A stretch of 64,000 nucleotides of DNA from Mycobacterium dioxanotrophicus (GTDB lineage Bacteria; Actinomycetota; Actinomycetes; Mycobacteriales; Mycobacteriaceae): positions 4,278,001-4,342,000 of the forward strand of contig NZ_CP020809.1 in the NCBI RefSeq assembly GCF_002157835.1, written 5' to 3'. Both the position numbers and the translations under genes were made by a program. Positions 1-64,000 of the stretch are shown in pieces (positions within the stretch are counted from its first letter, which is position 1; every line of letters begins with the position of its first letter). Below the pieces are notes generated by a model, which was given only the letters and a program-made list of their open reading frames with translations, ran no database searches and was not told the DNA's origin.

Positions 1-2
1 GC

Positions 3-74
3 TCACAAGTACGCATCGCACCTGTGCGCACCAGCGGGATGATGCCCTACGTAACTCGACTGATCGAATACTGA
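3..74 (+). CDS. Possible 3' end of an upstream gene, truncated by the window edge
   Basis: An open frame enters from the left edge and stops at TGA 72-74, giving a 23-residue tail that ends TRLIEY. No family can be recognised from so little. From 75 to 210 no gene is visible, and this stretch should hold the promoter of the downstream P-type ATPase. The frame may be chance. Confidence 0.2.
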
Positions 75-210
75 CCCACACCCCAGCGGCTCCCCGGCCC
101 GGCGGGCAGGTCCACCAAGCCGCCAGAATCTCGAGGAAGCGATGCGGATCGCTGCCGCGCATGCCGGAAGGGAAACGGACCGAACTGGGCTGTCGATACA
201 CTGCCCCGCA

Positions 211-225
211 TACCCCTTGGGGGTA
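211..225. promoter_or_regulatory. RicR/CsoR-type copper operator
   Basis: The sequence reads TACCC-N5-GGGTA, a palindrome of the kind bound by mycobacterial RicR and CsoR copper repressors (family knowledge). It lies about 70 bp upstream of the ATPase start, where a repressor would block transcription and release on Cu(I) binding. No ricR or csoR gene is visible in the window, so a chromosomal or distal repressor would have to act here. Confidence 0.6.
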
Positions 226-295
226 TACACTGAGTCGCAGTGCCGCCCGCCTCGCGGGTATACGTCGCGGCAATCGAGTACACGAAAGGCCGATC

Positions 296-2644
296 ATGAC
301 CGAGCATCGCCACCATGACCACGGATCGGTGCCTGCCCCCGATCTCGTGCACGATCCCGTATGCGGGATGACGGTGGATCCTCACACGAGCGAGTACCGC
401 ATCGAATACGACAGTCGGACATTCCACTTCTGCTCGGCGCACTGTCAGTCCAGGTTCGCAGCGGACCCGGGCGAGTTCCTCGACGCCGCACAGGCCCCGG
501 CCGCTGCGCCGGTCGCATCTCTCGGCGAGAGCGTCGAATACACCTGCCCAATGCACCCCGAGATTCGCCGGCCCGAACCCGGGTCCTGCCCGATCTGTGG
601 GATGGCTCTCGAACCCGCCGTGGTCACCGCCGACACCGGCCCGAGCCCCGAACTCTCCGACATGACCCGCCGCTTCTGGATCGGTCTCGTTCTTACCGCC
701 CCGGTGTTCGCCCTTGAAATGGGCGGGCACCTGTTCCCCTCACTACACCACTTCGTCCCCGCGACGGTCTCGACGTGGATCCAGTTCGTACTGGCGACCC
801 CGGTGGTGCTGTGGGCTGGATGGCCGTTCTTCGTTCGCGGCGCGCAGTCGGTGCGCACACGCAACCTCAACATGTTCACCCTGATCGCGATGGGCACCGG
901 GGTGGCCTGGCTCTACAGCGTCGTCGCCACCCTCGTGCCCGGTGTTTTCCCGGACGCCTTTCGCGGCATGGACGGCACCGTCGCCGTGTACTTCGAGGCC
1001 GCTGCCGTAATCACCGTGCTGGTGCTGCTCGGGCAGGTCCTGGAACTGCGGGCACGGGAGCAGACCTCCGGCGCGATCAAGGCACTGCTTGATCTGGCCC
1101 CGAAGACCGGGCGCCGTATCAACGCCGATGGCACCGAGGAAGAAGTAGCGCTCGACGCCGTGCAGATCGGCGATCTGATGCGGGTTCGGCCCGGCGAGAA
1201 GGTTCCGGTCGACGGCGCCGTGCAGGACGGGCGATCCTCGCTCGACGAGTCTATGGTCACCGGCGAATCGATGCCCGTCACCAAGACTTCCGGAGACACC
1301 GTGATCGGCGGCACCCTCAACCGCACCGGCGCATTGGTGATCCGCGCCGAAAAGGTCGGCCGCGACACCATGCTCGCCCGCATCGTTGCGATGGTGGCGC
1401 AAGCCCAGCGATCCCGCGCACCCATTCAACGGCTCGCCGACAAGGTCGCCCGAAAGTTTGTGCCCGCGGTCATCGCGATCGCCGTCGTCGCGTTTGTGGT
1501 GTGGGCACTCGTCGGGCCCTCCCCCTCGCTGGCATACGCACTGGTCGTCGCTGTGTCGGTGTTGATCATCGCCTGCCCCTGCGCCCTTGGCCTGGCCACC
1601 CCGATGTCGATCATGGTCGGCGTCGGTCGCGGCGCCGAACTCGGTGTGCTCATCAAGAACGCCGAGGCCCTCGAGCGCTTGGAGAAAGTCGACACCCTCG
1701 TCGTCGACAAGACCGGCACGCTGACCGAAGGACGCCCATCGGTCACCGCCATCGTGCCCGACAACGGCATCGACGCCAACGACGTACTGCGCCTGGCCGC
1801 CGGCGTCGAACGTGCCTCCGAACACCCGTTAGCGCTCGCGATTGTCGAAGCGGCCGAACGCGCCGGCCTCACCACCCCAGCCGTCACCGACTTCGATTCC
1901 CCCGTCGGACGCGGCGTGGTCGGCACCGTCGAGGGACGCCGGGTCGCCCTGGGCAATGCCACGTTCCTCGCTGACGAGGGAATCGACATCTCCGCGTTCG
2001 CCCGCCAGGCCGACGACCTCCGCCACGACGGCGCCACTGCGATCTTCGTCGGCGTCGGTGGCCGCGCCGCCGGTGTCCTCGCGATCGCCGACCCAGTCAA
2101 GGACACCACCCCCGAGGCCTTGACCGCGCTGCGCGACGATGGCATCGACGTCGTGATGCTCACCGGCGACAACCGCACCACCGCTGAGGCGGTCGGCCGC
2201 CGGCTCGGCATCAGCGAGGTGGAGGCCGAGGTTCTGCCTGATCACAAGAGCGCAGTCGTGCAGCGACTCCGGGACCAGGGCAAGATCGTGGCTATGGCCG
2301 GCGACGGCGTCAACGACGCCCCTGCACTCGCGGCCGCCGACGTGGGCATCGCGATGGGATCGGGCACGGACGTGGCCATCGAAAGCGCCGGGGTCACGCT
2401 CCTGCGCGGGGATCTGACGGGGATCGTCCGGGCGCGGCGACTATCCGCAGCGACGATGAGCAACATCCGGCAGAACCTGGTCTTCGCTTTCGTGTACAAC
2501 GCCGCCGGCATCCCGCTCGCTGCCGGAGTCCTCTACCCGGTGTTCGGGATACTGCTGTCGCCGATCATCGCAGCCGCCGCGATGGCCCTGTCGTCGGTCA
2601 GCGTCATTGGCAACGCCCTACGGTTGCGCTCGAAGAAGCTCTAA
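296..2644 (+). CDS. Copper-type P1B ATPase with N-terminal YHS and metal-binding domains (CopA-like)
   Basis: Heavy-metal P-type ATPase, 782 aa, expected to export Cu(I) across the inner membrane. In order: a His-rich N-terminus; a YHS domain at about residues 19-58 (DPVCGM, later Cys residues); a heavy-metal-binding domain at about 82-107 ([14 protein letters not shown]); then the ATPase core with the CPC membrane motif ([11 protein letters not shown]), the phosphorylation site DKTGTLTEG and the hinge [10 protein letters not shown]. It lacks the classical N-terminal CxxC HMA domain, as expected for YHS-type ATPases. ATG 296 was chosen because GAAAGG precedes it; an in-frame start at 161 would cover the operator. 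Cu(I) specificity is inferred from CPC, the operator and the copper-gene neighbours. Confidence 0.93.
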
Positions 2645-2665
2645 CCCCGGCCCTGGCACCGGCTC

Positions 2666-2695
2666 CCTCGGTACCTGCCACGGTAGGTATCGAGG
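2666..2695 (+). terminator. Hairpin terminator after the ATPase
   Basis: CCTCGGTACCT and AGGTATCGAGG form an 11-bp stem with one G:T-type mismatch and an 8-nt loop, followed by GGTTT. It starts 21 bp after the ATPase stop codon. The T-tract is weak, as is common in high-GC actinobacteria. Confidence 0.5.
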
Positions 2696-2707
2696 GGTTT
2701 CGATCGA

Positions 2708-2746
2708 GGCCATTAGCGGGCTCGCGGGTCGAACCCGCTAATGGCC
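2708..2746. terminator. Second perfect 13-bp inverted repeat
   Basis: GGCCATTAGCGGG and CCCGCTAATGGCC are perfect complements separated by 13 nt. Together with the preceding hairpin it makes a tandem terminator-like region between the ATPase and the methyltransferase. It has no T-tract, so a protein-binding site is also possible. Confidence 0.4.
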
Positions 2747-2877
2747 AACCATGGCCCACATCACGACCACCACGACCGAGGATAGCCATCGCACGCGGTC
2801 GCCACATCGAAGGCTAGGCACCTCATCTGTAGATACCGGGGTGTACTCGACGGGTCACACGGCGAAGGTTGATGCGT

Positions 2878-2909
2878 TTGCGACCGTGAGCGACATGGTC
2901 ATCTATAAT
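2878..2909 (+). promoter_or_regulatory. Candidate sigma-A promoter for the methyltransferase
   Basis: A perfect TATAAT lies at 2904-2909, about 50 bp before the methyltransferase start. The best upstream element is TTGCGA at 2878-2883 with a 20-nt spacer, which is long, so the -35 assignment is weak. Confidence 0.45.
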
Positions 2910-2957
2910 ACCGGTCTGCCTAATGTGGTGGTAGCGACCTGAAGACAGGACACGTCG

Positions 2958-3626
2958 ATGACCGTCATCACCGTTCCCCAGATTATCCCTGCTCAGCCCG
3001 ACAAACCTGTCCTAGACGATGTTCCCGAGCTCCAGGCATTCGCCCGCGCAATCGCCGTCGATGGCGTCTGGACTACCGACATCGCGCGAGCTACCGCCAG
3101 CATGTTCGACGGTATGGCCGCCACATGGAACACCCAACACAGCACGAACCGATTCGACGCGGTGCGCGACGCCCTCCGTCGGGGCCAGATACCCGTCGGC
3201 GGACGCTGCCTTGAAGTCGGATCCGGAACCGGGCAGATCACCCCGCTGCTGACCGACCACTTCGACGAGGTCTTCTGTGTCGACCTTTCCATCGCACTGC
3301 TCACCCAAGCACCCGGGTGCGACAGCTTTCGCATCTGCTGTGATGCCTCTCGATTGCCGTTTTGCGATCAGGTCTTCGACGCCGCTGTACTCGTCGATAC
3401 GTTCTGCTGCGCCCACGAGCTCGTCCGCGTTCTCAAAGGCCGCGGACACATCGTCTGGATCAACCTGCTCGGCCAAGACGGACCGTTATACGTCCCCGCC
3501 ACCGACATCGCCAGTGCGCTCCCCGGCGCCTGGACTAGTACGGAGAGTGCTGCAGGCTGGGGAAGCTGGAGCGTGCTGTCGGCAGTGGCCTCCCCATCCG
3601 AGCCGGCCAGTACCCCGTGGCCGTAA
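2958..3626 (+). CDS. Class I SAM-dependent methyltransferase
   Basis: A 222-aa Rossmann-fold methyltransferase of the Methyltransf_11 type. The SAM-binding glycine loop LEVGSGTGQ is at about residues 85-93, followed by an acidic strand end (VFCVDLS) and a motif-II-like DAAVLVDTF. The substrate cannot be read from sequence. ATG 2958 has AGGA 8 nt upstream. It stands alone between the ATPase terminators and a convergent L,D-transpeptidase, so its place in the copper island is by position only. Confidence 0.75.
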   Translation: MTVITVPQIIPAQPDKPVLDDVPELQAFARAIAVDGVWTTDIARATASMFDGMAATWNTQHSTNRFDAVRDALRRGQIPVGGRCLEVGSGTGQITPLLTDHFDEVFCVDLSIALLTQAPGCDSFRICCDASRLPFCDQVFDAAVLVDTFCCAHELVRVLKGRGHIVWINLLGQDGPLYVPATDIASALPGAWTSTESAAGWGSWSVLSAVASPSEPASTPWP

Positions 3627-3666
3627 TTACACACGTCGCTGGCCACCCACCGCTGTCAGACCACGG

Positions 3667-4923
3667 TCAACGCAAAGCACTGCCTTTCACCCACTGCTCC
3701 CAGGGCACACTCCAGTCGCCGTTCTGCCAGACCTGCAGGGGCTCGCCGCCGGTGTTGCGAACCTCGACGACATCGCCGGGCTGGGAAAAGTCGTAGAACC
3801 AGCGGGCGTTGTCGGGGTTGAGGTTCAGGCAGCCGTGCGACACATTGGTGTTGCCCTGAGCCCAGACGGTGCTCTCCAGCTGATGCAGATAGATCCCGTC
3901 GGTGCTTATACGGGTGGCCCACGAGATCGTTTCGCGGTACCCCAGCCGGGAATTGATCGGCAGGCCATAGGTCGAGGAGTCCATCACCACGGGATTGGCC
4001 TTGTCCATCACCGTGTAGATGCCGCGCTGGGTCCAAAATGAGATGGTTTGTCCGTTGACCCTCTCGGTGCCGCCCATGCCCATCGAGGTCGGCATGGTGC
4101 GGACCAGTTGGCCGTTGTTGAACACGCTGACCTGTTTGGTGGCGTCGTCGGCGATGGCGACGTGTGCGTCGCCGATGACAAAGCCCACATGCACATCCTC
4201 TTGCCCATACAGGCCGCCCCCCAACGCCGCTCCGTAGATGTTGGCCTGCACCGTCACCGCCGTTTCCGGGGCGAAGTACTGTGCCGGGCGCCAATGCGCA
4301 GTCTGATCGTCCAGCCAGTACCAGGACCCGATCACCGCCGGTGCAGTCGACACCACCAGGCGCCGCTCGGCGGCGGCCTTGTCGACGATCGGTTCATCGA
4401 AGCGCGCCACCACGACGGTGCCGATGCCGTAGGTCGCGCCGTCACGCACGTCAGCACCCGATGTCGTGGTCAGCCGGACCCGGGTCTGATTGCCCGGAAC
4501 CAGGGTCGAGAACGTAGAAACACGTTGCAGCCGGGCCCCGTCGGGGGCGGTGGCGGTCGCGGTGATGGTGTAGGTGCGTCCATAGCCCAGCGGCACGGCG
4601 GGCTTCCACACCGCACCGTCGGGTGTGGTGACGCCGGCGATGCGGATGCCCTCTTCGTTGGTCATCGTCACCTCCGACACCGAAGCAAAGCTCGCCGACA
4701 CAGTTACCGGGCCCAGTGGGTCCACATCGGTGGCCGCCGGTCCCGGGGAAATCACCAGATCGGCGATTGGCTGCGGCGCAACGGCGCTCTGCTGGTCGCT
4801 GCTGCCCGCGCGGTCACACCCCCAACAGTGCGAGATTCCCACGGCGACAACCGCCCCGAACGTTCCGGTGAGCACCAGCACCGCGGCCAACACCCGCACG
4901 CCGATTCGGCGATCCACGGTCAC
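3667..4923 (-). CDS. L,D-transpeptidase (YkuD domain), LdtMt2-like
   Basis: A peptidoglycan 3-3 cross-linking enzyme, 418 aa. The N-terminal hydrophobic segment (VRVLAAVLVLTGTFGAVVAV) ends near Cys residues and may be a signal anchor or lipobox. Ig-like domains follow, then a YkuD domain with the catalytic motif [10 protein letters not shown] (active Cys) and the upstream His in IYLHQLES. Length and layout match mycobacterial Ldts (about 400 aa). GTG 4923 is preferred because GGGAGG lies 5 nt upstream; GTG 4953 is an alternative. It lies downstream of the multicopper oxidase in the same direction with a 290-320-bp gap that carries its own operator-like palindrome. Confidence 0.9.
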   Translation of the reverse strand: MTVDRRIGVRVLAAVLVLTGTFGAVVAVGISHCWGCDRAGSSDQQSAVAPQPIADLVISPGPAATDVDPLGPVTVSASFASVSEVTMTNEEGIRIAGVTTPDGAVWKPAVPLGYGRTYTITATATAPDGARLQRVSTFSTLVPGNQTRVRLTTTSGADVRDGATYGIGTVVVARFDEPIVDKAAAERRLVVSTAPAVIGSWYWLDDQTAHWRPAQYFAPETAVTVQANIYGAALGGGLYGQEDVHVGFVIGDAHVAIADDATKQVSVFNNGQLVRTMPTSMGMGGTERVNGQTISFWTQRGIYTVMDKANPVVMDSSTYGLPINSRLGYRETISWATRISTDGIYLHQLESTVWAQGNTNVSHGCLNLNPDNARWFYDFSQPGDVVEVRNTGGEPLQVWQNGDWSVPWEQWVKGSALR

Positions 4924-4986
4924 ACCGGCCTCCCGTCGCGGAGCGCCGCGCACGCCCCACCATTCGAACTACACCTGTCACATCAT

Positions 4987-5005
4987 CTACTAAGCTACAT
5001 AGTAG
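4987..5005. promoter_or_regulatory. Palindrome CTACTA-N7-TAGTAG upstream of the L,D-transpeptidase
   Basis: A perfect 6-bp inverted repeat with a 7-nt spacer, about 65 bp upstream of the GTG start, resembles operators of BlaI/CopY-type winged-helix repressors. No such repressor gene is visible. The rest of the interval 4924-5243 shows no gene. Confidence 0.4.
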
Positions 5006-5243
5006 ACGATGCGATCGTCGCTACTCGGCTCACGGTGCGAATCGGCTTATGGTGCTGGCGCCCAAGTCATTAGGCGGATGTGGGCCCTTGCGCGCGACCA
5101 GCAGTCGTTCGGGGCAGCACCACATCATGGCGACCCCAATGCCCTCCACGGCCGGCCCCATACAGGCCTGATGCGACACCCGTGTTTGACCGGCCTGAGG
5201 GACCTCGCAGGACACGCCGCCGGCCGGCTGCTTTTCCCGTGGG

Positions 5244-6755
5244 CTAGGCCTGGTAATCCACACTGGTCATCATGCCGGCCTCTTGGTGATAGGTGTTGTG
5301 ACAGTGCATCATCCACACACCGGGATTGTCGGCGACGAACCGCACCTGTAGCTTTTGCATCGGCAACACGATGGCGGTGTCTTTGCGCGCGCCTGGGCGG
5401 CCATCGGCGCCGACCACTTCGAAGGTGTGTCCGTGCAAGTGCATCGGGTGCCACATCATCGTGGCGTTGTTGAACGTCAACGACACATGTTGGCCCTCTC
5501 GGACCTGCAGCGGGCGGGTCTTTGCGAACGGCAATCCATTGATCGTCCAGTCGTAGCGCATCATCGACCCACCCAGATCTGCCGACAGGTTCACCTCGTC
5601 GGGCGATGGCGGCAACACCGCCTCCCCTGTGGCGGCCAAGTCGCTGACTGTCGCGACGCGGCCCTGCAGCTCGCCGGGGGTGTACTCGGCAGCCGGGGTC
5701 ACCCCTGTCCCGGTGACCAGCAATGCGCGCGCGGTAGCGTTCTTGCCCTCGGCCGCTGCCACCAGTGGAAACACTCCGTCTCCGGCGGTGACTACCATGT
5801 CGTAGCGTTCCCCCATGCCGAGCAACACGGCGTCAGCGTCGATGGGCGTTACCGGGAATCCATCGGTATGGGTGATGGTCAGCCGGTGTCCTGCAAGCGC
5901 CACTCGAAAGGCGGTATCAGACCCGGCGTTGATGATCCGAATCCGCACCCGGTCACCAGGCTTGGCGCGAAACGTCGTGGGCGCCTGAGGGATACGCCCG
6001 TTGATCGCATAGTATGGGTAGCTTACGTCGCCGGCGTCCCCGCCGAGCAACGCACTGTTGCCCATACCGCCACCGCTCATACCTCCCATCCCCGGCATGC
6101 CGTTGTGGCCGCTGCCGCCGCGCAATCCGTCATAGATCTGGGTCGGGGTCGGGCCTACCCCGTCAGTCCAGTCATCGAGCATCACCACCCACTCGGCGTC
6201 GTAGCGGCCAGGGTCGTTGGGGTCATCGACGATCACCGGAAAATACAGGCCGGTGTCGGCGTCCAGCCCGGTGTGCGGATGGGCCCAATAGGTTCCAGGG
6301 TGCGGCACCGAGAATCGGTACGTGAACTCACCGCCGGCATCGATGTCGGGTGTGGCCGGCGAAGCGCCATCCATGTCGTTGCGCAACGCAACCCCATGCC
6401 AGTGCACCGAGGTGGAGTGATCCAGATGATTGCGCACCGTCACCGCCAACTCATCGCCGACTGACGCCCGCACCAGTGGCCCGGGTACAGAACCGTTGTA
6501 GGACAACGTGTCTACTGTGCGGCCTCCAAGATCGACGGGGCCGCGCTGAGCGGTCAAGGTGGTCGACACGGTGCGCCCGCTGTGGGGGCGGCGTGCTTCG
6601 GCGGCGGCAATCGCGCCCGACGAGGAGGACGTGGAGGCCGGAGGTGCCGTACCAGTGTTGCGCTGACACCCCGTTATCGCGGTAGCACCCAACGCGACTG
6701 AAGCCGCAAGGAACCCGCGGCGGCTGAACTGCGGTGCCCTGCCGGTATCAATCAT
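5244..6755 (-). CDS. mmcO: Tat-exported multicopper oxidase (MmcO-like)
   Basis: A 503-aa three-cupredoxin laccase-like oxidase that would oxidise Cu(I) to Cu(II) outside the membrane. The N-terminus has a twin-arginine signal (FSRRGFLAAS) followed by a lipobox-like ITGC. Copper-ligand motifs are in the family order: HWHG, AHPHTG, HPMHLHGH and MHCHNTYHQEAGM. A Met/Gly-rich stretch (GMPGMGGMSGGGMG) near the middle is typical of cuprous oxidases. ATG 6755 has AGGAGAA at good spacing, and its first codons overlap the end of the upstream small membrane gene by 8 bp, which implies coupled translation. It resembles M. tuberculosis MmcO, but the upstream region has direct repeats rather than a RicR box. 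Confidence 0.92.
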   Translation of the reverse strand: MIDTGRAPQFSRRGFLAASVALGATAITGCQRNTGTAPPASTSSSSGAIAAAEARRPHSGRTVSTTLTAQRGPVDLGGRTVDTLSYNGSVPGPLVRASVGDELAVTVRNHLDHSTSVHWHGVALRNDMDGASPATPDIDAGGEFTYRFSVPHPGTYWAHPHTGLDADTGLYFPVIVDDPNDPGRYDAEWVVMLDDWTDGVGPTPTQIYDGLRGGSGHNGMPGMGGMSGGGMGNSALLGGDAGDVSYPYYAINGRIPQAPTTFRAKPGDRVRIRIINAGSDTAFRVALAGHRLTITHTDGFPVTPIDADAVLLGMGERYDMVVTAGDGVFPLVAAAEGKNATARALLVTGTGVTPAAEYTPGELQGRVATVSDLAATGEAVLPPSPDEVNLSADLGGSMMRYDWTINGLPFAKTRPLQVREGQHVSLTFNNATMMWHPMHLHGHTFEVVGADGRPGARKDTAIVLPMQKLQVRFVADNPGVWMMHCHNTYHQEAGMMTSVDYQA

Positions 6756-7014
6756 TGCTGGGGTTCTCCTGCGTCGTGTGATCACTAGTTGCCGATACGC
6801 GGTCGACGCCGGCCCGCACGCGGGGACCGGGTGTCAACATTGCCGCGATCACCGGTGTCGACCGAACTTCATGTCCACCGCGGCGGCGGGGACTGAACAA
6901 CGATGCCGCTGTCGCGATCGCGACGACCCAGCACACCACCAGCGCAGCGGTCAGCAGCAGCCAGCCATCCCAGTCGGCGTCGACGAACCCGCCGAGCGTT
7001 GATCCCACAGACAT
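6748..7014 (-). CDS. Small membrane protein upstream of the multicopper oxidase
   Basis: An 88-aa protein with one strong hydrophobic helix at about residues 18-43 and a basic, hydrophilic C-terminal tail. ATG 7014 follows a strong AGGAGG. Its stop overlaps the oxidase start, so the two form an operon. No domain is recognised; a membrane partner or anchor for the oxidase is only an inference. Confidence 0.7.
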   Translation of the reverse strand: MSVGSTLGGFVDADWDGWLLLTAALVVCWVVAIATAASLFSPRRRGGHEVRSTPVIAAMLTPGPRVRAGVDRVSATSDHTTQENPSND

Positions 7015-7056
7015 ATCGGCCTCCTTACCTGTTCCACCCTGACCGCCGCACATCAT

Positions 7057-7092
7057 TGAATCGGTAAGGGTCGTGTGAAGATTCGTTGAAGA
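7057..7092. promoter_or_regulatory. Candidate response-regulator binding repeats in a divergent promoter
   Basis: TGAAGA at 7076-7081 and 7087-7092 are direct repeats exactly 11 bp apart, one helical turn, as for OmpR-family dimers; a related TGAATC lies at 7057-7062. They sit in the 125-bp divergent region between the oxidase operon and the response regulator. Control of both by that regulator is inferred. Confidence 0.45.
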
Positions 7093-7139
7093 AACTCGCC
7101 GATCGTTTGCGGCGCGCGATACAGCCGCACCATTGACAC

Positions 7140-7883
7140 ATGACTGATGCACCGCGGGCAGCGGCAGAGGGCTCGCAGTACCGGGCACTGGTCGTCGATG
7201 ACGAGACCGCGCTGGCCGATGTGGTGGCCAGCTACCTCGTTCGCGAGCAGTTCAGCGCCCACATCGCCCATACCGGGCCAGACGGGCTCGAATTGGCTCG
7301 CACTGTCGATCCCGACGTGGTGATCCTCGATCTGGGGTTACCTGGGATGGACGGATTGGAAGTGTGCCGCCAGATTCGCACCTTCTCTGACGCCTACGTG
7401 GTCATCCTGACCGCCCGCGACACCGAAATCGACACCATTCTCGGGCTCACCGTGGGCGCCGACGACTACGTCACGAAACCGTTCAGTCCTCGCGAATTGG
7501 TTGCCCGCATCCGGGCGATGTTGCGGCGTCCCCGCATTGCTGCCGACCCGGCGCCCGTCGGCGCCTCGGCACGGCCAGCACCCCTGCAGATCGGGGCGTT
7601 GCGCATCGACGTGGCCGCTCGCCAGGTATCGCTGGCCGGGCAGCCGATCGCGCTGACACGGATGGAATTCGACATCCTGGCGACGCTGGCCGCCCGTCCA
7701 GGACTAGTACTGAGCCGGCGCCAGCTGCTGGAATTAGTGCACGACGGTCCGTGGATAGGCAATGATCACCTCGTCGACGTGCACATCGGGCATGTGCGGC
7801 GCAAGCTCGGCGAAGACCCCGGCGCGCGGCGATACGTCGTTACCGTTCGAGGGGTGGGCTACCGCATTGGTAACGGACAATGA
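7140..7883 (+). CDS. OmpR-family response regulator
   Basis: A 247-aa DNA-binding regulator. The receiver domain has acidic residues VVDDE at about 18-22, the phosphoacceptor Asp64 (VILDLGLPGMDG) and the Lys of YVTKPF. The C-terminal winged helix has the usual RRKLGED and VRGVGYRI motifs. ATG 7140 has no clear ribosome site, so the transcript may be leaderless. The kinase start overlaps its stop (ATGA). Divergent from the multicopper oxidase operon, it fits a CopR/CusR-like copper sensor output. Confidence 0.9.
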   Translation: MTDAPRAAAEGSQYRALVVDDETALADVVASYLVREQFSAHIAHTGPDGLELARTVDPDVVILDLGLPGMDGLEVCRQIRTFSDAYVVILTARDTEIDTILGLTVGADDYVTKPFSPRELVARIRAMLRRPRIAADPAPVGASARPAPLQIGALRIDVAARQVSLAGQPIALTRMEFDILATLAARPGLVLSRRQLLELVHDGPWIGNDHLVDVHIGHVRRKLGEDPGARRYVVTVRGVGYRIGNGQ

Positions 7884-9001
7884 CACCGCGGCCGCGACTG
7901 GTCCCCGGGATTGGGATGCGGTTGCTGATCGCGCAATCGGCAGTGCTTCTGGCCGGGGCCATCACCACCTGGCTGGTCGCTGCTGTGGTGGGGCCGCCGT
8001 TGTTCCGTGAACACCTGCACCGTGCCGGCATCCCGCCGCGCTCACCCGAACAATTGCACGCCGAGCAGGCCTACCAGTACGCGACCATGCTGTCGGTCGG
8101 CGGTGCAGTGGTTGTTTCGGCCGTGACAGCGATTCTGGTGACCTGGTATGTCAGCCGGCGGCTGCAACGCTCGGTAGCTGATGTCGCCGCTGCCGCCACC
8201 GCCGTCGCAGACGGCGATTACGGCGTCCGGGTGCCACCACCGGGTCTGGGCGCCGACTTCCATTCATTGGCACACGCTTTCAACCACATGGCCACACAAT
8301 TGCAGGCCGTCGATGTCAACCGGCGCCAACTGTTCAGTGACCTTGCCCACGAAATCCGCACCCCGATAGCTGTCCTGGACGCCTACATCGAGGCAGTCGA
8401 AGACGGGGTGCGATCGTTGACCCCCGACACCACCGCGATGTTGCGAGACCAAACCCGACGACTCGTCCGGTTCTCCGAAGACGTCGCCGCACTCGCTCAG
8501 GCAGAAGAAGGCGCCGCATCGATGTCCATGGCCGACGTGGACATCTCCGAGGTCATTCTCACCATCGCCACAGCGGTCAGCGACCGATACGACGCCAAAA
8601 AGGTGCAGCTACACACAGCACTTCCCCCGTCGTTACCACCGCTGCACGGTGACGGGCAACGACTGGCCCAAGTGCTCACCAACCTGCTCGACAACGCGCT
8701 ACGCCACACCCCCGCGCATGGCCTGGTCACCGTCAGCGCCGAATACCAGGCCGGATGCATCGTGGTGCGAGTCAGCGACACCGGTCACGGCATTACCCCC
8801 GAGCACCTCCCCCACATCTTCGACCGCCTCTACCGCGCTGATCCGGCACGCACCCGCGAGCACGGGGGCTCGGGGCTTGGTCTGTCTATCGCCAAGGCGA
8901 TCGTCGAGGCCCACGGTGGCAGCATCCGTGCTGAAAGCTCAAGTTCGCCAAAACAAACCACTTTCACCGTCGAGTTGCCGACAACGGCCACACCGAACTG
9001 A
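7880..9001 (+). CDS. Sensor histidine kinase, partner of the adjacent regulator
   Basis: A 373-aa membrane kinase. Helices at about residues 13-38 and 69-91 bracket a short extracytoplasmic loop of only about 30 residues, followed by HAMP, HisKA with His157 (LAHEIRTP), and HATPase_c with NLLDNALRHT and GGSGLGLSIAKA. The 4-bp ATGA overlap with the regulator indicates coupled translation. The short loop has few obvious metal ligands, so copper sensing is inferred from neighbours. Confidence 0.88.
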   Translation: MTPRPRLVPGIGMRLLIAQSAVLLAGAITTWLVAAVVGPPLFREHLHRAGIPPRSPEQLHAEQAYQYATMLSVGGAVVVSAVTAILVTWYVSRRLQRSVADVAAAATAVADGDYGVRVPPPGLGADFHSLAHAFNHMATQLQAVDVNRRQLFSDLAHEIRTPIAVLDAYIEAVEDGVRSLTPDTTAMLRDQTRRLVRFSEDVAALAQAEEGAASMSMADVDISEVILTIATAVSDRYDAKKVQLHTALPPSLPPLHGDGQRLAQVLTNLLDNALRHTPAHGLVTVSAEYQAGCIVVRVSDTGHGITPEHLPHIFDRLYRADPARTREHGGSGLGLSIAKAIVEAHGGSIRAESSSSPKQTTFTVELPTTATPN

Positions 9002-9028
9002 TGAGCGGCCTCCGGCGGCCACGAAGTG

Positions 9029-10135
9029 TCAGTGCCTTGCGGGTGCCGGCTGGGGCACCGTGTTGCACCGAGTCCACGCCGTCACCACCTGTTCGCTCGG
9101 GTGGCCGATCACGGCGGGTTGCCCCGCCGGTTGGTCGATGAGCAGTTCGTGCTGAAGGCAGTAGGCGTCGTTGTAAACGGTATCGAAGTAACGTTGTGGT
9201 CCGTCGGGAAAGACTGCGGCAATAGTGGCGTCCTGATCGCTTGTGCGGGCAACCCAGTCGGCGACCAAGGCGACCGCCCCGACGCTCCACCCGCCGGTGA
9301 GGAAGTGGCGGGCGGCCAGGTGGCGGCAGGACCACACCGCCTCGGCCGGGGCAACCCAATGCACTTCGTTGAACGCCTCATACGCGATATTGCGAGGATA
9401 AATGCTTGATCCAAGCCCGCGCATCAACCGGGTGGTCGCCGGTTGACCGAAGATGGTGGATCCGATGCTGTCCACGCCGATCAACCGCAGGTCGGGGTTG
9501 AACTGCCTCAGGATGCGGGCCACCCCGGCAGAATGACCCCCGGTGCCCACTGAGCACACCAGAACATCAATAGGGCCGAGCTCCGCGTGCAGTTCCATCG
9601 CCAGGCTCCGATACCCATCAACGTTATCGGGATTGTTGTACTGGTCGGGATACCAACCGCCAGGTTCGGCACCCAGAAGCTGCGCGGCACGCTGCTTGCG
9701 GGCCTGTTGCCAGCCACCATGGGGATCGGGCTGCGTGACACGATCGACGGTGGCTCCATACGCCGACAGCATCCGCTGCACAATCGGCTCCATCCCGGGA
9801 TCAGTCACCAACGTCACGGGATGGCCGTACACCATGCCCGCCAGCGCAAGCCCCAAACCTAATGTGCCGCTGGTTGATTCAACGATCCGCCCTCCCGGCC
9901 TCAAGTCGCCCCGGGCCCGGGCGCATTCGACCATGTGCATGGCAGGGCGGTCTTTCATGCCGCCCGGGTTGAACCCTTCGAGCTTGGCCCAGTATCCGCG
10001 ACTGCCGTGAGTCAATCGCGCTGGTACCCGTAGCACCGGTGTGTCGCCCACCATTGCTGCAGGGCGATCGCAGCGACGAAGCAGCCTGGGACGTCCAGCA
10101 TGGCTGATCGGTGCGGGGCTCAGAACGTGGTTCAT
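9029..10135 (-). CDS. PLP-dependent cysteine synthase / cysteine desulfhydrase-like enzyme (Cds1-like)
   Basis: A 368-aa fold-type II PLP enzyme. The PLP Lys is about residue 61 ([11 protein letters not shown]), the substrate loop is STSGTLG and the phosphate-binding loop is [10 protein letters not shown]. It resembles the family of M. tuberculosis Cds1 (Rv3684), which releases H2S from cysteine, rather than CysK/CysM, but sequence alone cannot separate synthase from desulfhydrase. It converges on the sensor kinase. In a copper island, sulfide could precipitate copper, or cysteine could feed thiol buffers; both are inferences. Confidence 0.75.
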
Positions 10136-10291
10136 CGAGTGTCTTTCTCAAGTCGTACCGCCCACGGGCCGGTATTGGAATCGGATCGCCTCCACGACGG
10201 CGCAGTCGGCTCGGTTAGCAGAACTGGAAGGCGCTTCGGCGACGGGGCGCGCGCCCGGAAACATGGCAGCGACAACGCATTACGTGATCTC

Positions 10292-10609
10292 TCAGCGTTT
10301 GCACATCAGGTCGACGTACACCGTCGGTGCCGCGATAGGCTGCGTACGTACTCCGGCCCGGATCGGCAGATTCTGTGAGGCTTTACGACCGGGTCGCACC
10401 GCGTTGACGGTGCACGTATTGAGTGGCCCGTCGCCGACTCTGCTGACCAGAACGTGGAATCCCTGGGCCTGCAGCATCCCGATTGTTGACTGGGCATCAG
10501 TGGATCCCGTTGGCGCGGCCGCTGCGGAGCTCGCAAACGCGATCGGTGCCGCGCTCGCGGCTATCGCGATCGCCAGGGCTGCTAATGGTGAGCGGAATGT
10601 GAAAGACAT
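10292..10609 (-). CDS. Small secreted protein of unknown function
   Basis: A 105-aa protein with a Sec signal peptide (AALAIAIAASAAPIAFASSA, cleavage near AAA-A) and a mature part of about 72 residues with two Cys (NTCTVN and the terminal MCKR) that could form a disulfide. ATG 10609 follows AAGGAAG. It looks like a mycobacterial exported-protein family, but no function is known to me. Confidence 0.7.
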   Translation of the reverse strand: MSFTFRSPLAALAIAIAASAAPIAFASSAAAAPTGSTDAQSTIGMLQAQGFHVLVSRVGDGPLNTCTVNAVRPGRKASQNLPIRAGVRTQPIAAPTVYVDLMCKR

Positions 10610-10783
10610 TGGCCCTTCCTTTCAAAGAAGATTTGTCTATCGCTCAGCGTAAATGCGAAAAGGGGCGCTATTCGGAACTCATATCGAACCCAAACAAATA
10701 CGCATATCGAACGTCCAGGATGTTTTCAGCTGGCACCGTGATAGTTCACATTTGGCGTGGTTCGCAGCCACCTGAAGTAAGCG

Positions 10784-12244
10784 CTAACCCGTCAACGGCA
10801 GGCGGACGATAAATGCTGTCCTGCCCGGTGTGGATTCGACCTGCACGGTGCCGTGGTGCGCTTCGGCGATCGAGGCCACGATTGCCAATCCCAGACCGGT
10901 ACCTGATCCCGGGTCGCGTGAATTCTGTGCTTTGACAAACCGGTCGAACAGGGTGGGCAGCAATTGTGGGTCGATGCCGGGGCCGTCGTTGGCAACGGTC
11001 AGCTCGACCCAGCCCGCATCGGTGCCCGGCACAGCGAGGGTGGTCACGACGGTGGTCCCGGGTGGGGTGTGTACCCGGGCGTTGGTAAGCAGATTGCTGA
11101 TGAGTTGATGCAGGCGGGCGGGGTCCCCGTGAACATGCACCGCTGTGTCGGGTAGGCAGGTCTGCCACGTGTGCTCGGTGCCCACAACAGCGGCGTCGTT
11201 CACCGCGTCGACGAGTAGGTCGGACAGATTCAGCTCGCCATAGTCGAGGTCTTGTCCCTCGTCGAGTCGCGAGATGAGCAATAGGTCGTTGACCAGTCGC
11301 GTCATGCGGTGCGATTCGGCTTCGATGCGGGCCAACGCGTATTCGGTGACTGCTGGCAGCTCCGTACTATCTTGCCTGGTCAATTCCGCATAGCCCTGGA
11401 TCGCGGTCAGCGGGGTGCGCAGCTCATGGCTGGCATCGCTGAGGAAGCGTCGCGTGCGCCGATCGGACTCCGCGCGTGCGGCCAGAGCACTGTCAACGTT
11501 ATCCAGCAAGCGATTCAGGGTGTCGCCGACGATACCCACCTCTGTGGTGGGATCGGTGTCGGTGGCGCGGACACGCATCGTGATCCGGTGGTCGTCGTCA
11601 GTCAAAGGCAGGTTGGCGACCTGGGCGGCGGTGGCGGCGACTCGCCGCAGCGGCCTCAGCGACGACCGCACCACGGCGACGGTGCCCATCGACGTCGCCG
11701 CAAGTGCTGTCACGATCAGAGTTAGAGTCCAGAGTGTTTTCTCTCTGAGAGCACGGTAGGCAGGAGCCAACGACACAGCCGAAACCAGCCGCTCGCCGCC
11801 CTCGATCGTTCGGCTGCGCACGCGGTAGGGCCCCAAACTGCCCAAATCGATGGTGAATGCCGGCCCGTTGCGCCAGACGTGATTCTCGATCACACTCACC
11901 ACGTCCGCCGGCGCCGGTCGCGAATCGCGTTCGTAAAACACAGCTGATTCGACCATCTCGTTGCCATGCAACACCGCGATGACGTTGTCGACGCCCTGGC
12001 CGGTGAAGTGAGTAAGTTCTTCTGCCAGCAGTGGGCCGTCGGCATGGTCCTGCAGCGCGTACTCGAATGCGGTCAAAGCCCGCCCCACCTGCGCGTCACT
12101 GACGTTGGTCACGTAACTGCGCAACGTCAGAATCGATACCGTCCCGACAGCCAGCAACACCACCGTGACGACCGCGCAGACGCCCACCGCCAGTCGGCTG
12201 AGCAGCGACCGCGGCGGCCACCACGGCACGCGGCTATGTGCCAT
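10784..12244 (-). CDS. trcS: Sensor histidine kinase, TrcS-like
   Basis: A 486-aa kinase with transmembrane helices near residues 15-40 and about 155-180 around a long extracytoplasmic sensor, then HAMP, HisKA (DASHELRTPLTAIQGYAE) and HATPase_c (NLLTNARVHT, GTGLGLAIV). ATG 12244 overlaps the 3' end of the regulator gene by 11 bp; an upstream start at 12271 is possible. The partner regulator is very like mycobacterial TrcR, so this is called TrcS-like. Its signal is unknown. Confidence 0.82.
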   Translation of the reverse strand: MAHSRVPWWPPRSLLSRLAVGVCAVVTVVLLAVGTVSILTLRSYVTNVSDAQVGRALTAFEYALQDHADGPLLAEELTHFTGQGVDNVIAVLHGNEMVESAVFYERDSRPAPADVVSVIENHVWRNGPAFTIDLGSLGPYRVRSRTIEGGERLVSAVSLAPAYRALREKTLWTLTLIVTALAATSMGTVAVVRSSLRPLRRVAATAAQVANLPLTDDDHRITMRVRATDTDPTTEVGIVGDTLNRLLDNVDSALAARAESDRRTRRFLSDASHELRTPLTAIQGYAELTRQDSTELPAVTEYALARIEAESHRMTRLVNDLLLISRLDEGQDLDYGELNLSDLLVDAVNDAAVVGTEHTWQTCLPDTAVHVHGDPARLHQLISNLLTNARVHTPPGTTVVTTLAVPGTDAGWVELTVANDGPGIDPQLLPTLFDRFVKAQNSRDPGSGTGLGLAIVASIAEAHHGTVQVESTPGRTAFIVRLPLTG

Positions 12245-13013
12245 CGGCCGGCCGCAGCATATATCCGACACCGCGGGCCGTGTGAATCATCGGAGCTCGC
12301 CCGGCGTCGACTTTCTTGCGCAGATACGAGATGTAGAGGTCGACTATGCTGGTCCGCCCCGCAAAGCGATAGTTCCAGACCCGATCGAGAATCTCAGCGC
12401 GGCTCAGAATCCGCCGCGGATTGCGCATCAGGTACCGCAACAACTCGAACTCGGTACCGGTCAGGCTGATCGGGTCGTCATCGCGGGTCACCTCACGCGA
12501 CGCCCCGTACAGAACAAGGCCGCCCACGCTGAGCACCTCGTTGTCGGGTGCAGACAGCACACTCGATCGGCGCAGCAAACCGCGCAGCCTGGCGACGAGC
12601 TCCTCGAGACTGAACGGCTTGGACATGTAATCGTCGGCACCGGCCGTCAGACCGGTGACGCGGTCGATCACCGCATCGCGGGCCGTCAGCAACAGGGTCG
12701 GTGTGTATTGATCACCATTGCGTACCTGCCTGAGGACCTCCAACCCGTCCGCATCGGGAAGCTGGATGTCGAGGACGAGGGCATCGGGGCGCATCTCGAT
12801 GAACTTCTGCACCGCTTCGCGACCCGTGTGGGCAACACCGACCTGCCAGCCTTCGTAGTGCAGGACCATCTTCACCAGATTTGTCAACGCCGGCTCATCA
12901 TCAACCAGCAAAATCTTAATCGACTGTGCATCGTGGCCGCTGCCTGTGATTGGCGCGTCAACGACGGCGCCGCCGAATTGCTCATGTGCTGTTGACACGG
13001 TTGTCATAGACAT
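12234..13013 (-). CDS. trcR: OmpR-family response regulator, TrcR-like
   Basis: A 259-aa regulator. The receiver has ILLVDDEPALTNLVKMVLHY, the phosphoacceptor Asp near residue 82 (ALVLDIQLPDADG) and MSKPFSLEELVARLRGLLRR; the winged helix has NYRFAGRTSIVDLYISYLRK and ARGVGYMLRP. These stretches match my memory of M. tuberculosis TrcR closely. The start is ATG 13013 or 13007; the ribosome site is weak. The interval upstream is relatively AT-rich, as expected for TrcR autoregulation (known for the chromosomal system). Confidence 0.85.
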   Translation of the reverse strand: MSMTTVSTAHEQFGGAVVDAPITGSGHDAQSIKILLVDDEPALTNLVKMVLHYEGWQVGVAHTGREAVQKFIEMRPDALVLDIQLPDADGLEVLRQVRNGDQYTPTLLLTARDAVIDRVTGLTAGADDYMSKPFSLEELVARLRGLLRRSSVLSAPDNEVLSVGGLVLYGASREVTRDDDPISLTGTEFELLRYLMRNPRRILSRAEILDRVWNYRFAGRTSIVDLYISYLRKKVDAGRAPMIHTARGVGYMLRPADGT

Positions 13014-13997
13014 ATGGTCCGAAATCCAAGTGGTGCTGTCACGACATTCATACGGTTCGCATATAGTCCCTGCTGGCGACAAATCATACAATCTTGTTGT
13101 GGCGTCATATTCATCTCAACCTGTCCTCATCATCAACAATGCGCACGCCCCAAAAGCAGCGGCGAAGGCGACCTTAATTCGATGAAACGTCACGTCACAC
13201 GTCCATCGGGGGTCGGTTCTCTTCGCCGCCGCCGGTGATGCACCTAAGAATTCAATTACGGAACTCGATATTGTCCTTCGATGAACAGTGTGGGACGGGT
13301 ACACGAATCCTCGTCGTGTGTGCTGACCGAGTCACGGCGGCGCACCGACAGGTGCGATGATCGACGGATCTGAGCGGCCCTCGCACACCGACCGCGGCGT
13401 GAGAAGCTCCTGCATGGTGGCGATCTCGCCATGCTGGTCGGTCGCAGTTGGGCGGGACAGGGAGCGAGGCCATCACACCGTCAGCCACGGTGGCCGCCGT
13501 CCGCCCTGCCTGCACTTCGTGTCCTTTCGTCGTCACGTGGACCTCAACGGTGCGATGTCTCACACCGCGGCGTTGCGCTGCTTGGCCGCCGCTGTCTTGA
13601 TCTTCCCCAGGATGGGCGCCGAATCTTGCGAGCAGTTCGGTTTTCGATAAAGAGTCCGTAAAGAACCCACTACCGTGGCCACGGCCAAGCACGACCTCGA
13701 AACTCCGTAGGCAGCATTGCGATGATGCCCGCATGTACACGTAATCGGTACGTATGTAACAGTCTCGTACACCACAACGTGGCCACGGCGTTGTTCCCGC
13801 AGCATGTCCACCGCACGGTTCGTCCAAACTACGGCGAACTTCACTGTGACATGCAGCGTGAAACTGGCTCAGCCAGGCCACGTCACCGCAACTCACCCTA
13901 CATACGGTATCCGTACGTAAATAGTAGTATGTGGAGCACGTGTCGCAGATTCCGTTGGCCCGGCCGCTCGTCTCACACCTGCGCTGAGGAGGCAACC
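13014..13997. other. 984-bp interval without a convincing gene
   Basis: No open frame here has a ribosome site plus protein-like composition; frames on both strands are Cys/His/Arg-rich shadows. The left part (13,020-13,150) is AT-rich and should hold the trcR-like promoter. The right part holds GTACGTA-type words near 13,747 and 13,908 and an excellent ribosome site (GAGGAGG) for the next gene. A decayed gene between 13,300 and 13,850 is possible but cannot be shown. Confidence 0.4.
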
Positions 13998-14945
13998 ATG
14001 TACCACCAGAGCACACGTCGCTGGGCCGCCCCTATCTTGGCAGCCTTGTGGCTCTCGACATCGCTGCTGAGCGGGCCGGCAGCGATAGCCGATCCAGAGG
14101 GTGCGCCTCCTCCGGTGCCCGTCCAACCGGCGCCGATCCCGAACCCGGTGGCGCCGCAGCCACCCGAACTGCCAGCGCCGTTCACACAACCGTTGAACTC
14201 CGATACTCCCATCGGACAAAACCCGCTTCCGTTCACGGGGCAGCCGCCATTCCTCCCCCCATCGTTCAATCCTGTCAATGGCTCGACCGTTGGGGTCGCC
14301 AAGCCGATCTACATCAACTTTCAACGCCCTATCGCTGACCGGCAGATGGCACAGGACGCGATTCGCATCTCGTCCAACCCGCCCGTGCCGGGCAAGTTCT
14401 ATTGGATGAGCGACACCCAACTCCGTTGGCGGCCAATCGATTTTTGGCCAGCGGGCACCGTTGTCAACATCGATGCGGCCGGCACCATGTCCAGCTTCCG
14501 GGTCGGCGACGCACTAGTCGCCACGATCGATGACAAGACTCACCAAATGCAAGTGGTCCGCAACGGCAAACTGGAAAAAACATTCCCTGTGTCACTGGGG
14601 AAACCGGGTTATGAGACACCGAACGGTACCTACTACGTGCTGGAAAAATTCGCTGACATCATCATGGACTCCTCCACGTACGGGGTCCCGGTGAGATCGG
14701 CCGAAGGCTACAGACTCAAGGTCCAAAACGCCGTCCGCATCGACAACAGCGGAATCTTCGTGCACAGCGCACCCTGGTCGGTAGCCGACCAAGGCAAACG
14801 CAATGTCAGCCATGGCTGCCTCAATCTCAGCCCCGCCAATGCACAATGGTTCTTCGGCAACTTCGGTAGTGGCGACCCCGTCGTCGTCAAGAACTCTGTT
14901 GGCATCTACAACCAACCCGATGGCGCACAAGACTGGCAGATCTAA
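13998..14945 (+). CDS. Second L,D-transpeptidase (YkuD), secreted
   Basis: A 315-aa enzyme with a signal peptide ([18 protein letters not shown]), a Pro-rich linker (about residues 35-90), one Ig-like domain and a YkuD domain with the catalytic motif [10 protein letters not shown]. Paired His is in IFVHSAPW. It is about 100 residues shorter than the first Ldt, with one Ig-like domain less. ATG 13998 follows GAGGAGG at 6 nt. It is the second peptidoglycan cross-linker in a copper island, with a terminal tail QDWQI. Confidence 0.9.
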
Positions 14946-15286
14946 CCAGGGCGGGGACGTGCCCGCTCAGCCACACGCCGGCCCAGGGTAGCGAAAAGCG
15001 GCCGAAGTATCGGGCCCGCAGTATCCAGGGACGCAACATTGCCTTGCCACACCACCCGAACCAGGCGACGGCCGACGACGTTGTGATGTGCACGAAAGCA
15101 AATGGGCGGCACTGTGTAGTCAGCCGCCTGCCTGGAGCACGTCAGAAGCGAAAGAGCACGTTCCTGTTGTGGGCAACGCGGTAGGCCACAAGCTGTTCAT
15201 TCGACTACGGAAGTGTGTTTGTCGGCGCCGCCCTCGGGGTAGGCCATCGGAACTACGGAATCCCCTAGTAGGAAAGAAGGTCACCC
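14946..15286. other. 341-bp intergenic region upstream of the copper-storage gene
   Basis: No gene is visible. The right end carries the ribosome site GGAAAGAAGG for the downstream Cys-rich protein, so its promoter must lie here. No clear TACCC-N5-GGGTA operator is present. Confidence 0.4.
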
Positions 15287-15694
15287 ATGACCACCTCGGC
15301 CACCATCCTCGAAACCCATCCCCGCAAGATCGCTGAAGAACTCCGGACGATCCTGGCCCAATGCCTCGACGCCTGCCTGGACTGCGCACAAACTTGCACT
15401 CAGTGCGCCGATGCATGCCTTAGTGAGCCAACTGTCGACACACTCGCCGCCTGCATCACCTCCAACCTCAATTGTGCCGACATCTGTACAGCTACCGCAC
15501 ACATCAACGCCAGACAAACCGCATTCGACCCCGAATTCGCCAAACCCCTACTCGCAGTATGCGCAACCGCATGCCGAGTCTGCGCCGATGAATGCGAACG
15601 CCACGCTTCGCACCACCAACACTGCAAAACCTGCGCCGACGAATGTCGACGCTGTGAACAGGCCTGCCGCGACCTCATCACACACCTCAGCTGA
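15287..15694 (+). CDS. Four-helix-bundle copper-storage protein (DUF326/Csp-like)
   Basis: A 135-aa soluble protein with 18 Cys arranged as helical CxxxC and CxxC repeats: CLDACLDCAQTCTQC early, CADIC in the middle, CATACRVCADEC and CKTCADECRRC late, plus a HHQH cluster. This is the pattern of the DUF326/Csp family, whose Cys-lined bundle binds many Cu(I) ions (family knowledge). No signal peptide is seen, so it should act in the cytosol, like Csp3. It would complement efflux and oxidation by sequestration. Confidence 0.88.
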   Translation: MTTSATILETHPRKIAEELRTILAQCLDACLDCAQTCTQCADACLSEPTVDTLAACITSNLNCADICTATAHINARQTAFDPEFAKPLLAVCATACRVCADECERHASHHQHCKTCADECRRCEQACRDLITHLS

Positions 15695-16211
15695 CCGGTC
15701 GCGAACCGCGAACGTCTCAGCACCTCGGCCGTCGAGACCTCGTTCCGCTCGTGAACCAATGGGGTTGTGGCATCGGCCTTGAACCCTGCTGCATTCCGCT
15801 GGACTGTGCACTGCAGACATGCCGACATCAGTAGCTGAAGTGGGAAACGGTCGTGCGCAGGACAAGGCCATTGAACCAATGAGGTGCGACAGAACCCAGC
15901 CCTACGATGACCACTGATCGCCGGGCACGGCTCCGGTCCGAAAATTAACAAGCCATTTCCGGGGGCAGCCTGCTCAAGATTCGACCGGAACCGACACGCC
16001 TCACCAGGCTCCGTCTGCTGCCGGACTCGTGCCGCTCGATCCTCCGCCCGCGGTTTGGGCGCTGCTGCTGTTCGATCGCTACGCCTACCGAACGTATGTA
16101 GTACGTACGATACTAGTGATATTTCCGCGATTATTAGGGACTTTTGGCCCTCGCCCCGCCCCGATGGCGGTGCAACGGTAGACGTGAGGGGAAAACGAGA
16201 GGCTAACTTCG
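15695..16211. other. 517-bp interval without a convincing gene
   Basis: Only shadow frames are present. A GTAC-rich stretch at 16,094-16,113 precedes the small secreted protein and may be regulatory. Nothing else is recognised. Confidence 0.35.
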
Positions 16212-16454
16212 ATGACTATCAAACTCCGCTACCTGTTGGCGATTAGTGTCGCGGCGCTCGGTGCCGCGACAGCGATTGAGGCTCCTTCCGCTGCGGCGGA
16301 GCCACAGCAATGCTCGCAGCCCGCTCCCGGCGTTCACGAATGCACCTCACCGGGACACGCGCAAATCCATGTGCCGCCGCCAGCGCCACCCAACTACCCC
16401 AACTATCAAGGCGGGCCTGGGGGCGGTCCTCCGCATCTGCCCTGGATCGGCTAG
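16212..16454 (+). CDS. Small secreted Pro/Gly-rich protein
   Basis: An 80-aa protein with a signal peptide (YLLAISVAALGAATAIEA) and a mature part with two Cys (QQCSQPAPGVHECTSPGH) and a Pro/Tyr/Gly-rich tail. GAGAGG lies just upstream of ATG 16212. It has no known function. The position next to copper genes suggests, but does not show, a periplasmic metal role. Confidence 0.65.
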   Translation: MTIKLRYLLAISVAALGAATAIEAPSAAAEPQQCSQPAPGVHECTSPGHAQIHVPPPAPPNYPNYQGGPGGGPPHLPWIG

Positions 16455-16500
16455 CAGTTCTGACCACGGACGTTACGGGCAGCGTGGCGTGGTGACATAA

Positions 16501-16560
16501 CGAAGACCTCCGAGTGAAGTGCGACCTGAGGAACGCACCAAATCACTTCGGAGGTCTTCG
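16501..16560. repeat. 60-bp inverted repeat with 11-bp perfect ends
   Basis: CGAAGACCTCC at 16,501-16,511 and GGAGGTCTTCG at 16,550-16,560 are perfect complements. Inner GTGAAGTG/CACTTC words allow further pairing. It could be a terminator for the secreted-protein gene or the remnant end of a mobile element; it has no T-tract. Confidence 0.5.
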
Positions 16561-16635
16561 CCGTAACGCCCGCTGACAATTACCCCAGGATTTCTTCCCT
16601 GGGAAGTTACTAGTGCCAAGCGGCGGCCGGGCCGA

Positions 16636-16763
16636 CTGTGCCTGTGCCTGTGCCTGTGCCTAGCCGCCCGGACACCAGGCCAACGGTCAATCAACGCGAC
16701 TCCCAAATTCGTGATCAATCCGACTCACCGACCCTCCTCAGCGACTCCGAAATTCGTGATCAA
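16636..16763. repeat. Hexamer tandem repeat and 23-bp direct repeat in a 550-bp gap
   Basis: CTGTGC is repeated about four times at 16,636-16,660. A 23-bp word, GCGACTCC(C/G)AAATTCG plus TGATCAA, occurs at 16,696-16,718 and 16,741-16,763 with one mismatch, 45 bp apart. A further hairpin (CCCAGG/CCTGGG) lies at 16,584-16,603. The whole interval 16,455-17,004 lacks a gene and marks the boundary between the copper island and the small-gene block. Confidence 0.5.
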
Positions 16764-17004
16764 ACGACTCCCGAATCAGCGGTCAAAATGAAGGGTCTCG
16801 CTTGTGGCCGCTGTATGGCATCGCTGGCAGGTAAGTTGCGACGAACTCGACACCGATGGTCGCCCCTTCTCCACAACCGTCCTCACTGTGAAGAAGGACG
16901 AGAACGAGGCTCGTAAAAACACGGGCTGGGGGCCTCGCGCGATGAGGTCCGACGTCTGTGTCGTGTACCGGGGTGAATGGGAACAGTCCAAGTAGGGGGA
17001 ACCG

Positions 17005-17340
17005 ATGACATCGTGGAAGCCGAACGATTTTCGCGACCGCAGCTTCTCCGTTGGCGATTTGGTCGAGCTGCGCGATCAAGCGGAGAAGGGATTCTGGATC
17101 GTCTACAGGGTCCGCTGTATCTGCGCAGATGGCGCCCTACAGCTGGACGACGTGTCGGCCAATGACGGTCTGACAGTAGCCGCCGAGGACATCCACGCAT
17201 CGGTGTTCGCTGCTCGACCCGGCGCTTCGTCGACCGCACAAACACCGGCGCATCACTGCGTCCAACCAGGAACGACCGTGGTGGGTATGCCGAGTTCCGT
17301 CCAGAGCGCAACGATCTCCGGGTTGTCATCGATGCTGTGA
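17005..17340 (+). CDS. Hypothetical small protein
   Basis: A 111-aa frame with GGGGGAA before ATG 17005 and a sensible acidic N-terminal half (SVGDLVELRDQAEKGFW), perhaps a small beta-barrel. Its last 29 codons overlap the HAD phosphatase gene on the other strand, so the true end or the gene itself is uncertain. It is the only plus-strand candidate in this block. Confidence 0.45.
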   Translation: MTSWKPNDFRDRSFSVGDLVELRDQAEKGFWIVYRVRCICADGALQLDDVSANDGLTVAAEDIHASVFAARPGASSTAQTPAHHCVQPGTTVVGMPSSVQSATISGLSSML

Positions 17341-17699
17341 ACGATGCGGAAACCGTGATCGCGCGTGAGTATTCGATGGATGTCGCGCTTGACCTCCACG
17401 TCAGCGCGGAAGTCGTTGTCGCCGCGCATGAACGGTCCCACGTAAGGCACCGGCATGTGCCGGTCGAGCCACGTGCGGGTGGATTGCTCCCACCGGTACA
17501 TGCGGGCGGTGACTACGACGATGCGGTGTCCGGCATGGTGGTGTTCACGAACTTCGTCGAGCACATGCGTATGCGGCGGGCACGTTTCGGCGGCGCAGTG
17601 GAATGCGTCGAAATCCTTGGGCCGCGCCGCAACGAAGTGCCGCACACTCGACACGTCACACAGAGTCCCGTCGACGTCGACGATGACCGCGTCGGTCAT
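17253..17699 (-). CDS. HAD-superfamily phosphatase, polynucleotide-kinase 3'-phosphatase-like
   Basis: A 148-aa single-domain HAD protein. Motif I is IVDVDGTLCD at about residues 6-15, motif II is VVVTARMYRW and the acidic motif III/IV region is HSIDDNPEIV. It has the size and pattern of the phosphatase half of phage polynucleotide kinases, without a kinase P-loop. Its ATG overlaps the stop of the upstream gene by ATGA. It would act on phosphate ends of nucleic acids or nucleotides, which is inferred. Confidence 0.78.
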   Translation of the reverse strand: MTDAVIVDVDGTLCDVSSVRHFVAARPKDFDAFHCAAETCPPHTHVLDEVREHHHAGHRIVVVTARMYRWEQSTRTWLDRHMPVPYVGPFMRGDNDFRADVEVKRDIHRILTRDHGFRIVHSIDDNPEIVALWTELGIPTTVVPGWTQ

Positions 17700-17872
17700 C
17701 CCACGCCCGCCGGGGTAAGGGCGTTGATGGGTACCTTGGTCGCGCGCTTCTCACCGTGGGCGTCGATGTATTCGACCGTCGCCCGTGACCGTGACAGCGC
17801 GATGATCTCGGCGGGAAGATCGACGCCGCGGACATGGATGCGGACCTGACCGCCGACGTGAAGGTTACTCAT
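17696..17872 (-). CDS. Hypothetical 58-aa protein
   Basis: A small beta-rich-looking protein, start SNLHVGGQVRIHVRG, coupled by ATGA to the HAD gene and overlapping the stop of the gene upstream by 8 bp. There is no recognised domain; it may be a small SH3/KOW-like fold. Confidence 0.65.
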   Translation of the reverse strand: MSNLHVGGQVRIHVRGVDLPAEIIALSRSRATVEYIDAHGEKRATKVPINALTPAGVG

Positions 17873-18089
17873 ATTGTGTCGCCTCGATTGCTTGAAGGAC
17901 GGGGTCTATCCAGTAGCCCTGGCTGATCTTGAATGCCCACTGCCGATCGTCGATGGCCAGCATCGACGCCGCACGCAGCGCGTGCTCGGCGGGGATCTGA
18001 AAGCGGTCGATAATCGCGTTGGCGATCCGCTTCGACTCGTACGGAGCGGTGTCCTGGGCAACTTTCGCGTGCTCGGTCGCGGTGCTCAT
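17865..18089 (-). CDS. Hypothetical 74-aa protein
   Basis: A helical, soluble small protein (AKVAQDTAPYESKRIANAII). It overlaps its neighbours at both ends (ATGA upstream, 8 bp downstream), which argues for a real coupled gene. No function is known. Confidence 0.65.
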   Translation of the reverse strand: MSTATEHAKVAQDTAPYESKRIANAIIDRFQIPAEHALRAASMLAIDDRQWAFKISQGYWIDPVLQAIEATQYE

Positions 18090-18253
18090 TGCTGCGGTCC
18101 AATTTGGATCGGATCGGTGGGAGCATCCATCGATCCGATCTTGATCTCCGGGCGGACGAGGGGATCAGGCGCGCGGTGCCGTCCTCGGTGGGAGCTGTGA
18201 GCAGCTACGTCACCGGAACTGTGTCGGTCAGTGCCGCTGGGATCGGGGCTCAT
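18086..18253 (-). CDS. Hypothetical 55-aa protein
   Basis: This small frame starts at ATG 18253 behind GGAGGAC and ends in an ATGA overlap with the next gene. It is hydrophilic and rich in His, Arg and Pro, and probably disordered. Confidence 0.5.
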   Translation of the reverse strand: MSPDPSGTDRHSSGDVAAHSSHRGRHRAPDPLVRPEIKIGSMDAPTDPIQIGPQQ

Positions 18254-18300
18254 GCGTTCAGTCCTCCAGCTCGCGACGAAACGATTCTCTCCATCGCCAT
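18250..18300 (-). CDS. Possible 16-aa leader peptide
   Basis: ATG 18300 follows GGGGAG and its stop overlaps the next start by ATGA. It may be a translational coupler rather than a functional protein. Confidence 0.3.
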   Translation of the reverse strand: MAMERIVSSRAGGLNA

Positions 18301-18342
18301 AGGCCCACTCCCCTGGCGGGATCGGTGATCGGATTCGACGAG

Positions 18343-18615
18343 CTATCCGATGAGGGGCTCATGGCACCCGTCGCATCGGTCTTCGGAATCCTCGACCTGG
18401 CTGTCGAACACCACCTTGGGGAAATCACCGCTGTCATAGGTGCGTTCGTTCATGTGGTCGACGCCGACAACCTTGGCAAGGTCGGCAAGCAGCGACTCAG
18501 TGGACGCCGTGGACTCCGGATCGAACCTGCCCCAGGTGATCACTTTGCCGCGCATGCAAGATGGACACAGATTCTCGGCCTGGAACGTGTAGCCGACGAT
18601 GTCGGTGCTCGCCAC
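18343..18615 (-). CDS. Zinc-ribbon-like small protein
   Basis: A 90-aa protein with two Cys pairs (LCPSCMRG near residue 17 and RCDGCHEP near the C-terminus), consistent with one zinc site clamping an acidic middle region. No family is recognised. It lies 3 bp after the next upstream gene in the same direction. Confidence 0.65.
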   Translation of the reverse strand: MASTDIVGYTFQAENLCPSCMRGKVITWGRFDPESTASTESLLADLAKVVGVDHMNERTYDSGDFPKVVFDSQVEDSEDRCDGCHEPLIG

Positions 18616-18618
18616 AGG

Positions 18619-18906
18619 TCAGCCCACCGTCCGGGTGATCAGGTGGTCTGCGGCTACGGTGACATTGATCTGATCGTTGTAGACGACCACCTTGTCTCCA
18701 TCGACGTGCTCCACCGATTCCACGACCGCCAACTCGTATTGCGCGATGTCTCGGGCCGATTCGATCGCTTCTGCCCGGTCCCTGTCGTCAGCACCGAACG
18801 GCTGCCACGTCCACGGGTGCGATGACGGACCGTTCAAGAGTGGGACGAGGTCAATAAGGTCGCTTTCACGCAGGTCGAGCGGTTTGACCTGTTCGGTATG
18901 GGACAT
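18619..18906 (-). CDS. Hypothetical 95-aa protein
   Basis: An acidic soluble protein. ATG 18906 is chosen for its AAGGGAG; an alternative GTG at 18969 overlaps the upstream stop by GTGA. The C-terminal region (KVVVYNDQINVTVAADHL) looks like beta strands. Function is unknown. Confidence 0.6.
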   Translation of the reverse strand: MSHTEQVKPLDLRESDLIDLVPLLNGPSSHPWTWQPFGADDRDRAEAIESARDIAQYELAVVESVEHVDGDKVVVYNDQINVTVAADHLITRTVG

Positions 18907-18965
18907 TGCTGCTCCCTTTGTCATTTGGTGGCTCTCTGATTCCCCAGCGGGGCCTAGTCGCATAC

Positions 18966-19265
18966 TCACACCCTTGAGACAGCCGTTCCGGCTCCGGCGC
19001 GAGTCGACACCGCGGTTCCTCCCGGCGGGTGCTCGCCGACAGTGAAGACGTGTCCCTGCCTATTCATGTCTTGCTCAGGCTGCCAACCAATTTCGGCGCC
19101 ATGGTTGTCGTCGGGGTGTTCCTGATGTGACCACCATCCGCCGGTCGGGCATGGGATCCATACGCACACATGCACCGTGCGCACCTGCTTGGCGCACGTT
19201 TTGCACATTCCCTGGAAGCGGAGTTCATTCCACACGTTCTCCGTCATCGCGGGCCAGTCGTCCAT
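18966..19265 (-). CDS. Cys/His-containing small protein
   Basis: A 99-aa protein with MCKTCAKQ and VCVWIPCPTGGWW motifs, likely one zinc site. ATG 19265 follows GGAGAAA. It resembles phage-encoded zinc-binding proteins in style, but no family was identified. Confidence 0.6.
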   Translation of the reverse strand: MDDWPAMTENVWNELRFQGMCKTCAKQVRTVHVCVWIPCPTGGWWSHQEHPDDNHGAEIGWQPEQDMNRQGHVFTVGEHPPGGTAVSTRAGAGTAVSRV

Positions 19266-19329
19266 CGGTTTCTCCATTGCGATGATTCGGCGCTGAGTCC
19301 TTGCGCCGCAAAACAATTCCCTGTGGCGG

Positions 19330-19506
19330 CTAATCGACCACCGATGCGGTAATCTTGCCGTCGCCGTCGAGCAATTCGCCCCAGTAGGTGTTTCCGTTCA
19401 GCACCTGGTCAACGTCGAATCGCATAGCCTCAGCAGCTGTTTCCGTGCCAGTTGGGTAGTGGTCGAGGTTGGGTTCATACTCGTAGGTGATGATTATCTT
19501 GGCCAT
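19330..19506 (-). CDS. Hypothetical 58-aa acidic protein
   Basis: ATG 19506 follows AAGGAG at 5 nt. It starts MAKIIITYEYEP, a pattern shared with the small gene at 36,708-36,869, suggesting a shared plasmid-borne family. No function is known. Confidence 0.6.
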   Translation of the reverse strand: MAKIIITYEYEPNLDHYPTGTETAAEAMRFDVDQVLNGNTYWGELLDGDGKITASVVD

Positions 19507-19597
19507 GCTCACTCCTTAGCTTTACTGATAGCCTGCGCGCTGCAGCGCCTCTATCCGTTGGTCGGCCACTCCGTAGCCCCATGCAGCGCCGAAGCAG

Positions 19598-20443
19598 TCA
19601 TCGCTGCGCAAGTCCCGACGACAAGTGCAGCAGCAATGGGCTGGGATACCAACGCCACTGATCCGACACGCCGACTTGGCTCGCGACGACGGTCTCGACT
19701 ACCGAGGACAGCTCCAATGCGCCGTACCAGTCAGCCGACCACGCGGCGTTGGCTTCCACGATTCGCCAGCCGGGCTCTCCGAACCAGGGATCCGAGCACC
19801 AGCCGACGTCGATCACCACGCCCGGCGGAACGGGTACATGACACGTCACCAGTGCCTCTTCCAGCCAAAGGACTGCCGCCGTTGCCCGCACCGGATCATC
19901 GAGATCCAGCCAGTCCTCCCGTGCCCGGTCCGGAAAGTAGCTGGCTCGTGCGACGACCCGGCCGTCACGCACCCAGCAACGGACCTCGGAGTCGAAATGC
20001 ACCGGAGTCTGCAGTTGCACTGGCTCACGGTCCGGTAGCCGGCTCAGATCTGTGAGAAGTTCATCGAGTGAACGCAGCTGCGCCGGAAACGAATCATGCT
20101 TGGTTTCAGGGAGCTTGGCGAATATTGTCCCGCCATGAATGACAGGCGGTGTCTGCCGTAACGCACCAGATTCCGAGGTCACGATCTCGCGTCCGGTCAG
20201 TTCGATCGGCAGGTAGTCCAGCCAGCGGGGCCCGGCCGAGGACAGCTGCAGGTGGCGGTGCCGTACCGTTGCGGCCGCAGCCCATCCGCCCGGACACCAC
20301 AGCATCGCCTCAGCATCAGCGCCGGCGGCGGTGTCCAGCCCAAAGTCCAGGTGCACATCGGCCCACGGCGCCAAGTCTTCGGCGCGCCAGGTTTGGTGCG
20401 TCACCAGAGTTATTCGGGGACGTGACAATTGCACTGTGGCCAT
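19598..20443 (-). CDS. ATP-grasp-domain protein (DUF4343-like)
   Basis: A 281-aa protein. The C-terminal half has ATP-grasp signatures: KLPETKHDSF, VHFDSEVRCWVRDGRVVA and the acidic VDVGW plus IVEANAAWSADWYG, the usual Mg-ATP site ending in E-x-N. The N-terminal half is a pre-ATP-grasp domain. It likely forms a carboxylate-amine bond on an unknown substrate. ATG 20443 has a weak GAGAGAA site; a TATAGT lies about 15 bp upstream. Confidence 0.72.
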   Translation of the reverse strand: MATVQLSRPRITLVTHQTWRAEDLAPWADVHLDFGLDTAAGADAEAMLWCPGGWAAAATVRHRHLQLSSAGPRWLDYLPIELTGREIVTSESGALRQTPPVIHGGTIFAKLPETKHDSFPAQLRSLDELLTDLSRLPDREPVQLQTPVHFDSEVRCWVRDGRVVARASYFPDRAREDWLDLDDPVRATAAVLWLEEALVTCHVPVPPGVVIDVGWCSDPWFGEPGWRIVEANAAWSADWYGALELSSVVETVVASQVGVSDQWRWYPSPLLLHLSSGLAQR

Positions 20444-20560
20444 GGTGTTCTCTCTATAGTGGAGAGCTGACGCTATGGGTTCGGTTCGGATCACCCGGTG
20501 CGCGGCGCGTCACCAGGCATGGCCGCGACGGTGCATGCGGGTCAGCTGAGCTGCCCTACG

Positions 20561-20989
20561 TCAGGTCGAGTAGTCGTTGTCGATGATGCCGCCTGGCAGA
20601 CAGACGACGACAGTGACTTTGTTGGCCCTGGCATAGTCAACGGTGTACCAAGTTCCGCTGTTCGGACGGCGCGGGCCGTCTGGCGTTGCGATCAACAACT
20701 CGCAAGCGTCCACAATGTCGCGGTTCCGGGCGTGGTACGGCTTGGCGCTGAGCGCGTGAATCCCACCCCGTGTGAGCAGCTTGGACAGCGGCACCATCAG
20801 TTTCTCATCGGTCGGTGGATGCAGCCAGATTGTCGGTATATCGAGGTCTACCGCGCACAGATGAGAGGCGTAGTCGCTGCCCTCACAACAGCCGTGATGC
20901 AGTTCGGTGGCGTTGAACAGGTTGCGTCGGATAAAACGCTTCTGATCGGCTGTGGGATCGCGGCGGGTCCCGGTGAATCCGAGAATCAT
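20561..20989 (-). CDS. SLOG/DprA-like Rossmann-fold protein
   Basis: A 142-aa protein starting MILGFTGTRRDPT, with HHGCCEGSDYASH and RNRDIVDACELLIATPDGP, the pattern of the SLOG superfamily that includes DprA and nucleotide-sensing proteins. AAAGGGG precedes the start. It could bind a nucleotide or nucleic-acid ligand; some SLOG proteins work in defence, but there is no defence effector beside it. Confidence 0.72.
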   Translation of the reverse strand: MILGFTGTRRDPTADQKRFIRRNLFNATELHHGCCEGSDYASHLCAVDLDIPTIWLHPPTDEKLMVPLSKLLTRGGIHALSAKPYHARNRDIVDACELLIATPDGPRRPNSGTWYTVDYARANKVTVVVCLPGGIIDNDYST

Positions 20990-21019
20990 GGTGCCCCTTT
21001 CAGGCAGATGAACTCTGCG

Positions 21020-21172
21020 TCATGCCTTCGTGCACCTGCGGGTAGGTGACTGGCCACCATCAGCCCACGTCCACGCCCCGCCCAGAATCAACCGATCGCC
21101 GAAAGCGTTGAGCAGTTCGTCGCCGTCGTCGACAGTTTCATCGACATTTCGGTGTTTCAACATGGTTGTCAT
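21020..21172 (-). CDS. Hypothetical 50-aa protein
   Basis: ATG 21172 follows GGGAGGC. The protein is acidic (NVDETVDDGDELLNAFGDRL) and its 5' end overlaps the preceding gene by 35 bp. No function is known. Confidence 0.5.
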   Translation of the reverse strand: MTTMLKHRNVDETVDDGDELLNAFGDRLILGGAWTWADGGQSPTRRCTKA

Positions 21173-21461
21173 TGCCTCCCTTTCGTGAGACTTCACTGTT
21201 TAGGCTGGCCGGCACGGGTCCCACTTCCGCCAACTCGGGGCGCGGACGCAGAGGTGACCCGGTCAGGGACGTCAGGGACCGGAGGCGGGCAGGTGCGAAG
21301 TGCGGGCCCGTGTGCGTCATCTTGGCGGGGGTTGAGCGCCGCGGGCGTCCGCGCTGTTGCTGCGCCGGCTCGACGTCGACCGGGTACAGGTAGCCAGCGG
21401 CATCTACTGCTTGGAGCACCACAGTGTCCCCCTGTTCTTGATTGGTGCGGTATTCGCGCAT
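21138..21461 (-). CDS. Hypothetical 107-aa protein
   Basis: It starts MREYRTNQEQGDTVVLQAVD, with a folded-looking first 40 residues and a Pro/Arg-rich disordered tail. Its ATG shares one base with the upstream stop (TGATG). Function is unknown. Confidence 0.55.
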   Translation of the reverse strand: MREYRTNQEQGDTVVLQAVDAAGYLYPVDVEPAQQQRGRPRRSTPAKMTHTGPHFAPARLRSLTSLTGSPLRPRPELAEVGPVPASLNSEVSRKGGNDNHVETPKCR

Positions 21462-22114
21462 CAGTTCGTGCCTTTCGTTACTGGATCTGCAGAGCTGGGT
21501 TCGCAGTCCTTGCAGCGGGGATCGTGCCCGTGCTTGTACGGCTCTCCACAGCCCCGGCACGTGTGGGTGTCGTAGTTGCAGTCACTGCAGCACCGGTAAC
21601 AGCCCTCGTCAGGTGCGTGGTCACATCCGTTGCCGGACTCGGATTCCGACACCTCAGACGGGTTCGGCAGCGGATGCTGAGCCATGCCACGGTTCCGTGA
21701 CTCCCTTGCTAAATGGTTGGCGAACTCCAAGACCGCAGCACGATCTTCAGCCGTGACATCGGCGGGCAGCACACACGTGGTCGCAGCCGCGGCGTAGTCC
21801 GGGTGTGCGTGGGCGGGGTCGGAAGTCCAACCCCACATCTTCGGTGGCGCCTGGCCCTCGAATGATGGCCGATACCAGGTGGTCCCGTTGTCGTCGGTGC
21901 GCGCTGGGTTCTGGTCAGCGACCGTCAGCGTCCGTCTTTCGGCGGCCGCGGGTGTTGTCATGAGCCGTGTTGGGGGATCACCAGCCGAGTCCATCGGCTG
22001 GTCGAGCAGGACCGATCGGCATATCCCGCACAGCCACTCGCGGTACAGTCCGCTGAACTTCAGTGGCTCGAACTCCCCGTGGTCCTGACCGTCGCAGGCG
22101 TCGCACACGCTCAT
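21461..22114 (-). CDS. Cys-rich zinc-ribbon protein
   Basis: A 217-aa protein with a CDACDGQDHG start, a LCGICRS pair, and a C-terminal Cys cluster (CYRCCSDC, CRGCGEPY, RCKDCEP), suggesting two or three zinc ribbons around a disordered middle. It is coupled by ATGA to the upstream gene. It may bind nucleic acid or protein; no family is recognised. Confidence 0.65.
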   Translation of the reverse strand: MSVCDACDGQDHGEFEPLKFSGLYREWLCGICRSVLLDQPMDSAGDPPTRLMTTPAAAERRTLTVADQNPARTDDNGTTWYRPSFEGQAPPKMWGWTSDPAHAHPDYAAAATTCVLPADVTAEDRAAVLEFANHLARESRNRGMAQHPLPNPSEVSESESGNGCDHAPDEGCYRCCSDCNYDTHTCRGCGEPYKHGHDPRCKDCEPSSADPVTKGTN

Positions 22115-22356
22115 CGGTTGGTCTCCTGGGCGATCCGGCGGCGTTCGGTGATCTCACCGAGAACCTTGTGCGCCAGTGCGATAGCGCCGTTCCCGTACCG
22201 GTGTTCGACGAATCCGACGGCCGTGTCGCCGTTGCGGGCATACGTCCACCGGTAGGTGTTGGTCGAGTCGGGCTGCTCACCACCGCTGGTCGTGCGGGTG
22301 ATGGCCACACCGGCGATCAGTTCACTGTTCACGGCGATGTCGACGTAGATACTCAT
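22111..22356 (-). CDS. Hypothetical 81-aa protein
   Basis: A soluble protein starting [16 protein letters not shown], predicted beta-alpha, with ATGA overlaps at both ends. No function is known. Confidence 0.65.
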   Translation of the reverse strand: MSIYVDIAVNSELIAGVAITRTTSGGEQPDSTNTYRWTYARNGDTAVGFVEHRYGNGAIALAHKVLGEITERRRIAQETNR

Positions 22357-22712
22357 CGGGACACCGCCGCCGTCAGCTGTCCCTCACCGGGGCACGGCTG
22401 TTCGTCAACCACGTGCCCGGAGATGATCCACCGCTTGTCTGGCTGAGACCCGCACCAGGCAGGATGCCACTCCTCGCAGACGGGACACATTCCCAAGGCT
22501 TGCTCATAGTGAGACAGATGCCAGTGCGGACCGTCAGGGCACCGGTACGGGTGCAGCGAGTCGAATCGACGACCGCTGGACTCGACCGCGGCCTTGACCT
22601 CGTCAGCGCCCATCACGGCCAGGTCTCGGGTCGAATACCGGCGCTTGCGGGCAAACCGGCACTCTGATTGGCCCATCGGGCCACCTCCGGCGCCCCGCGT
22701 GTGCGCCGTCAT
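22353..22712 (-). CDS. Zinc-binding-like small protein
   Basis: A 119-aa protein with [20 protein letters not shown] and a terminal CPGEG, a likely C/H zinc site. ATG 22712 has GGAGG at 8 nt and overlaps the RNase H stop by ATGA. Function is unknown. Confidence 0.6.
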
Positions 22713-23221
22713 CGTGGCCACCTCCGATGTCGTTGCCGTCCGCTCCCCTGGTTCGGTATTCCCGCGGCCCTTGTCGAGCCACCGAACTCCTTCGCGCCGC
22801 GTGTGGCGAGCTGGTCGGCGAGCTCATTGCCTTCGTGCCCTGCGTGGCCTTTCACCCAACGCCAGTCCACCGTGTGCTGCGCGGCGACGGTATCCAGGCG
22901 CCGCCAGAGATCTGCGTTCTTCACCGGCTGGCCTGTAGATGTCTTCCACCCCTTGCGTTTCCAGCCGGAGATCCAGCTTGTGATGCCCTGGCGCACGTAT
23001 TGGCTGTCGGTCCACAGCTGAATGGGACGCGCCGCGGTGATCGATTCAAGCGCCACGATCGCGGCCAACAACTCCATGCGGTTGTTGGTGGTCGCCTTCT
23101 CTCCGCCGTAGAGGTGCTTCTCGTGTTCACCGAAACGCAGCACTACACCCCAACCGCCCGGCCCCGGATTCCCATGACAGGCGCCGTCGGTGTAGATGGT
23201 GATGGTCTCAGGGACATCCAT
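22709..23221 (-). CDS. rnhA: Ribonuclease HI
   Basis: A 170-aa RNase H with the DEDD catalytic set: [16 protein letters not shown] (first Asp), NNRMELLA (Glu), LWTDSQYV (second Asp) and [12 protein letters not shown] (last Asp). It would remove RNA from RNA:DNA hybrids, for example during plasmid replication or R-loop control. The C-terminal 20 residues are a basic extension. A plasmid copy beside tiny coupled genes is phage-like. Confidence 0.9.
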
Positions 23222-23342
23222 TGGTCAACCGTTTCACGGGATCTCAAAAGCACAGCCTCAGATGCAGGACACGCCGATCGGCTCCGCAGAGGCTGCAGTG
23301 CACAGTGCGGTCAGGTGCCACCACGCGGAAACTGGCCGGCCA

Positions 23343-23591
23343 TCAGCGGGCCAGTTGTTGCGCGAGGAACTCAAAGAAGTGCATCGCGTCGCCGTTCTTG
23401 AAGTCGATCTCGACCAGCTGCTTCTTGATCTGCTCCTGCTCGGCGGGACTGGTGTTCTTCGCCGTGTCGATTACCACGGAGAGCGGGATCGAGTTCCAAC
23501 CCCACTGCGGTCCGTCCACGTCGAAGCGGTGCTCGAGATCGACCCCCTTCTCCTCGACGAACGTGTCGATCCAGGCATCGAATCCGGCCAT
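23343..23591 (-). CDS. Hypothetical 82-aa helical protein
   Basis: A compact, mostly helical protein (FDAWIDTFVEEKGVDLEHRF, later AQQLAR). It starts 3 bp after the upstream gene ends. No domain is recognised. The following 121 bp (23,222-23,342) hold only very short frames. Confidence 0.65.
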   Translation of the reverse strand: MAGFDAWIDTFVEEKGVDLEHRFDVDGPQWGWNSIPLSVVIDTAKNTSPAEQEQIKKQLVEIDFKNGDAMHFFEFLAQQLAR

Positions 23592-23594
23592 AGA

Positions 23595-23807
23595 TCAGCC
23601 CTCTATCTTTCGCAGTTCAGACAGCGCGACGGCCGCCTGTCCTCCGGTGTCAACATCGACAAGGGCATGTGCCTCGTTGTCTACGCGCCGGATTCGGGGA
23701 TCGGCTTGCGGAACCGCCTCTCGAACCTCGACCACGGTTCCTGTGTAGGGCTGGTCGTTCGGCCAGAGCCTGAATTCGACCCGTTCACCTGCGGATATCG
23801 GGTGCAT
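23595..23807 (-). CDS. Hypothetical 70-aa beta-rich protein
   Basis: It starts MHPISAGERVEFRLWPNDQP and has the strand pattern of a small SH3-like barrel. It is spaced 3 bp from both neighbours. No function is known. Confidence 0.62.
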   Translation of the reverse strand: MHPISAGERVEFRLWPNDQPYTGTVVEVREAVPQADPRIRRVDNEAHALVDVDTGGQAAVALSELRKIEG

Positions 23808-23810
23808 GTC

Positions 23811-24185
23811 TTACTCCACTGTCCGGATGCCGAACACCCACGTGCCGGGGTCGGACTCGTCCTCGAAGACCGCGGTGACACCGACGACCACTTTTGACGC
23901 ATCGCCGTTGACCAGGTCTTCGATCTCACGCGCATAGTTGCCGCGGTTGGGTGCCGTGTACGAGCTGTGGTACTGGTAGGCGGTCCATGGGCCGGCGGTG
24001 AACGCGTGCTGGCCGTGCTCGTCTGCGGTGTCGGGCACCTCGTAGGACGATCCGATGTCGGAGACGTACGACCTGCAGCCGCGGCTCTCCGCGACCGCGA
24101 ATCCGTCACTGTCACGGGTAATCACCAGATCCAGGTCATCCAAATGCAGGTTGGCGATGCGGTCACAGACCTGTTCACGGGTCAT
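23811..24185 (-). CDS. Hypothetical 124-aa protein
   Basis: A soluble acidic protein; ATG 24185 (MTREQVCDRIANLHLDDLD). The only nearby ribosome-like site is 15 nt away. No family is recognised. Confidence 0.58.
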   Translation of the reverse strand: MTREQVCDRIANLHLDDLDLVITRDSDGFAVAESRGCRSYVSDIGSSYEVPDTADEHGQHAFTAGPWTAYQYHSSYTAPNRGNYAREIEDLVNGDASKVVVGVTAVFEDESDPGTWVFGIRTVE

Positions 24186-24293
24186 GCTATGTGCGGGTCC
24201 TCTCGTAACGGTCGCCGGCAGCACACCAGCCGCGCAGCTGAACTGAAGAATGAGATGTGGCGGCACGCCGCGAGTCGGCGTGGGGCGCCGGGT

Positions 24294-24623
24294 TCAGGCG
24301 GCTCCGTTATCGAATGTGGACCAGCGACTCTCGGCGTCAACCAGTGCGGATCGGTACTGGGCCTCGTCCGAGTAGGCGTAGGTGGTGATGAACCCTTGAC
24401 CGTCCTCGGCCACCACCCAGTAGTTGTTCTCCGGGAAGTCCGAGACGGACGCCCCAGCCTCGGCCAGCAGGTCGCTGTGCTGGCTGTTCAGCTCCTGACG
24501 GGTCAGCTCGCCTAACCCGGTGTAGTGCAGCCCCCAAGTAGTCACGTCACCGAACGACTCCCCCGTTCCGTCAAGGGTGAGCTGGTAGAGCACTTCGTCT
24601 CGGGGGCACGCAAACTTGCTCAT
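24294..24623 (-). CDS. Hypothetical 109-aa acidic protein
   Basis: ATG 24623 follows AAAGGAC at 5 nt. The protein is acidic and aromatic-rich (DFPENNYWVVAEDGQGF). It is the most upstream intact gene of the minus-strand small-gene run, just before the copy broken by the IS. Confidence 0.6.
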   Translation of the reverse strand: MSKFACPRDEVLYQLTLDGTGESFGDVTTWGLHYTGLGELTRQELNSQHSDLLAEAGASVSDFPENNYWVVAEDGQGFITTYAYSDEAQYRSALVDAESRWSTFDNGAA

Positions 24624-24880
24624 CGGTCGTCCTTTCCCTGTCAGTGTGGTGCCGAATCGCGCTAAGTCCGCAAGTCGCGGCGCTGCGAAGGGGCGGCGCA
24701 CAGGTTGCCCTTCGCCGTCGCTGTTTCTCGTCCAGGGCGCGGGTAATCAGCCGTAGGCGACGTGGTCGCGGTCTGACCCGAAATCGCAGCTGCCGTCTTC
24801 GTTGATGTGGAAGCTCATTCCACGCGAGTCGAGCTCGAATGGCCGTCCACAGTCGCCACAGGATCCGGCCAAAGAGTTAG

Positions 24881-26574
24881 CCTCGATTTTTCGTCCAAGG
24901 TGATTGCGGTGGAGCGTTGGGGCAAGATGGGCCGTGAGGTGGCTTCTGCGGTCACGGGGCGTGGCGGGGTGGTCCCTTATCGCCGGGCTGGGCGGGCTTT
25001 CCCAGGGCCAGTGGGCCTTTCGTCAGTTGGATCAGATGAGCTGTGGATCAGTCGAAGGCGGTGCGGATGTGCTGCCAGGCGGTCGCGATCTGGGCGGCCC
25101 ATCGCCAGGTGGCGTCGAGACGTAGGCATGTTTGGCGGGCGCTGCGGGTGATGCGGGCGGCGACGTGGAGGACCCGGTAGCGGAAGGTGGCGATCTCGGT
25201 GCGGGCCAGGCCCGGGTGGGTGCGGAATCCGATGAGTCGGCACCAGGTGACCAGGTCGGCGGCGGTGAGGGCGATTTCCAGCCATGCGGCGTTGGCCCAA
25301 AATGAGTGGCAGGGCAGGTTGCGCAGGCCGGTGGCTTTGAGTTCGCGGATGCGGTCTTCGACGCGGGCGTGCTGACGGTGGCGCAGTTCCAGGCCGGCGA
25401 CCTGTCCTGACACGACGCCGGGTGGTGTGTCGGTGATGAACGCTGTGATCCGCATCCCGTCGGCGTCGGTGAATCGCAGCTGGGCGCCCGGATGCGGCCT
25501 TTCTTTGCGCAGGATCAGCCGCGTGCCCGGTGGCCACGACGACAGGTTGACCAGGGTGGTGGCTTCGGCGATCCAGGCGCCGTCGCGGAGACCGCCGGCG
25601 GTGCCGATCGCCGGGTACCAGCCCTCGGCGAGGTTGAGGGTGTCCACCGCGTCTTGGACGCGCCAGTCGACGGGGTAACCGAAGGAGAACCCCACCCCGG
25701 CGGCCCGGCAGGCGTCGGCGAAGGTGTGGGTGGCTCCGGCGGTGTCGCAGCGCACCAGCACCTTGGGCTTGTCGGGATGATCGCCAGCCCTGGGGTCGGG
25801 TCGCCAGGCCGCGGGCAGCGCTGCCAGCGCTTGGGCCAGCACGATGACGTGGTCGCTGGCGGTGTTGGAGCCGGCGTTGCCGGTGCGTAGCAGCCCGGCC
25901 AGGGCTTCCCCGCCGGCGATCTCGGGGCGGTCCAGAAATGCCAGCAGCGGATGGTGCCCGAACGACTTCTTCCAGGTCGGCGTCGCACCGCCTTTGTTGT
26001 CGGAGTGATCGATCACCAGGGTGGCGTCGATGTCGATGTGCAGCCAGTCACCCGGAGCGGGGGCGGCACCGGCGGCCCAGGCCGCCGCCCGCGCGCCCGC
26101 TCGGGCCGCCCGCACCGCGGGTAGGTGTGCGGCGTCGATGCGCTCATCGACCAGCCGCCACATCGTGGTCGTCGAGGCTTTCGCACCGAAGGCGTGCTCA
26201 CGGTCGCCGCAGAGCTGGCCGACCCCGTCGATGCAGTCCGCCCCGTCAGCAACCGCAGCCGCCAGATCAGCGAACACGTCTCCGGGCGCATACACCCACG
26301 GCCCGCGGTAGGTGTCGGCCAAAGCAGCCGTGACCTGCGCCGATAACCCGGTCCGATCGGCCAGTTCACGTAGCAGGCCCATCCCGGCATGCGACACGAC
26401 GCCATGGCCGTCGGCCGACACTTTCACCCGCGATGCGGCCGCGATATTCTTCACCTGCGAAGTGCCTTCCCGTCAGGATCTTTGAACCGTAGAGAAGTCC
26501 AATTATCCCTTGCAGGACAGGCACTTTCGCTTATCTACACACCGCCAAAGGCAACATTCCGCGAAAAATTCGGG
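24881..26574. mobile_element. IS1380-family insertion sequence, complete
   Basis: A 1,694-bp element with imperfect terminal repeats (CCTCGATTTTTCG left; CCCGAATTTTTCG on the opposite strand right) and a direct TTAG duplication on both sides (24,877-24,880 and 26,575-26,578), the 4-bp size known for IS1380. It carries one intact transposase on the minus strand. The intact duplication suggests recent insertion. Confidence 0.88.
25048..26454 (-). CDS. IS1380-family transposase
   Basis: A 468-aa DDE transposase. It has IDIDATLVIDHSDNKGG with the first catalytic Asp, VLVRCDTAGATHTF with the second, and the late LRHRQHARVEDRIRELKATG with the Glu of the IS4-like Y-R-E region. Full length for the family, with no frame break. 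Confidence 0.92.
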   Translation of the reverse strand: MKNIAAASRVKVSADGHGVVSHAGMGLLRELADRTGLSAQVTAALADTYRGPWVYAPGDVFADLAAAVADGADCIDGVGQLCGDREHAFGAKASTTTMWRLVDERIDAAHLPAVRAARAGARAAAWAAGAAPAPGDWLHIDIDATLVIDHSDNKGGATPTWKKSFGHHPLLAFLDRPEIAGGEALAGLLRTGNAGSNTASDHVIVLAQALAALPAAWRPDPRAGDHPDKPKVLVRCDTAGATHTFADACRAAGVGFSFGYPVDWRVQDAVDTLNLAEGWYPAIGTAGGLRDGAWIAEATTLVNLSSWPPGTRLILRKERPHPGAQLRFTDADGMRITAFITDTPPGVVSGQVAGLELRHRQHARVEDRIRELKATGLRNLPCHSFWANAAWLEIALTAADLVTWCRLIGFRTHPGLARTEIATFRYRVLHVAARITRSARQTCLRLDATWRWAAQIATAWQHIRTAFD

Positions 26575-26594
26575 TTAGTCGGAAAATCGCTCAT

Positions 26595-26903
26595 GTCCGG
26601 CAGCATCTCGCCGGGCGGCGGCATCGCATGTGCGCGGCGCGGTGAGGTTTTGCAGCCGCAGGGTTCTGCCTATCGGATCACGAAGCACGTGGGGGACGGC
26701 AGTCTTGGGAGGACGTGACAAGGGTCGTCGTGAAGTCCAGTTGAAGGCGCCAGTCCCACCCAACCGCAGCAAATCTAACTTCCTCGGTCACGGCGGCCGC
26801 GCCACGTACACGAACGCTGCCTCAGCGGTGCCAGGCTGCGAACACGTTCAGGGCGGCCCCGGACGTGGACATCCGAAGTGACGGCACAGAGGCGTGAGAT
26901 CTA
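26595..26903. other. 309-bp interval, probable start region of the broken small-gene run
   Basis: No convincing gene. It should contain the promoter of the leftward small-gene run. It holds one copy (26,708-26,720) of the word GGAGGACGTGACA found again at 27,117 and 55,467. Confidence 0.35.
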
Positions 26904-27140
26904 ATGAAGAGATATCCCAACGACATTCATCCGGACTACCCAGTTGCCACTGTGTATGGCGCAGACGGGCAGCCCTACGACTATGTCGATGACCATGAAC
27001 CAGCACGTTCCTATGCCGCTTGCGGCTACCGCGTCGTGGTTCACATCGGCGATGGACCCTACACACGCGACGAATTGCAGGAAGCTGTCGACCGGGAGCT
27101 GTCCGGCTCGCGGTCGGGAGGACGTGACAGCGCGGCGTAA
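26904..27140 (+). CDS. Hypothetical 78-aa protein
   Basis: An acidic, Tyr-rich protein starting MKRYPNDIHPDYPVATVYGA, with reasonable composition but only a weak ribosome site. It converges on the coupling-ATPase gene. No family is recognised. From 27,141 to 27,337 no convincing gene is seen. Confidence 0.45.
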   Translation: MKRYPNDIHPDYPVATVYGADGQPYDYVDDHEPARSYAACGYRVVVHIGDGPYTRDELQEAVDRELSGSRSGGRDSAA

Positions 27141-27337
27141 GCAGACGCGATTCGGACTGTGCGCGGCGCAGGCTGCAGCGATGCAGCGAGGATCTGAGAT
27201 GCCCTGCGGCAGACACGAAATAATGACGGAGGTCGCCGGTCGAAACGAGTGGAAGGTCAGCGCCGGCCAGTGCTTCACGGCTGGGACAAACGCCGTGCTC
27301 CAGCATTGCTCGGACGCAGCCGCAAAGCACTTCCCTC

Positions 27338-29134
27338 TCAAAGCTCGGCTACTACTCGGTTCGCGTCATCGCGCGGTGGTCTACACACGTAGTGCGGGCT
27401 GGCCGGGTCAAATTTGGTCACGGCGGGATCAGGGATGATGCGGCCGTCAGATCCTCGTTTGTCCAAGGCCACGCGGTGCATCTTCTTGAGTTCTTCGACG
27501 GTGAACATCTCGAAGTCGATGTAGCCGCGATCGCCGCTCTTCTCCTCGGAGGTGATCTGCGCCTCGGATTTCTCCTCGATCTTGAACCACTGGCGCGTGT
27601 ACATCCGCGGAACCTTGTCCGACACATTCTGTTTGAACGACGGCCAATGATCTTTGACCTGTGGCGGCAGGTTCGCGTTATCCCACGACTCGCCTGGGGA
27701 ATATCCGAGGTAACCTTGATACTCGGTGGCGTCGGAAGCGCCGGTCTTCTCGTCGACGGAGGCAATCACGCAGCGGCCCTTAATCTTCGGGTCCATCGCG
27801 TCAGTGATCAATCGAACCTTGGGCTGCACCGACTCGGGGAACCCATACTTCAGCGTCAGTTCTTTGGGCCGGCCCAAGCAGATACTCATGGGTACGTTCG
27901 ACTTCCAGGTGTTCGGGATCGACACCGCACGGGCGTCTTGGGATACCAGCAGGACGTGCACCCGCAGTTCGCGGCCCAGGGAGAGAATCTCGGTCACCAT
28001 CGATTCGATGGCCTCGAAGTCCTTGCCCGGCAAGGCGCTCTTCCACTTCTCGCGCATGCCTTTGATCTCGTCCATCACCAGCAGCACCGGCGCAAAGTTG
28101 TTCCACCCTTCCGGATCAGTGATCTTGGCTTCCATGGAACCGTTCTGCCGCTCCTGCAGAATCAGATATGCCAGAACGATCGCGCCGACATAGCTCATGC
28201 CGCGCGGGGAGGCACCGATCCCGACGGCGACTGTGCCCGGAACGGGAAGATTGTTGTCCTCTGGGTGCGGAGCGAAGTATCCGGCGTAGTCCGGCCCTTT
28301 GCCATCGGCGAGAATCAACTGCCATCCAGCGGCGCGGAACTGCTCAAGCAGGCTGCGCACACTCACCGACTTTCCAGAGCCCGACTCACCGATGCACATG
28401 AGGTGTGGCATTTTCTGGGGGCACACACCTTCCACACCCCGAGCTGACTTGCCGACTTTGAACTCCCAGCCGATGTAGAGCCGCTTGGCCGCAGCGGCGT
28501 CGGTAACGACAGGCCAGTCCGGGGGAAACACCAGCCTCTCGATCCGCGACTTGCGACTCGCCAGAAAGCGGTCACCAGTCTCATCCCACTCGAACGCCCA
28601 AACCCCGCCGAGTCCTTTGCGAAACGTCGACTGCAACCTGTCCTGGATGCCAGCGGTAGTGAGGAAACCTGAATCCACACAATGGAATCCCCACAGAACA
28701 AGCTTCCTTCCACCCCTGCCGTCTTCTTCGAATTCGACTTGGGCCGGGTCGAGCACCAGCCTGTCGCGGAACTGGGAGGCGGCGATATCAAGGATGCGGC
28801 GCACCTCAGGGTGCAACTTCCCGTGCTCATACAGGGTCGGCGGGAGCTCTGGAACTGCGCTGCCTGAGACGTGTGCGGCCTCGCTAACGCCCAACGGCAC
28901 CTCACGGCGGTAGCCACCGTCCTGCATCCGCCACTGGCGGCGCGCCGCGGCCAGAATCCACGCTCCGACTGCTGCGCCGCCCCACCCCACAGCGGTGCGT
29001 ACCGGCGAGGGATAGCCCCATACGGCGATCGGAGCCAGCAGCCCAGCAATTCCCAGTGCGGACAGGCACAACGCCTGGGAATGGTAGGAGGCTCGAGCGA
29101 ACCCGCTGGTGTCGCGACTTTCACCGGACTTCAC
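27338..29134 (-). CDS. FtsK/TcpA-like conjugative coupling ATPase
   Basis: A 598-aa membrane ATPase, the likely DNA pump or coupling protein. Two N-terminal transmembrane helices (about 18-40 and 45-64) precede an FtsK/SpoIIIE/HerA domain with Walker A GESGSGKS at about 249-256, the pore-strand motif LILADGKGPDYAGYF, Walker B VLLVMDEIKGM near 345 and the sensor VHVLLVSQDARAV. It has one ATPase domain, unlike EccC, which has three. The start is GTG 29134 with a weak site, 37 bp after eccE. Linking eccE directly to a coupling ATPase is characteristic of type IV + type VII conjugative elements. Confidence 0.85.
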   Translation of the reverse strand: MKSGESRDTSGFARASYHSQALCLSALGIAGLLAPIAVWGYPSPVRTAVGWGGAAVGAWILAAARRQWRMQDGGYRREVPLGVSEAAHVSGSAVPELPPTLYEHGKLHPEVRRILDIAASQFRDRLVLDPAQVEFEEDGRGGRKLVLWGFHCVDSGFLTTAGIQDRLQSTFRKGLGGVWAFEWDETGDRFLASRKSRIERLVFPPDWPVVTDAAAAKRLYIGWEFKVGKSARGVEGVCPQKMPHLMCIGESGSGKSVSVRSLLEQFRAAGWQLILADGKGPDYAGYFAPHPEDNNLPVPGTVAVGIGASPRGMSYVGAIVLAYLILQERQNGSMEAKITDPEGWNNFAPVLLVMDEIKGMREKWKSALPGKDFEAIESMVTEILSLGRELRVHVLLVSQDARAVSIPNTWKSNVPMSICLGRPKELTLKYGFPESVQPKVRLITDAMDPKIKGRCVIASVDEKTGASDATEYQGYLGYSPGESWDNANLPPQVKDHWPSFKQNVSDKVPRMYTRQWFKIEEKSEAQITSEEKSGDRGYIDFEMFTVEELKKMHRVALDKRGSDGRIIPDPAVTKFDPASPHYVCRPPRDDANRVVAEL

Positions 29135-29171
29135 GGCTGGGACGCACCTAACAGATCGCCGCTATCGCTGG

Positions 29172-31436
29172 TCACGGCTTGCCCTCCTCATCCGATCCGT
29201 GACGGTGCTTTCCCCGGCGCGCCGGCGGTTTCTGCGGAAGAGCTGGCGAAGGTGGCGGGCTCGGCTGGCGGTCCCGGGACCGGATCCGGGGCGGATCTAC
29301 CGGTGCCAGCGGAGGTGACCCCGCCGGGGCGGGCCGCAGCGGAGTGCGGTCGCGACGACGGGGCGGGGTCGGGGTGTCCTGGGCGGGCGTGTCTGTTCGC
29401 ACCGCCGCCGGCGGCGGGGTCAGCGGGGGCGAAGCCGCGACCGGGGCGGTGTCGACTCGCGGCGCAGGCGCTCTCGTCGGCGTCGGAGCCGCGGTACGTC
29501 GAGGCGACCGGGCTGCAGCAGGTGGCGCGGACACCACCGGAGGCAGCTCTGTCACGTCCCGTACCGACAGCGTCGTTGGAGTCGCGCGCCGATTGGAGAC
29601 AGGAGGGTCCGGTCGCGTCACCGGAACTGCAGCCGGGGTCGCTGGAACCGCGGCCTGTCTCACGGTCTCGACCGCCGGCACAGCGGCAGCCGGTCGACGC
29701 TTGGGGCGGATCGCCGCGGTGGCCGTCGGCAGATCCACGACCTGTGGAAGGCGCAGATCCGACCCTTCGCGTGGTGCAGCAGATCCCTCGGTATCGACGT
29801 CCCCGAGCAGCGTCCGGCGCTCCATCGGTGTCAGTTCCCAGCGCACGGTCGTGGTCTGCTCGTCTACTGCTACCGCGATCTCCGAATGTCCGCTGGCCGT
29901 GGTCGTTACGGTCAGACTGTTGGAGGCCCCCCGTCCGGGGACGTCCTCGGTGACCAGCAGAACTGCCTTGCCGGCGCACCGCTCGCGGTGGCGCTCCCAC
30001 CATGCGGGCGTGCACACCACAACGTCGGCGGGGGCCGAATCCAGTGACCCCACAGTCAGTGTCGGGCTGTCGCGGTGCGCAACTAACCGGTGCCAGCGCG
30101 GATCGTCGATCATCACTGCGATGATCTGGTCCTGCGTCGACAGCCGCGCCACCATCTGCATCGCGAACAGGACCGGACCCGACAGCCACAACGGCTCGGC
30201 GGTCGGAGAAACTGCCACGAAGACGCGCGTCTTGTCCTCGCGCGTACCCACGAACACACCTGCTCCCCCGGCCGGGATACCGAATCCGAGGTGATGATCG
30301 TCGTCGATGAGGGCACCCGGAGACCGCATCGGAAGCTGCCGGGTCACCGGCAACGCCTGAGCCAGGCCTGCGGCCTGCTGTCCGACAGCGGCGCGCAGGC
30401 CGTATCCGGAGGCTTTGGCCAGGCCGTCCTCACCGCGCACCAGGTACGTGATCAGAGGCTGGGCCAGCGCCTGATTATCGCCCTGCGGTGTCAGTGTCAG
30501 CGTGGTGTATTGCCGGTGGGACTGCAGGTGGTGCCAGCCGCCGGCCGACTCGGCGTTCCAGTGCCCGCGCGCTGGAACGTAGGTGCGGGTGTGCACACCG
30601 GAACGGGGGCCGCAGCTTCTCCACCCGGGGCTGGCCAGCGGACGGCCCACCTGTGCGAGGACATCGGACTGGAATGCTCTGATCGAGTTCACATCCATGA
30701 TTCGGCCACCGAAACCTTGCTCGGCCAGTGCGTGGCAGACCCGGGTCGCCGCGATCGTCAGTGCCTGGCACAGGCCGTGCGGGAGTGAATCACGCTGTGC
30801 GCGACGATAAGCAGGACCGAGCATGTCGGCTTCCAGGCGCAGCGACACCTCAATCACCGTCATCCCACCGAGGGGGACCGACACTGGTCCGATGAGGGTG
30901 TCTAGGACGCTGGCGGCGACGTCGCGGGCGGCGAATTTGTACCCGGCGCAGATGGCGGTCAAGCGATTGACTCCGATGTCGTACTGGCGCAATTGACGGC
31001 GCAGGACATCTGCTGAGATCACCGGCGACTGGCAAGAGCCCGTTGCAGTGATACTGGTCAGCTGCCACGGCCTCGGCGTGATCTGCACCAGTGCCGAGAC
31101 GGTGTGCCCGTCGAAGATCACGCCTATTCCTTCGCGTGAGAACGCTGCCGCCTGCTCCGGAAGGTCACGGCTACCGCGACGCAACGCCACCCACTGTCCC
31201 AGTGTGCGTCCCCCCGCCCGCGCTCCGAAGACAGCCGCGATCGCGGCGGCCGAACCAGCTGCGGCCGCCGGCCCGTACGGGGACAATCCCAGTGCGGCAG
31301 TGGTGGCCAGCGCCGAGGCGGCCAGGCCGGTGCTGGGGGTCAGCGACACCAGTTTGCGGTCCGGAACCGCGAGCCGCGGCGGAGCCGATTCAGTGGCGTC
31401 GTTGTCCCCGGTCGTTGTGCGCGCACGGCGGGCCAT
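29172..31436 (-). CDS. eccE: Type VII secretion membrane protein EccE with a long Pro-rich tail
   Basis: A 754-aa protein. The N-terminus has paired hydrophobic helices (about residues 20-70), followed by the soluble EccE domain (REGIGVIFDGHTVSALVQIT and later GLAKASGYGLRAAVGQQ). From about residue 500 it becomes a low-complexity Pro/Ala/Thr/Arg tail of roughly 230 residues, giving a protein well above the 330-540 aa usual for EccE. ATG 31436 follows AGGAGGA. EccE sits at the periphery of the ESX membrane channel next to the mycosin (family knowledge). Its place after mycP fits. Confidence 0.85.
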   Translation of the reverse strand: MARRARTTTGDNDATESAPPRLAVPDRKLVSLTPSTGLAASALATTAALGLSPYGPAAAAGSAAAIAAVFGARAGGRTLGQWVALRRGSRDLPEQAAAFSREGIGVIFDGHTVSALVQITPRPWQLTSITATGSCQSPVISADVLRRQLRQYDIGVNRLTAICAGYKFAARDVAASVLDTLIGPVSVPLGGMTVIEVSLRLEADMLGPAYRRAQRDSLPHGLCQALTIAATRVCHALAEQGFGGRIMDVNSIRAFQSDVLAQVGRPLASPGWRSCGPRSGVHTRTYVPARGHWNAESAGGWHHLQSHRQYTTLTLTPQGDNQALAQPLITYLVRGEDGLAKASGYGLRAAVGQQAAGLAQALPVTRQLPMRSPGALIDDDHHLGFGIPAGGAGVFVGTREDKTRVFVAVSPTAEPLWLSGPVLFAMQMVARLSTQDQIIAVMIDDPRWHRLVAHRDSPTLTVGSLDSAPADVVVCTPAWWERHRERCAGKAVLLVTEDVPGRGASNSLTVTTTASGHSEIAVAVDEQTTTVRWELTPMERRTLLGDVDTEGSAAPREGSDLRLPQVVDLPTATAAIRPKRRPAAAVPAVETVRQAAVPATPAAVPVTRPDPPVSNRRATPTTLSVRDVTELPPVVSAPPAAARSPRRTAAPTPTRAPAPRVDTAPVAASPPLTPPPAAVRTDTPAQDTPTPPRRRDRTPLRPAPAGSPPLAPVDPPRIRSRDRQPSPPPSPALPQKPPARRGKHRHGSDEEGKP

Positions 31437-31503
31437 CAGTTGTCCTCCTCGAATTTGACTGCGCGGCAACCGACACCGGAAACCGGAAACCACCGCTGAG
31501 TGG

Positions 31504-32928
31504 TCATGGCTGTCGTTCCTTGCGTCCGCGCCCTCCTCGGGCCAGGGTCACCACCATGGCGATAAATACCGCGGACCCGAGCACGGCCAACGTGATCAGG
31601 GCGACCGTGCGGCCAAGAGTGTCCGGTGGGGGTGGCGGAGCCCCAGGAACCGCTGCAACCGCGGGAACACCGTCGGGCAGCATCGGGATCGAGTCGTCGA
31701 TTGGGGCGGTCAGCGCGGCTTTGGGGTCCACGACCCCGGCGCCGACCAGTGAGGACAACGCGCTCGATGGACTGTGGGCGGTGCGCTTGATCCTCTCGAT
31801 CACTTGGTGGGCACTCAGGTTCGGCCAGCGCTGCCGGATCAGGGCTGCCAGGCCAGCAACGTTTGCAGAAGCGAAACTGGTTCCGGCGATCGGCTCGTCG
31901 CCGGCTTTGGTTGTCTGCGCGTTGATCAGCTCACCGGTGATCTTGGCCGGGTCGAGGCTGACGACGTTGATCGCCGGGGCGGCCACACCCACCCACGGTC
32001 CCGGCATCGACTTGACGTACGGGTCGCCGAATAACGATGTGCCGCCGACGCTGAGCACGAACTGGTCGAACAGCGACGGCAGCGACAAAGCGCTCACCGA
32101 GCCCCAGCCGCGTTCGTCGGACGGGGTAGCAGGGTCGGGGCCTGGGTTCGGAGCGCAGTCGTTGCCGAGGTTTCCGGCCGCGGTCACCACCACCACGTTC
32201 TTCACCACCGCTGCGAAATAGAGAGCGCCAGCCAACTCTTTCAAATCCACGGGCGCCGATACAGGCACACATGCTGTGGCCGAAATGTTGATGACCGTGG
32301 CGTTCAACGACGCCGCACGCACAATCGCGCGGGCCATCGTGGTGAGGTTGGACGCGGCCTGTGCGTCGCGGGCATTGCCCGGTTGTTTGGTGGTGTCGAT
32401 GCTGTAGCGGTCTGATGTCTGGCGGATCGAAATGATCGCGGCATCGGGGGCAATTCCAACGAAGCCGTCGCCGGGCTTCGGCTGTGCCGCGATGATCCCG
32501 GCGACCAGGGTGCCGTGATGGTCGCAGTCAAGCAGCCCGTCAGTGCCCATGATGTAGTCACCGCCACCGAGCAGACGCGGCAGCCGATCGTTTCGATTCA
32601 CCCCGGAATCGACGACAGCGACTGTCTGACCTTTCCCGGTGGACAAGCCGTGCAGATCCCGAACGCCCCAAACGGTGTCGATCGGCACCGAGTCGAATTG
32701 AGATCCCGCCAGTTGCCCGGAGGTAGCGCACTCGTATTGCTGCTTCATCGGGAACCGAGGGTCAGGTCCTGGTGGGGCGTCAGGCGGGGCGATATCTACC
32801 GCTGGGTCGAACACGTACGGGCTGTAGGCCGAGGCCTGCGGCGCAGGCGATAGCACTGCGGCCAGCAGAACAGCGGCGAGGATGGCACCGCTGCGCTGTA
32901 GCGCTGTCAGAATGCGGAGACGGGGCAC
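31504..32928 (-). CDS. mycP: Mycosin, type VII secretion serine protease
   Basis: A 474-aa subtilisin-like protease. It has a signal peptide to about residue 34, catalytic Asp107 (VAVVDSGV), His138 (DHHGTLVAG), oxyanion Asn253 (TAAGNLGND) and Ser351 (AGTSFASANVAG), then a C-terminal transmembrane helix (VALITLAVLGSAVFIAMVV) and a basic tail. This is the classic MycP plan. GTG 32928 has AAAGG upstream. It stabilises the ESX membrane complex in known systems. Confidence 0.95.
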   Translation of the reverse strand: MPRLRILTALQRSGAILAAVLLAAVLSPAPQASAYSPYVFDPAVDIAPPDAPPGPDPRFPMKQQYECATSGQLAGSQFDSVPIDTVWGVRDLHGLSTGKGQTVAVVDSGVNRNDRLPRLLGGGDYIMGTDGLLDCDHHGTLVAGIIAAQPKPGDGFVGIAPDAAIISIRQTSDRYSIDTTKQPGNARDAQAASNLTTMARAIVRAASLNATVINISATACVPVSAPVDLKELAGALYFAAVVKNVVVVTAAGNLGNDCAPNPGPDPATPSDERGWGSVSALSLPSLFDQFVLSVGGTSLFGDPYVKSMPGPWVGVAAPAINVVSLDPAKITGELINAQTTKAGDEPIAGTSFASANVAGLAALIRQRWPNLSAHQVIERIKRTAHSPSSALSSLVGAGVVDPKAALTAPIDDSIPMLPDGVPAVAAVPGAPPPPPDTLGRTVALITLAVLGSAVFIAMVVTLARGGRGRKERQP

Positions 32929-32966
32929 GACGAACCTTTCTCGGCAATGGGTGGAGGTGGCGGTGC

Positions 32967-34457
32967 TCAGCGGTTTCGGACCTTCGACCAGCCGTCCATG
33001 ATGAGAACCAGCAGCGGAAAGACCGCCACGACGGCCAACACCGCGACCCTTTCCAGACGGCGCTTATCCAGCGGTGAATGCATGGACTGGGCCCGGATCG
33101 CCCACAGCGTAGAGAGCAGCACGAACAGCATCAGCGGAGCTGCTCCGGCGATCAGCACGACTGGGTCCGCCTGATGCGGTGACACCGCCCGACCGGCCAA
33201 ATAGGCGGTGGCGGCCAAAGGACCGGCCACCATCAGCGGCACGGCAGCAGCACGAATGACGAGACCGCGTCCGATCGCGACCGTTGCAACTGACGCAGAA
33301 CCGACCAGCGCGAACATGTGCCACTCGTAGTTGGAGGTGAAGTAGCCGCCGGCCGCGGCCGCGGCGACCAGTGCCATTCCTGCCCCTGCGACCATGCCGA
33401 TCAGGGCCTTGAGCGTGGTAATGACGCGAGCCTCTTGGTTGAGCATCGCTTCGATGGCGACCCCGGACGTCGACCTTCGTGACACTGCGGCGACGGTTTG
33501 CTCGGACCGCCGTATGACCGGCTCGCCGGTGGTCGGGATGTAGTTCACCAGCACCCGTCCCACTCCGCGGGAGAACTGCACAGCACACACGATGACGACC
33601 AGTGACAGGAACACCATCTGCGCGGCCGCCGCTTGTGATGACACCGGCAAAATGATGTGCAGCGCACCGACGAGCACCGCGCATGCCGACACCGCGGCCG
33701 CACCTACGTGCAGTCCGGCAGGTTTGTTCGCCGTCACCGACCACAACGCCACGACCATGGTCGCCACAGCTGCGCCGACAGTGGCCAAGTGCCAGATCCC
33801 GAGGCTCCGTGGCACCCCCGCCAGCGCGGCCCCCGCCGTGGCCAGGTAGGCACAAACGCATAGCGAGGCACTGACATCGTCGAACTCGTCGCGGGCCCGA
33901 GACAGAACCCCGGCGATGGTGGCGCACATTACGGCCAGCGCGGCTAGAACACCCACCACCGGCCACCGCGCGGCGGCATTACCGGACAGAACGTCGGCTA
34001 TGCCGATTGCTCCGACAGCTGCGACTGCCGGCGGCAGTGCTGCGGCGGCCAACCGCCGCGTGTCGCGGCCGTCAAGAACGGCGAAAAGCCGCCGAGATAC
34101 CTCCGCGGCGCCCTCGGCGACGTCGTCACGCAGGACCGGATAGCTCTCGGTGCGGGTGCGGTGAGTCAGGTAGAGGTCGGCCCCCGGGGCTATCTGGGCT
34201 TCGGCCAGGGTGATCTCGGGGTCCAGCCGTTTGCGCATCGGCCCGGCCTCCAGCGCCCACTCCACGCGTTCAGCGGTCAGATAGGCGTGCACCGTCCCTT
34301 CGGAGTGAACGCTTCCGGCGAATTGTTCGCGCAGTTGGGGAAGCAGCGCCGTTACCGTCGTGTGAGCGTGCAGTTTGCATTGGAAAGCGGAGTCGCCGGC
34401 GTGCACGTTGACTGCGACGAACGTGGTGTCGGCAAGCACGGATACGGGCTGTGTCAT
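32967..34457 (-). CDS. eccD: Type VII secretion integral membrane protein EccD
   Basis: A 496-aa protein. An N-terminal ubiquitin-like (YukD) domain of about 90 residues is followed by a linker and about 11 hydrophobic helices. Length matches EccD (470-515). ATG 34457 is the start used because the ubiquitin-like fold begins there; its ribosome site is weak. First gene of the eccD-mycP-eccE-coupling ATPase run. Confidence 0.88.
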   Translation of the reverse strand: MTQPVSVLADTTFVAVNVHAGDSAFQCKLHAHTTVTALLPQLREQFAGSVHSEGTVHAYLTAERVEWALEAGPMRKRLDPEITLAEAQIAPGADLYLTHRTRTESYPVLRDDVAEGAAEVSRRLFAVLDGRDTRRLAAAALPPAVAAVGAIGIADVLSGNAAARWPVVGVLAALAVMCATIAGVLSRARDEFDDVSASLCVCAYLATAGAALAGVPRSLGIWHLATVGAAVATMVVALWSVTANKPAGLHVGAAAVSACAVLVGALHIILPVSSQAAAAQMVFLSLVVIVCAVQFSRGVGRVLVNYIPTTGEPVIRRSEQTVAAVSRRSTSGVAIEAMLNQEARVITTLKALIGMVAGAGMALVAAAAAGGYFTSNYEWHMFALVGSASVATVAIGRGLVIRAAAVPLMVAGPLAATAYLAGRAVSPHQADPVVLIAGAAPLMLFVLLSTLWAIRAQSMHSPLDKRRLERVAVLAVVAVFPLLVLIMDGWSKVRNR

Positions 34458-35317
34458 GCGCGCAATGGTTACCTGGGTCCGACGTCGCCCCTTGGCTGCG
34501 GCGCGACTTGCAGAAGGGCCACGGATGCTTCGGCAGATCCGCTGTCGTCCGACCGCGCCGCACTCGTCAGCCTTCAATGTCGCGAAACATGATGTGCGCC
34601 ATGACCGACAGTGACGAGTGGCGCAGTGCTGTTGCAGCATCCAGCGATGCCGAGCTCGACGATGCCCGCCGTTCACACCGAATCGGACGGGGCCTGTGCG
34701 GTGACCCTGAAGACGCCGACCACGAATAGGCTCAGCTGTCCTTTCGTCCTGCTGCTTGCGCGCAGGTTCACGGTCCGTCCAACCGGCACATAAGACCTCG
34801 GGAGTAGCTGCTTATCCAGCACATCCGGAATCTGGCATGCAGTCACGCCTGCGAACAGCAGCGGCACTTGAGCCTGCATCTGCACGTCCCGCAGAAGAGA
34901 AACACGCAGCATATGCCGTGAACGCGCAGCTGAATGCCTGTGCAACTTCGGGTCCTCCGACGCACGCAGCGATGTTCATTAGCAAACATCGCGAGAAAAG
35001 CGTGCCGTTAGCTGAGACGACTCCCGAGCTGTTTACAGCTGCGCGCGCAGGAGCGGCCCATAGCCGCACTTCACAACTAGTTTCCCTCATTTCCGGTGCG
35101 GATCCGCGCGATATGCCACGATTTAACGCGTGTCGACGATCCACACGTGGCCCTTGCCTCCATATCCGGAGCGCGGGCAATCTTTTCAGATCTCACACCT
35201 GCTGGCAAACCACCACAGAACTACTTAGCGAAAGGAAGGATCCAGCACCTCAGACATCGCTGATGCCTGGCAATGGTGCATACTCAGGCCGCACGGAACC
35301 AACTGGAGAGGACCGTG
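34458..35317. other. 860-bp divergent region between eccD and the HTH regulator
   Basis: Frames on both strands here lack ribosome sites or protein-like composition. The stretch must hold the promoters of the ecc run (left) and of the regulator (right). AAAGGAAGGAT at about 35,230-35,240 resembles a ribosome site without a following long gene. Confidence 0.4.
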
Positions 35318-36043
35318 GTGAGCAACGACGACAGTGGATGGCACCGCTTGGGAGCTGCGCTACGGCAGGCGCGCATCGACAGCGGATACCCCCGCATGGA
35401 GGCTTTCGCCGAACAGTGCGGAGTCTCGATTCGGGTGTTGTCCGATCTGGAAGCAGGGCGCAGAACGAACTTTTCGTCCCGCGTACTGGGTCGGCTGGAG
35501 GCAGGGGTCGGGTGGCCGCCGGGGACGATGGATCAGATCGTGGCCGACCCCGAATTCACTCCCCCTGGACCCGAGATCGGCAGTGATTTTCTTTTCCGGC
35601 CGCCCAACTACGACCGCCGGCCAGTGCCCGTTGATGTTGCGGCAGTGGAACGCGCCATCGCGGCGCTCGACGGCTTCACGCGCAAACGCAGCGCCGGCCG
35701 GGCACGCAAACGCGGCAGCGATGCGGCGCACGACGATTCGGCGGTCGACCAGATCGGCGCCGCGCTCGTAGCACTGAGTTGGCCATATGTGATCCGACTC
35801 GTCGAGGACAACTGTCTACCGAGCAACGCACTGCACCCGGGTGTGCGTCCCCTCTACGAGACGCTCCTTGCCATATCCGGCGAGCTCGCGCCCAACGACC
35901 CCTCAAGCCGCTACGCGCAGTGGCTTGCCGGCGATGTGACCGACGTTGGCGAAACGCTGCGTCAGCGGTACACGCAGCGGTGGACGGAGTCACGCAACGT
36001 GAGGCGAGGCCGTCTCACAGAACACGCCGAGGCAGAGGACTGA
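35318..36043 (+). CDS. XRE-family HTH regulator
   Basis: A 241-aa protein with an N-terminal HTH (LGAALRQARIDSGYPRMEAF, GVSIRVLSDLEAGRR) and a C-terminal domain of unknown type, with a basic middle linker (RKRSAGRARKRGSD). GTG 35318 is chosen for the GGAGAGGA 6 nt upstream. It diverges from eccD, so control of the secretion/transfer run is plausible but inferred. Confidence 0.75.
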   Translation: MSNDDSGWHRLGAALRQARIDSGYPRMEAFAEQCGVSIRVLSDLEAGRRTNFSSRVLGRLEAGVGWPPGTMDQIVADPEFTPPGPEIGSDFLFRPPNYDRRPVPVDVAAVERAIAALDGFTRKRSAGRARKRGSDAAHDDSAVDQIGAALVALSWPYVIRLVEDNCLPSNALHPGVRPLYETLLAISGELAPNDPSSRYAQWLAGDVTDVGETLRQRYTQRWTESRNVRRGRLTEHAEAED

Positions 36044-36198
36044 TCTTCCATAACCCTTAGCCCGCCGTGTAAATCTGCAGATTCACACCGTGCAGGTCAC
36101 GATTGACATGGCCGCTCATCCTTTCCGCGCGCAAAACATGGTTATAGGCCATATAGTTATGTTTTCGCCTGTGCGCCCGAACCGAGGAGGCTGCGGCC

Positions 36199-36504
36199 AT
36201 GACGAAGCCTCCCAAGCCGACACTTCTCTCGATCGCTGATATCGCAGAGACGTACCGACTTGGCGCCGCCACCGTGCGGACGTACAACGGCCAAGCCGCT
36301 CAGCGCCGCCGAACCGGATCATCACGCCCGCACGACTTTCCGGCACCCGCCGCACGAATCGGCAATAGTCCACTCTTCGACGCCGATGCAGTCAGCGACT
36401 GGTTCATCAACCGGCCCGGACACGGTACCGGAGGTGGCCGGCCACGGAAACCGCGGGGATCAACTGACATGGCGAAATCGACCAAACACCGGACTATGTG
36501 CTGA
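36199..36504 (+). CDS. AlpA/excisionase-type small HTH protein
   Basis: A 101-aa protein starting TLLSIADIAETYRLGAATVR, the winged-helix pattern of MerR-like AlpA/Xis proteins, with a DADAVSDWFINRPGH end of the domain and a basic tail. GAGGAGG lies 8 nt before ATG 36199, and an AT-rich TATAGT-containing segment upstream may be its promoter. No integrase is visible nearby. Confidence 0.68.
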   Translation: MTKPPKPTLLSIADIAETYRLGAATVRTYNGQAAQRRRTGSSRPHDFPAPAARIGNSPLFDADAVSDWFINRPGHGTGGGRPRKPRGSTDMAKSTKHRTMC

Positions 36505-36561
36505 CCAGCCCTCACTGTGAGCGCGAGGAAACCACCTGGCGCGCCCCCGCCGGAAAGGATC

Positions 36562-36711
36562 TCAGCAGCCGTGCACCATGCACTCCCAGCCGAGGCCGCA
36601 CCGCTTGCAGATTGCCCGGCCCTCGCGGATGACGCGATTCTCCGGTTTGTCGTGTGCAGCTTTTGCTTCAGCCAGCTCAGCGGCCTGGCGCGGTAAATCC
36701 CACTCCCTCAT
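36562..36711 (-). CDS. Small Cys-containing protein
   Basis: A 49-aa protein with four C-terminal Cys (CKRCGLGWECMVHGC), likely a zinc knuckle, after a basic helix. ATGA overlap with the upstream gene supports it. No function is known. Confidence 0.55.
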   Translation of the reverse strand: MREWDLPRQAAELAEAKAAHDKPENRVIREGRAICKRCGLGWECMVHGC

Positions 36712-36869
36712 TGAAGACCGCTTCCGAGCTCGTCGAGGTCGTACTCGACGCCCCAATGGATGTCGTCGTTGACATAACCGCTGGTGGACCCGTCGCGGAT
36801 CTGTGTCTGGACTTCCGCCAGGTACTCCGAGGCCCCGGAGGCCGGGACGTAGATGATCAGCCTGGCCAT
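36708..36869 (-). CDS. Hypothetical 53-aa acidic protein
   Basis: It starts MARLIIYVPASGASEYLAEV and ends in an acidic stretch. It is similar in size and layout to the gene at 19,330-19,506, so the two may be paralogues. ATGA overlap follows. Confidence 0.58.
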   Translation of the reverse strand: MARLIIYVPASGASEYLAEVQTQIRDGSTSGYVNDDIHWGVEYDLDELGSGLQ

Positions 36870-36870
36870 G

Positions 36871-37059
36871 TCAGACGGCCTGGGGGAATTCGTCAGAGCT
36901 GACGGTCGCGCGGTCGATCCCATTCGCTCCGGCGATCTGAACGAGCACCTCCTCGATGTCCATGCCTCGCGCCGCAGGTGAAGCCTCGCCAATTCGGATC
37001 AACTCCTCGACCAGCGGGCCGGGGGTGAAGATGGCCCCTTTAAAGACGTAATGACTCAC
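36871..37059 (-). CDS. Hypothetical 62-aa protein
   Basis: GTG 37059 follows AAGGAG. A soluble alpha/beta-looking small protein (GAIFTPGPLVEELIRIGEAS). It lies 1 bp before the next gene, so the three tiny genes form one operon whose upstream side is now the IS21 element. Confidence 0.58.
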   Translation of the reverse strand: MSHYVFKGAIFTPGPLVEELIRIGEASPAARGMDIEEVLVQIAGANGIDRATVSSDEFPQAV

Positions 37060-37218
37060 AGCCACTCCTTGCGCTCGGCTCGACCACGGCGCCCGCGATC
37101 GTTGTAGACCGGTCGGCACGGAGTGGCGCACGGCGCGGCTTCACCGACGCTGATGGCGCTAAAGAAGACTGCCCAGAGATGCTAAGCGAAATTGCCCAGT
37201 TGGCTTGAGTGGCTAAGG

Positions 37219-37518
37219 TTAGCAGGTTCGTCGTTGCAGGGGAACGATTGTGCCGTCGCCGGGGGTGCTGGGGCGGGCAGCTTCTGGAGTGGTCAGCAAA
37301 GCGACGATGGTGATGGGTTCGCCGCAATGCGGGCAGGAACGGGTGGCGGCCGGCTGTGGGGCGGGTGGCCGGGCCTCGGTGACGGTGGCGGCGGTGTCGC
37401 TGTGTTTGCGTTGCTCCCAGGCGTGTTTGCGGCAGCGGTCTGAGCAGTAGATCTTGGTCGGTGTGGTGGCGGTGAATTCGGTCCAGCAGGCTTGGCAGGA
37501 ACGGGTCTCAGCTGACAT
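37219..37518 (-). CDS. IS21 accessory zinc-ribbon protein (ORF3), copy A
   Basis: A 99-aa protein beginning MSAETRSCQACWTEFTAT, with CSDRCRKHAWEQRKH and a second pair CPHCGEP, separated by a Pro/Ala linker. It overlaps the 3' end of istB in another frame and is intact in both IS copies. Two zinc sites suggest DNA or protein binding; most IS21 elements carry only istA and istB. Confidence 0.68.
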   Translation of the reverse strand: MSAETRSCQACWTEFTATTPTKIYCSDRCRKHAWEQRKHSDTAATVTEARPPAPQPAATRSCPHCGEPITIVALLTTPEAARPSTPGDGTIVPLQRRTC

Positions 37519-38316
37519 GGGCGGCGACCGCCTTACGCATCGTTTCGGCGGTGGCTTGGTGGTTGCGCAGCCGGTAGCTGGGTCCGTCGATACCGACCAC
37601 GGTGGCGCGGTGCAGTAGCCTGTCCAACATGGCGGCTGCGACGGTGGCGTCTCCGAAAGCGGTTGCCCAGTCAGCGATCCCAACATTGGTTGTCAGAATC
37701 GTACTCGACTTCAGATACCGTTGGTTGATCACCTGGAACAACGCGGATGCCCCATCGCCGGGCAGCGGAAGGTAGCCAAGTTCGTCAATCACCAACAGTT
37801 TCGGTCCGGCGAAGAACCGCATGCAGGTGTGCCAGCGGCCTTCCAGGGCGGCTTTGTGGCAGCGGGCCGCCAGGTCGGCGGCGGTGGTGAAATACACCCG
37901 GTGGCCGGCCTCGACCGCGCCGCGGGCCAACGCGACGGCCAGCATGGTCTTGCCGACCCCGGGTGGGCCGACGAACAGCACGTTGGCCGCGTCGTCGAGG
38001 AAGCGCAGACTGGCCAGGTCGTTGATCAGTTTGGCGTCGACCCGGGCTGGGCGGCGAAATCGAAATCGGCCATGGTCCAGGGTTCGGGCAGACAGGCGAA
38101 CCGCAACCGTGAGGTCAGCCGGCGGGCTTCGGTGGCGTTGACCTCGATCTCCAACAGCCGCTCCAAAGCGGCGGTCAGGGACAGGTTTTCGGCGCGGGCG
38201 GCATCGAGGATGCGGGGTAGCGCTTCGGCTGCGTCGCCGAGTTTCAGATAGGACAGATGTGCCCGGAGTTGTTGGTATCGGCGGGCTTCGCTCATCTGTG
38301 GGACGGTTTTGCTCAA
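37508..38316 (-). pseudogene. istB: istB helper ATPase, frameshifted as sequenced (copy A)
   Basis: The restored 269-aa AAA+ helper would have MSEARRYQQLRAHLSYLKLG at the N-terminus, Walker A FVGPPGVGKT and Walker B LLVIDELGYL. In this copy the frame breaks near 38,040, where CCCGGG has one G fewer than in copy B. TTG 38316 is the start (AGGAG upstream). The break is probably a base-calling error, so the gene may be functional. Confidence 0.8.
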
Positions 38317-38320
38317 GGGG

Positions 38321-39676
38321 TTACTCCTGGTTCTGTTCGGTTGGATGGTGTTGGGAACAACGGATAGCCGTGCTGCGGTCGCCGCATAGACGGCCAGATC
38401 GATCACTACCTTCTGGCGGGATCGTTCGCCGGGGCACCACGCAGCCGCGCGGCCTCGGCAACGGCGGCCACCGAGGGCGGTCGCCGGGTCTTATGAGTGC
38501 AAGGCCTGGCCGTCGAGAACCCGATAGCACTGCCTGTTCGAGCGCGACGACGTGACCGGCATCGCGCACCACCGCGCCGCTGCCGTCGACCGCGCGGCGG
38601 TGCGCGGCAACAACGGCTCCCGATGCCGTGGTCAATTGCACGGTGTCAGAGCCCAGGCGGTGGGTGACGGTCACCGTGGCCCGGCCAGCCCGGCGGCACC
38701 GAGTACTGATTGCCCGCCAGGACACCAACGCTTGTGGAGTGACGATGCGGTGTTCGGTCAACTCGGCCGGATACGAACCCGTCGGCAGTGACCGTAGTGG
38801 TTCGGCATCGGCCAGGGCGCCGACGGTGGTGGCCTGCCCGTCGCGGCGCCGGCGGCGCCCGTCGAGCTTCACGCACAGCCGGTCCAGCGACGCCTGGGCT
38901 TGCTCGATCGTGGTGTCGTCGGTGACGGTGCGCCACCAGCGTTGGGCGGCAGCGTGATTGGACTTCTCCACCACACCCTTGCGGTTGCCCCGTCGTGGCG
39001 GGCACACATCGACGGCGACAGCGTAGTGTTTGGCCACCCCGGCGAACGCCGCGGTGATCCGGCCCGATTCGGGATGACATACCGTGGCCATCCGGTCGAA
39101 CCGCCACCGCTGGGTGACCCCACCCAACCGGATGCTGACCGCCTCGATCGCTTCCACGACGTGCGCGAAGTCCTCGGCCGGGCCAGCGCCCGCGCCAGCG
39201 GCTCGAATGGGCCAACGCCCCGACCAGCAGGTGGGCATGCCGGTCAGCCGCCCACGATGCTGGTGGATCGGGCAGCTCGACCCAGTCCCACTGAGTCTCG
39301 ACCCCGGGCGGATGATCGATGACCGCGACGTCGCGGCCCTTGACCGACTGACACGGCTCGCAATGCGGTCGCAGCCCAGGTTTCGGATTGCCAGGGTCAG
39401 CGACGGATACGAGCCGGTAAAACCTAGCTCGACGAGTTCGTCGAACAGGGTTGAGGCCCACAGGTGCGGATCGTCAGCCAGGCGGATCCGGCAGTACTCG
39501 ACGAACGGATCGATCACCAGCGGTTCAGAGCGTTGGCGTTGCCCGGGTACTCGTTCCCCAGCCAGATAGGCCCGAACGGTTCGGCGATTGATCCCGAGAT
39601 GGCGAGCGATCGCCGATATCGACCAACCCTGCTCCCGAAGCGCATGCGCTTCCACATCACCCTCCAGCGACAGCAA
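38321..39676 (-). pseudogene. istA: istA transposase, frameshifted as sequenced (copy A)
   Basis: The N-terminal HTH (EGDVEAHALREQGWSISAIA) and DDE parts (the second half with VCHPESGRITAAFAGVAKHY and NRKGVVEKSNHAAAQRWW) are readable but lie in different frames. Losses of one G or C relative to copy B are at GGGG/CCCC runs. At least two further breaks (near the PAEDFAHVVEAI segment and at YSVPPG) are common to both copies. Confidence 0.8.
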
Positions 39677-39848
39677 ACGACGGCCCTCCCATTCATCAGC
39701 GGAAACACAACTCCGCTGACGATGAGCAGAACCCCGACAAGCAGTCCGACGACACGCCGAACCACCGCTGCCAACTGGGCACTTTCAATTAGCGAGACTG
39801 AGCACTTTCACTTAGCGCCATCAACGCCGGGAATGCCGCGGCGGCGAG

Positions 39849-40163
39849 TCAAGCGACAGAGTCACGCCGCGAGGCGATGACGAGAAGGTAGCCGAGACGG
39901 GATAGAGCATCCTCGACACTTCCGACAGGTCCGGCCTCCCCGCCGAGCAGGTTGGTCCAGTCAGTGATCACCCCACGGGCACTGGAGACAAACGCATAGA
40001 AGGTCTCCGCATCCGGGATGAGGGCGATATTGCGTTGGGAGCGACCATCAACAGCAACGATCGCAGGCGTCACAGAGAAGTGCCGCTGCGGTGACCCGAT
40101 CGGGCTGACACGCCGGTGCGCAAGTACTTCGTACGCAGTTCCAGAGTGGGCGGGGTGGGTCAT
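39849..40163 (-). CDS. Hypothetical small protein, paralogue A
   Basis: A 104-aa protein sharing the motif SPIGSPQRH plus a central TFYAF and an end DALSRLGY with the gene at 40,442-40,765. ATG 40163 has AGGAG upstream. The pair is a tandem duplication. There is no known domain. IS21 copy A lies 25 bp beyond its stop. Confidence 0.65.
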   Translation of the reverse strand: MTHPAHSGTAYEVLAHRRVSPIGSPQRHFSVTPAIVAVDGRSQRNIALIPDAETFYAFVSSARGVITDWTNLLGGEAGPVGSVEDALSRLGYLLVIASRRDSVA

Positions 40164-40441
40164 AGCGCAGCTCCTGCTCAGGGTCGGACAGCGGGGCGAC
40201 TTCAACCGACTTGCGCTGGAAAGGCCTGTGGAAACTGACGACTCGAGTCACACATCGCCTGACCCGAGTCGTGTGGTGTTGCATTCCCGGCGCCTCTCCA
40301 GGTAGTCGCGAAACCAACAGTAGTATATGCATTGAAACACAAACATATGCTCAGATAAATGGCTCGATGCGCACTCGATCCCGGGGAACACCGCCCCGCA
40401 AACTTCGCCGAGGCCTGCGGGACGTACGGCATGCCGAGCCT

Positions 40442-40765
40442 TTAGCCGCAACTGCCCGCGGGGGTGGGATCACCCTTGCGGTCGCCGAGGCGGTATCCGA
40501 CCGCAGCGAGCGCTGATTCGTAGTCAACAACCTCGGGCTCACGCAGCACCGCCAGCGCGGTCCAATCAGCGACATCGCCAGAGCCATTCGCGGCGAACAC
40601 ATAGAAGGTGCTGAACCCGCGGATGATCGCCACATCGACGTTGCGACGTCCAGACCTCTTCAGCGGCGGGTCCAACCGGTAGTGACGCTGCGGCGACCCG
40701 ATAGGACTGATCCGCGGGTGCGCAGCTGCCATCTCGATAGCAGTCCCGGCGGAGGAGTTGGTCAC
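40442..40765 (-). CDS. Hypothetical small protein, paralogue B
   Basis: A 107-aa protein; GTG 40765 follows AAGGAGA and overlaps the upstream stop by GTGA. It shares SPIGSPQRHY, FSTFYVFA and SALAAVGYRLG positions with paralogue A. Both may be soluble alpha/beta proteins; function unknown. The 278-bp gap to paralogue A is AT-rich near 40,315-40,365 and may hold a promoter. Confidence 0.65.
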   Translation of the reverse strand: MTNSSAGTAIEMAAAHPRISPIGSPQRHYRLDPPLKRSGRRNVDVAIIRGFSTFYVFAANGSGDVADWTALAVLREPEVVDYESALAAVGYRLGDRKGDPTPAGSCG

Positions 40766-40986
40766 AGGGCTGTCTCCTTGGTCATGCTTCGGCGGCTGGA
40801 TCCGTCGATGCTGACCGAACACTGGAGCGAGCACACAGCGGGGCGCGAGGTCAGCCACTCAACCATGCGGTGCCCGGGCAAGCAGCCTCGAAACCACGAT
40901 CCAGACGCACAGAAACCCCACGCCGACATCGTGCATTGGCGGTGTGACAGGTCGCCGGAAAAGCTCTCGGGTCCGCACCTGTACAC
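40762..40986 (-). CDS. Cys/His-rich small protein
   Basis: A 74-aa protein with CTMSAWGFCAS, GCLPGHRMVEW and VCSLQCSVS, giving a plausible zinc site. GTG 40986 has GGAAGG 5 nt upstream, and its stop overlaps the next start by GTGA, which supports it. It is the gene nearest to the left arm of the large inverted repeat. Confidence 0.55.
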   Translation of the reverse strand: MYRCGPESFSGDLSHRQCTMSAWGFCASGSWFRGCLPGHRMVEWLTSRPAVCSLQCSVSIDGSSRRSMTKETAL

Positions 40987-41045
40987 CCGCCCCTTCCGAA
41001 ACGTCTGCTCGATGTCATCTTCGCTGCGGTTCGCCGCTCGCTAGA

Positions 41046-41393
41046 CCTCCCCGAGTTTCGCGGTAAATTACCCGTTTGACCTGCGGTAACTGTCAGTAAA
41101 TCGGTGACTTTTCGGTTCACCTGCAGCGATGCGTAGCTGTCGTGGCAGTGGGGGGTGCCTCGGACAGCTCGGCGTGACAGGAGGAAACAGGGTCTATAGG
41201 TGGAAGCTCATTAGTTAGTTGTTCTAGATATATATCTTTACCTGCATTCTCTCTGAAACAGAGAATATCCGCTGTCGGAGGCACCCCCCATTCCCACGAC
41301 AGTTGCGTGTTTGCCCGGCTGAGCAGTGAAATAACCGGATCGGTGACAGTTACCGCAGGTCAAACGGGTAATTTACCTGGAAGTACGGGGAGG
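41046..41393. repeat. 348-bp inverted repeat with equal 123-bp arms (candidate origin or divergent control region)
   Basis: Arms 41,046-41,168 and 41,271-41,393 are imperfect inverted copies of the same length. A 34-bp block (41,062-41,095 and 41,344-41,377) is perfectly conserved and contains the palindrome GGTAAATTACC. The inner 20 bp next to the centre differ by one base. The 102-bp centre is AT-rich (TTCTAGATATATATCTTT) and has a small hairpin ATTCTCT/AGAGAAT. Genes point away on both sides. It may be a vegetative or transfer origin, or a pair of identically regulated promoters. Confidence 0.75.
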
Positions 41394-41503
41394 TTCAGCG
41401 CAGCCGGGACAATTTACATCCGACGAATTCGGCCGAAAACAGGAACACACACGACACGAAACCGGACTATCAAAAACCTGTTCGAACAGATGCATGCGGC
41501 GCT

Positions 41504-42184
41504 GTGAGACGACAGCGAGAACCGCGCCGCGGGCCGTCCCTGCCGCCAGGCGATGCGACCGTGGGAGCCATGGCCACGACCCCCGACTCCGCCGGCAGAG
41601 CCTGTGCCATCGGTCTGGACCTGTCCTTGACCGGAACCGGCATCGGAGCGATCGACCTGGCGACAGCGGCGCTCACCACCGCGGTGCATCGCTCAGTGCC
41701 GCCGGCCACCAGCACCGTCGACGCCCACGTCTCTCGACACCGGATCCTCGTCGACGGGATTGTCAACCAGGTGCGTGCCTGCAACCCGGCACTGGCAGTG
41801 GTGGAGGGTCTGCAGTTCTCGGTCCGCGAGAAGGACAGCTCACTCACACGTCGCGGATTCCTGTGGTGGGCCGTGATCGAGGGCCTGTGCACAGCGGGGG
41901 TGCCGGTGATGGAAGTGACTCCGCAGCAGATCAAACAGTTCGCCACCGGAAAAGGCAACGCGAGCAAGAGCCAGGTGGTCGCCGCCTATGCGGTGGCTTG
42001 GCCGGACGCCACCCGAGACAAGAACATCGAGGACCGCGCAGACGCCGCGTTCGCCGCCGCCTTGGGTGCCGCATGGCTCGGCTGCAAAGGCCTTCCACTG
42101 AGCAGCACAGTCACACGCCGAAAGGTTATTGCGAAGCTCCCTGCCCCCACCAGTCCGGAGCGCGTCGCCGTGCACGCCGCGTAA
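41504..42184 (+). CDS. RuvC-like Holliday-junction resolvase
   Basis: A 226-aa RNase H-fold nuclease. The catalytic acids lie in CAIGLDLSLTGTGIG, ALAVVEGLQFS and the late DRADAAFAAALGAAW; PQQIKQFATGKGNASKSQVV matches the RuvC substrate-contact region. GTG 41504 overlaps the stop of a short frame in the repeat's right arm (GTGA); ATG 41570 is an alternative start and better fits the fold. First gene rightward from the large inverted repeat, suggesting a role in replication or transfer intermediates. Confidence 0.82.
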   Translation: MRRQREPRRGPSLPPGDATVGAMATTPDSAGRACAIGLDLSLTGTGIGAIDLATAALTTAVHRSVPPATSTVDAHVSRHRILVDGIVNQVRACNPALAVVEGLQFSVREKDSSLTRRGFLWWAVIEGLCTAGVPVMEVTPQQIKQFATGKGNASKSQVVAAYAVAWPDATRDKNIEDRADAAFAAALGAAWLGCKGLPLSSTVTRRKVIAKLPAPTSPERVAVHAA

Positions 42185-42310
42185 CCTGCGCCGCCACATG
42201 CCACTCATTTTTGCGATGCACCGACACCTCCTACTGCTGCGCATTATCGGCATCGGCGTGCCGTCATGCGGCAATTCGTCTTTTCGCCCACGCAAGTTAA
42301 CGTGCCCCGC

Positions 42311-43519
42311 ATGAGCACAGCACTGGCGCCCGCACCGGCCATCTACAGCGTCGCCCCGGCTGCCCCCTCGATCACTGCGACGCCCCTGTCCGCTGCCCCG
42401 GCCATCGGCAGCGTCGCCCCGGTCGGCTCGACGACTACGTCAGTGATCAGCAACGGCACCTTGGCGGGGCCATCCGCGGCGCCGCCCATTGGCAGCGTCA
42501 CGCCAGCCCCGTCGCAGGTTTTGGCCCTGTGCGACGACCCGGTGGCGCCGTCCCGGACTCCCTACGCACCGCCCACCGACGCCATTCCCGCTCCTCCTGA
42601 GGTTCCCGGCAAGTGGCAGCCGGCCTACACCCGCGACAAGAAGAGCTACGTGGTCCCTGGCCTGGACGGGATCCGCCAGACCGACACCCTGACCCGCGCC
42701 ACCAGCCACGCCAAGGTCCTCGACGACACAGGCAACTTGACCGACTGGCAGCTGCGGTCGACGGTGCTGGGGCTGGCTCGCAACCCAGAACTGCTCGACG
42801 GACTCGCCCTTGACGGCGCCGAGCACATCTCTGAACTGGACTGGTCGTCCAAGCGTGCGCTGAGTTCAGTGGCGTGGCAGGCGGCCCGCCGCTCCGGTGC
42901 CCATGACGGCAGCGAGTTCGGCACGATGGTGCACGGCTATCTGCAAGCCGTACTGGAGGGCGTCTTGACGCTCGACGAGGTTCCCTCGATGATCCGTCCC
43001 TACCTTGTGGTGCTGTTCGCGGCGATGCGCCGCCATAACCTGAATTTCGTCGCCTCCATGGTCGAACGCACTGTGTTCATCCCCGCCACCGGGATGGTCG
43101 GGACGTTCGACTTCCTGGTCATTGACGCTGAAGGCACTCTCATGATTGGCGACCTCAAGACGTCGAGCTCCATCGACCTGTCCTGGTTGGCGATCGCGGT
43201 GCAGCTCGCCCAATATGCGACCGCGTCGCTGATGTTGACGTGGAATGGCAGCGGATGGGAACCGATGCCCCCGGTATCGCAGGTGATCGCGAAGGTGGCA
43301 GCGGTGCCCAAAGACGCCGCAGTTCCCAGTTGCCGTATCTACTCCGTTGATCTGAGGCTGGGAAAGCGGTTGATGGACACCGCAACTTGGGTCCGACATG
43401 TCCATGAGGCAGCGGCCCGCTCGGCCAGCAACCCGCAGCTGCAGCGTGCCGGTGACGATCTGGTCGCGTGGGCCGACGATGAAGCACTGCTGTTGAATGC
43501 GGTGCCGGCGCTGGCCTGA
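42311..43519 (+). CDS. PD-(D/E)XK-superfamily nuclease with repetitive N-terminus
   Basis: A 402-aa protein. The first 90 residues are a low-complexity Pro/Ala/Val/Ser region with repeats of AxAIGSVAP. The C-terminal half has the nuclease core: GTFDFLVIDAEGTLMIGDLK (Asp plus D-x-K), then an alpha helix with QLAQYA, as in RecB/Cas4-type exonucleases. ATG 42311 is used; no clear ribosome site. No Cys cluster for an iron-sulfur site is seen, unlike Cas4. Adjacent to RuvC-like and HA-domain genes. Confidence 0.75.
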   Translation: MSTALAPAPAIYSVAPAAPSITATPLSAAPAIGSVAPVGSTTTSVISNGTLAGPSAAPPIGSVTPAPSQVLALCDDPVAPSRTPYAPPTDAIPAPPEVPGKWQPAYTRDKKSYVVPGLDGIRQTDTLTRATSHAKVLDDTGNLTDWQLRSTVLGLARNPELLDGLALDGAEHISELDWSSKRALSSVAWQAARRSGAHDGSEFGTMVHGYLQAVLEGVLTLDEVPSMIRPYLVVLFAAMRRHNLNFVASMVERTVFIPATGMVGTFDFLVIDAEGTLMIGDLKTSSSIDLSWLAIAVQLAQYATASLMLTWNGSGWEPMPPVSQVIAKVAAVPKDAAVPSCRIYSVDLRLGKRLMDTATWVRHVHEAAARSASNPQLQRAGDDLVAWADDEALLLNAVPALA

Positions 43520-43619
43520 CGGGTGCTTGTGCAGCACCGCGCTACCCTCGCTCCCCCGTCCTCCGGGTGGTTACGGTCGTGCGGCTCTGCATGGACAAGC
43601 TCGAGAGGACCCAACGGCT

Positions 43620-44627
43620 TTGAACACCACCGCCCGCCGAGGCACGCCCACTGACACCGAAACCGCGTGGTTGGTGCGCTGCGCGTCAGTAGCCGCTTCC
43701 GCGACACCCCCCGACCCTGTTTCCGGGGATTTTGCATGGCTGGTGTGGTCGTGGTGCCGTCGAGCGGCAGGCAAGCTGTCGGAGCGTCAGCAGCTCGCAC
43801 TGGATGCGTTGCCCGCCGGGATCACGTCCCTGCGTCGCGACATCTGGGTGTCGCGTTACCTGGAGGTCGCCGCCCGCGGCGAGGCCGGAGACGATCTTAG
43901 CGGCGGCCCACGCACCGCGTGGCTGAGCCGTCAGCGGCGACGGGCGATGGCAGGGTGCCTGCCGGCCGGACGCGCTGAACTCCTGAGTCGGCTCCCAGGG
44001 TTCGCGTGGACCCCCGGGGAGCGCCGCTGGGAATCCGCATTCGCCCGAGTGCGCGACTTCGTCGACACGTTCGGGCACATCCCTGCACGTGGGGATGATG
44101 AAGCGTTGGCCGGGTGGCTTGCCACGCAACGTTTCGAGTTGCGTTCAGGCCGACTATCCGCGCGCCGGGCCCAGTTGTTGGACACCTTGCCGGGCTGGGC
44201 ACAGTCGTTGGCCGGCCCTCGGTCCCCGATCTCCTGGCCCCAGCAGCTTGAAGCGCTGCGTGACTTCGTGAGCGCACACCGTCACTACCCGCGAACGGGA
44301 GCTGCAGACGCGCTCGAATGCGCCCTCGCCGCCTGGGTCTGCGACCAGCGCGACAACCACCGCCGCGGCGATTTGAGCGCAGCCCGCGCCGACGCCCTGG
44401 CCGCCATTCCCGGATGGCGATGGACAGCGCGCGAGGCGGATTTCGACGCCCGTGCCGTCGCATTGTCCGTTGAACTGGGTGGCCGGCCGATCGACACCGG
44501 GCACCGGTTCTACAGCTGGGTGGTCTCCCAGCGACGGCGGCACCGCGACGGGCGTTTATCCGAAGATCAGGCCGCAATGCTGCGTGCGCTCAATCTGCTC
44601 GACGAACGCCTTCAGGCCTCTGCCTGA
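43620..44627 (+). CDS. Protein with helicase-associated (HA) repeats but no helicase
   Basis: A 335-aa protein with at least three to four HA-like repeats of about 65 residues: each has W...F..FV..FGH.P, a short linker and LAGWLATQR-like and RLSARRAQLLDTLPGW segments. HA domains usually follow superfamily 2 helicase cores and bind nucleic acid; here they stand alone. TTG 43620 is chosen because GAGAGGA lies about 12 nt upstream; an in-frame ATG at 43,497 overlaps the nuclease gene. Function likely DNA binding. Confidence 0.68.
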   Translation: MNTTARRGTPTDTETAWLVRCASVAASATPPDPVSGDFAWLVWSWCRRAAGKLSERQQLALDALPAGITSLRRDIWVSRYLEVAARGEAGDDLSGGPRTAWLSRQRRRAMAGCLPAGRAELLSRLPGFAWTPGERRWESAFARVRDFVDTFGHIPARGDDEALAGWLATQRFELRSGRLSARRAQLLDTLPGWAQSLAGPRSPISWPQQLEALRDFVSAHRHYPRTGAADALECALAAWVCDQRDNHRRGDLSAARADALAAIPGWRWTAREADFDARAVALSVELGGRPIDTGHRFYSWVVSQRRRHRDGRLSEDQAAMLRALNLLDERLQASA

Positions 44628-44740
44628 CGGATCGAGTTCAGTGATTTGCCGCGTAGTTTGCCCGGCATTTACGACAGGCATGCCAAAATGCATCGAAAGG
44701 ACATGACACGGCTGTCGCATCGGAAGGCCAGAACCCAGAC

Positions 44741-46756
44741 ATGTGCGTTTCCCTCAGCGAATTCGCAGGATCAGCTCGTCAGTGCCGCCGCTGCGTCATG
44801 ACCGACGCCAAGCGTGCCGATGCCTCGGCTCGGCGCCAGGAGAACCGGGTCACGGTGCGCACTGTGACCCACAACGTTCGCAGCCAGATGAGCAACGCCA
44901 GCGCAGCGGCAGTGGCATCTCTGGCACCCTCATCACTGAGCAACCTTTTGGTCAGCCTCGAAGCCGTTTCGCCGGGAATCTCTTCGGAACTGTTGCGGTC
45001 CCAGTCGGGGGCGCTGCGGCGTGTTCCGGGCATGCACAACGACGTGTTCAGTGAAGTTCGCGAGAACTCCAACGAGGCCTCGTCCAAGATCAACGGCGGC
45101 AAGAGCGATCCGATGGTGGTCACCAAGATTCAGTTGGCCTCAGCGCTATGTGAGCGCGACCTGGTCGCCGACGGCGCCATCGTTGATCCGCTCGACGCCG
45201 CCGCCGAATTGGAGCGCATCGAGACACGTATCGACGCGATCGCCAGTGGGGCGATGGCTGCTCCAGCGCCGGGCACCACGTTCGACCAGCTGCCGGAGCG
45301 CACGCAGAAGTTCTATGCGCGGCACACACTCGATGAGATCGGGGCGCTGACCACGGTGTCGCAGCGCATGAGCGACAAGTTGTTCGAGGACGTGACAGAG
45401 CAGGCGCAGGTCGCCGCCTCCCCACGCCCCGCCAGCGATCTGGTGAAGCGGCTGAACGACGAGCAGGACCGTCCTCTGACGGTGGCCGACCTGATCGACG
45501 GCGCACGCCGCCATCACATCGATTCCACAGCCGGGATCCAGATGGCGTCCGGCGCCACATTGGTAGCGGGAGCCGGTGGAGGGACTGCAGTGCTCGTCGA
45601 CGGTGTGCGGCTGCCTGTTGAGCCGGACGCTCGCGTTGCAGACGTGCTGGCACGGATTCCCGATGTGGATTTCGAGCACTTCACCCGAGTTCCGGCCGGA
45701 GCCAACGCTTCAGGGCTCAACACGGCAGTCCAGTCGATGTTGGTCGGCAAAAGCCCACGGGCACAATCGATGCGTTTGGCCGCGCGCCGTCGCATCCTGG
45801 AACGGACCTTCTACGGTGACACCCCCATGGGCTACACCGCCGACGCTTCGGGCAGCGCGCAACTGCTCGCTGGCAAGGCCCGAGCCCACACGGCAGCCGC
45901 GTTGGCTTCTCGTCCACACAGTTCGCGTCACGGCGTAGACACCGAAGCGCAGACCACCCGGATAGAGGGCTTCGACCTTTCCAGGCACCTGCGTTTCGCC
46001 CGAGCCGCGCGAAAAGAGTTCCTGCAGACGAAAGTTCCGCCAGAGCTGCTGACCGACCGAGCCGCCCAGGCCACGCTCAAGCGATACGCGGGAAGCGTTT
46101 CCAAAGACAACCGCGATGCCGCCGCACGCGCCGGGTTCCAGATCCGCCACCGCTCGAACACGCTGGACGCGGACTATCCGGGAGCTCGCGAGAAGCTGGT
46201 AGTTGACTGGGACGCCGTCACACCGGTACACACGGCTCCCCCAAGCAAGGCACTGTGCCCCGAACACGCAGATGTCCGCGCTGACGGCGTGGCAATGGTG
46301 GCCGCCGCCAATCAGATCGCACGCCACGGCCGCAACCCCGAACTGGCCGGCGCGCAGGCTCTACTCGCCGAGGCGAAGCTGGCCAGCGCCTTCGAAGTGC
46401 ACCGCGCTGTGGCTGGACGTGACCATCAGCCGCGTGTACTGACCTCCACGCAGGTGGTTCCCTCAGTCTATCGAGGCCGTGAAGCGGAGTTCATCGCAGA
46501 AGTGTTCCCCACCGGCGGCGCGTTCACCACAAAGGGATACACGCTGACCCGCAGGGACGGCAACGTACGAGGTGGCGCAGGCCGCGTCCGAGTGCGCTAC
46601 CTCACCGGCGACGCGATGCCGGTCACCAACGCCGACATCATCGACACGAAAACCACATTCCGGGTGATCTCCGCCGAAGTCACAGCCGACGGGACCGTGG
46701 AGGTGCGCGCCGTGGACGACCAACTCGCCGCACAGCTGTCACGGTCAACGCCGTGA
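44741..46756 (+). CDS. Large protein of unknown function, possible ART-like C-terminus
   Basis: A 671-aa soluble protein with no confident domain. The middle is helical and Arg/Ala-rich. The last 100 residues (PSVYRGREAEFI, GAFTTKGYTLT, DTKTTFRVISAEV) run like the R-S-E order of phage ADP-ribosyltransferases, but the usual ExE is replaced by NAD, so activity is doubtful. ATG 44741 has GGAAGG about 13 nt upstream; ATG 44798 is an alternative. It is the largest protein of the nuclease module and a candidate for a DNA-processing or transferred effector protein, by position only. Confidence 0.6.
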   Translation: MCVSLSEFAGSARQCRRCVMTDAKRADASARRQENRVTVRTVTHNVRSQMSNASAAAVASLAPSSLSNLLVSLEAVSPGISSELLRSQSGALRRVPGMHNDVFSEVRENSNEASSKINGGKSDPMVVTKIQLASALCERDLVADGAIVDPLDAAAELERIETRIDAIASGAMAAPAPGTTFDQLPERTQKFYARHTLDEIGALTTVSQRMSDKLFEDVTEQAQVAASPRPASDLVKRLNDEQDRPLTVADLIDGARRHHIDSTAGIQMASGATLVAGAGGGTAVLVDGVRLPVEPDARVADVLARIPDVDFEHFTRVPAGANASGLNTAVQSMLVGKSPRAQSMRLAARRRILERTFYGDTPMGYTADASGSAQLLAGKARAHTAAALASRPHSSRHGVDTEAQTTRIEGFDLSRHLRFARAARKEFLQTKVPPELLTDRAAQATLKRYAGSVSKDNRDAAARAGFQIRHRSNTLDADYPGAREKLVVDWDAVTPVHTAPPSKALCPEHADVRADGVAMVAAANQIARHGRNPELAGAQALLAEAKLASAFEVHRAVAGRDHQPRVLTSTQVVPSVYRGREAEFIAEVFPTGGAFTTKGYTLTRRDGNVRGGAGRVRVRYLTGDAMPVTNADIIDTKTTFRVISAEVTADGTVEVRAVDDQLAAQLSRSTP

Positions 46757-46921
46757 GCTCGCGACACACCCTCAAGCTCACCGAGGGCTGCCACCTCACG
46801 CCCCCGGCGTGTCGTGCCGTTCGACTTCGAGCGCGGCTGATTCGGCAATAACGTCGGCCCCACTCATACGCCGCCCTCCCCACCGGCGCACGGGTGGACT
46901 TCCACCAAGGAGAGATAGACG

Positions 46922-47386
46922 ATGACCGGACCTACATTCCCGGTGCACACAGCGCCACGGGGGCCCAAGATCCCAGACGGTTTCTTCGACGAGATCGCCG
47001 CAACGCTGGAAACCGAGACCGCCGAGGAAATTTCCGAAGCAGTGATCGCAGCGTGCACCGGCCGCGGGATCCTGCACCCCGAGCTGGAGGAGGACCCCGA
47101 CGACGAGCTACGGGCTGAGGAAATCGCCGAGGTGTTCGCGCTGCTGGCGGAAGTCACCGCTGCGGTGGCCGACGGCACGATCATCCCGAGCCGGGTGCGC
47201 CCAAGTGACGATGTGGACGGTGCAATGGCCGCCGCCTGGGAGAGTTTCGCTGCCGACGCCGCAGACGCGAGCACCGCCGAGGTCGGCGCAGCGATGCTCA
47301 CCACAGGCAGGATCGACAATAACCAGATCCCTGCTCTGCCGAAGACACGCCGAAAGTCTGCTGCTACTAACAGAGTTCGACGATGA
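46922..47386 (+). CDS. Acidic hypothetical protein
   Basis: A 154-aa protein strongly acidic in the middle (HPELEEDPDDELRAEEIAEV) with a basic tail. AAGGAGA precedes ATG 46922. Its stop overlaps the start of a 16-codon frame by ATGA. Such acidic proteins can be DNA mimics, but nothing specific supports that. Confidence 0.65.
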   Translation: MTGPTFPVHTAPRGPKIPDGFFDEIAATLETETAEEISEAVIAACTGRGILHPELEEDPDDELRAEEIAEVFALLAEVTAAVADGTIIPSRVRPSDDVDGAMAAAWESFAADAADASTAEVGAAMLTTGRIDNNQIPALPKTRRKSAATNRVRR

Positions 47387-47468
47387 CCGAGCAGAAGACG
47401 CTTCAGGTCACCAATGCACGCCGCTCGGCCTGACAGATGGCGAAATCTTCGGTGAGAAGAGAGCGTTG

Positions 47469-47663
47469 TTGAGCACCTTCAAGGTAGGTGACCGCGTGGG
47501 TGCCGAACCCGACGTGCTCGCGCAGATGCACAGGTACGGCGACCCGGACTGGCCTGGTTACGGCCATATCGTGAGCGTTGGAGGTCAAAGCCTGATCTGG
47601 GTGCGCGACCATCTGGGCGGCGAGTGGGGGCTGCCCGCGTCGTCACTACACCACATCGACTAG
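47469..47663 (+). CDS. Small SH3/KOW-like protein
   Basis: A 64-aa protein beginning (L)STFKVGDRVGAEPDVLAQMH, with GYGHIVSVGGQSLIWVRDH and a final ASSLHHID, the strand pattern of a small beta-barrel. Start TTG 47469 or 47466; AGAAGAGAG lies upstream. First of the tiny genes linked by a repeated leader. Confidence 0.52.
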   Translation: MSTFKVGDRVGAEPDVLAQMHRYGDPDWPGYGHIVSVGGQSLIWVRDHLGGEWGLPASSLHHID

Positions 47664-47701
47664 CCGACATGATCGACGCACTTATTGGTGAGGAGACCGA
47701 C

Positions 47702-47884
47702 ATGGACGAATTGATCGAACGCCTTGAGAAGGCAAACGCGACCCTGCTGGACATGGCCGAAGATGCCAAGCGCAAGAGCGACTATGACAACCAGTGGCGG
47801 CTTGAGGCAAAGGCCGAGGGCGTTCGTCTGGCGTTGGACTATGCCCGCACGACGGTCGTCGTGGTGGACACGTACCCGACATAA
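47702..47884 (+). CDS. Hypothetical 60-aa helical protein
   Basis: ATG 47702 follows GAGGAG. It begins MDELIERLEKANATLLDMAE, a coiled-coil-like helix, and continues helical to DYARTT. Function unknown. A start at 47,669 would include the leader repeat. Confidence 0.58.
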   Translation: MDELIERLEKANATLLDMAEDAKRKSDYDNQWRLEAKAEGVRLALDYARTTVVVVDTYPT

Positions 47885-47914
47885 TCGGCGCACTTATCAG
47901 CGAAAGGTACGTCG

Positions 47915-48079
47915 ATGGAGTTCGACCTGTTTGAGGTCATGGAAGTTTGCGCCTGGTGTGATGAGTTCACTCTCGTAGGCAATTACCGGTCAATTGGTGG
48001 CGGTGCTGACCCTGTGCCGATTTGCGGGTTGTGCATCCAGAAGCACGGGCACATGTACGAGCCCTATGCCGCCGCCTGA
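47915..48079 (+). CDS. 54-aa zinc-ribbon protein
   Basis: ATG 47915 follows GAAAGG. It has two Cys pairs (VCAWCDEF and ICGLCIQKHGH), a typical four-Cys zinc ribbon. Too short to assign a role; perhaps a small regulator of a nucleic-acid enzyme. Confidence 0.6.
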   Translation: MEFDLFEVMEVCAWCDEFTLVGNYRSIGGGADPVPICGLCIQKHGHMYEPYAAA

Positions 48080-48111
48080 CGTAATCGGCGCCATTATCGG
48101 ATCGGAGAATC

Positions 48112-48288
48112 ATGAAGATGTATACCGCCGCCTACCGCGATCAGCATGGAGAGGTTTGCCCAGTGGGTAGCCCCACTCCCGCCCTTGAAGTGGCTGAACG
48201 CTTCGCCTCCGAGGCGAACGCCGACGATCCGAACGTACTGTTCTTCGTCGCTTATCTGGGTGAGCCACAGTGGCGGCAGCTGACGTAG
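48112..48288 (+). CDS. Hypothetical 58-aa protein
   Basis: ATG 48112 follows CGGAG. It reads MKMYTAAYRDQHGEVCPVGS, with alpha/beta character to the end. No function known. From 48,289 to 48,522 no gene is visible. Confidence 0.55.
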   Translation: MKMYTAAYRDQHGEVCPVGSPTPALEVAERFASEANADDPNVLFFVAYLGEPQWRQLT

Positions 48289-48522
48289 TCGGCCTTCGTC
48301 AGGTGTGTCGATTTGTTGACGAGCGCAGTCACCGATCATGTGGCTGGCTCATGACACCCCGGTCTCAGTGGACGAAAGCGGTACGAATGCTGACCGTCCG
48401 CAACATCGTGACCTGCAGGCGCCCGTCGTCGTGTCGGGCGACGGCCACTGGTCAGGCCTTCGCCCCACGCCAGTCAGTCGCGCGGATGCCGCGTAATCCA
48501 CGGCCGCTGAAGGACATCTCCA

Positions 48523-49518
48523 ATGCCGCCACAGTCTGACCGGTGGCTGAGCCCACTGCGTTACCCCGGAGGGAAAGCCCGCATGGCCTACGCCCTCGCC
48601 GAGATCTTCCAGTCGCAGTTCGGCCTCCTGGACGTCGAAGTGTGGGCCGAGCCATTCGCCGGAGGTGCGGGCGCAGGACTACACCTGCTCGATCATGGTG
48701 TCGTCGACGAGTTCTGGCTGACCGAGAGGAACCCTGCGCTGGCAGCACTGTGGCGGACTGTCACCGGCAACAGCGCCGAGTTGGCCGCGGTGGTACGTGC
48801 CAGCCAGCCCGACATGGGCACGTGGCATGCGGCTCGCGAGCTGGTCGCTGCCCGAGAGTCCGGCGACGACATCAACGACCTCGACCTCGCGTTCGCCGCG
48901 TTGGTCATCAACCGGTGCTCCCGGTCCGGGATGGTCAATGCTCGTGTCGGTCCGATCGGCGGGAAGAGCCAGACCGGCCGCTGGCACCTGCGTTCGCGGT
49001 GGAACCCTGAGGGGCTGTCAGACCGCATCGCCCGAATCGGCCGGCTGGGTAGCCGGATACGGGTCCGCGAAGGCGACGGGATCGTGTGGATCGCCGAACT
49101 GAACGGAACCGTCGGGATCGAAGATGAACTCGTGCTGTTCGTCGACCCGCCGTACCTGGTTGCCGGCAACGGACTGTATTCGAGCGGAATGTCCATCGAC
49201 GACCACGAGCGGCTTGCTGGTGCGCTCACCGGTTGCCGAGCTCGGTGGCTGCTCACCTACGACGAGGATCCGCGCATCCTTGAGCTCTACCCGGACCGCC
49301 GAGTTCTGGCCTACGAGATCCGCTACAGCGCACAGCATCGGCGCGTGGCCGAGGAATACGCTGTGCTGGCAGACAATCTCGCGGTTCGCGACGATCAGTG
49401 GCTGCTCGAGACGGGAACATCGCGATGGGTTCAGCACGGGCCGCCGGACGTTCCCGGCCCAGTGCGGTGCGTCACGGCACGGGCGATGCGCGCGATCGGG
49501 GACGGTGTCTGTGCCTGA
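48523..49518 (+). CDS. Dam-type (D12 class) adenine-N6 DNA methyltransferase
   Basis: A 331-aa enzyme. The N-terminal SAM motif is split as LRYPGGKARMAYALAEIF and AEPFAGGAGAGLHLL; the catalytic motif IV is FVDPPYLVAGNGLY. This is the alpha-class order of Dam/DpnM. AAGGACA precedes ATG 48523. There is no cognate restriction enzyme beside it, so it may protect the plasmid or mark its DNA. GATC specificity cannot be read from sequence. Confidence 0.87.
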   Translation: MPPQSDRWLSPLRYPGGKARMAYALAEIFQSQFGLLDVEVWAEPFAGGAGAGLHLLDHGVVDEFWLTERNPALAALWRTVTGNSAELAAVVRASQPDMGTWHAARELVAARESGDDINDLDLAFAALVINRCSRSGMVNARVGPIGGKSQTGRWHLRSRWNPEGLSDRIARIGRLGSRIRVREGDGIVWIAELNGTVGIEDELVLFVDPPYLVAGNGLYSSGMSIDDHERLAGALTGCRARWLLTYDEDPRILELYPDRRVLAYEIRYSAQHRRVAEEYAVLADNLAVRDDQWLLETGTSRWVQHGPPDVPGPVRCVTARAMRAIGDGVCA

Positions 49519-49765
49519 TCCTCTTGCGTGCGAGGCGAAGCCCGGACTGATGTCGGGTGACATCAGGCAGATCCGACCCGGCCGCGAGTACCGCGTAACG
49601 GTCGCCGGGATCGGGCTGCGCTTCCGATGCGAAGAGGACACCGCGATGGTGCATGTCTACGCCCAGCAGCGGCTCGTGGCGCGGGTCGGCATCGACCGGT
49701 TCGGTGGGATTCTCGACGCCGCCGGCATCAGAAAGTATCTGCAACAGCGTTCTGTGTCTGTCTGA
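49511..49765 (+). CDS. Hypothetical 84-aa protein
   Basis: GTG 49511 overlaps the methylase stop by 8 bp. It continues LSGDIRQIR-like beta strands and a C-terminal helix. Function unknown, but coupling to the methylase suggests a shared role. Confidence 0.52.
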   Translation: MPDPLACEAKPGLMSGDIRQIRPGREYRVTVAGIGLRFRCEEDTAMVHVYAQQRLVARVGIDRFGGILDAAGIRKYLQQRSVSV

Positions 49766-49866
49766 CGCGGAGAGATGTCTCGTGTGCCTTCTAGGTGTGA
49801 TGTCTCAATCGTGAAACGGATCGATGGTTGCGGCGGTTCGCCGTTGACGGTTGACGCAACCCACCA

Positions 49867-50139
49867 TCATTCGTGTCGAGTGATCCCGGCATCATCATCC
49901 ACCGAGCCCGTGTAGGTCACCGCCAGTTCGAACACGTGCGTCTTGCGGATCTTTGTTGGGTCGAGCATCGACGTCGCAACCGCATTAAGCTCACTGATTC
50001 GTAGCGTCACCTTGTTCCCGACGGCAGATGCGGCGAACTCGAAATCCTGCCGCTGATAATCAGGAGGCTCCCCATCTTCAATAAAGAGAGCCAGGATTTG
50101 CGCTGCACCCTCGGGATCAATTGAATCTACAGTGCTCAT
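49867..50139 (-). CDS. Hypothetical 90-aa acidic protein
   Basis: ATG 50139 (MSTVDSIDPEGAAQILALFI). It has a helical start and a beta-strand core (ELAVTYTGS). It lies downstream of eccA on the same strand, 112 bp away, and could be an EspG-like or chaperone helper only by position; no family match is seen. Confidence 0.55.
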   Translation of the reverse strand: MSTVDSIDPEGAAQILALFIEDGEPPDYQRQDFEFAASAVGNKVTLRISELNAVATSMLDPTKIRKTHVFELAVTYTGSVDDDAGITRHE

Positions 50140-50250
50140 CTCGTCTACCTTCCATTCAGGGAACACAGATCCTTCCGCGCTGGCATCGGCACATACAGCA
50201 GCTGTCGTTCGACGACCTTCCTGCGTAACCGATCTCACGAGACAGCACAG

Positions 50251-52068
50251 TTAGGCCACGTTGATGATGCCAAACCCCTTGAGAATGTTGGCCGATGCGC
50301 CAAGCACATCTTCGGAGGACAGCTGCATGAATTGTTCGTTGGTGAGTGACGTCAGATCGACGCCGCCGCTCATCAGCCGGCGCGAAGACAGTCCCTGCGC
50401 CTGCTCAAACACGTTGCGGGCGAAGCGCCCGTTACCGGCGACGTCGAGAACCCTGTCGCCCTTTGCATCGGTGTCCCACATGATCTCGATGATCTGTTTG
50501 AACCGGCCCTCCACAGCCGGGTCGACAGCGCGACCTTCCTTAGCGGCCATTCCGGTCAGGATGCGCCACATCTCGTCGGGGCTGTAGGTGTTGAACATCA
50601 TCGAGTAGGCGAAACGTGACTTCAGGCCGGGGTTTTCGCCGAGGAACCGCTCGATCGGCGCCGGATAACCCGCGATGATTACCAGAATGTCATCGCGGTG
50701 GTTGTCCATGTACTCCAGCAGGGCTGTCAGTGATTCCGAACCGAACGAGTCCTTGTGGCCGGGGCGGTCCTGCACAAGCTCGTACGCCTCATCGATGAAG
50801 ATGCAACCGCCGAGGGCCTCATTGAGCTTGGCGATCGTCTTCGGTCCCGACTGCCCTTCGAACTCAGCGACCAGGGTCGCCCGGTTGGCTGACACCAGGG
50901 TGTTGTTGCGAATCACCCCGAGCCCGTAGAACAGTCGCGAAATGAGGTTGGCGATCGTTGTCTTACCTGTACCAGGCGGTCCTTTGAAGATGATGTGACG
51001 CGTCTTGGCCTTCACCGGCATCCCCCGCCGACGCTGCTCGTTCTCGAAAGCGATCTCGTGGGACAAGGTGAGCATCTGCTCTTTGATCTCGTCCATACCG
51101 TCGATCGCGTTCAACTCGGCCAGTGCCGCGTCGAGAATCTCACGCCGTTCCTCTGCAGAGGAGGTGCGCTGGAAGTCGTCCATGTCCGGCTCGGAATCCA
51201 CTTCCCAGTAGCTGGTGCGCGCAGCGATCACATCCGCAGCCGAGATTCGCATCCGCTGGTTCTTGTTGCGTATCGCATTGGTGAGTTCAGGCAGTGTGTT
51301 GAACTGCATGCCGTCGCCGAATGCCTTCTGTGCGGCGTCTTCCTGCCCGGCGGTACGGCAGGACAACCCCAGCTGCAACGAGGCCCACGCCGACACATCG
51401 CGGAAGTTCTTCGACACCGCGTATCGGAGCTTGTTCTGCCCTGCCTCGTGAGAACCGAGATGGGCCAATGCCGTTCCGGACATGGCTGTGCCGTAAGCCT
51501 CCAGTGCCTGCTCCAGCGGCGAGGTGTCCTTCGCCACCAGAGTCCCCGCCACATTGAGCAGGTCCTCCCAGCGGGAAGTGTGGAAGTACAGCAGGCACTC
51601 GACGGCGGCGATCTCCTTGGCCGTGGTGACCGCGTTTTTCTCGACCATCACGACACGTTCGCGGGCAGCAGCATCCAACTCGGCCCGAGCCTCGTCGTAG
51701 CGCCCCTGCTCCACAAGTAGAGCGGAGTATGCAGCGCGGTACTGGCCCCGAGTGACCGCGGGCAAGATGAGTGCGACGGTGGGCAGGACCCAATCGGCAC
51801 CGAACCATTCCTCCTGACTCGACTTGTCGATGACCGACATCATCTCGTCGTAGGTGTTCAGGGTGTTTCGGATCGCGGTGATGTCGGAGCTCGTCAAGTA
51901 CCCGCCCCGGTTGGTCACGTGGGAGTACGCCAAAGCCCGGTGAAGATCGCAATGGTCGGGAAATGCCTCGCATGCATAGTCCAGATCCCGGTCCGCTGCC
52001 GCGTGATTGGAGTTCCGGAGTGAGCCGATGGCCTGATTCAGGTACTTCATGGCATCGGGGTCGATCAC
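50251..52068 (-). CDS. eccA: Type VII secretion AAA+ ATPase EccA
   Basis: A 605-aa cytosolic CbxX/SpoVK-type ATPase. About 280 residues of TPR-like helices precede the AAA+ domain, which has Walker A FKGPPGTGKTTIANLI near 364, Walker B GGCIFIDEAYELV near 421 and sensor-type IIAGYPAPIERFL. Length and plan match EccA. GTG 52068 follows AAAGGACT. EccA unloads chaperones from ESX substrates in known systems. It is 16 kb from eccD, so the type VII genes are split. Confidence 0.9.
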   Translation of the reverse strand: MIDPDAMKYLNQAIGSLRNSNHAAADRDLDYACEAFPDHCDLHRALAYSHVTNRGGYLTSSDITAIRNTLNTYDEMMSVIDKSSQEEWFGADWVLPTVALILPAVTRGQYRAAYSALLVEQGRYDEARAELDAAARERVVMVEKNAVTTAKEIAAVECLLYFHTSRWEDLLNVAGTLVAKDTSPLEQALEAYGTAMSGTALAHLGSHEAGQNKLRYAVSKNFRDVSAWASLQLGLSCRTAGQEDAAQKAFGDGMQFNTLPELTNAIRNKNQRMRISAADVIAARTSYWEVDSEPDMDDFQRTSSAEERREILDAALAELNAIDGMDEIKEQMLTLSHEIAFENEQRRRGMPVKAKTRHIIFKGPPGTGKTTIANLISRLFYGLGVIRNNTLVSANRATLVAEFEGQSGPKTIAKLNEALGGCIFIDEAYELVQDRPGHKDSFGSESLTALLEYMDNHRDDILVIIAGYPAPIERFLGENPGLKSRFAYSMMFNTYSPDEMWRILTGMAAKEGRAVDPAVEGRFKQIIEIMWDTDAKGDRVLDVAGNGRFARNVFEQAQGLSSRRLMSGGVDLTSLTNEQFMQLSSEDVLGASANILKGFGIINVA

Positions 52069-52183
52069 TGTGAGTCCTTTCCGAAAGTCGCGTCGTCAGC
52101 ATTAACGAGAATCGAAGAATCGAGCGAATCCTTCGACGGCTATGGTGGCCGGTCCCGGTGCGGATCGAACCGCAGGGCGCGAC

Positions 52184-52354
52184 CTACCGAAGGCTGGCTG
52201 AAGGTGTCGTGACCTCACGTGGGAGACGGAGCCCCCCGGCGTCGGCGAGCACGCCCTCGTGGTGGGCGAACGCCACCGCAATCCACACCAGCAGCAGGAC
52301 CAAGGATCGGCGGCGCCACTGTCTGGGGGTGGCCAGCCTCCACAGGAGGTTCAC
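52184..52354 (-). CDS. 56-aa membrane protein
   Basis: GTG 52354 overlaps the upstream stop by GTGA. The protein has a basic N-terminus (TPRQWRRRS) and one hydrophobic helix (LVLLLVWIAVAFAH), then a short soluble tail. Typical small T4SS-like membrane subunit; exact role unknown. Confidence 0.58.
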   Translation of the reverse strand: MNLLWRLATPRQWRRRSLVLLLVWIAVAFAHHEGVLADAGGLRLPREVTTPSASLR

Positions 52355-52716
52355 CGATCGGCCTTCGCGCCGCCGGTGCTGAGTAACCAGATCGCTTCAG
52401 CGGCAAGCAGAGTCTGGGCCCTCACACAGATGCTGGGCCACGCCAGCGAAACCCACCGAGCCAGCTCCTCTTGCCGGGAGCCCGACAACCGGGACCGTGC
52501 AGCATGCACCGCCGGGTCTGCGTCGGCGATGTTGTCGAGGACGCGGGAGGGTGCGCTTCGGTCGTGCAACCACCACCATCGTGCTAGCGCGGCGGCCGCG
52601 GTGAAAGCCACACCGTCAGTAGACCCTCCCTGTTCCCGGGCCAGTTCAGTGGCGACACGCGCGTAGGCGTTTGATTGCTGGAAACAGCGGTACAGAGACT
52701 CGGTGTTGGCGGCCAT
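52351..52716 (-). CDS. Hypothetical 121-aa helical protein
   Basis: An Ala/Trp-rich helical protein (VAFTAAAALARWWWLHDRS) linked by overlaps to the membrane protein on either side. No family is recognised. Could be a membrane-associated transfer subunit. Confidence 0.6.
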   Translation of the reverse strand: MAANTESLYRCFQQSNAYARVATELAREQGGSTDGVAFTAAAALARWWWLHDRSAPSRVLDNIADADPAVHAARSRLSGSRQEELARWVSLAWPSICVRAQTLLAAEAIWLLSTGGAKADR

Positions 52717-54395
52717 CAGCTACCCGCATTCCGCTTGTGGCCGTTGATGACGATAGATCCGACTGCGGAGGTTTTGTCGATGTTCTCAACGCTGTCCGGA
52801 TTGTCGGCACCACCAATTCCGGAGCTCACCTGATCCTTGCCCAGCGGCGGCCGCGTGCTGGCGGTGATCGTCATCGACATCTCCCGCGTGCTGATCGGAG
52901 GGTCCGTCGGAAACTGCTTACAGACCCCGGGCCGGGTGGGGTTGATCTCTTGGGGGAACGCTTGCCCGCCCATTCGCCACGTGACCGCGGTGACCAGTCG
53001 GTGGCGGGCCCATTCGTCACGACCGTCGGGTGCCACGTAGTCCCACCCCGGCACGAGGCAGATCGAGGTGATCACCACCTCCGTGTTAAAGGTGATGTTG
53101 AGGACGTTGAGGTCGAGTCCGTCTATCCGCAGGCACACCCAAGCGCGGGTCTTGTCCGCAGCGAACGGCGCGACCGCGTCGCTGTCGTTGCCGCAGCTCG
53201 CTGAGACTTTGGCGGGGACCAGAACCTCGTCCACGGGTTCAGGTTCAGGATTCTCTGACTGCAGCGGTGGTGCATCGACTTGGCCCGCCGGCTGCGGTGG
53301 CTCGCCGCGGTTGCCGGCGATCGACGCCACAAACACGGTGACGAGCACGAGTACTGCCACGGTGACACCGGCGCCGAGCAGTAGCTGCTTGCGCCAGCTC
53401 CCCTCTCGGACGCGTTGCAGCTGTTGGCTGATCCGTTCTTTGAGGGGGGTTTCCGGATCGCGGGTCGGCTCGTTCATGTCGTCGGGTGGTTCGGTGGCGT
53501 CCCAGGAGGGAGCGGGATCGTCGACGTCGCGATTGAACACCGCGCCCTGATCCTCTGGGTCCTGCTCGTCGTCATCGCCGGATGCGGGGGGCGCGATTTC
53601 GGCTTGGTCGTCCCACGGCGACGGGGTGCCGGCGAATGCATCGGTAGGTGAGGGCGGCAGTAGGACTGGAGGCGATAGCGACAGCATCGGATCGGGCTCA
53701 TTGCCGTCGACAGGTTCTGGATCAGTGGCGGTGTCCGCGCCACCGCGCACCTCGTTACCTTGTTCATCCGTGTAGTCGTCGGTTTCCGATCCGGTGTAGG
53801 CCAAGTCATCGGGTTCGGTGTGGTTTTCAGCAGCGTCAGTCTCGTCCACATGTTCTCGGTACTCGCGATGATCAGCGCTATCTGAGTACCGTTCGTCGCC
53901 GTCGTCGTCCAGGTGTGCGGTGCCATCGACCGCCGAAAGGCGCTGTGGGCTTGCGGTCTCAGCCTCAGTTGAGGGTGCGACGGTGCGCAGCTCTACGCCG
54001 TCGAGCGGCGGTTCGGTCCGCCATGGTGGCGCCTCGGGGGCTGGTGACTCCGTGATTGCGCCGGCGGGATCGTCGGTAAGCAGGTACCGACGATCAGACC
54101 GCAGCGTCGGTACTGGTGCCGGATCGGCGTCATCAACCGTGAACTCCCCGACGGGGTCACCGAACTCTGTCGCACGGTGCTCAGGCGATGTAGATGTCCG
54201 CGGCATCTTCTCCGCGGCGATCTCGTGGTTGGCGGTCTCGACGGCAGCACGGACTCGCGCCGACAACACGGCGTCAGACGCAATCTCGGTGCCGTCTTCG
54301 GTCACCATGGCCCGCGAAATCGCAGCAGCAACCCGCGTGGCCTCGGGGGCTGGGCGCGAATACGCGTTCAGGAGCGCATCAACGGTGGCGTTCAA
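52716..54395 (-). CDS. Single-pass membrane protein with large acidic cytosolic region
   Basis: A 559-aa protein. An N-terminal helical domain is followed by about 250 residues of acidic low complexity (rich in Asp, Glu, Pro), one transmembrane helix (LLLGAGVTVAVLVLVTVFVA) near residue 345 and a C-terminal extracytoplasmic domain with Cys (SASCGNDS, WVCLRIDG, SICLVPGW, GVCKQFPT). TTG 54395 is the start, with GAGAGGA upstream; frames further upstream would overlap the TcpC gene promoter. Divergent from the TcpC-like gene. A conjugation-pore or ESX-linked role is inferred from position. Confidence 0.68.
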   Translation of the reverse strand: MNATVDALLNAYSRPAPEATRVAAAISRAMVTEDGTEIASDAVLSARVRAAVETANHEIAAEKMPRTSTSPEHRATEFGDPVGEFTVDDADPAPVPTLRSDRRYLLTDDPAGAITESPAPEAPPWRTEPPLDGVELRTVAPSTEAETASPQRLSAVDGTAHLDDDGDERYSDSADHREYREHVDETDAAENHTEPDDLAYTGSETDDYTDEQGNEVRGGADTATDPEPVDGNEPDPMLSLSPPVLLPPSPTDAFAGTPSPWDDQAEIAPPASGDDDEQDPEDQGAVFNRDVDDPAPSWDATEPPDDMNEPTRDPETPLKERISQQLQRVREGSWRKQLLLGAGVTVAVLVLVTVFVASIAGNRGEPPQPAGQVDAPPLQSENPEPEPVDEVLVPAKVSASCGNDSDAVAPFAADKTRAWVCLRIDGLDLNVLNITFNTEVVITSICLVPGWDYVAPDGRDEWARHRLVTAVTWRMGGQAFPQEINPTRPGVCKQFPTDPPISTREMSMTITASTRPPLGKDQVSSGIGGADNPDSVENIDKTSAVGSIVINGHKRNAGS

Positions 54396-54522
54396 CAGAA
54401 GTGGTCCTCTCTCTGTCCGCGCCGGAGGCGTCCCAGGGCCGTAGCGCGCAGCTACCGTACGGCCGCTACCAGGTCGCGAGCCTCGCGCGGCGCGACCTGC
54501 GAATTGGAAAGGACTCAGCGGG

Positions 54523-55449
54523 ATGGCCCGATTGCTGTCGAATGTGCGCAAGCTCAAAGACCTGTCACAGTGGAAGCCCAGGGCGCGGGAACGTGCCATG
54601 GTGTTCTCGATGATCAGCGGCCCGCTGGCGTTGTGCCTCGTGCTGGTGATGGTGGTACTGACAGCGGTGATCTTGGCGCGTCTGCCCAAGCCGGTGAACA
54701 CCTACTCGGCGATCACCGACGTCACCCGGGTGCAGAACTACGCGCGCAACGCTCTCCTGCTGTGGATGGGCGGTTCCGAGTCGGCGAAAAAGGCGCTGCT
54801 GTCGCGGTCATTGGCATCGCCGTCGATCGAATTGTCGGAGGTGCCGTTCGAAGTGCGCTCTATCGACCCGTCCGACATCATCCGCTGGCAAGGCTCCGAC
54901 GCGGTGCTGTGGCAGGCGACGTTCGCGGTGACGTTTGTGGCTCCCGGAGTCGGCGCAGCCCAGATCAACCGCTACGCGGTGACAGTCATCGAACACGACA
55001 CCGACTACCAGCTGTTGATGTGGCCGTCCATCGTCAACGTCGACACCACTCCGTTCAAAGTGGCGAGCAAGTACACGGTGCCGGTTGATACGAAAAGCTC
55101 ACTGTCGGAATCGTTGGGCCGGTTCGTGACCGCGTACCTGACCTCCACCGGCAACGCCACGTCGCTCGGGCAGTTCGTCTCGTCTAAGTTCTCGGGATCG
55201 GCGATCACCGACAGCCCCTATTCGACGGCCACTATCGAATCAAGCTGGGCGGCCTCAGATTCGGTTCCGGTGTCCACCGCCAAGCCGGGAGACACCCTCA
55301 AAGTCCTGGTGCGGGTAAAGGCCGCGGCTTCGATCAAGACGTGGTCGATCATGGACCTGGCGCTACGGGTGTCCCTGGGCACGAACAACGTGTGGCTGGT
55401 AGACGGAATCGATGCCCCGGTCGGGTGGGGAGCGATCACCCCACAATAG
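54523..55449 (+). CDS. TcpC-family conjugative transfer protein
   Basis: A 308-aa bitopic protein. A basic N-terminus and one transmembrane helix (ISGPLALCLVLVMVVLTAVI, about residues 31-50) are followed by two NTF2-like extracytoplasmic domains, as in TcpC/VirB8 of Gram-positive conjugation systems. Divergent from the acidic membrane protein. The start ATG 54523 has GGAAAGGA upstream. It would scaffold the transfer channel. Confidence 0.8.
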   Translation: MARLLSNVRKLKDLSQWKPRARERAMVFSMISGPLALCLVLVMVVLTAVILARLPKPVNTYSAITDVTRVQNYARNALLLWMGGSESAKKALLSRSLASPSIELSEVPFEVRSIDPSDIIRWQGSDAVLWQATFAVTFVAPGVGAAQINRYAVTVIEHDTDYQLLMWPSIVNVDTTPFKVASKYTVPVDTKSSLSESLGRFVTAYLTSTGNATSLGQFVSSKFSGSAITDSPYSTATIESSWAASDSVPVSTAKPGDTLKVLVRVKAAASIKTWSIMDLALRVSLGTNNVWLVDGIDAPVGWGAITPQ

Positions 55450-55488
55450 TTTTTCGACCAAGCAACGGAGGACGTGACAAGTTGAGTG

Positions 55489-55519
55489 TTGACGGCAGTG
55501 CGGCAAACATAGCTATAGT
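55489..55519 (+). promoter_or_regulatory. Candidate sigma-A promoter
   Basis: TTGACG at 55,489-55,494 and TATAGT at 55,514-55,519 with a 19-nt spacer, 37 bp before the next start. The word GGAGGACGTGACA lies just upstream at 55,467. Good candidate for a separate transcript of the following gene. Confidence 0.5.
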
Positions 55520-55555
55520 TGCTGTATCGAACTTTTGTCCGAGAGGAGGTGTCCC

Positions 55556-55873
55556 ATGGCTCAGCGCGAAGAAGACGTCGTGTACGTGAAAACCGTCGCG
55601 ACCGGGTCGATGGAGCCGGTCACCATCTCGCAGTGGACGAACCACGGCTTCAACGCGCTGATCCGAGATGCCATGGCACTCTTCGCGTCGACGAAGGGCG
55701 GCACCCTGAGCATCACGGGCACTCCGGAGTACGGCCGGGTCACCGTGGCCATGCGCGGTGAATGCCTCATGGACATGGTCTGGGGCAGGATGACCGCCGC
55801 GGAGGCACATGGTGACATTGCGCATATCCGCCGCCCCGAGCGGGTTCCTGGAGCCGCTGCCTCCGCAGGCTAA
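55556..55873 (+). CDS. Hypothetical 105-aa protein
   Basis: ATG 55556 follows an ideal GAGAGGAGG. A beta-strand-rich small soluble protein (TGTPEYGRVTVAMRGECLMD). It sits between TcpC and an opposing gene. No domain known. Confidence 0.65.
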   Translation: MAQREEDVVYVKTVATGSMEPVTISQWTNHGFNALIRDAMALFASTKGGTLSITGTPEYGRVTVAMRGECLMDMVWGRMTAAEAHGDIAHIRRPERVPGAAASAG

Positions 55874-55889
55874 TCCAGCACCAGTGGTG

Positions 55890-56705
55890 TCAACCGGCCA
55901 TTGCCGCGGGGCCGGCATCGCCGTCCAGCCCGGACATGGCCCCGGCACCATCGTCATCGTTGTCGGCGGTAAACGGTCCAACGTCTTTGAGCGCGGCGAT
56001 GCGCTGCACGATCGGATCGGTAATCACCTCAGCAATCTGTGAGATGCGCTGTTGGGCTGCTTTGATCCTGCCGAACTCGGCGACGTCGATGACGGTGGTG
56101 AAGGTGTCAAGGTTCTCCCGAATCACCCGGTGCATGTGTGGTCCGGTGGTCGCGGCCATGAGGTCCAGGCCGCGCACGCCGGCGTGGTTGGACGAGAACT
56201 GGCTGGGCGCATTCGGGGCTGCTTTGGTCTGGTGTCCGCCTGCCTTCAAATCGATCGCACGCATCATCCCCCGGCTGATTTCGAAGTCGTGCATGGCGTG
56301 ATGTGCGCCGCCGAACTGCGCACGCATCCGCGCACTGTCGGTGTTGCGGAAAGCCACAGTCACGGTGTCGTGCGGCTGCACCGACATCGGCATGTCCGAG
56401 GTCGAGAAGCCGTGACTTGGAGCCCGCGTGGTGTCGATAGCCACCCGGCCCCACACCGCTGAGTCATGTGTCAACCGCACCCAGCCCGCCGTAGGCACGT
56501 CGACGATTCGCAGGAACGTCGAGACCTCTGACAACACCCACAGCGCGTTGGGCACATCGAGGTTGCACCAGACTGTCGAGCCCGGGCCGATCACCCCGAA
56601 CTCGTAGAGGTCGACGACTTGAGTCACCACGGCTGGCCCGGCCGATGCCGGGGTACCAGGCCGAATGAAAGCGTGCACAGTGACGCCTGTATCTGCGTGG
56701 TTCAT
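55890..56705 (-). CDS. Hypothetical 271-aa protein opposing the T4SS genes
   Basis: A soluble alpha/beta protein with a Thr/His-rich middle and an acidic tail (DNDDDGAGAMSGLDGD). ATG 56705 is the first Met of a plausible fold (MNHADTGVTVHAFIRP); the ribosome site is weak. It converges on the preceding gene with a 16-bp gap. No domain recognised; might be an ESX-substrate or surface protein. Confidence 0.55.
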   Translation of the reverse strand: MNHADTGVTVHAFIRPGTPASAGPAVVTQVVDLYEFGVIGPGSTVWCNLDVPNALWVLSEVSTFLRIVDVPTAGWVRLTHDSAVWGRVAIDTTRAPSHGFSTSDMPMSVQPHDTVTVAFRNTDSARMRAQFGGAHHAMHDFEISRGMMRAIDLKAGGHQTKAAPNAPSQFSSNHAGVRGLDLMAATTGPHMHRVIRENLDTFTTVIDVAEFGRIKAAQQRISQIAEVITDPIVQRIAALKDVGPFTADNDDDGAGAMSGLDGDAGPAAMAG

Positions 56706-57032
56706 GCGCGCACCGTAGCTCTGTTCGTAGCACGACACGGCGTGCGCCACGAGTTGGCGACCTGCACGTATTGCGTGCTGTATTGCCGTCTGTGGTATCG
56801 GGTATATCGGTGCCTGTATGCGGGCCTGTGTCGGATGTCGTAGTGACTCCCGTATCGCAGGTTGTAGCTCGGTGCCGCAATCGTCTTCCACACACATACG
56901 CGCACATGGGTGTGTATATGTGCTGGCGCCCTGCCGCCCCGTGCAACCCGCGCCGCGGTCGTTGTTGACAACTGTTGCGTATCAGCCTGTCCCCGAACAC
57001 ACGGCACCTGACTATTCGGGGAAAGGGCACTC
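56706..57032. other. 327-bp interval with GTATYG repeats and a TTGACA element
   Basis: GTATTG or GTATCG-type words recur at 56,768, 56,780, 56,795, 56,802 and 56,852. A consensus TTGACA lies at 56,965-56,970, without a clear -10 box. It should carry the promoter of the downstream T4SS genes (ribosome site GGGGAAAGG at 57,016) and of the opposing gene. Confidence 0.42.
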
Positions 57033-57320
57033 ATGATCTTCACCGCCGCGCAGAGCGTCATCTACAGGGCCGATCTGGTCGACCCCACCAGCGACGGCAT
57101 CCTCACCACCCTCGTGAACTTCGGCCTGGCCGCACTCATGGTGCTCGCGGTTCTCGTCGGCGGTTGGCAGGCCTTCAACGTGTGGATGGCGAAGAAAGGC
57201 GCCGCTGCACACATGGAACTGCGCACCGTTGTCTTCGGCGTGCTACTCGTCGAGATGATCCTGGGCGGCATCATGTGGCTTGCCAACTACGGCACCGGAC
57301 TGCTGGACAACTTCCGGTGA
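57033..57320 (+). CDS. Small two-helix membrane protein of the transfer operon
   Basis: A 95-aa protein with hydrophobic helices at about 28-45 and 66-86 and a short amphipathic N-terminus. The size and position before VirB3/VirB4-like genes fit a VirB2/pilin-like or TrbC-like subunit. ATG 57033 has GGGGAAAGG upstream. IS21 copy B is inserted 43 bp beyond its stop. Confidence 0.68.
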   Translation: MIFTAAQSVIYRADLVDPTSDGILTTLVNFGLAALMVLAVLVGGWQAFNVWMAKKGAAAHMELRTVVFGVLLVEMILGGIMWLANYGTGLLDNFR

Positions 57321-57510
57321 CGCGCACCGGTTGCCGCGGCCTCGCCGGCACACGGGGTGGCGTTGATGGCGCTAAGTGAAAGTGCTCAGTCTCGCTAATT
57401 GAAAGTGCCCAGTTGGCAGCGGTGGTTCGGCGTGTCGTCGGACTGCTTGTCGGGGTTCTGCTCATCGTCAGCGGAGTTGTGTTTCCGCTGATGAATGGGA
57501 GGGCCGTCGT

Positions 57511-58872
57511 TTGCTGTCGCTGGAGGGTGATGTGGAAGCGCATGCGCTTCGGGAGCAGGGTTGGTCGATATCGGCGATCGCTCGCCATCTCGGGATCAAT
57601 CGCCGAACCGTTCGGGCCTATCTGGCTGGGGAACGAGTACCCGGGCAACGCCAACGCTCTGAACCGCTGGTGATCGATCCGTTCGTCGAGTACTGCCGGA
57701 TCCGCCTGGCTGACGATCCGCACCTGTGGGCCTCAACCCTGTTCGACGAACTCGTCGAGCTAGGTTTTACCGGCTCGTATCCGTCGCTGACCCTGGCAAT
57801 CCGAAACCTGGGGCTGCGACCGCATTGCGAGCCGTGTCAGTCGGTCAAGGGCCGCGACGTCGCGGTCATCGATCATCCGCCCGGGGTCGAGACTCAGTGG
57901 GACTGGGTCGAGCTGCCCGATCCACCAGCATCGTGGGCGGCTGACCGGCATGCCCACCTGCTGGTCGGGGCGTTGGCCCATTCGAGCCGCTGGCGCGGGG
58001 CGCTGGCCCGGCCGAGGACTTCGCGCACGTCGTGGAAGCGATCGAGGCGGTCAGCATCCGGTTGGGTGGGGTCACCCAGCGGTGGCGGTTCGACCGGATG
58101 GCCACGGTATGTCATCCCGAATCGGGCCGGATCACCGCGGCGTTCGCCGGGTGGCCAAACACTACGCTGTCGCCGTCGATGTGTGCCCGCCACGACGGGG
58201 CAACCGCAAGGGTGTGGTGGAGAAGTCCAATCACGCTGCCGCCCAACGCTGGTGGCGCACCGTCACCGACGACACCACGATCGAGCAAGCCCAGGCGTCG
58301 CTGGACCGGCTGTGCGTGAAGCTCGACGGGCGCCGCCGGCGCCGCGACGGGCAGGCCACCACCGTCGGCGCCCTGGCCGATGCCGAACCACTACGGTCAC
58401 TGCCGACGGGTTCGTATCCGGCCGAGTTGACCGAACACCGCATCGTCACTCCACAAGCGTTGGTGTCCTGGCGGGGCAATCAGTACTCGGTGCCGCCGGG
58501 CTGGCCGGGGCCACGGTGACCGTCACCCACCGCCTGGGCTCTGACACCGTGCAATTGACCACGGCATCGGGAGCCGTTGTTGCCGCGCACCGCCGCGCGG
58601 TCGACGGCAGCGGCGCGGTGGTGCGCGATGCCGGTCACGTCGTCGCGCTCGAACAGGCAGTGCTATCGGGGTTCTCGACGGCCAGGCCTTGCACTCATAA
58701 GACCCGGCGACCGCCCTCGGTGGCCGCCGTTGCCGAGGCCGCGCGGCTGCGTGGTGCCCCGGCGAACGATCCCGCCCAGAAGGTAGTGATCGATCTGGCC
58801 GTCTATGCGGCGACCGCAGCACGGCTATCCGTTGTTCCCCAACACCATCCAACCGAACAGAACCAGGAGTAA
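57511..58872 (+). pseudogene. istA: istA transposase, frameshifted as sequenced (copy B)
   Basis: TTG 57511 with GGAGGG upstream. The N-terminal half is in frame through HVLLVGALAHSSRW-like sequence, then shifts; the DDE C-terminus is split across frames. Relative to copy A one G is missing at the CCGGGTGG site (about 58,150). The 453-codon frame stays open by chance, so it is not a valid protein. Confidence 0.8.
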
Positions 58873-58877
58873 CCCCC

Positions 58878-59686
58878 TTGAGCAAAACCGTCCCACAGAT
58901 GAGCGAAGCCCGCCGATACCAACAACTCCGGGCACATCTGTCCTATCTGAAACTCGGCGACGCAGCCGAAGCGCTACCCCGCATCCTCGATGCCGCCCGC
59001 GCCGAAAACCTGTCCCTGACCGCCGCTTTGGAGCGGCTGTTGGAGATCGAGGTCAACGCCACCGAAGCCCGCCGGCTGACCTCACGGTTGCGGTTCGCCT
59101 GTCTGCCCGAACCCTGGACCATGGCCGATTTCGATTTCGCCGCCCAGCCCGGGGTCGACGCCAAACTGATCAACGACCTGGCCAGTCTGCGCTTCCTCGA
59201 CGACGCGGCCAACGTGCTGTTCGTCGGCCCACCCGGGTCGGCAAGACCATGCTGGCCGTCGCGTTGGCCCGCGGCGCGGTCGAGGCCGGCCACCGGGTGT
59301 ATTTCACCACCGCCGCCGACCTGGCGGCCCGCTGCCACAAAGCCGCCCTGGAAGGCCGCTGGCACACCTGCATGCGGTTCTTCGCCGGACCGAAACTGTT
59401 GGTGATTGACGAACTTGGCTACCTTCCGCTGCCCGGCGATGGGGCATCCGCGTTGTTCCAGGTGATCAACCAACGGTATCTGAAGTCGAGTACGATTCTG
59501 ACAACCAATGTTGGGATCGCTGACTGGGCAACCGCTTTCGGAGACGCCACCGTCGCAGCCGCCATGTTGGACAGGCTACTGCACCGCGCCACCGTGGTCG
59601 GTATCGACGGACCCAGCTACCGGCTGCGCAACCACCAAGCCACCGCCGAAACGATGCGTAAGGCGGTCGCCGCCCATGTCAGCTGA
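58878..59686 (+). pseudogene. istB: istB helper ATPase, frameshifted as sequenced (copy B)
   Basis: TTG 58878 after AGGAG. The frame is intact through the N-terminal half that is broken in copy A, but breaks inside Walker A (FVGPPG) near 59,237, where one G is missing relative to copy A. Combining the good halves of both copies gives one complete IstB. Confidence 0.82.
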
Positions 59687-59975
59687 GACCCGTTCCTGCC
59701 AAGCCTGCTGGACCGAATTCACCGCCACCACACCGACCAAGATCTACTGCTCAGACCGCTGCCGCAAACACGCCTGGGAGCAACGCAAACACAGCGACAC
59801 CGCCGCCACCGTCACCGAGGCCCGGCCACCCGCCCCACAGCCGGCCGCCACCCGTTCCTGCCCGCATTGCGGCGAACCCATCACCATCGTCGCTTTGCTG
59901 ACCACTCCAGAAGCTGCCCGCCCCAGCACCCCCGGCGACGGCACAATCGTTCCCCTGCAACGACGAACCTGCTAA
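59676..59975 (+). CDS. IS21 accessory zinc-ribbon protein (ORF3), copy B
   Basis: Identical in reading to the copy A protein (99 aa; CQACWTEF, CSDRCRKH, CPHCGEP). Its start overlaps the end of istB. Intact in both copies while istA and istB show breaks. Confidence 0.68.
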   Translation: MSAETRSCQACWTEFTATTPTKIYCSDRCRKHAWEQRKHSDTAATVTEARPPAPQPAATRSCPHCGEPITIVALLTTPEAARPSTPGDGTIVPLQRRTC

Positions 59976-60086
59976 CCTTAGCCACTCAAGCCAACTGGGC
60001 AATTTCGCTTAGCATCTCTGGGCAGTCTTCTTTAGCGCCATCAGCGTAGGCGGTCCGGAGGTTCCTGTACGCGGAGGCCATGCCTG

Positions 60087-60401
60087 ATGCGTCCCTTCAG
60101 GATCTTCAACGATGTCAAAGGCGTGCGCATGGTGGCCAAAATCGGCGGGGTGCGCATGGGCCCATTCGCGGTCATCGCCATCCTTCTGTTGATGGCCTGC
60201 GCGCTCATCGTCGTCATGGTTGCCAACCCGTTGATCGCCGCGGCCGTCTTCGCCGCCGGGTTCGTCGCAGTCAGTGTCTACGTCGCGATCTTGACCCGCA
60301 TCGACAACACCGGAGTGCTCTCCGAATTGACCGCACTCTCCCTGCTGCGACGTGGACTCAGCCACCGGCACAGCGCCAACTTCGACCTCCCCGGCATCTG
60401 A
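60087..60401 (+). CDS. VirB3/PrgI-like small membrane protein
   Basis: A 104-aa protein with two close hydrophobic helices (about 25-47 and 49-69) and a basic N-terminus (FRIFNDVKGVRM). Such two-helix proteins immediately precede VirB4 in Gram-positive T4SS operons. GGAGG lies 10 nt before ATG 60087. 23 bp to virB4. Confidence 0.7.
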   Translation: MRPFRIFNDVKGVRMVAKIGGVRMGPFAVIAILLLMACALIVVMVANPLIAAAVFAAGFVAVSVYVAILTRIDNTGVLSELTALSLLRRGLSHRHSANFDLPGI

Positions 60402-60424
60402 GCCGGCCCGGAAGGACACGCACA

Positions 60425-63097
60425 ATGGGCAACCACATCCCGCCGCTCAGCAAACGCCGCAAAAATCTGGTCTTCTCCGAAGACGGCAGCGTGTGGTGCA
60501 ACTACCTACTCACCGGACTCAACGTCAATAGCTATCGACCAGAGACTGCGGCGGCCGCGCAAGACTCCCACGAACTTCTGCTCACTGCGCTGTCGGAGAT
60601 CCCCACCGACGACATCCTGTTGGCAGGTTCGCGGGTGCGCGTCGATCCGCTCTCGACGCATCGACGAATTACCGGAGGTATCCCGGACTGGGAACCAGAC
60701 CGCTACCGTCACCTCGAGCATCTGATCAACGAGTTCTACCAGCGGATGGTCAGCGGCGAGTTCGTAGAGTTCGATCGCGTGTACTGGCTCTCGATCAGCC
60801 AGCCATCACGTCGCACGATTTCTGAGCGCATGGTCTCGACGCTGGTCGAGACGGACCCTCACGAAGGCCTGGACTGGGCCGACCTCGGCGATTTCGAGAA
60901 ACGGTGCTTCGCAGCGATTCCACCAGAGTTCCGGCCGGTACGCACTGTCCCCGAACTCGTCGACTGGTACTTCGAGCGGGCCACCACGCGTGGTTTGACT
61001 GTTCCGATTCTTCCGCCGCCCCGCAGCGGTGCGGTGACACCGACCGAGCGGGCCTACCCGGAGGTCGTGTTCGATGAAGCTGCTGAAGCCACGGCGCTGT
61101 ACTCAACGTTCCTGCGCGATCTCGACGCCGGCCGCGACTACACCAAGAAACTCTCCAAGATCGACCGAAAGACCTCGCTGTTCAAGCGCTTCCGCACACT
61201 GTCAGCCGGAACGGTGATGGCGATATCGCACCCGGGCAAAGCCCGCATCGCCGAACTCCCCGACGGCGTGACGTCGTATCAGTCACTGTTCGGGATCGCC
61301 CGCTACCCTGCCCGATTCACTGACCAGGTGTCGAGCTTCACCTACCTGGTAGACCAGGCGATCGGCGGTGATGCCGACTTCGCTCTGCGTCTTCGCTTCT
61401 CGCAAGATCTGGTCGACACCAAGAGCGTGTCCGATACCGAACGCGACCTGGTGTCTGAAGGCGAAGCCAATTCCGCCGATGAATTCGAGGCATACGACTA
61501 CGACAAGCGCCGAGCCGAACTGCGCCGGTTCCACGACGCGATCCGCGCCGAGTCGGGGCCGCGAGGGATGCAGGTCGCCGCGATCTTCGCCTTCGGATCT
61601 AGCGACCTCGACGAGCTCACCGGCCGGGTCGCAGCGTTGCAGCAGCGGTTCCGATCCAACGGTTTCACTCCGCTCCTGCCGGTTGGTGGTCAGAAGGAAC
61701 TGTGGACGATGATGATGCCAGGGTCGCGGCGTACTCGTCTGGGCAATGATCTGCTGCAGACCACTACCGCTCGCTTGTTCTCTGGGGCAATGCCGATCCG
61801 GCGCAGCTTCGCCGGAGATGCCGTCGGCATCCCCATCGCCATCAACAAGGAGAACGCCAACGGGCAGATCATCCTGCTCGACATCCTCGGTGCGACCGAA
61901 CGCGGCAACGGGTCAATCGCGTTGACCGGAGCACAAGGTCGCGGCAAGTCGAACCTGATGAAGCTCATCCTGCTGTTCGTCACGCTGCTCAATCGGTACT
62001 CCACCGTGGTAGATCACTCCAAGCACGGAGAGTGGGCGGTGTTCGCCCGCCAGATCGCACGAACCCAGGTGGTCAATGCAGCCACGGGAGACTCACCCGG
62101 CGGGCCGGTGTCGATGGATTTCCTCAAGTGCCTTCCATCCCCATTGGCGGAGACCGCGATGATGGCGCACTACCTGCCGCTGTTCGGATTTGAGACAAAG
62201 TCGCCTGAGGGGGCGTACTTCGCCAAGGTCCTCAACCCTTTGTTCCGCAATCCACGGGGCATCAACAGCACCCGCAAGCTGATGGGGTTCCTCAAGACCA
62301 CCGGCGACGCCGAAGCCCGGGCCCTGTCGCTGAATTTCGAGCACTGGGCCGCGCTCCCATACACGCGGGCTTTCATCGACCCGCCGGAGCGCGGACACGG
62401 GGACATGGGCCTGCCACCCTTCGACAACCTGGCTGATTTGGCTGCACGCATGGAGTCCGGGTCTACTCCGTATTCGACTGTGTTTCGCACCCATGAGCTT
62501 CCGGTCTACCGCGGCGAGAACCCGGACAACGCCACCGATCTGAACAAGTGGGCAGCTTCGGTGTATGGGTCTATCGCACGGATGACGGCTCACCGGTTCG
62601 CTCAGATCCGTGGAACGTGTGTGTTTTTCGGGGACGAGATCAGCTTCCTCAAAGGCAACGAGGACGTTGTCGAACTACTTGTCCGTTCGCCCGACCGCAC
62701 CGCGCGAAAAGACGCAAATTTTGGAGTGTTCGGATCCCAGCATGGCGAGGATTTCGATCACAACTACGCGATGATCGAGAAGAAGGCAGCCCTCGGGCAG
62801 AAGGTGGCTGGCAACGCGCGGGCCGCTCTCAAGCACATGGACATGCCGATACTGGATTCGCTGATCAACATGATGGTCACTCAGACCTCACCGCCAGATC
62901 CCGACGACAACACCCGGACTCGCGCCGGCCGCGAGGGCGAAGGCTGGTGGAACGACGGCAACAGCAACATCGTGCGAGTGCAGTTCCTGCCGATCCTGTC
63001 GGCGTCGCTAGCCCGTTTCGCCGACACCCGCAGTTCGAAGATGATCCGTGAGACCGATCTCGACGCAGAGCCGCGTACGCCGCGAGGAGTTGCGTAG
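60425..63097 (+). CDS. virB4: VirB4-family conjugative transfer ATPase
   Basis: An 890-aa ATPase energising the T4SS channel. The N-terminal domain precedes the VirB4 core with Walker A LTGAQGRGKSNLMKL near residue 501 and Walker B TCVFFGDEISFL near 733, then VFGSQHGEDF as the sensor region. ATG 60425 follows GGAAGGA. Length fits family members (about 800-1000). Its order, two-helix protein then VirB4 then VirB6-like, is the T4SS standard. Confidence 0.88.
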   Translation: MGNHIPPLSKRRKNLVFSEDGSVWCNYLLTGLNVNSYRPETAAAAQDSHELLLTALSEIPTDDILLAGSRVRVDPLSTHRRITGGIPDWEPDRYRHLEHLINEFYQRMVSGEFVEFDRVYWLSISQPSRRTISERMVSTLVETDPHEGLDWADLGDFEKRCFAAIPPEFRPVRTVPELVDWYFERATTRGLTVPILPPPRSGAVTPTERAYPEVVFDEAAEATALYSTFLRDLDAGRDYTKKLSKIDRKTSLFKRFRTLSAGTVMAISHPGKARIAELPDGVTSYQSLFGIARYPARFTDQVSSFTYLVDQAIGGDADFALRLRFSQDLVDTKSVSDTERDLVSEGEANSADEFEAYDYDKRRAELRRFHDAIRAESGPRGMQVAAIFAFGSSDLDELTGRVAALQQRFRSNGFTPLLPVGGQKELWTMMMPGSRRTRLGNDLLQTTTARLFSGAMPIRRSFAGDAVGIPIAINKENANGQIILLDILGATERGNGSIALTGAQGRGKSNLMKLILLFVTLLNRYSTVVDHSKHGEWAVFARQIARTQVVNAATGDSPGGPVSMDFLKCLPSPLAETAMMAHYLPLFGFETKSPEGAYFAKVLNPLFRNPRGINSTRKLMGFLKTTGDAEARALSLNFEHWAALPYTRAFIDPPERGHGDMGLPPFDNLADLAARMESGSTPYSTVFRTHELPVYRGENPDNATDLNKWAASVYGSIARMTAHRFAQIRGTCVFFGDEISFLKGNEDVVELLVRSPDRTARKDANFGVFGSQHGEDFDHNYAMIEKKAALGQKVAGNARAALKHMDMPILDSLINMMVTQTSPPDPDDNTRTRAGREGEGWWNDGNSNIVRVQFLPILSASLARFADTRSSKMIRETDLDAEPRTPRGVA

Positions 63098-63099
63098 CC

Positions 63100-64000
63100 A
63101 TGGCCTCGTTCCTGGATCTGTTCACCGCCACCGACTCCGCCGGTGCCGGCGCCGCGCGGTATCGCCTGCACTTCCTGGGAAGCCAATACCTGCACCAGGA
63201 TTCGTGGATCTTTGGGATGATCACCAGCGTCGTCTTCGAGCTGTACAAGTTCCTGGTGGTGCCGGCCAACGCTCTGCTCGGTCTGGTGCTGTCGTCGGCG
63301 AATTGGATGACCCCGCTCTCGGAGGCGTATCAGCGGTTCTGCGCACCGCTGTTCGCATTCTTTCCGCCGTGGGCGATCGCCTGCGCAGGTCTGGCTCTGG
63401 TGACGTTCTCGGTGTTTCGGTCACGGCTAGCCTCCACCGCCGGAAGCATGTTCACCACCGAGGTCTATAACCGGATCGGCGCCGCACTGGCCATGGTGAT
63501 CGCCGTGATTGTTCTCACCAACAACCCGTTCGCGATCATCGCAAAAGTCTTCGAAACAGCCAACGGTTTCTCGACCGGACTGGCTTCGGCGGTCACCCGA
63601 AGCGCCAACGACACAACGCTCTCGACCGGCCACGCGCTGGTCGACCAGTCGATTCGCACCCCGGCGATCGCACTGAACTACGGCCACGAATTCACCGACT
63701 CGTGCAAGAAGCTGTGGTCGGAGGCGATGGCCTCCGGGCAGGGATTGTCTGTGAACACCGGCTGCTTCGTCGAAGGCCAGAACGCGGCCGGACCTGACAC
63801 CGTCATCACCGCGATCGTCATGCTGGTGCTGCCGGCGCTGCCGATGTTCGTGTTCGCCGTGGTAGCGAGCTGGAAGTTCGTCGTGCACCTGACAGTGTCG
63901 GTGGCCTGCTTCGTGGGCGCGGGGTGGGCAGCTGCGGGCAGTGTCCACAAGCGTCGCGGATTCGACACTTTGTCCAAGGCCTTCGCCCACGCCGCGAGCC
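63100..64000 (+). CDS. VirB6/TrbL-like polytopic membrane protein, runs off the window
   Basis: ATG 63100, 2 bp after virB4; open to the right edge (over 300 codons, no stop). Hydrophobic helices occur at about residues 36-70, 88-108, 127-150, 228-248 and 250-272, with hydrophilic loops between. The position directly after virB4 fits VirB6/TrbL. Incomplete, so total length unknown. Confidence 0.75.
   Translation, partial: MASFLDLFTATDSAGAGAARYRLHFLGSQYLHQDSWIFGMITSVVFELYKFLVVPANALLGLVLSSANWMTPLSEAYQRFCAPLFAFFPPWAIACAGLALVTFSVFRSRLASTAGSMFTTEVYNRIGAALAMVIAVIVLTNNPFAIIAKVFETANGFSTGLASAVTRSANDTTLSTGHALVDQSIRTPAIALNYGHEFTDSCKKLWSEAMASGQGLSVNTGCFVEGQNAAGPDTVITAIVMLVLPALPMFVFAVVASWKFVVHLTVSVACFVGAGWAAAGSVHKRRGFDTLSKAFAHAAS

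Follow-up and report, generated by a model that had tools for sequence, protein, structure and literature searches.

We consider it rather probable that this region belongs to a copper island and that the island's envelope arm falls within a gene set, defined by its operator and spread across Mycobacteriales, that would form a putative copper-linked regulon of spare envelope enzymes. The window, the whole stretch of 64,000 nucleotides analysed here, spans positions 4278001-4342000 of a 7,595,921-base contig; the first-pass annotation had assumed a plasmid location, which this chromosome-sized contig does not bear out. The copper island extends ∼20 kb leftward beyond the window. Between 27 and 63 kb the window holds ESX-type genes (EccA, EccD, a subtilase and an EccE-like gene that scores slightly below the cut-off) together with an AAA_10 ATPase, which we take to be the set known from mycobacterial conjugative plasmids.

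The efflux ATPase, multicopper oxidase (MCO), Csp-like protein and two YkuD L,D-transpeptidases (Ldts) first described for this island are all present. By its domain matches, the ATPase (296..2644, + strand) is a CopA-type P1B enzyme with YHS and HMBD domains. Upstream of it lies a RicR/CsoR-type box (211..225, +), the window's only perfect match to TACCC-N5-GGGTA, which we assume to be the RicR/CsoR consensus. A small class I methyltransferase (2958..3626, +) follows, and the MCO is encoded at 5244..6785 (-). Next come an OmpR-type response regulator (7140..7883, +), a sensor histidine kinase (7880..9001, +) and a PLP-dependent cysteine-synthase-like protein (9029..10135, -), presumably a CysK2-like orthologue. 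They are followed by a 105-aa protein with a signal-peptide-like start and no Pfam match (10292..10609, -), a second histidine kinase (10784..12271, -) and a second response regulator (12234..13091, -). The sequence at 15287..15694 (+) encodes a four-helix-bundle copper-storage protein of the Csp/Ccsp type with 18 Cys; its nearest solved relatives are a 'cytosolic copper storage protein' and CSP3 (E 4e-38), and its score against TIGR04401 falls below the curated cut-off. A small secreted protein of 80 aa (16212..16454, +) is encoded beyond it.

The two Ldts are indeed different proteins, each with its catalytic Cys intact in an SHGCLNL motif, as initially reported. Ldt1 (3667..4953, -; 428 aa) combines Big_10 and YkuD domains and has its catalytic residue at Cys375, while Ldt2 (13998..14945, +; ∼315 aa) combines YkuD with a part-length Big_10 (one Ig) and has it at Cys274. 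Ahead of the Cys motif, Ldt1 reads HQL..TVWAQG, which defines its subtype, and Ldt2 reads HSAPWSV; Ldt1 also carries a ∼10-residue insert, NGQTISFWTQ. Both proteins show the mycobacterial-type pattern of a YkuD domain with H..SHGC plus an Ig-like Big_10 domain. They are mycobacterial-type L,D-transpeptidases, with 3-3 transpeptidase activity predicted from their sequences. The 8.08-Mb genome contains 11 YkuD matches, or ∼0.03 expected per 20 kb, so two Ldts inside 11.3 kb are far above chance.

One alternative, compatible with the regulon reading, is that the island Ldts are copper-resistant isozymes replacing sensitive housekeeping Ldts. It draws on positions near the catalytic Cys, where N368 and N370 are usual among island Ldt1s and His368 or Asp370 is frequent among core enzymes. 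However, the organism's own chromosomal copy already reads N-T-N-T at these positions, and the catalytic His, Gly and Cys are unchanged in 24/24 island and 63/63 core Ldt1-type proteins. The differences near the Cys are also confounded with phylogeny, with only 4 independent pairs among the rows listed, and two rows of this island-core comparison were assigned to the island group by hand. Copper-tolerance residues were discarded as a line of evidence, since they give no safe signal. The earlier idea of copper-tolerant Ldts finds no sign in the sequences. We regard the isozyme explanation as unlikely.

The pairing of Ldts with copper genes recurs in related islands, on plasmids and on chromosomes. 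Among 60 MCO-centred regions (≤20 kb), picked by MCO identity tier among the matches listed, six contained an Ldt (3/23, 3/17 and 0/20 by tier), compared with 0/20 random control regions. Here and in the other scripted counts, ORFs were called mechanically. Two of these six regions appear to represent the same locus in orthologous form, and another comes from the genome of one of the two. At this frequency, Ldts cannot be regarded as general companions of copper MCO genes, and that idea was dropped. BlaI/M56 genes were present in 5/6 MCO regions with an Ldt versus 3/54 without, and Ldts are typical of the subset of copper islands that also carries BlaI/M56 genes. The envelope-protection arm proposed in the first-pass annotation is therefore retained in part: Ldts are tied to copper genes, and the arm is wider than the Ldts, but they are no fixture of copper islands.

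Promoter analysis provides further evidence. A perfect CTACTA-N7-TAGTAG dyad (4987..5005) lies 33 bp upstream of the Ldt1 start codon. The whole 8.08-Mb genome has two perfect dyads, each ahead of an Ldt1 copy, and three of its four BlaI-family genes are located in the two Ldt1 islands. Across 80 Ldt1 relatives, the dyad (≤2 mismatches) was found at 9/11 loci with a copper marker versus 7/69 without, and BlaI at 8/11 versus 5/69, where a copper marker means an MCO, Csp, DUF305 or P1B ATPase gene and BlaI/M56 is not part of the definition. Dyad and BlaI occurred together at 13 of the 80 loci, the dyad by itself at 3, BlaI by itself at none and neither at 64; 62 loci had neither the dyad nor a copper marker. 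These marker-defined counts replace earlier BlaI counts (18/24 'island' versus 0/62 'core' loci), which were partly circular because BlaI/M56 had served as an island label. The same circularity touches the 22/28 versus 2/66 comparison and the distribution of labels on the tree (10 changes versus 26.8 when shuffled). No dyad was found at 6 of the 28 Ldt1s labelled as island copies.

Other genes of the window differ in this respect. The whole-genome site list shows no dyad near 13998 at ≤2 mismatches, and a shared dyad operator at Ldt2 was accordingly dropped. A dyad-like site with 2 mismatches (15253..15271) ends 15 bp ahead of the Csp start and is not conserved in the 3 Csp relatives examined. 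The window MCO has no dyad, and 4/73 MCO upstream regions have one at ≤2 mismatches. The TACCC-N5-GGGTA box is absent upstream of both Ldt1 and Ldt2. Three plasmids of the M. avium complex (pVT2, pMAH135 and one from M. chimaera) do have a RicR-type box ahead of Ldts, and a RicR/CsoR-type box also precedes a Csp gene. Of 12 plasmid Ldt upstream regions, the dyad (≤1 mismatch) was present in 4 and a RicR-type box in 3, which leaves 5 with neither. The view that Ldt promoters carry putative operators in common with copper genes is supported.

To describe the wider gene set, the dyad was counted across 401 genomes. In its strict form, with A/T inner flanks, it occurs at 161 sites, versus ∼6 for the reversed control, a total counted by eye from the table. 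The loose form is not above background, the reversed control being commoner in most genomes (2 versus 5 in this genome; 38 sites versus 958 reversed at ≤2 mismatches), so it is position, co-occurrence and the strict form that carry the argument. In other genomes, dyad-led genes encode Ldt, M23 and NlpC/P60 peptidases, Lgt, Lnt, DsbA-, TlpA- and CcdA-like proteins, COX1, CtaG, CopC, MCO and BlaI itself. Thirty strict-dyad loci, one per genome and an unselected sample among the loci listed, comprised Ldt1 (3), M23-like (11), DsbA-like (7), COX1 (2), CtaG (1), MCO (2) and other genes (4); the other dyad loci examined had been picked for dyad clustering. Ten of the 11 M23 sites are orthologues in one genus, and BlaI is missing from the 5 M23 dyad regions examined. 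Of 29 dyad-led proteins scanned against Pfam, six are a poor fit to the set (an MMPL, a SerA-like protein, two SGNH acyltransferases, a GNAT and one without a family). In five genomes with a dyad-led COX1, the gene is present in 2 to 5 copies; this genome has 3 COX1 copies, all without a dyad, so extra copies by themselves prove nothing.

The DsbA-like share of this sample, 7/30, together with the sites at TlpA and CcdA genes, would also suit a regulon that answers general extracytoplasmic thiol/disulfide stress, with copper as one inducer of several. Against this, MCO, CopC and CtaG either are copper proteins or help in copper assembly, and at Ldt1 loci the dyad goes with copper markers. We judge this broader stress response improbable.

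BlaI lies within 5 kb of a strict dyad in at least 14/30 genomes versus 0/20 random 20-kb regions. Only this nearness was used, because the island BlaI model is matched in 319/401 genomes (E 1e-25) and genome-wide presence was dropped as evidence. The island repressors were not identified as CopY, since the C-terminal CxC..CxC metal hook occurs in 0/67 island-type BlaI ORFs of the fetched loci. HExAH is present in 25/29 M56-like ORFs of the loci. In this genome's island, the M56-like protein scores above the curated cut-off for M48 and below that for M56; these were the only matches in the one M56-like protein scanned, and no penicillin-sensor domain was found in it.

BlaI and M56 are families of beta-lactamase regulation, and Ldts confer beta-lactam bypass. 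The pair could then be a classical beta-lactam cell-wall sensor, with Ldt, Rip and M23 forming an antibiotic-tolerance module merely co-resident with copper genes; the tracking of Ldt with BlaI/M56 among the MCO-centred regions agrees with this. However, such a module does not predict the dyad before MCO, CopC, COX1, CtaG and DsbA-like genes, and both the lack of a penicillin-sensor domain in the scanned protein and the RicR-type boxes at the M. avium-complex plasmid Ldts speak against it. This explanation is doubtful. The last alternative, that plasmids carry the Ldts as ordinary cargo or as aids to DNA transfer through the cell wall and that their link to copper is incidental, is suggested by the many plasmid-borne homologues and by the ESX-type genes in the window, but is very improbable given the operators common to Ldt and copper genes and the 62/80 Ldt1 loci lacking both dyad and copper marker, which indicate that the two features go together rather than at random.

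In the copper-linked regulon that we favour, a BlaI-family repressor would bind the dyad, and its partner M56-like metalloprotease would inactivate BlaI upon sensing extracytoplasmic copper damage or copper-modified thiols. The released genes would then supply fresh or extra copies of copper-poisoned envelope machinery. For Ldt1, this would sustain 3-3 cross-linking while housekeeping Ldts are inhibited; the island Ldts could protect by their own copper tolerance or by added dose alone. Ldt2, found in the same islands without a clear dyad, may answer to the adjacent two-component system. The accessible text of PMC6593411 names the Lgt step, L,D-transpeptidases and correct disulfide formation as targets of copper inhibition in E. 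coli. Some dyad-linked steps are thus known E. coli copper targets, which supports the reading of spare envelope enzymes. For mycobacterial Ldts, the literature examined contained no description of such inhibition by copper, which counts against this reading. More tentatively, the BlaI/M56 pairs of Mycobacteriales copper islands may represent a new sensor class for copper-damaged envelope thiols, which would switch on a replacement set for 3-3 cross-linking, peptidoglycan hydrolysis, lipoprotein acylation, disulfide chemistry and the heme-copper oxidase.

Several known systems resemble parts of this arrangement. BlaI-BlaR1 (M. tuberculosis Rv1846c, staphylococcal BlaI/BlaR1) likewise places a repressor of the BlaI family alongside the gene of an M56-like protease, but differs in its gene set and from the scanned M56-like protein in the penicillin-sensor domain. 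In Zur-type paralogue replacement, metal state switches in replacement paralogues such as zinc-free ribosomal proteins; the metal-dependent switch is similar, but Zur concerns metal lack and ribosomal proteins, whereas here it would be metal excess and envelope enzymes. Cpx controls ldtD in E. coli. The Cpx/NlpE response is also similar, with lipoprotein acylation and L,D-transpeptidases among the steps damaged by copper (accessible text of PMC6593411), but Cpx is a Gram-negative two-component response, while here BlaI-linked operators stand before extra gene copies. The mycobacterial RicR/CsoR regulons (mmcO, lpqS, cysK2, mymT, ctpV) have MCO, CysK2-like and Cu-ATPase genes in common with the island and similar boxes at the window ATPase, several plasmid Ldts and a Csp. 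The RicR members given in the accessible text of PMC10470581 include no Ldt, Lgt, Lnt, DsbA or COX1, and Ldt1 of the window has the BlaI-linked dyad in place of such a box. Similarly, the Corynebacterium glutamicum CopRS regulon has a two-component pair adjoining MCO and copper ATPase genes; the accessible text of PMC3353115 names no L,D-transpeptidase and leaves several members unexplained. By title or abstract, no description of the dyad-led gene set was found in a partial literature collection.

Accounts of copper resistance usually centre on export, oxidation and storage; these islands also seem to carry operator-sharing envelope spares, several of them for proteins that copper reportedly poisons in other bacteria. 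If so, testable roles would follow for many 'Ig-like', Lgt, Lnt, DsbA and BlaI genes found on plasmids, and a candidate extracytoplasmic copper-damage sensor would be named. Copper exposure would also be predicted to alter 3-3 cross-linking, and hence the reaction to beta-lactams, in mycobacteria from the environment and from the M. avium complex. The tentative sensor model, if true, would mean metal resistance via enzyme replacement instead of metal removal.

The window (positions 4278001-4342000) lies within a contig of 7,595,921 bases in a genome of 8.08 Mb. All the genes named in the first-pass annotation, a CopA-type ATPase (296-2644), a multicopper oxidase (MCO), a Csp-type copper-storage protein (15287-15694, plus strand) and two Ig-plus-YkuD L,D-transpeptidases, were found, and both transpeptidases do keep the intact catalytic cysteine attributed to them (Cys375 in Ldt1, 3667-4953, minus strand; Cys274 in Ldt2, 13998-14945, plus strand), each within SHGCLNL. 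Most of their listed solved relatives are type 2 Ldts of M. tuberculosis, while types 1, 3 and 5 score lower; the genome contains 11 YkuD matches. The island extends into its 20-kb left flank (L025), which encodes NlpC/P60, an HMA-type ATPase, BlaI, an M56-like protein, TlpA, CcdA, a polysaccharide deacetylase and a second CysK2-like protein. At 7.0 Mb, another island (L018) carries an Ldt1 paralogue of 81% identity with RipB, BlaI and M56-like genes, and three of the genome's four BlaI-family genes fall within these two islands. The window's ATPase gene shares ∼76% DNA identity with ATPase genes of Sphingobium plasmids, which suggests cross-phylum transfer or strong conservation.

Elsewhere in the window, ESX-type genes occupy 27338-63097 (EccE-like, 29172-31493; subtilase, 31504-32928; EccD, 32967-34676; EccA, 50251-52068), with an AAA_10 ATPase at 60080-63097, a set that we take to characterize conjugative plasmids of mycobacteria. 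As part of a 7.6-Mb contig, this stretch may be either an integrated element or a chromosomal ESX locus. The ORFs at 38321-39676 and 57511-58872, with identical N-terminal 40 residues and helix-turn-helix domains, are probably copies of the same insertion-sequence gene.

The pairing of Ldts with copper genes recurs in other genomes. Ldt1 relatives were detected by tblastn in 86 of 72,556 plasmid records. Among 14 plasmid regions picked as representatives of Ldt1 or Ldt2 matches, 11 have a copper or heavy-metal gene annotated within the stretch (MCO, CopC, CopD, P-type ATPase or four-helix-bundle copper protein), and the annotation of three (L015, L326 and L328) names none. The fullest set, on R. 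erythropolis and Tsukamurella plasmids, comprises MCO, two-component genes, TlpA, CcdA, Lnt, Ldt, Lgt, BlaI and an M56 or M48 protease. In the best 80 of 555 Ldt1 relatives from genome contigs, an MCO, Csp, DUF305 or P1B ATPase lies nearby in 11 (fetched stretch, up to ∼10 kb either side). Seen from the oxidase, 6 of 60 MCO-centred regions contain an Ldt, and BlaI/M56 accompanies 5 of these 6 versus 3 of the 54 others. Mapped on a tree of 99 Ldts, the island label, partly assigned from BlaI/M56, requires 10 changes versus 26.8 for shuffled labels, and none of 500 shuffles needed so few. Island Ldt1s occur in Mycolicibacterium, Gordonia, Skermania, Nocardia and Rhodococcus, and no active-site residue safely sets them apart from the others compared.

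A perfect inverted repeat, CTACTAAGCTACATAGTAG, lies 33 bp upstream of the Ldt1 start codon. Perfect copies of this dyad (CTACTA-N7-TAGTAG) number only two in the whole genome, at the two island Ldt1 genes. With ≤2 mismatches there are 38 sites, 6 of them within the islands; because the reversed control pattern gave 958, single lax sites carry little meaning. One lax island site stops 15 bp short of the Csp start and is not kept in the three Csp relatives compared. Across the 80 Ldt1 loci, dyad and BlaI occur together in 13, the dyad alone in 3, BlaI alone in none and neither in 64. The dyad is present at 9 of 11 loci with a copper marker versus 7 of 69 without; five of those seven have BlaI, and another (L037) is a short contig whose Ldt resembles that of L034. 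The gap of ∼900 bp that separates Ldt2 from response regulator 2 (13090-13998) holds some imperfect TACGTA/TAGTAG-like repeats and no clear dyad.

Of 301 genomes of the family, 159 contain a perfect dyad, but the reversed control is commoner in most genomes, so the loose form is uninformative by itself. Among 401 genomes, 65 hold the strict form, with A/T at both inner flanks, at 161 sites in total, versus ∼6 for the reversed pattern. Sites also cluster: a 299-kb replicon (G238:C3) has 12 perfect copies within 81 kb and G165:C9 has 8 within 58 kb, each stretch enclosing an MCO gene. The fetched loci hold 108 distinct perfect sites. Paired dyads ∼5 bp apart precede Lgt or DsbA-like genes (L282, 9514-9556; L174, 13646-13688; L277, 9215-9257). 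A second class, CTACTAC-N5-GTAGTAG, often as single sites, occurs in L236-L265 from many Gordonia genomes and is possibly the site of another repressor, or chance.

The genes beside the dyad are not limited to Ldts. Pfam families among 29 scanned proteins with starts near dyads include Lgt (5), COX1 (4), DsbA-like thioredoxin (4), Lnt (3), CtaG (2), CopC (2) and a single protein each for M23, cytochrome c assembly and cation efflux; six suit the set less well (MMPL, SerA-like, two SGNH acyltransferases, GNAT and one without a family). By similarity, Ldt1, TlpA, CcdA, NlpC/P60, MCO and BlaI genes also lie near dyads. An unselected sample of 30 strict-dyad loci, one per genome and named by similarity to the scanned members, gave M23-like 11 (10 of them orthologues within Gordonia), DsbA-like 7, Ldt1 3, COX1 2, MCO 2, CtaG 1 and other 4. 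In 14 of the 30 genomes a BlaI gene lies ≤5 kb from a strict dyad; none is present in five Gordonia M23 regions inspected. Five dyad-COX1 genomes checked have 2 to 5 COX1 matches each; M. dioxanotrophicus has three, without a perfect dyad.

A second operator appears at other Ldts. On three plasmids (pVT2, pMAH135 and one from M. chimaera) the Ldts have no dyad; instead, a perfect TACCC-N5-GGGTA, which we take to be the RicR/CsoR box, starts 227-247 bp upstream of them. This box also precedes a fourth Ldt (L060), the Csp gene of pVT2 and the window ATPase (211-225). Twelve plasmid Ldt1-type upstream regions divide into four with the dyad (≤1 mismatch), three with the RicR-type box and five with neither. 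An M. paragordonae plasmid (L329) has six such boxes within 21 kb, none ≤350 bp upstream of its Ldt. Since the two operator types are unrelated and both also stand before copper genes, they argue for copper control of the Ldts that bear either. The Ldt-copper pairing proposed in the first-pass annotation is real at the level of gene context and operators.

Published work reports that copper impairs lipoprotein acylation (PMC6538781), a defect that a commentary on that paper places at the Lgt step, while also describing L,D-transpeptidase inhibition via Cys thiols and disturbed disulfide formation (PMC6593411). Loss of LD-crosslinks under copper is reported in a species panel, the species named in the excerpt being Gram-negative (PMC11390936), and the four excerpts found in a paper on mycobacterial Ldts mention copper only as a coupling reagent (PMC13235563). 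Gene content, operators and linkage are shown by the sequences; since the dyad-led genes overlap with this list of copper targets, we interpret them as a reserve of envelope parts that would be made on induction. BlaI would bind the dyad, M56 would act in sensing, copper would induce the dyad-led genes, and these would play a replacement role. A Cys lies within the last four residues in 24 of 29 M56-like ORFs of island loci and is a possible sensor thiol. The earlier proposal that island Ldts are copper-resistant replacements for housekeeping enzymes would be one candidate version of the copper-Ldt link; the wider putative regulon is the more interesting result.
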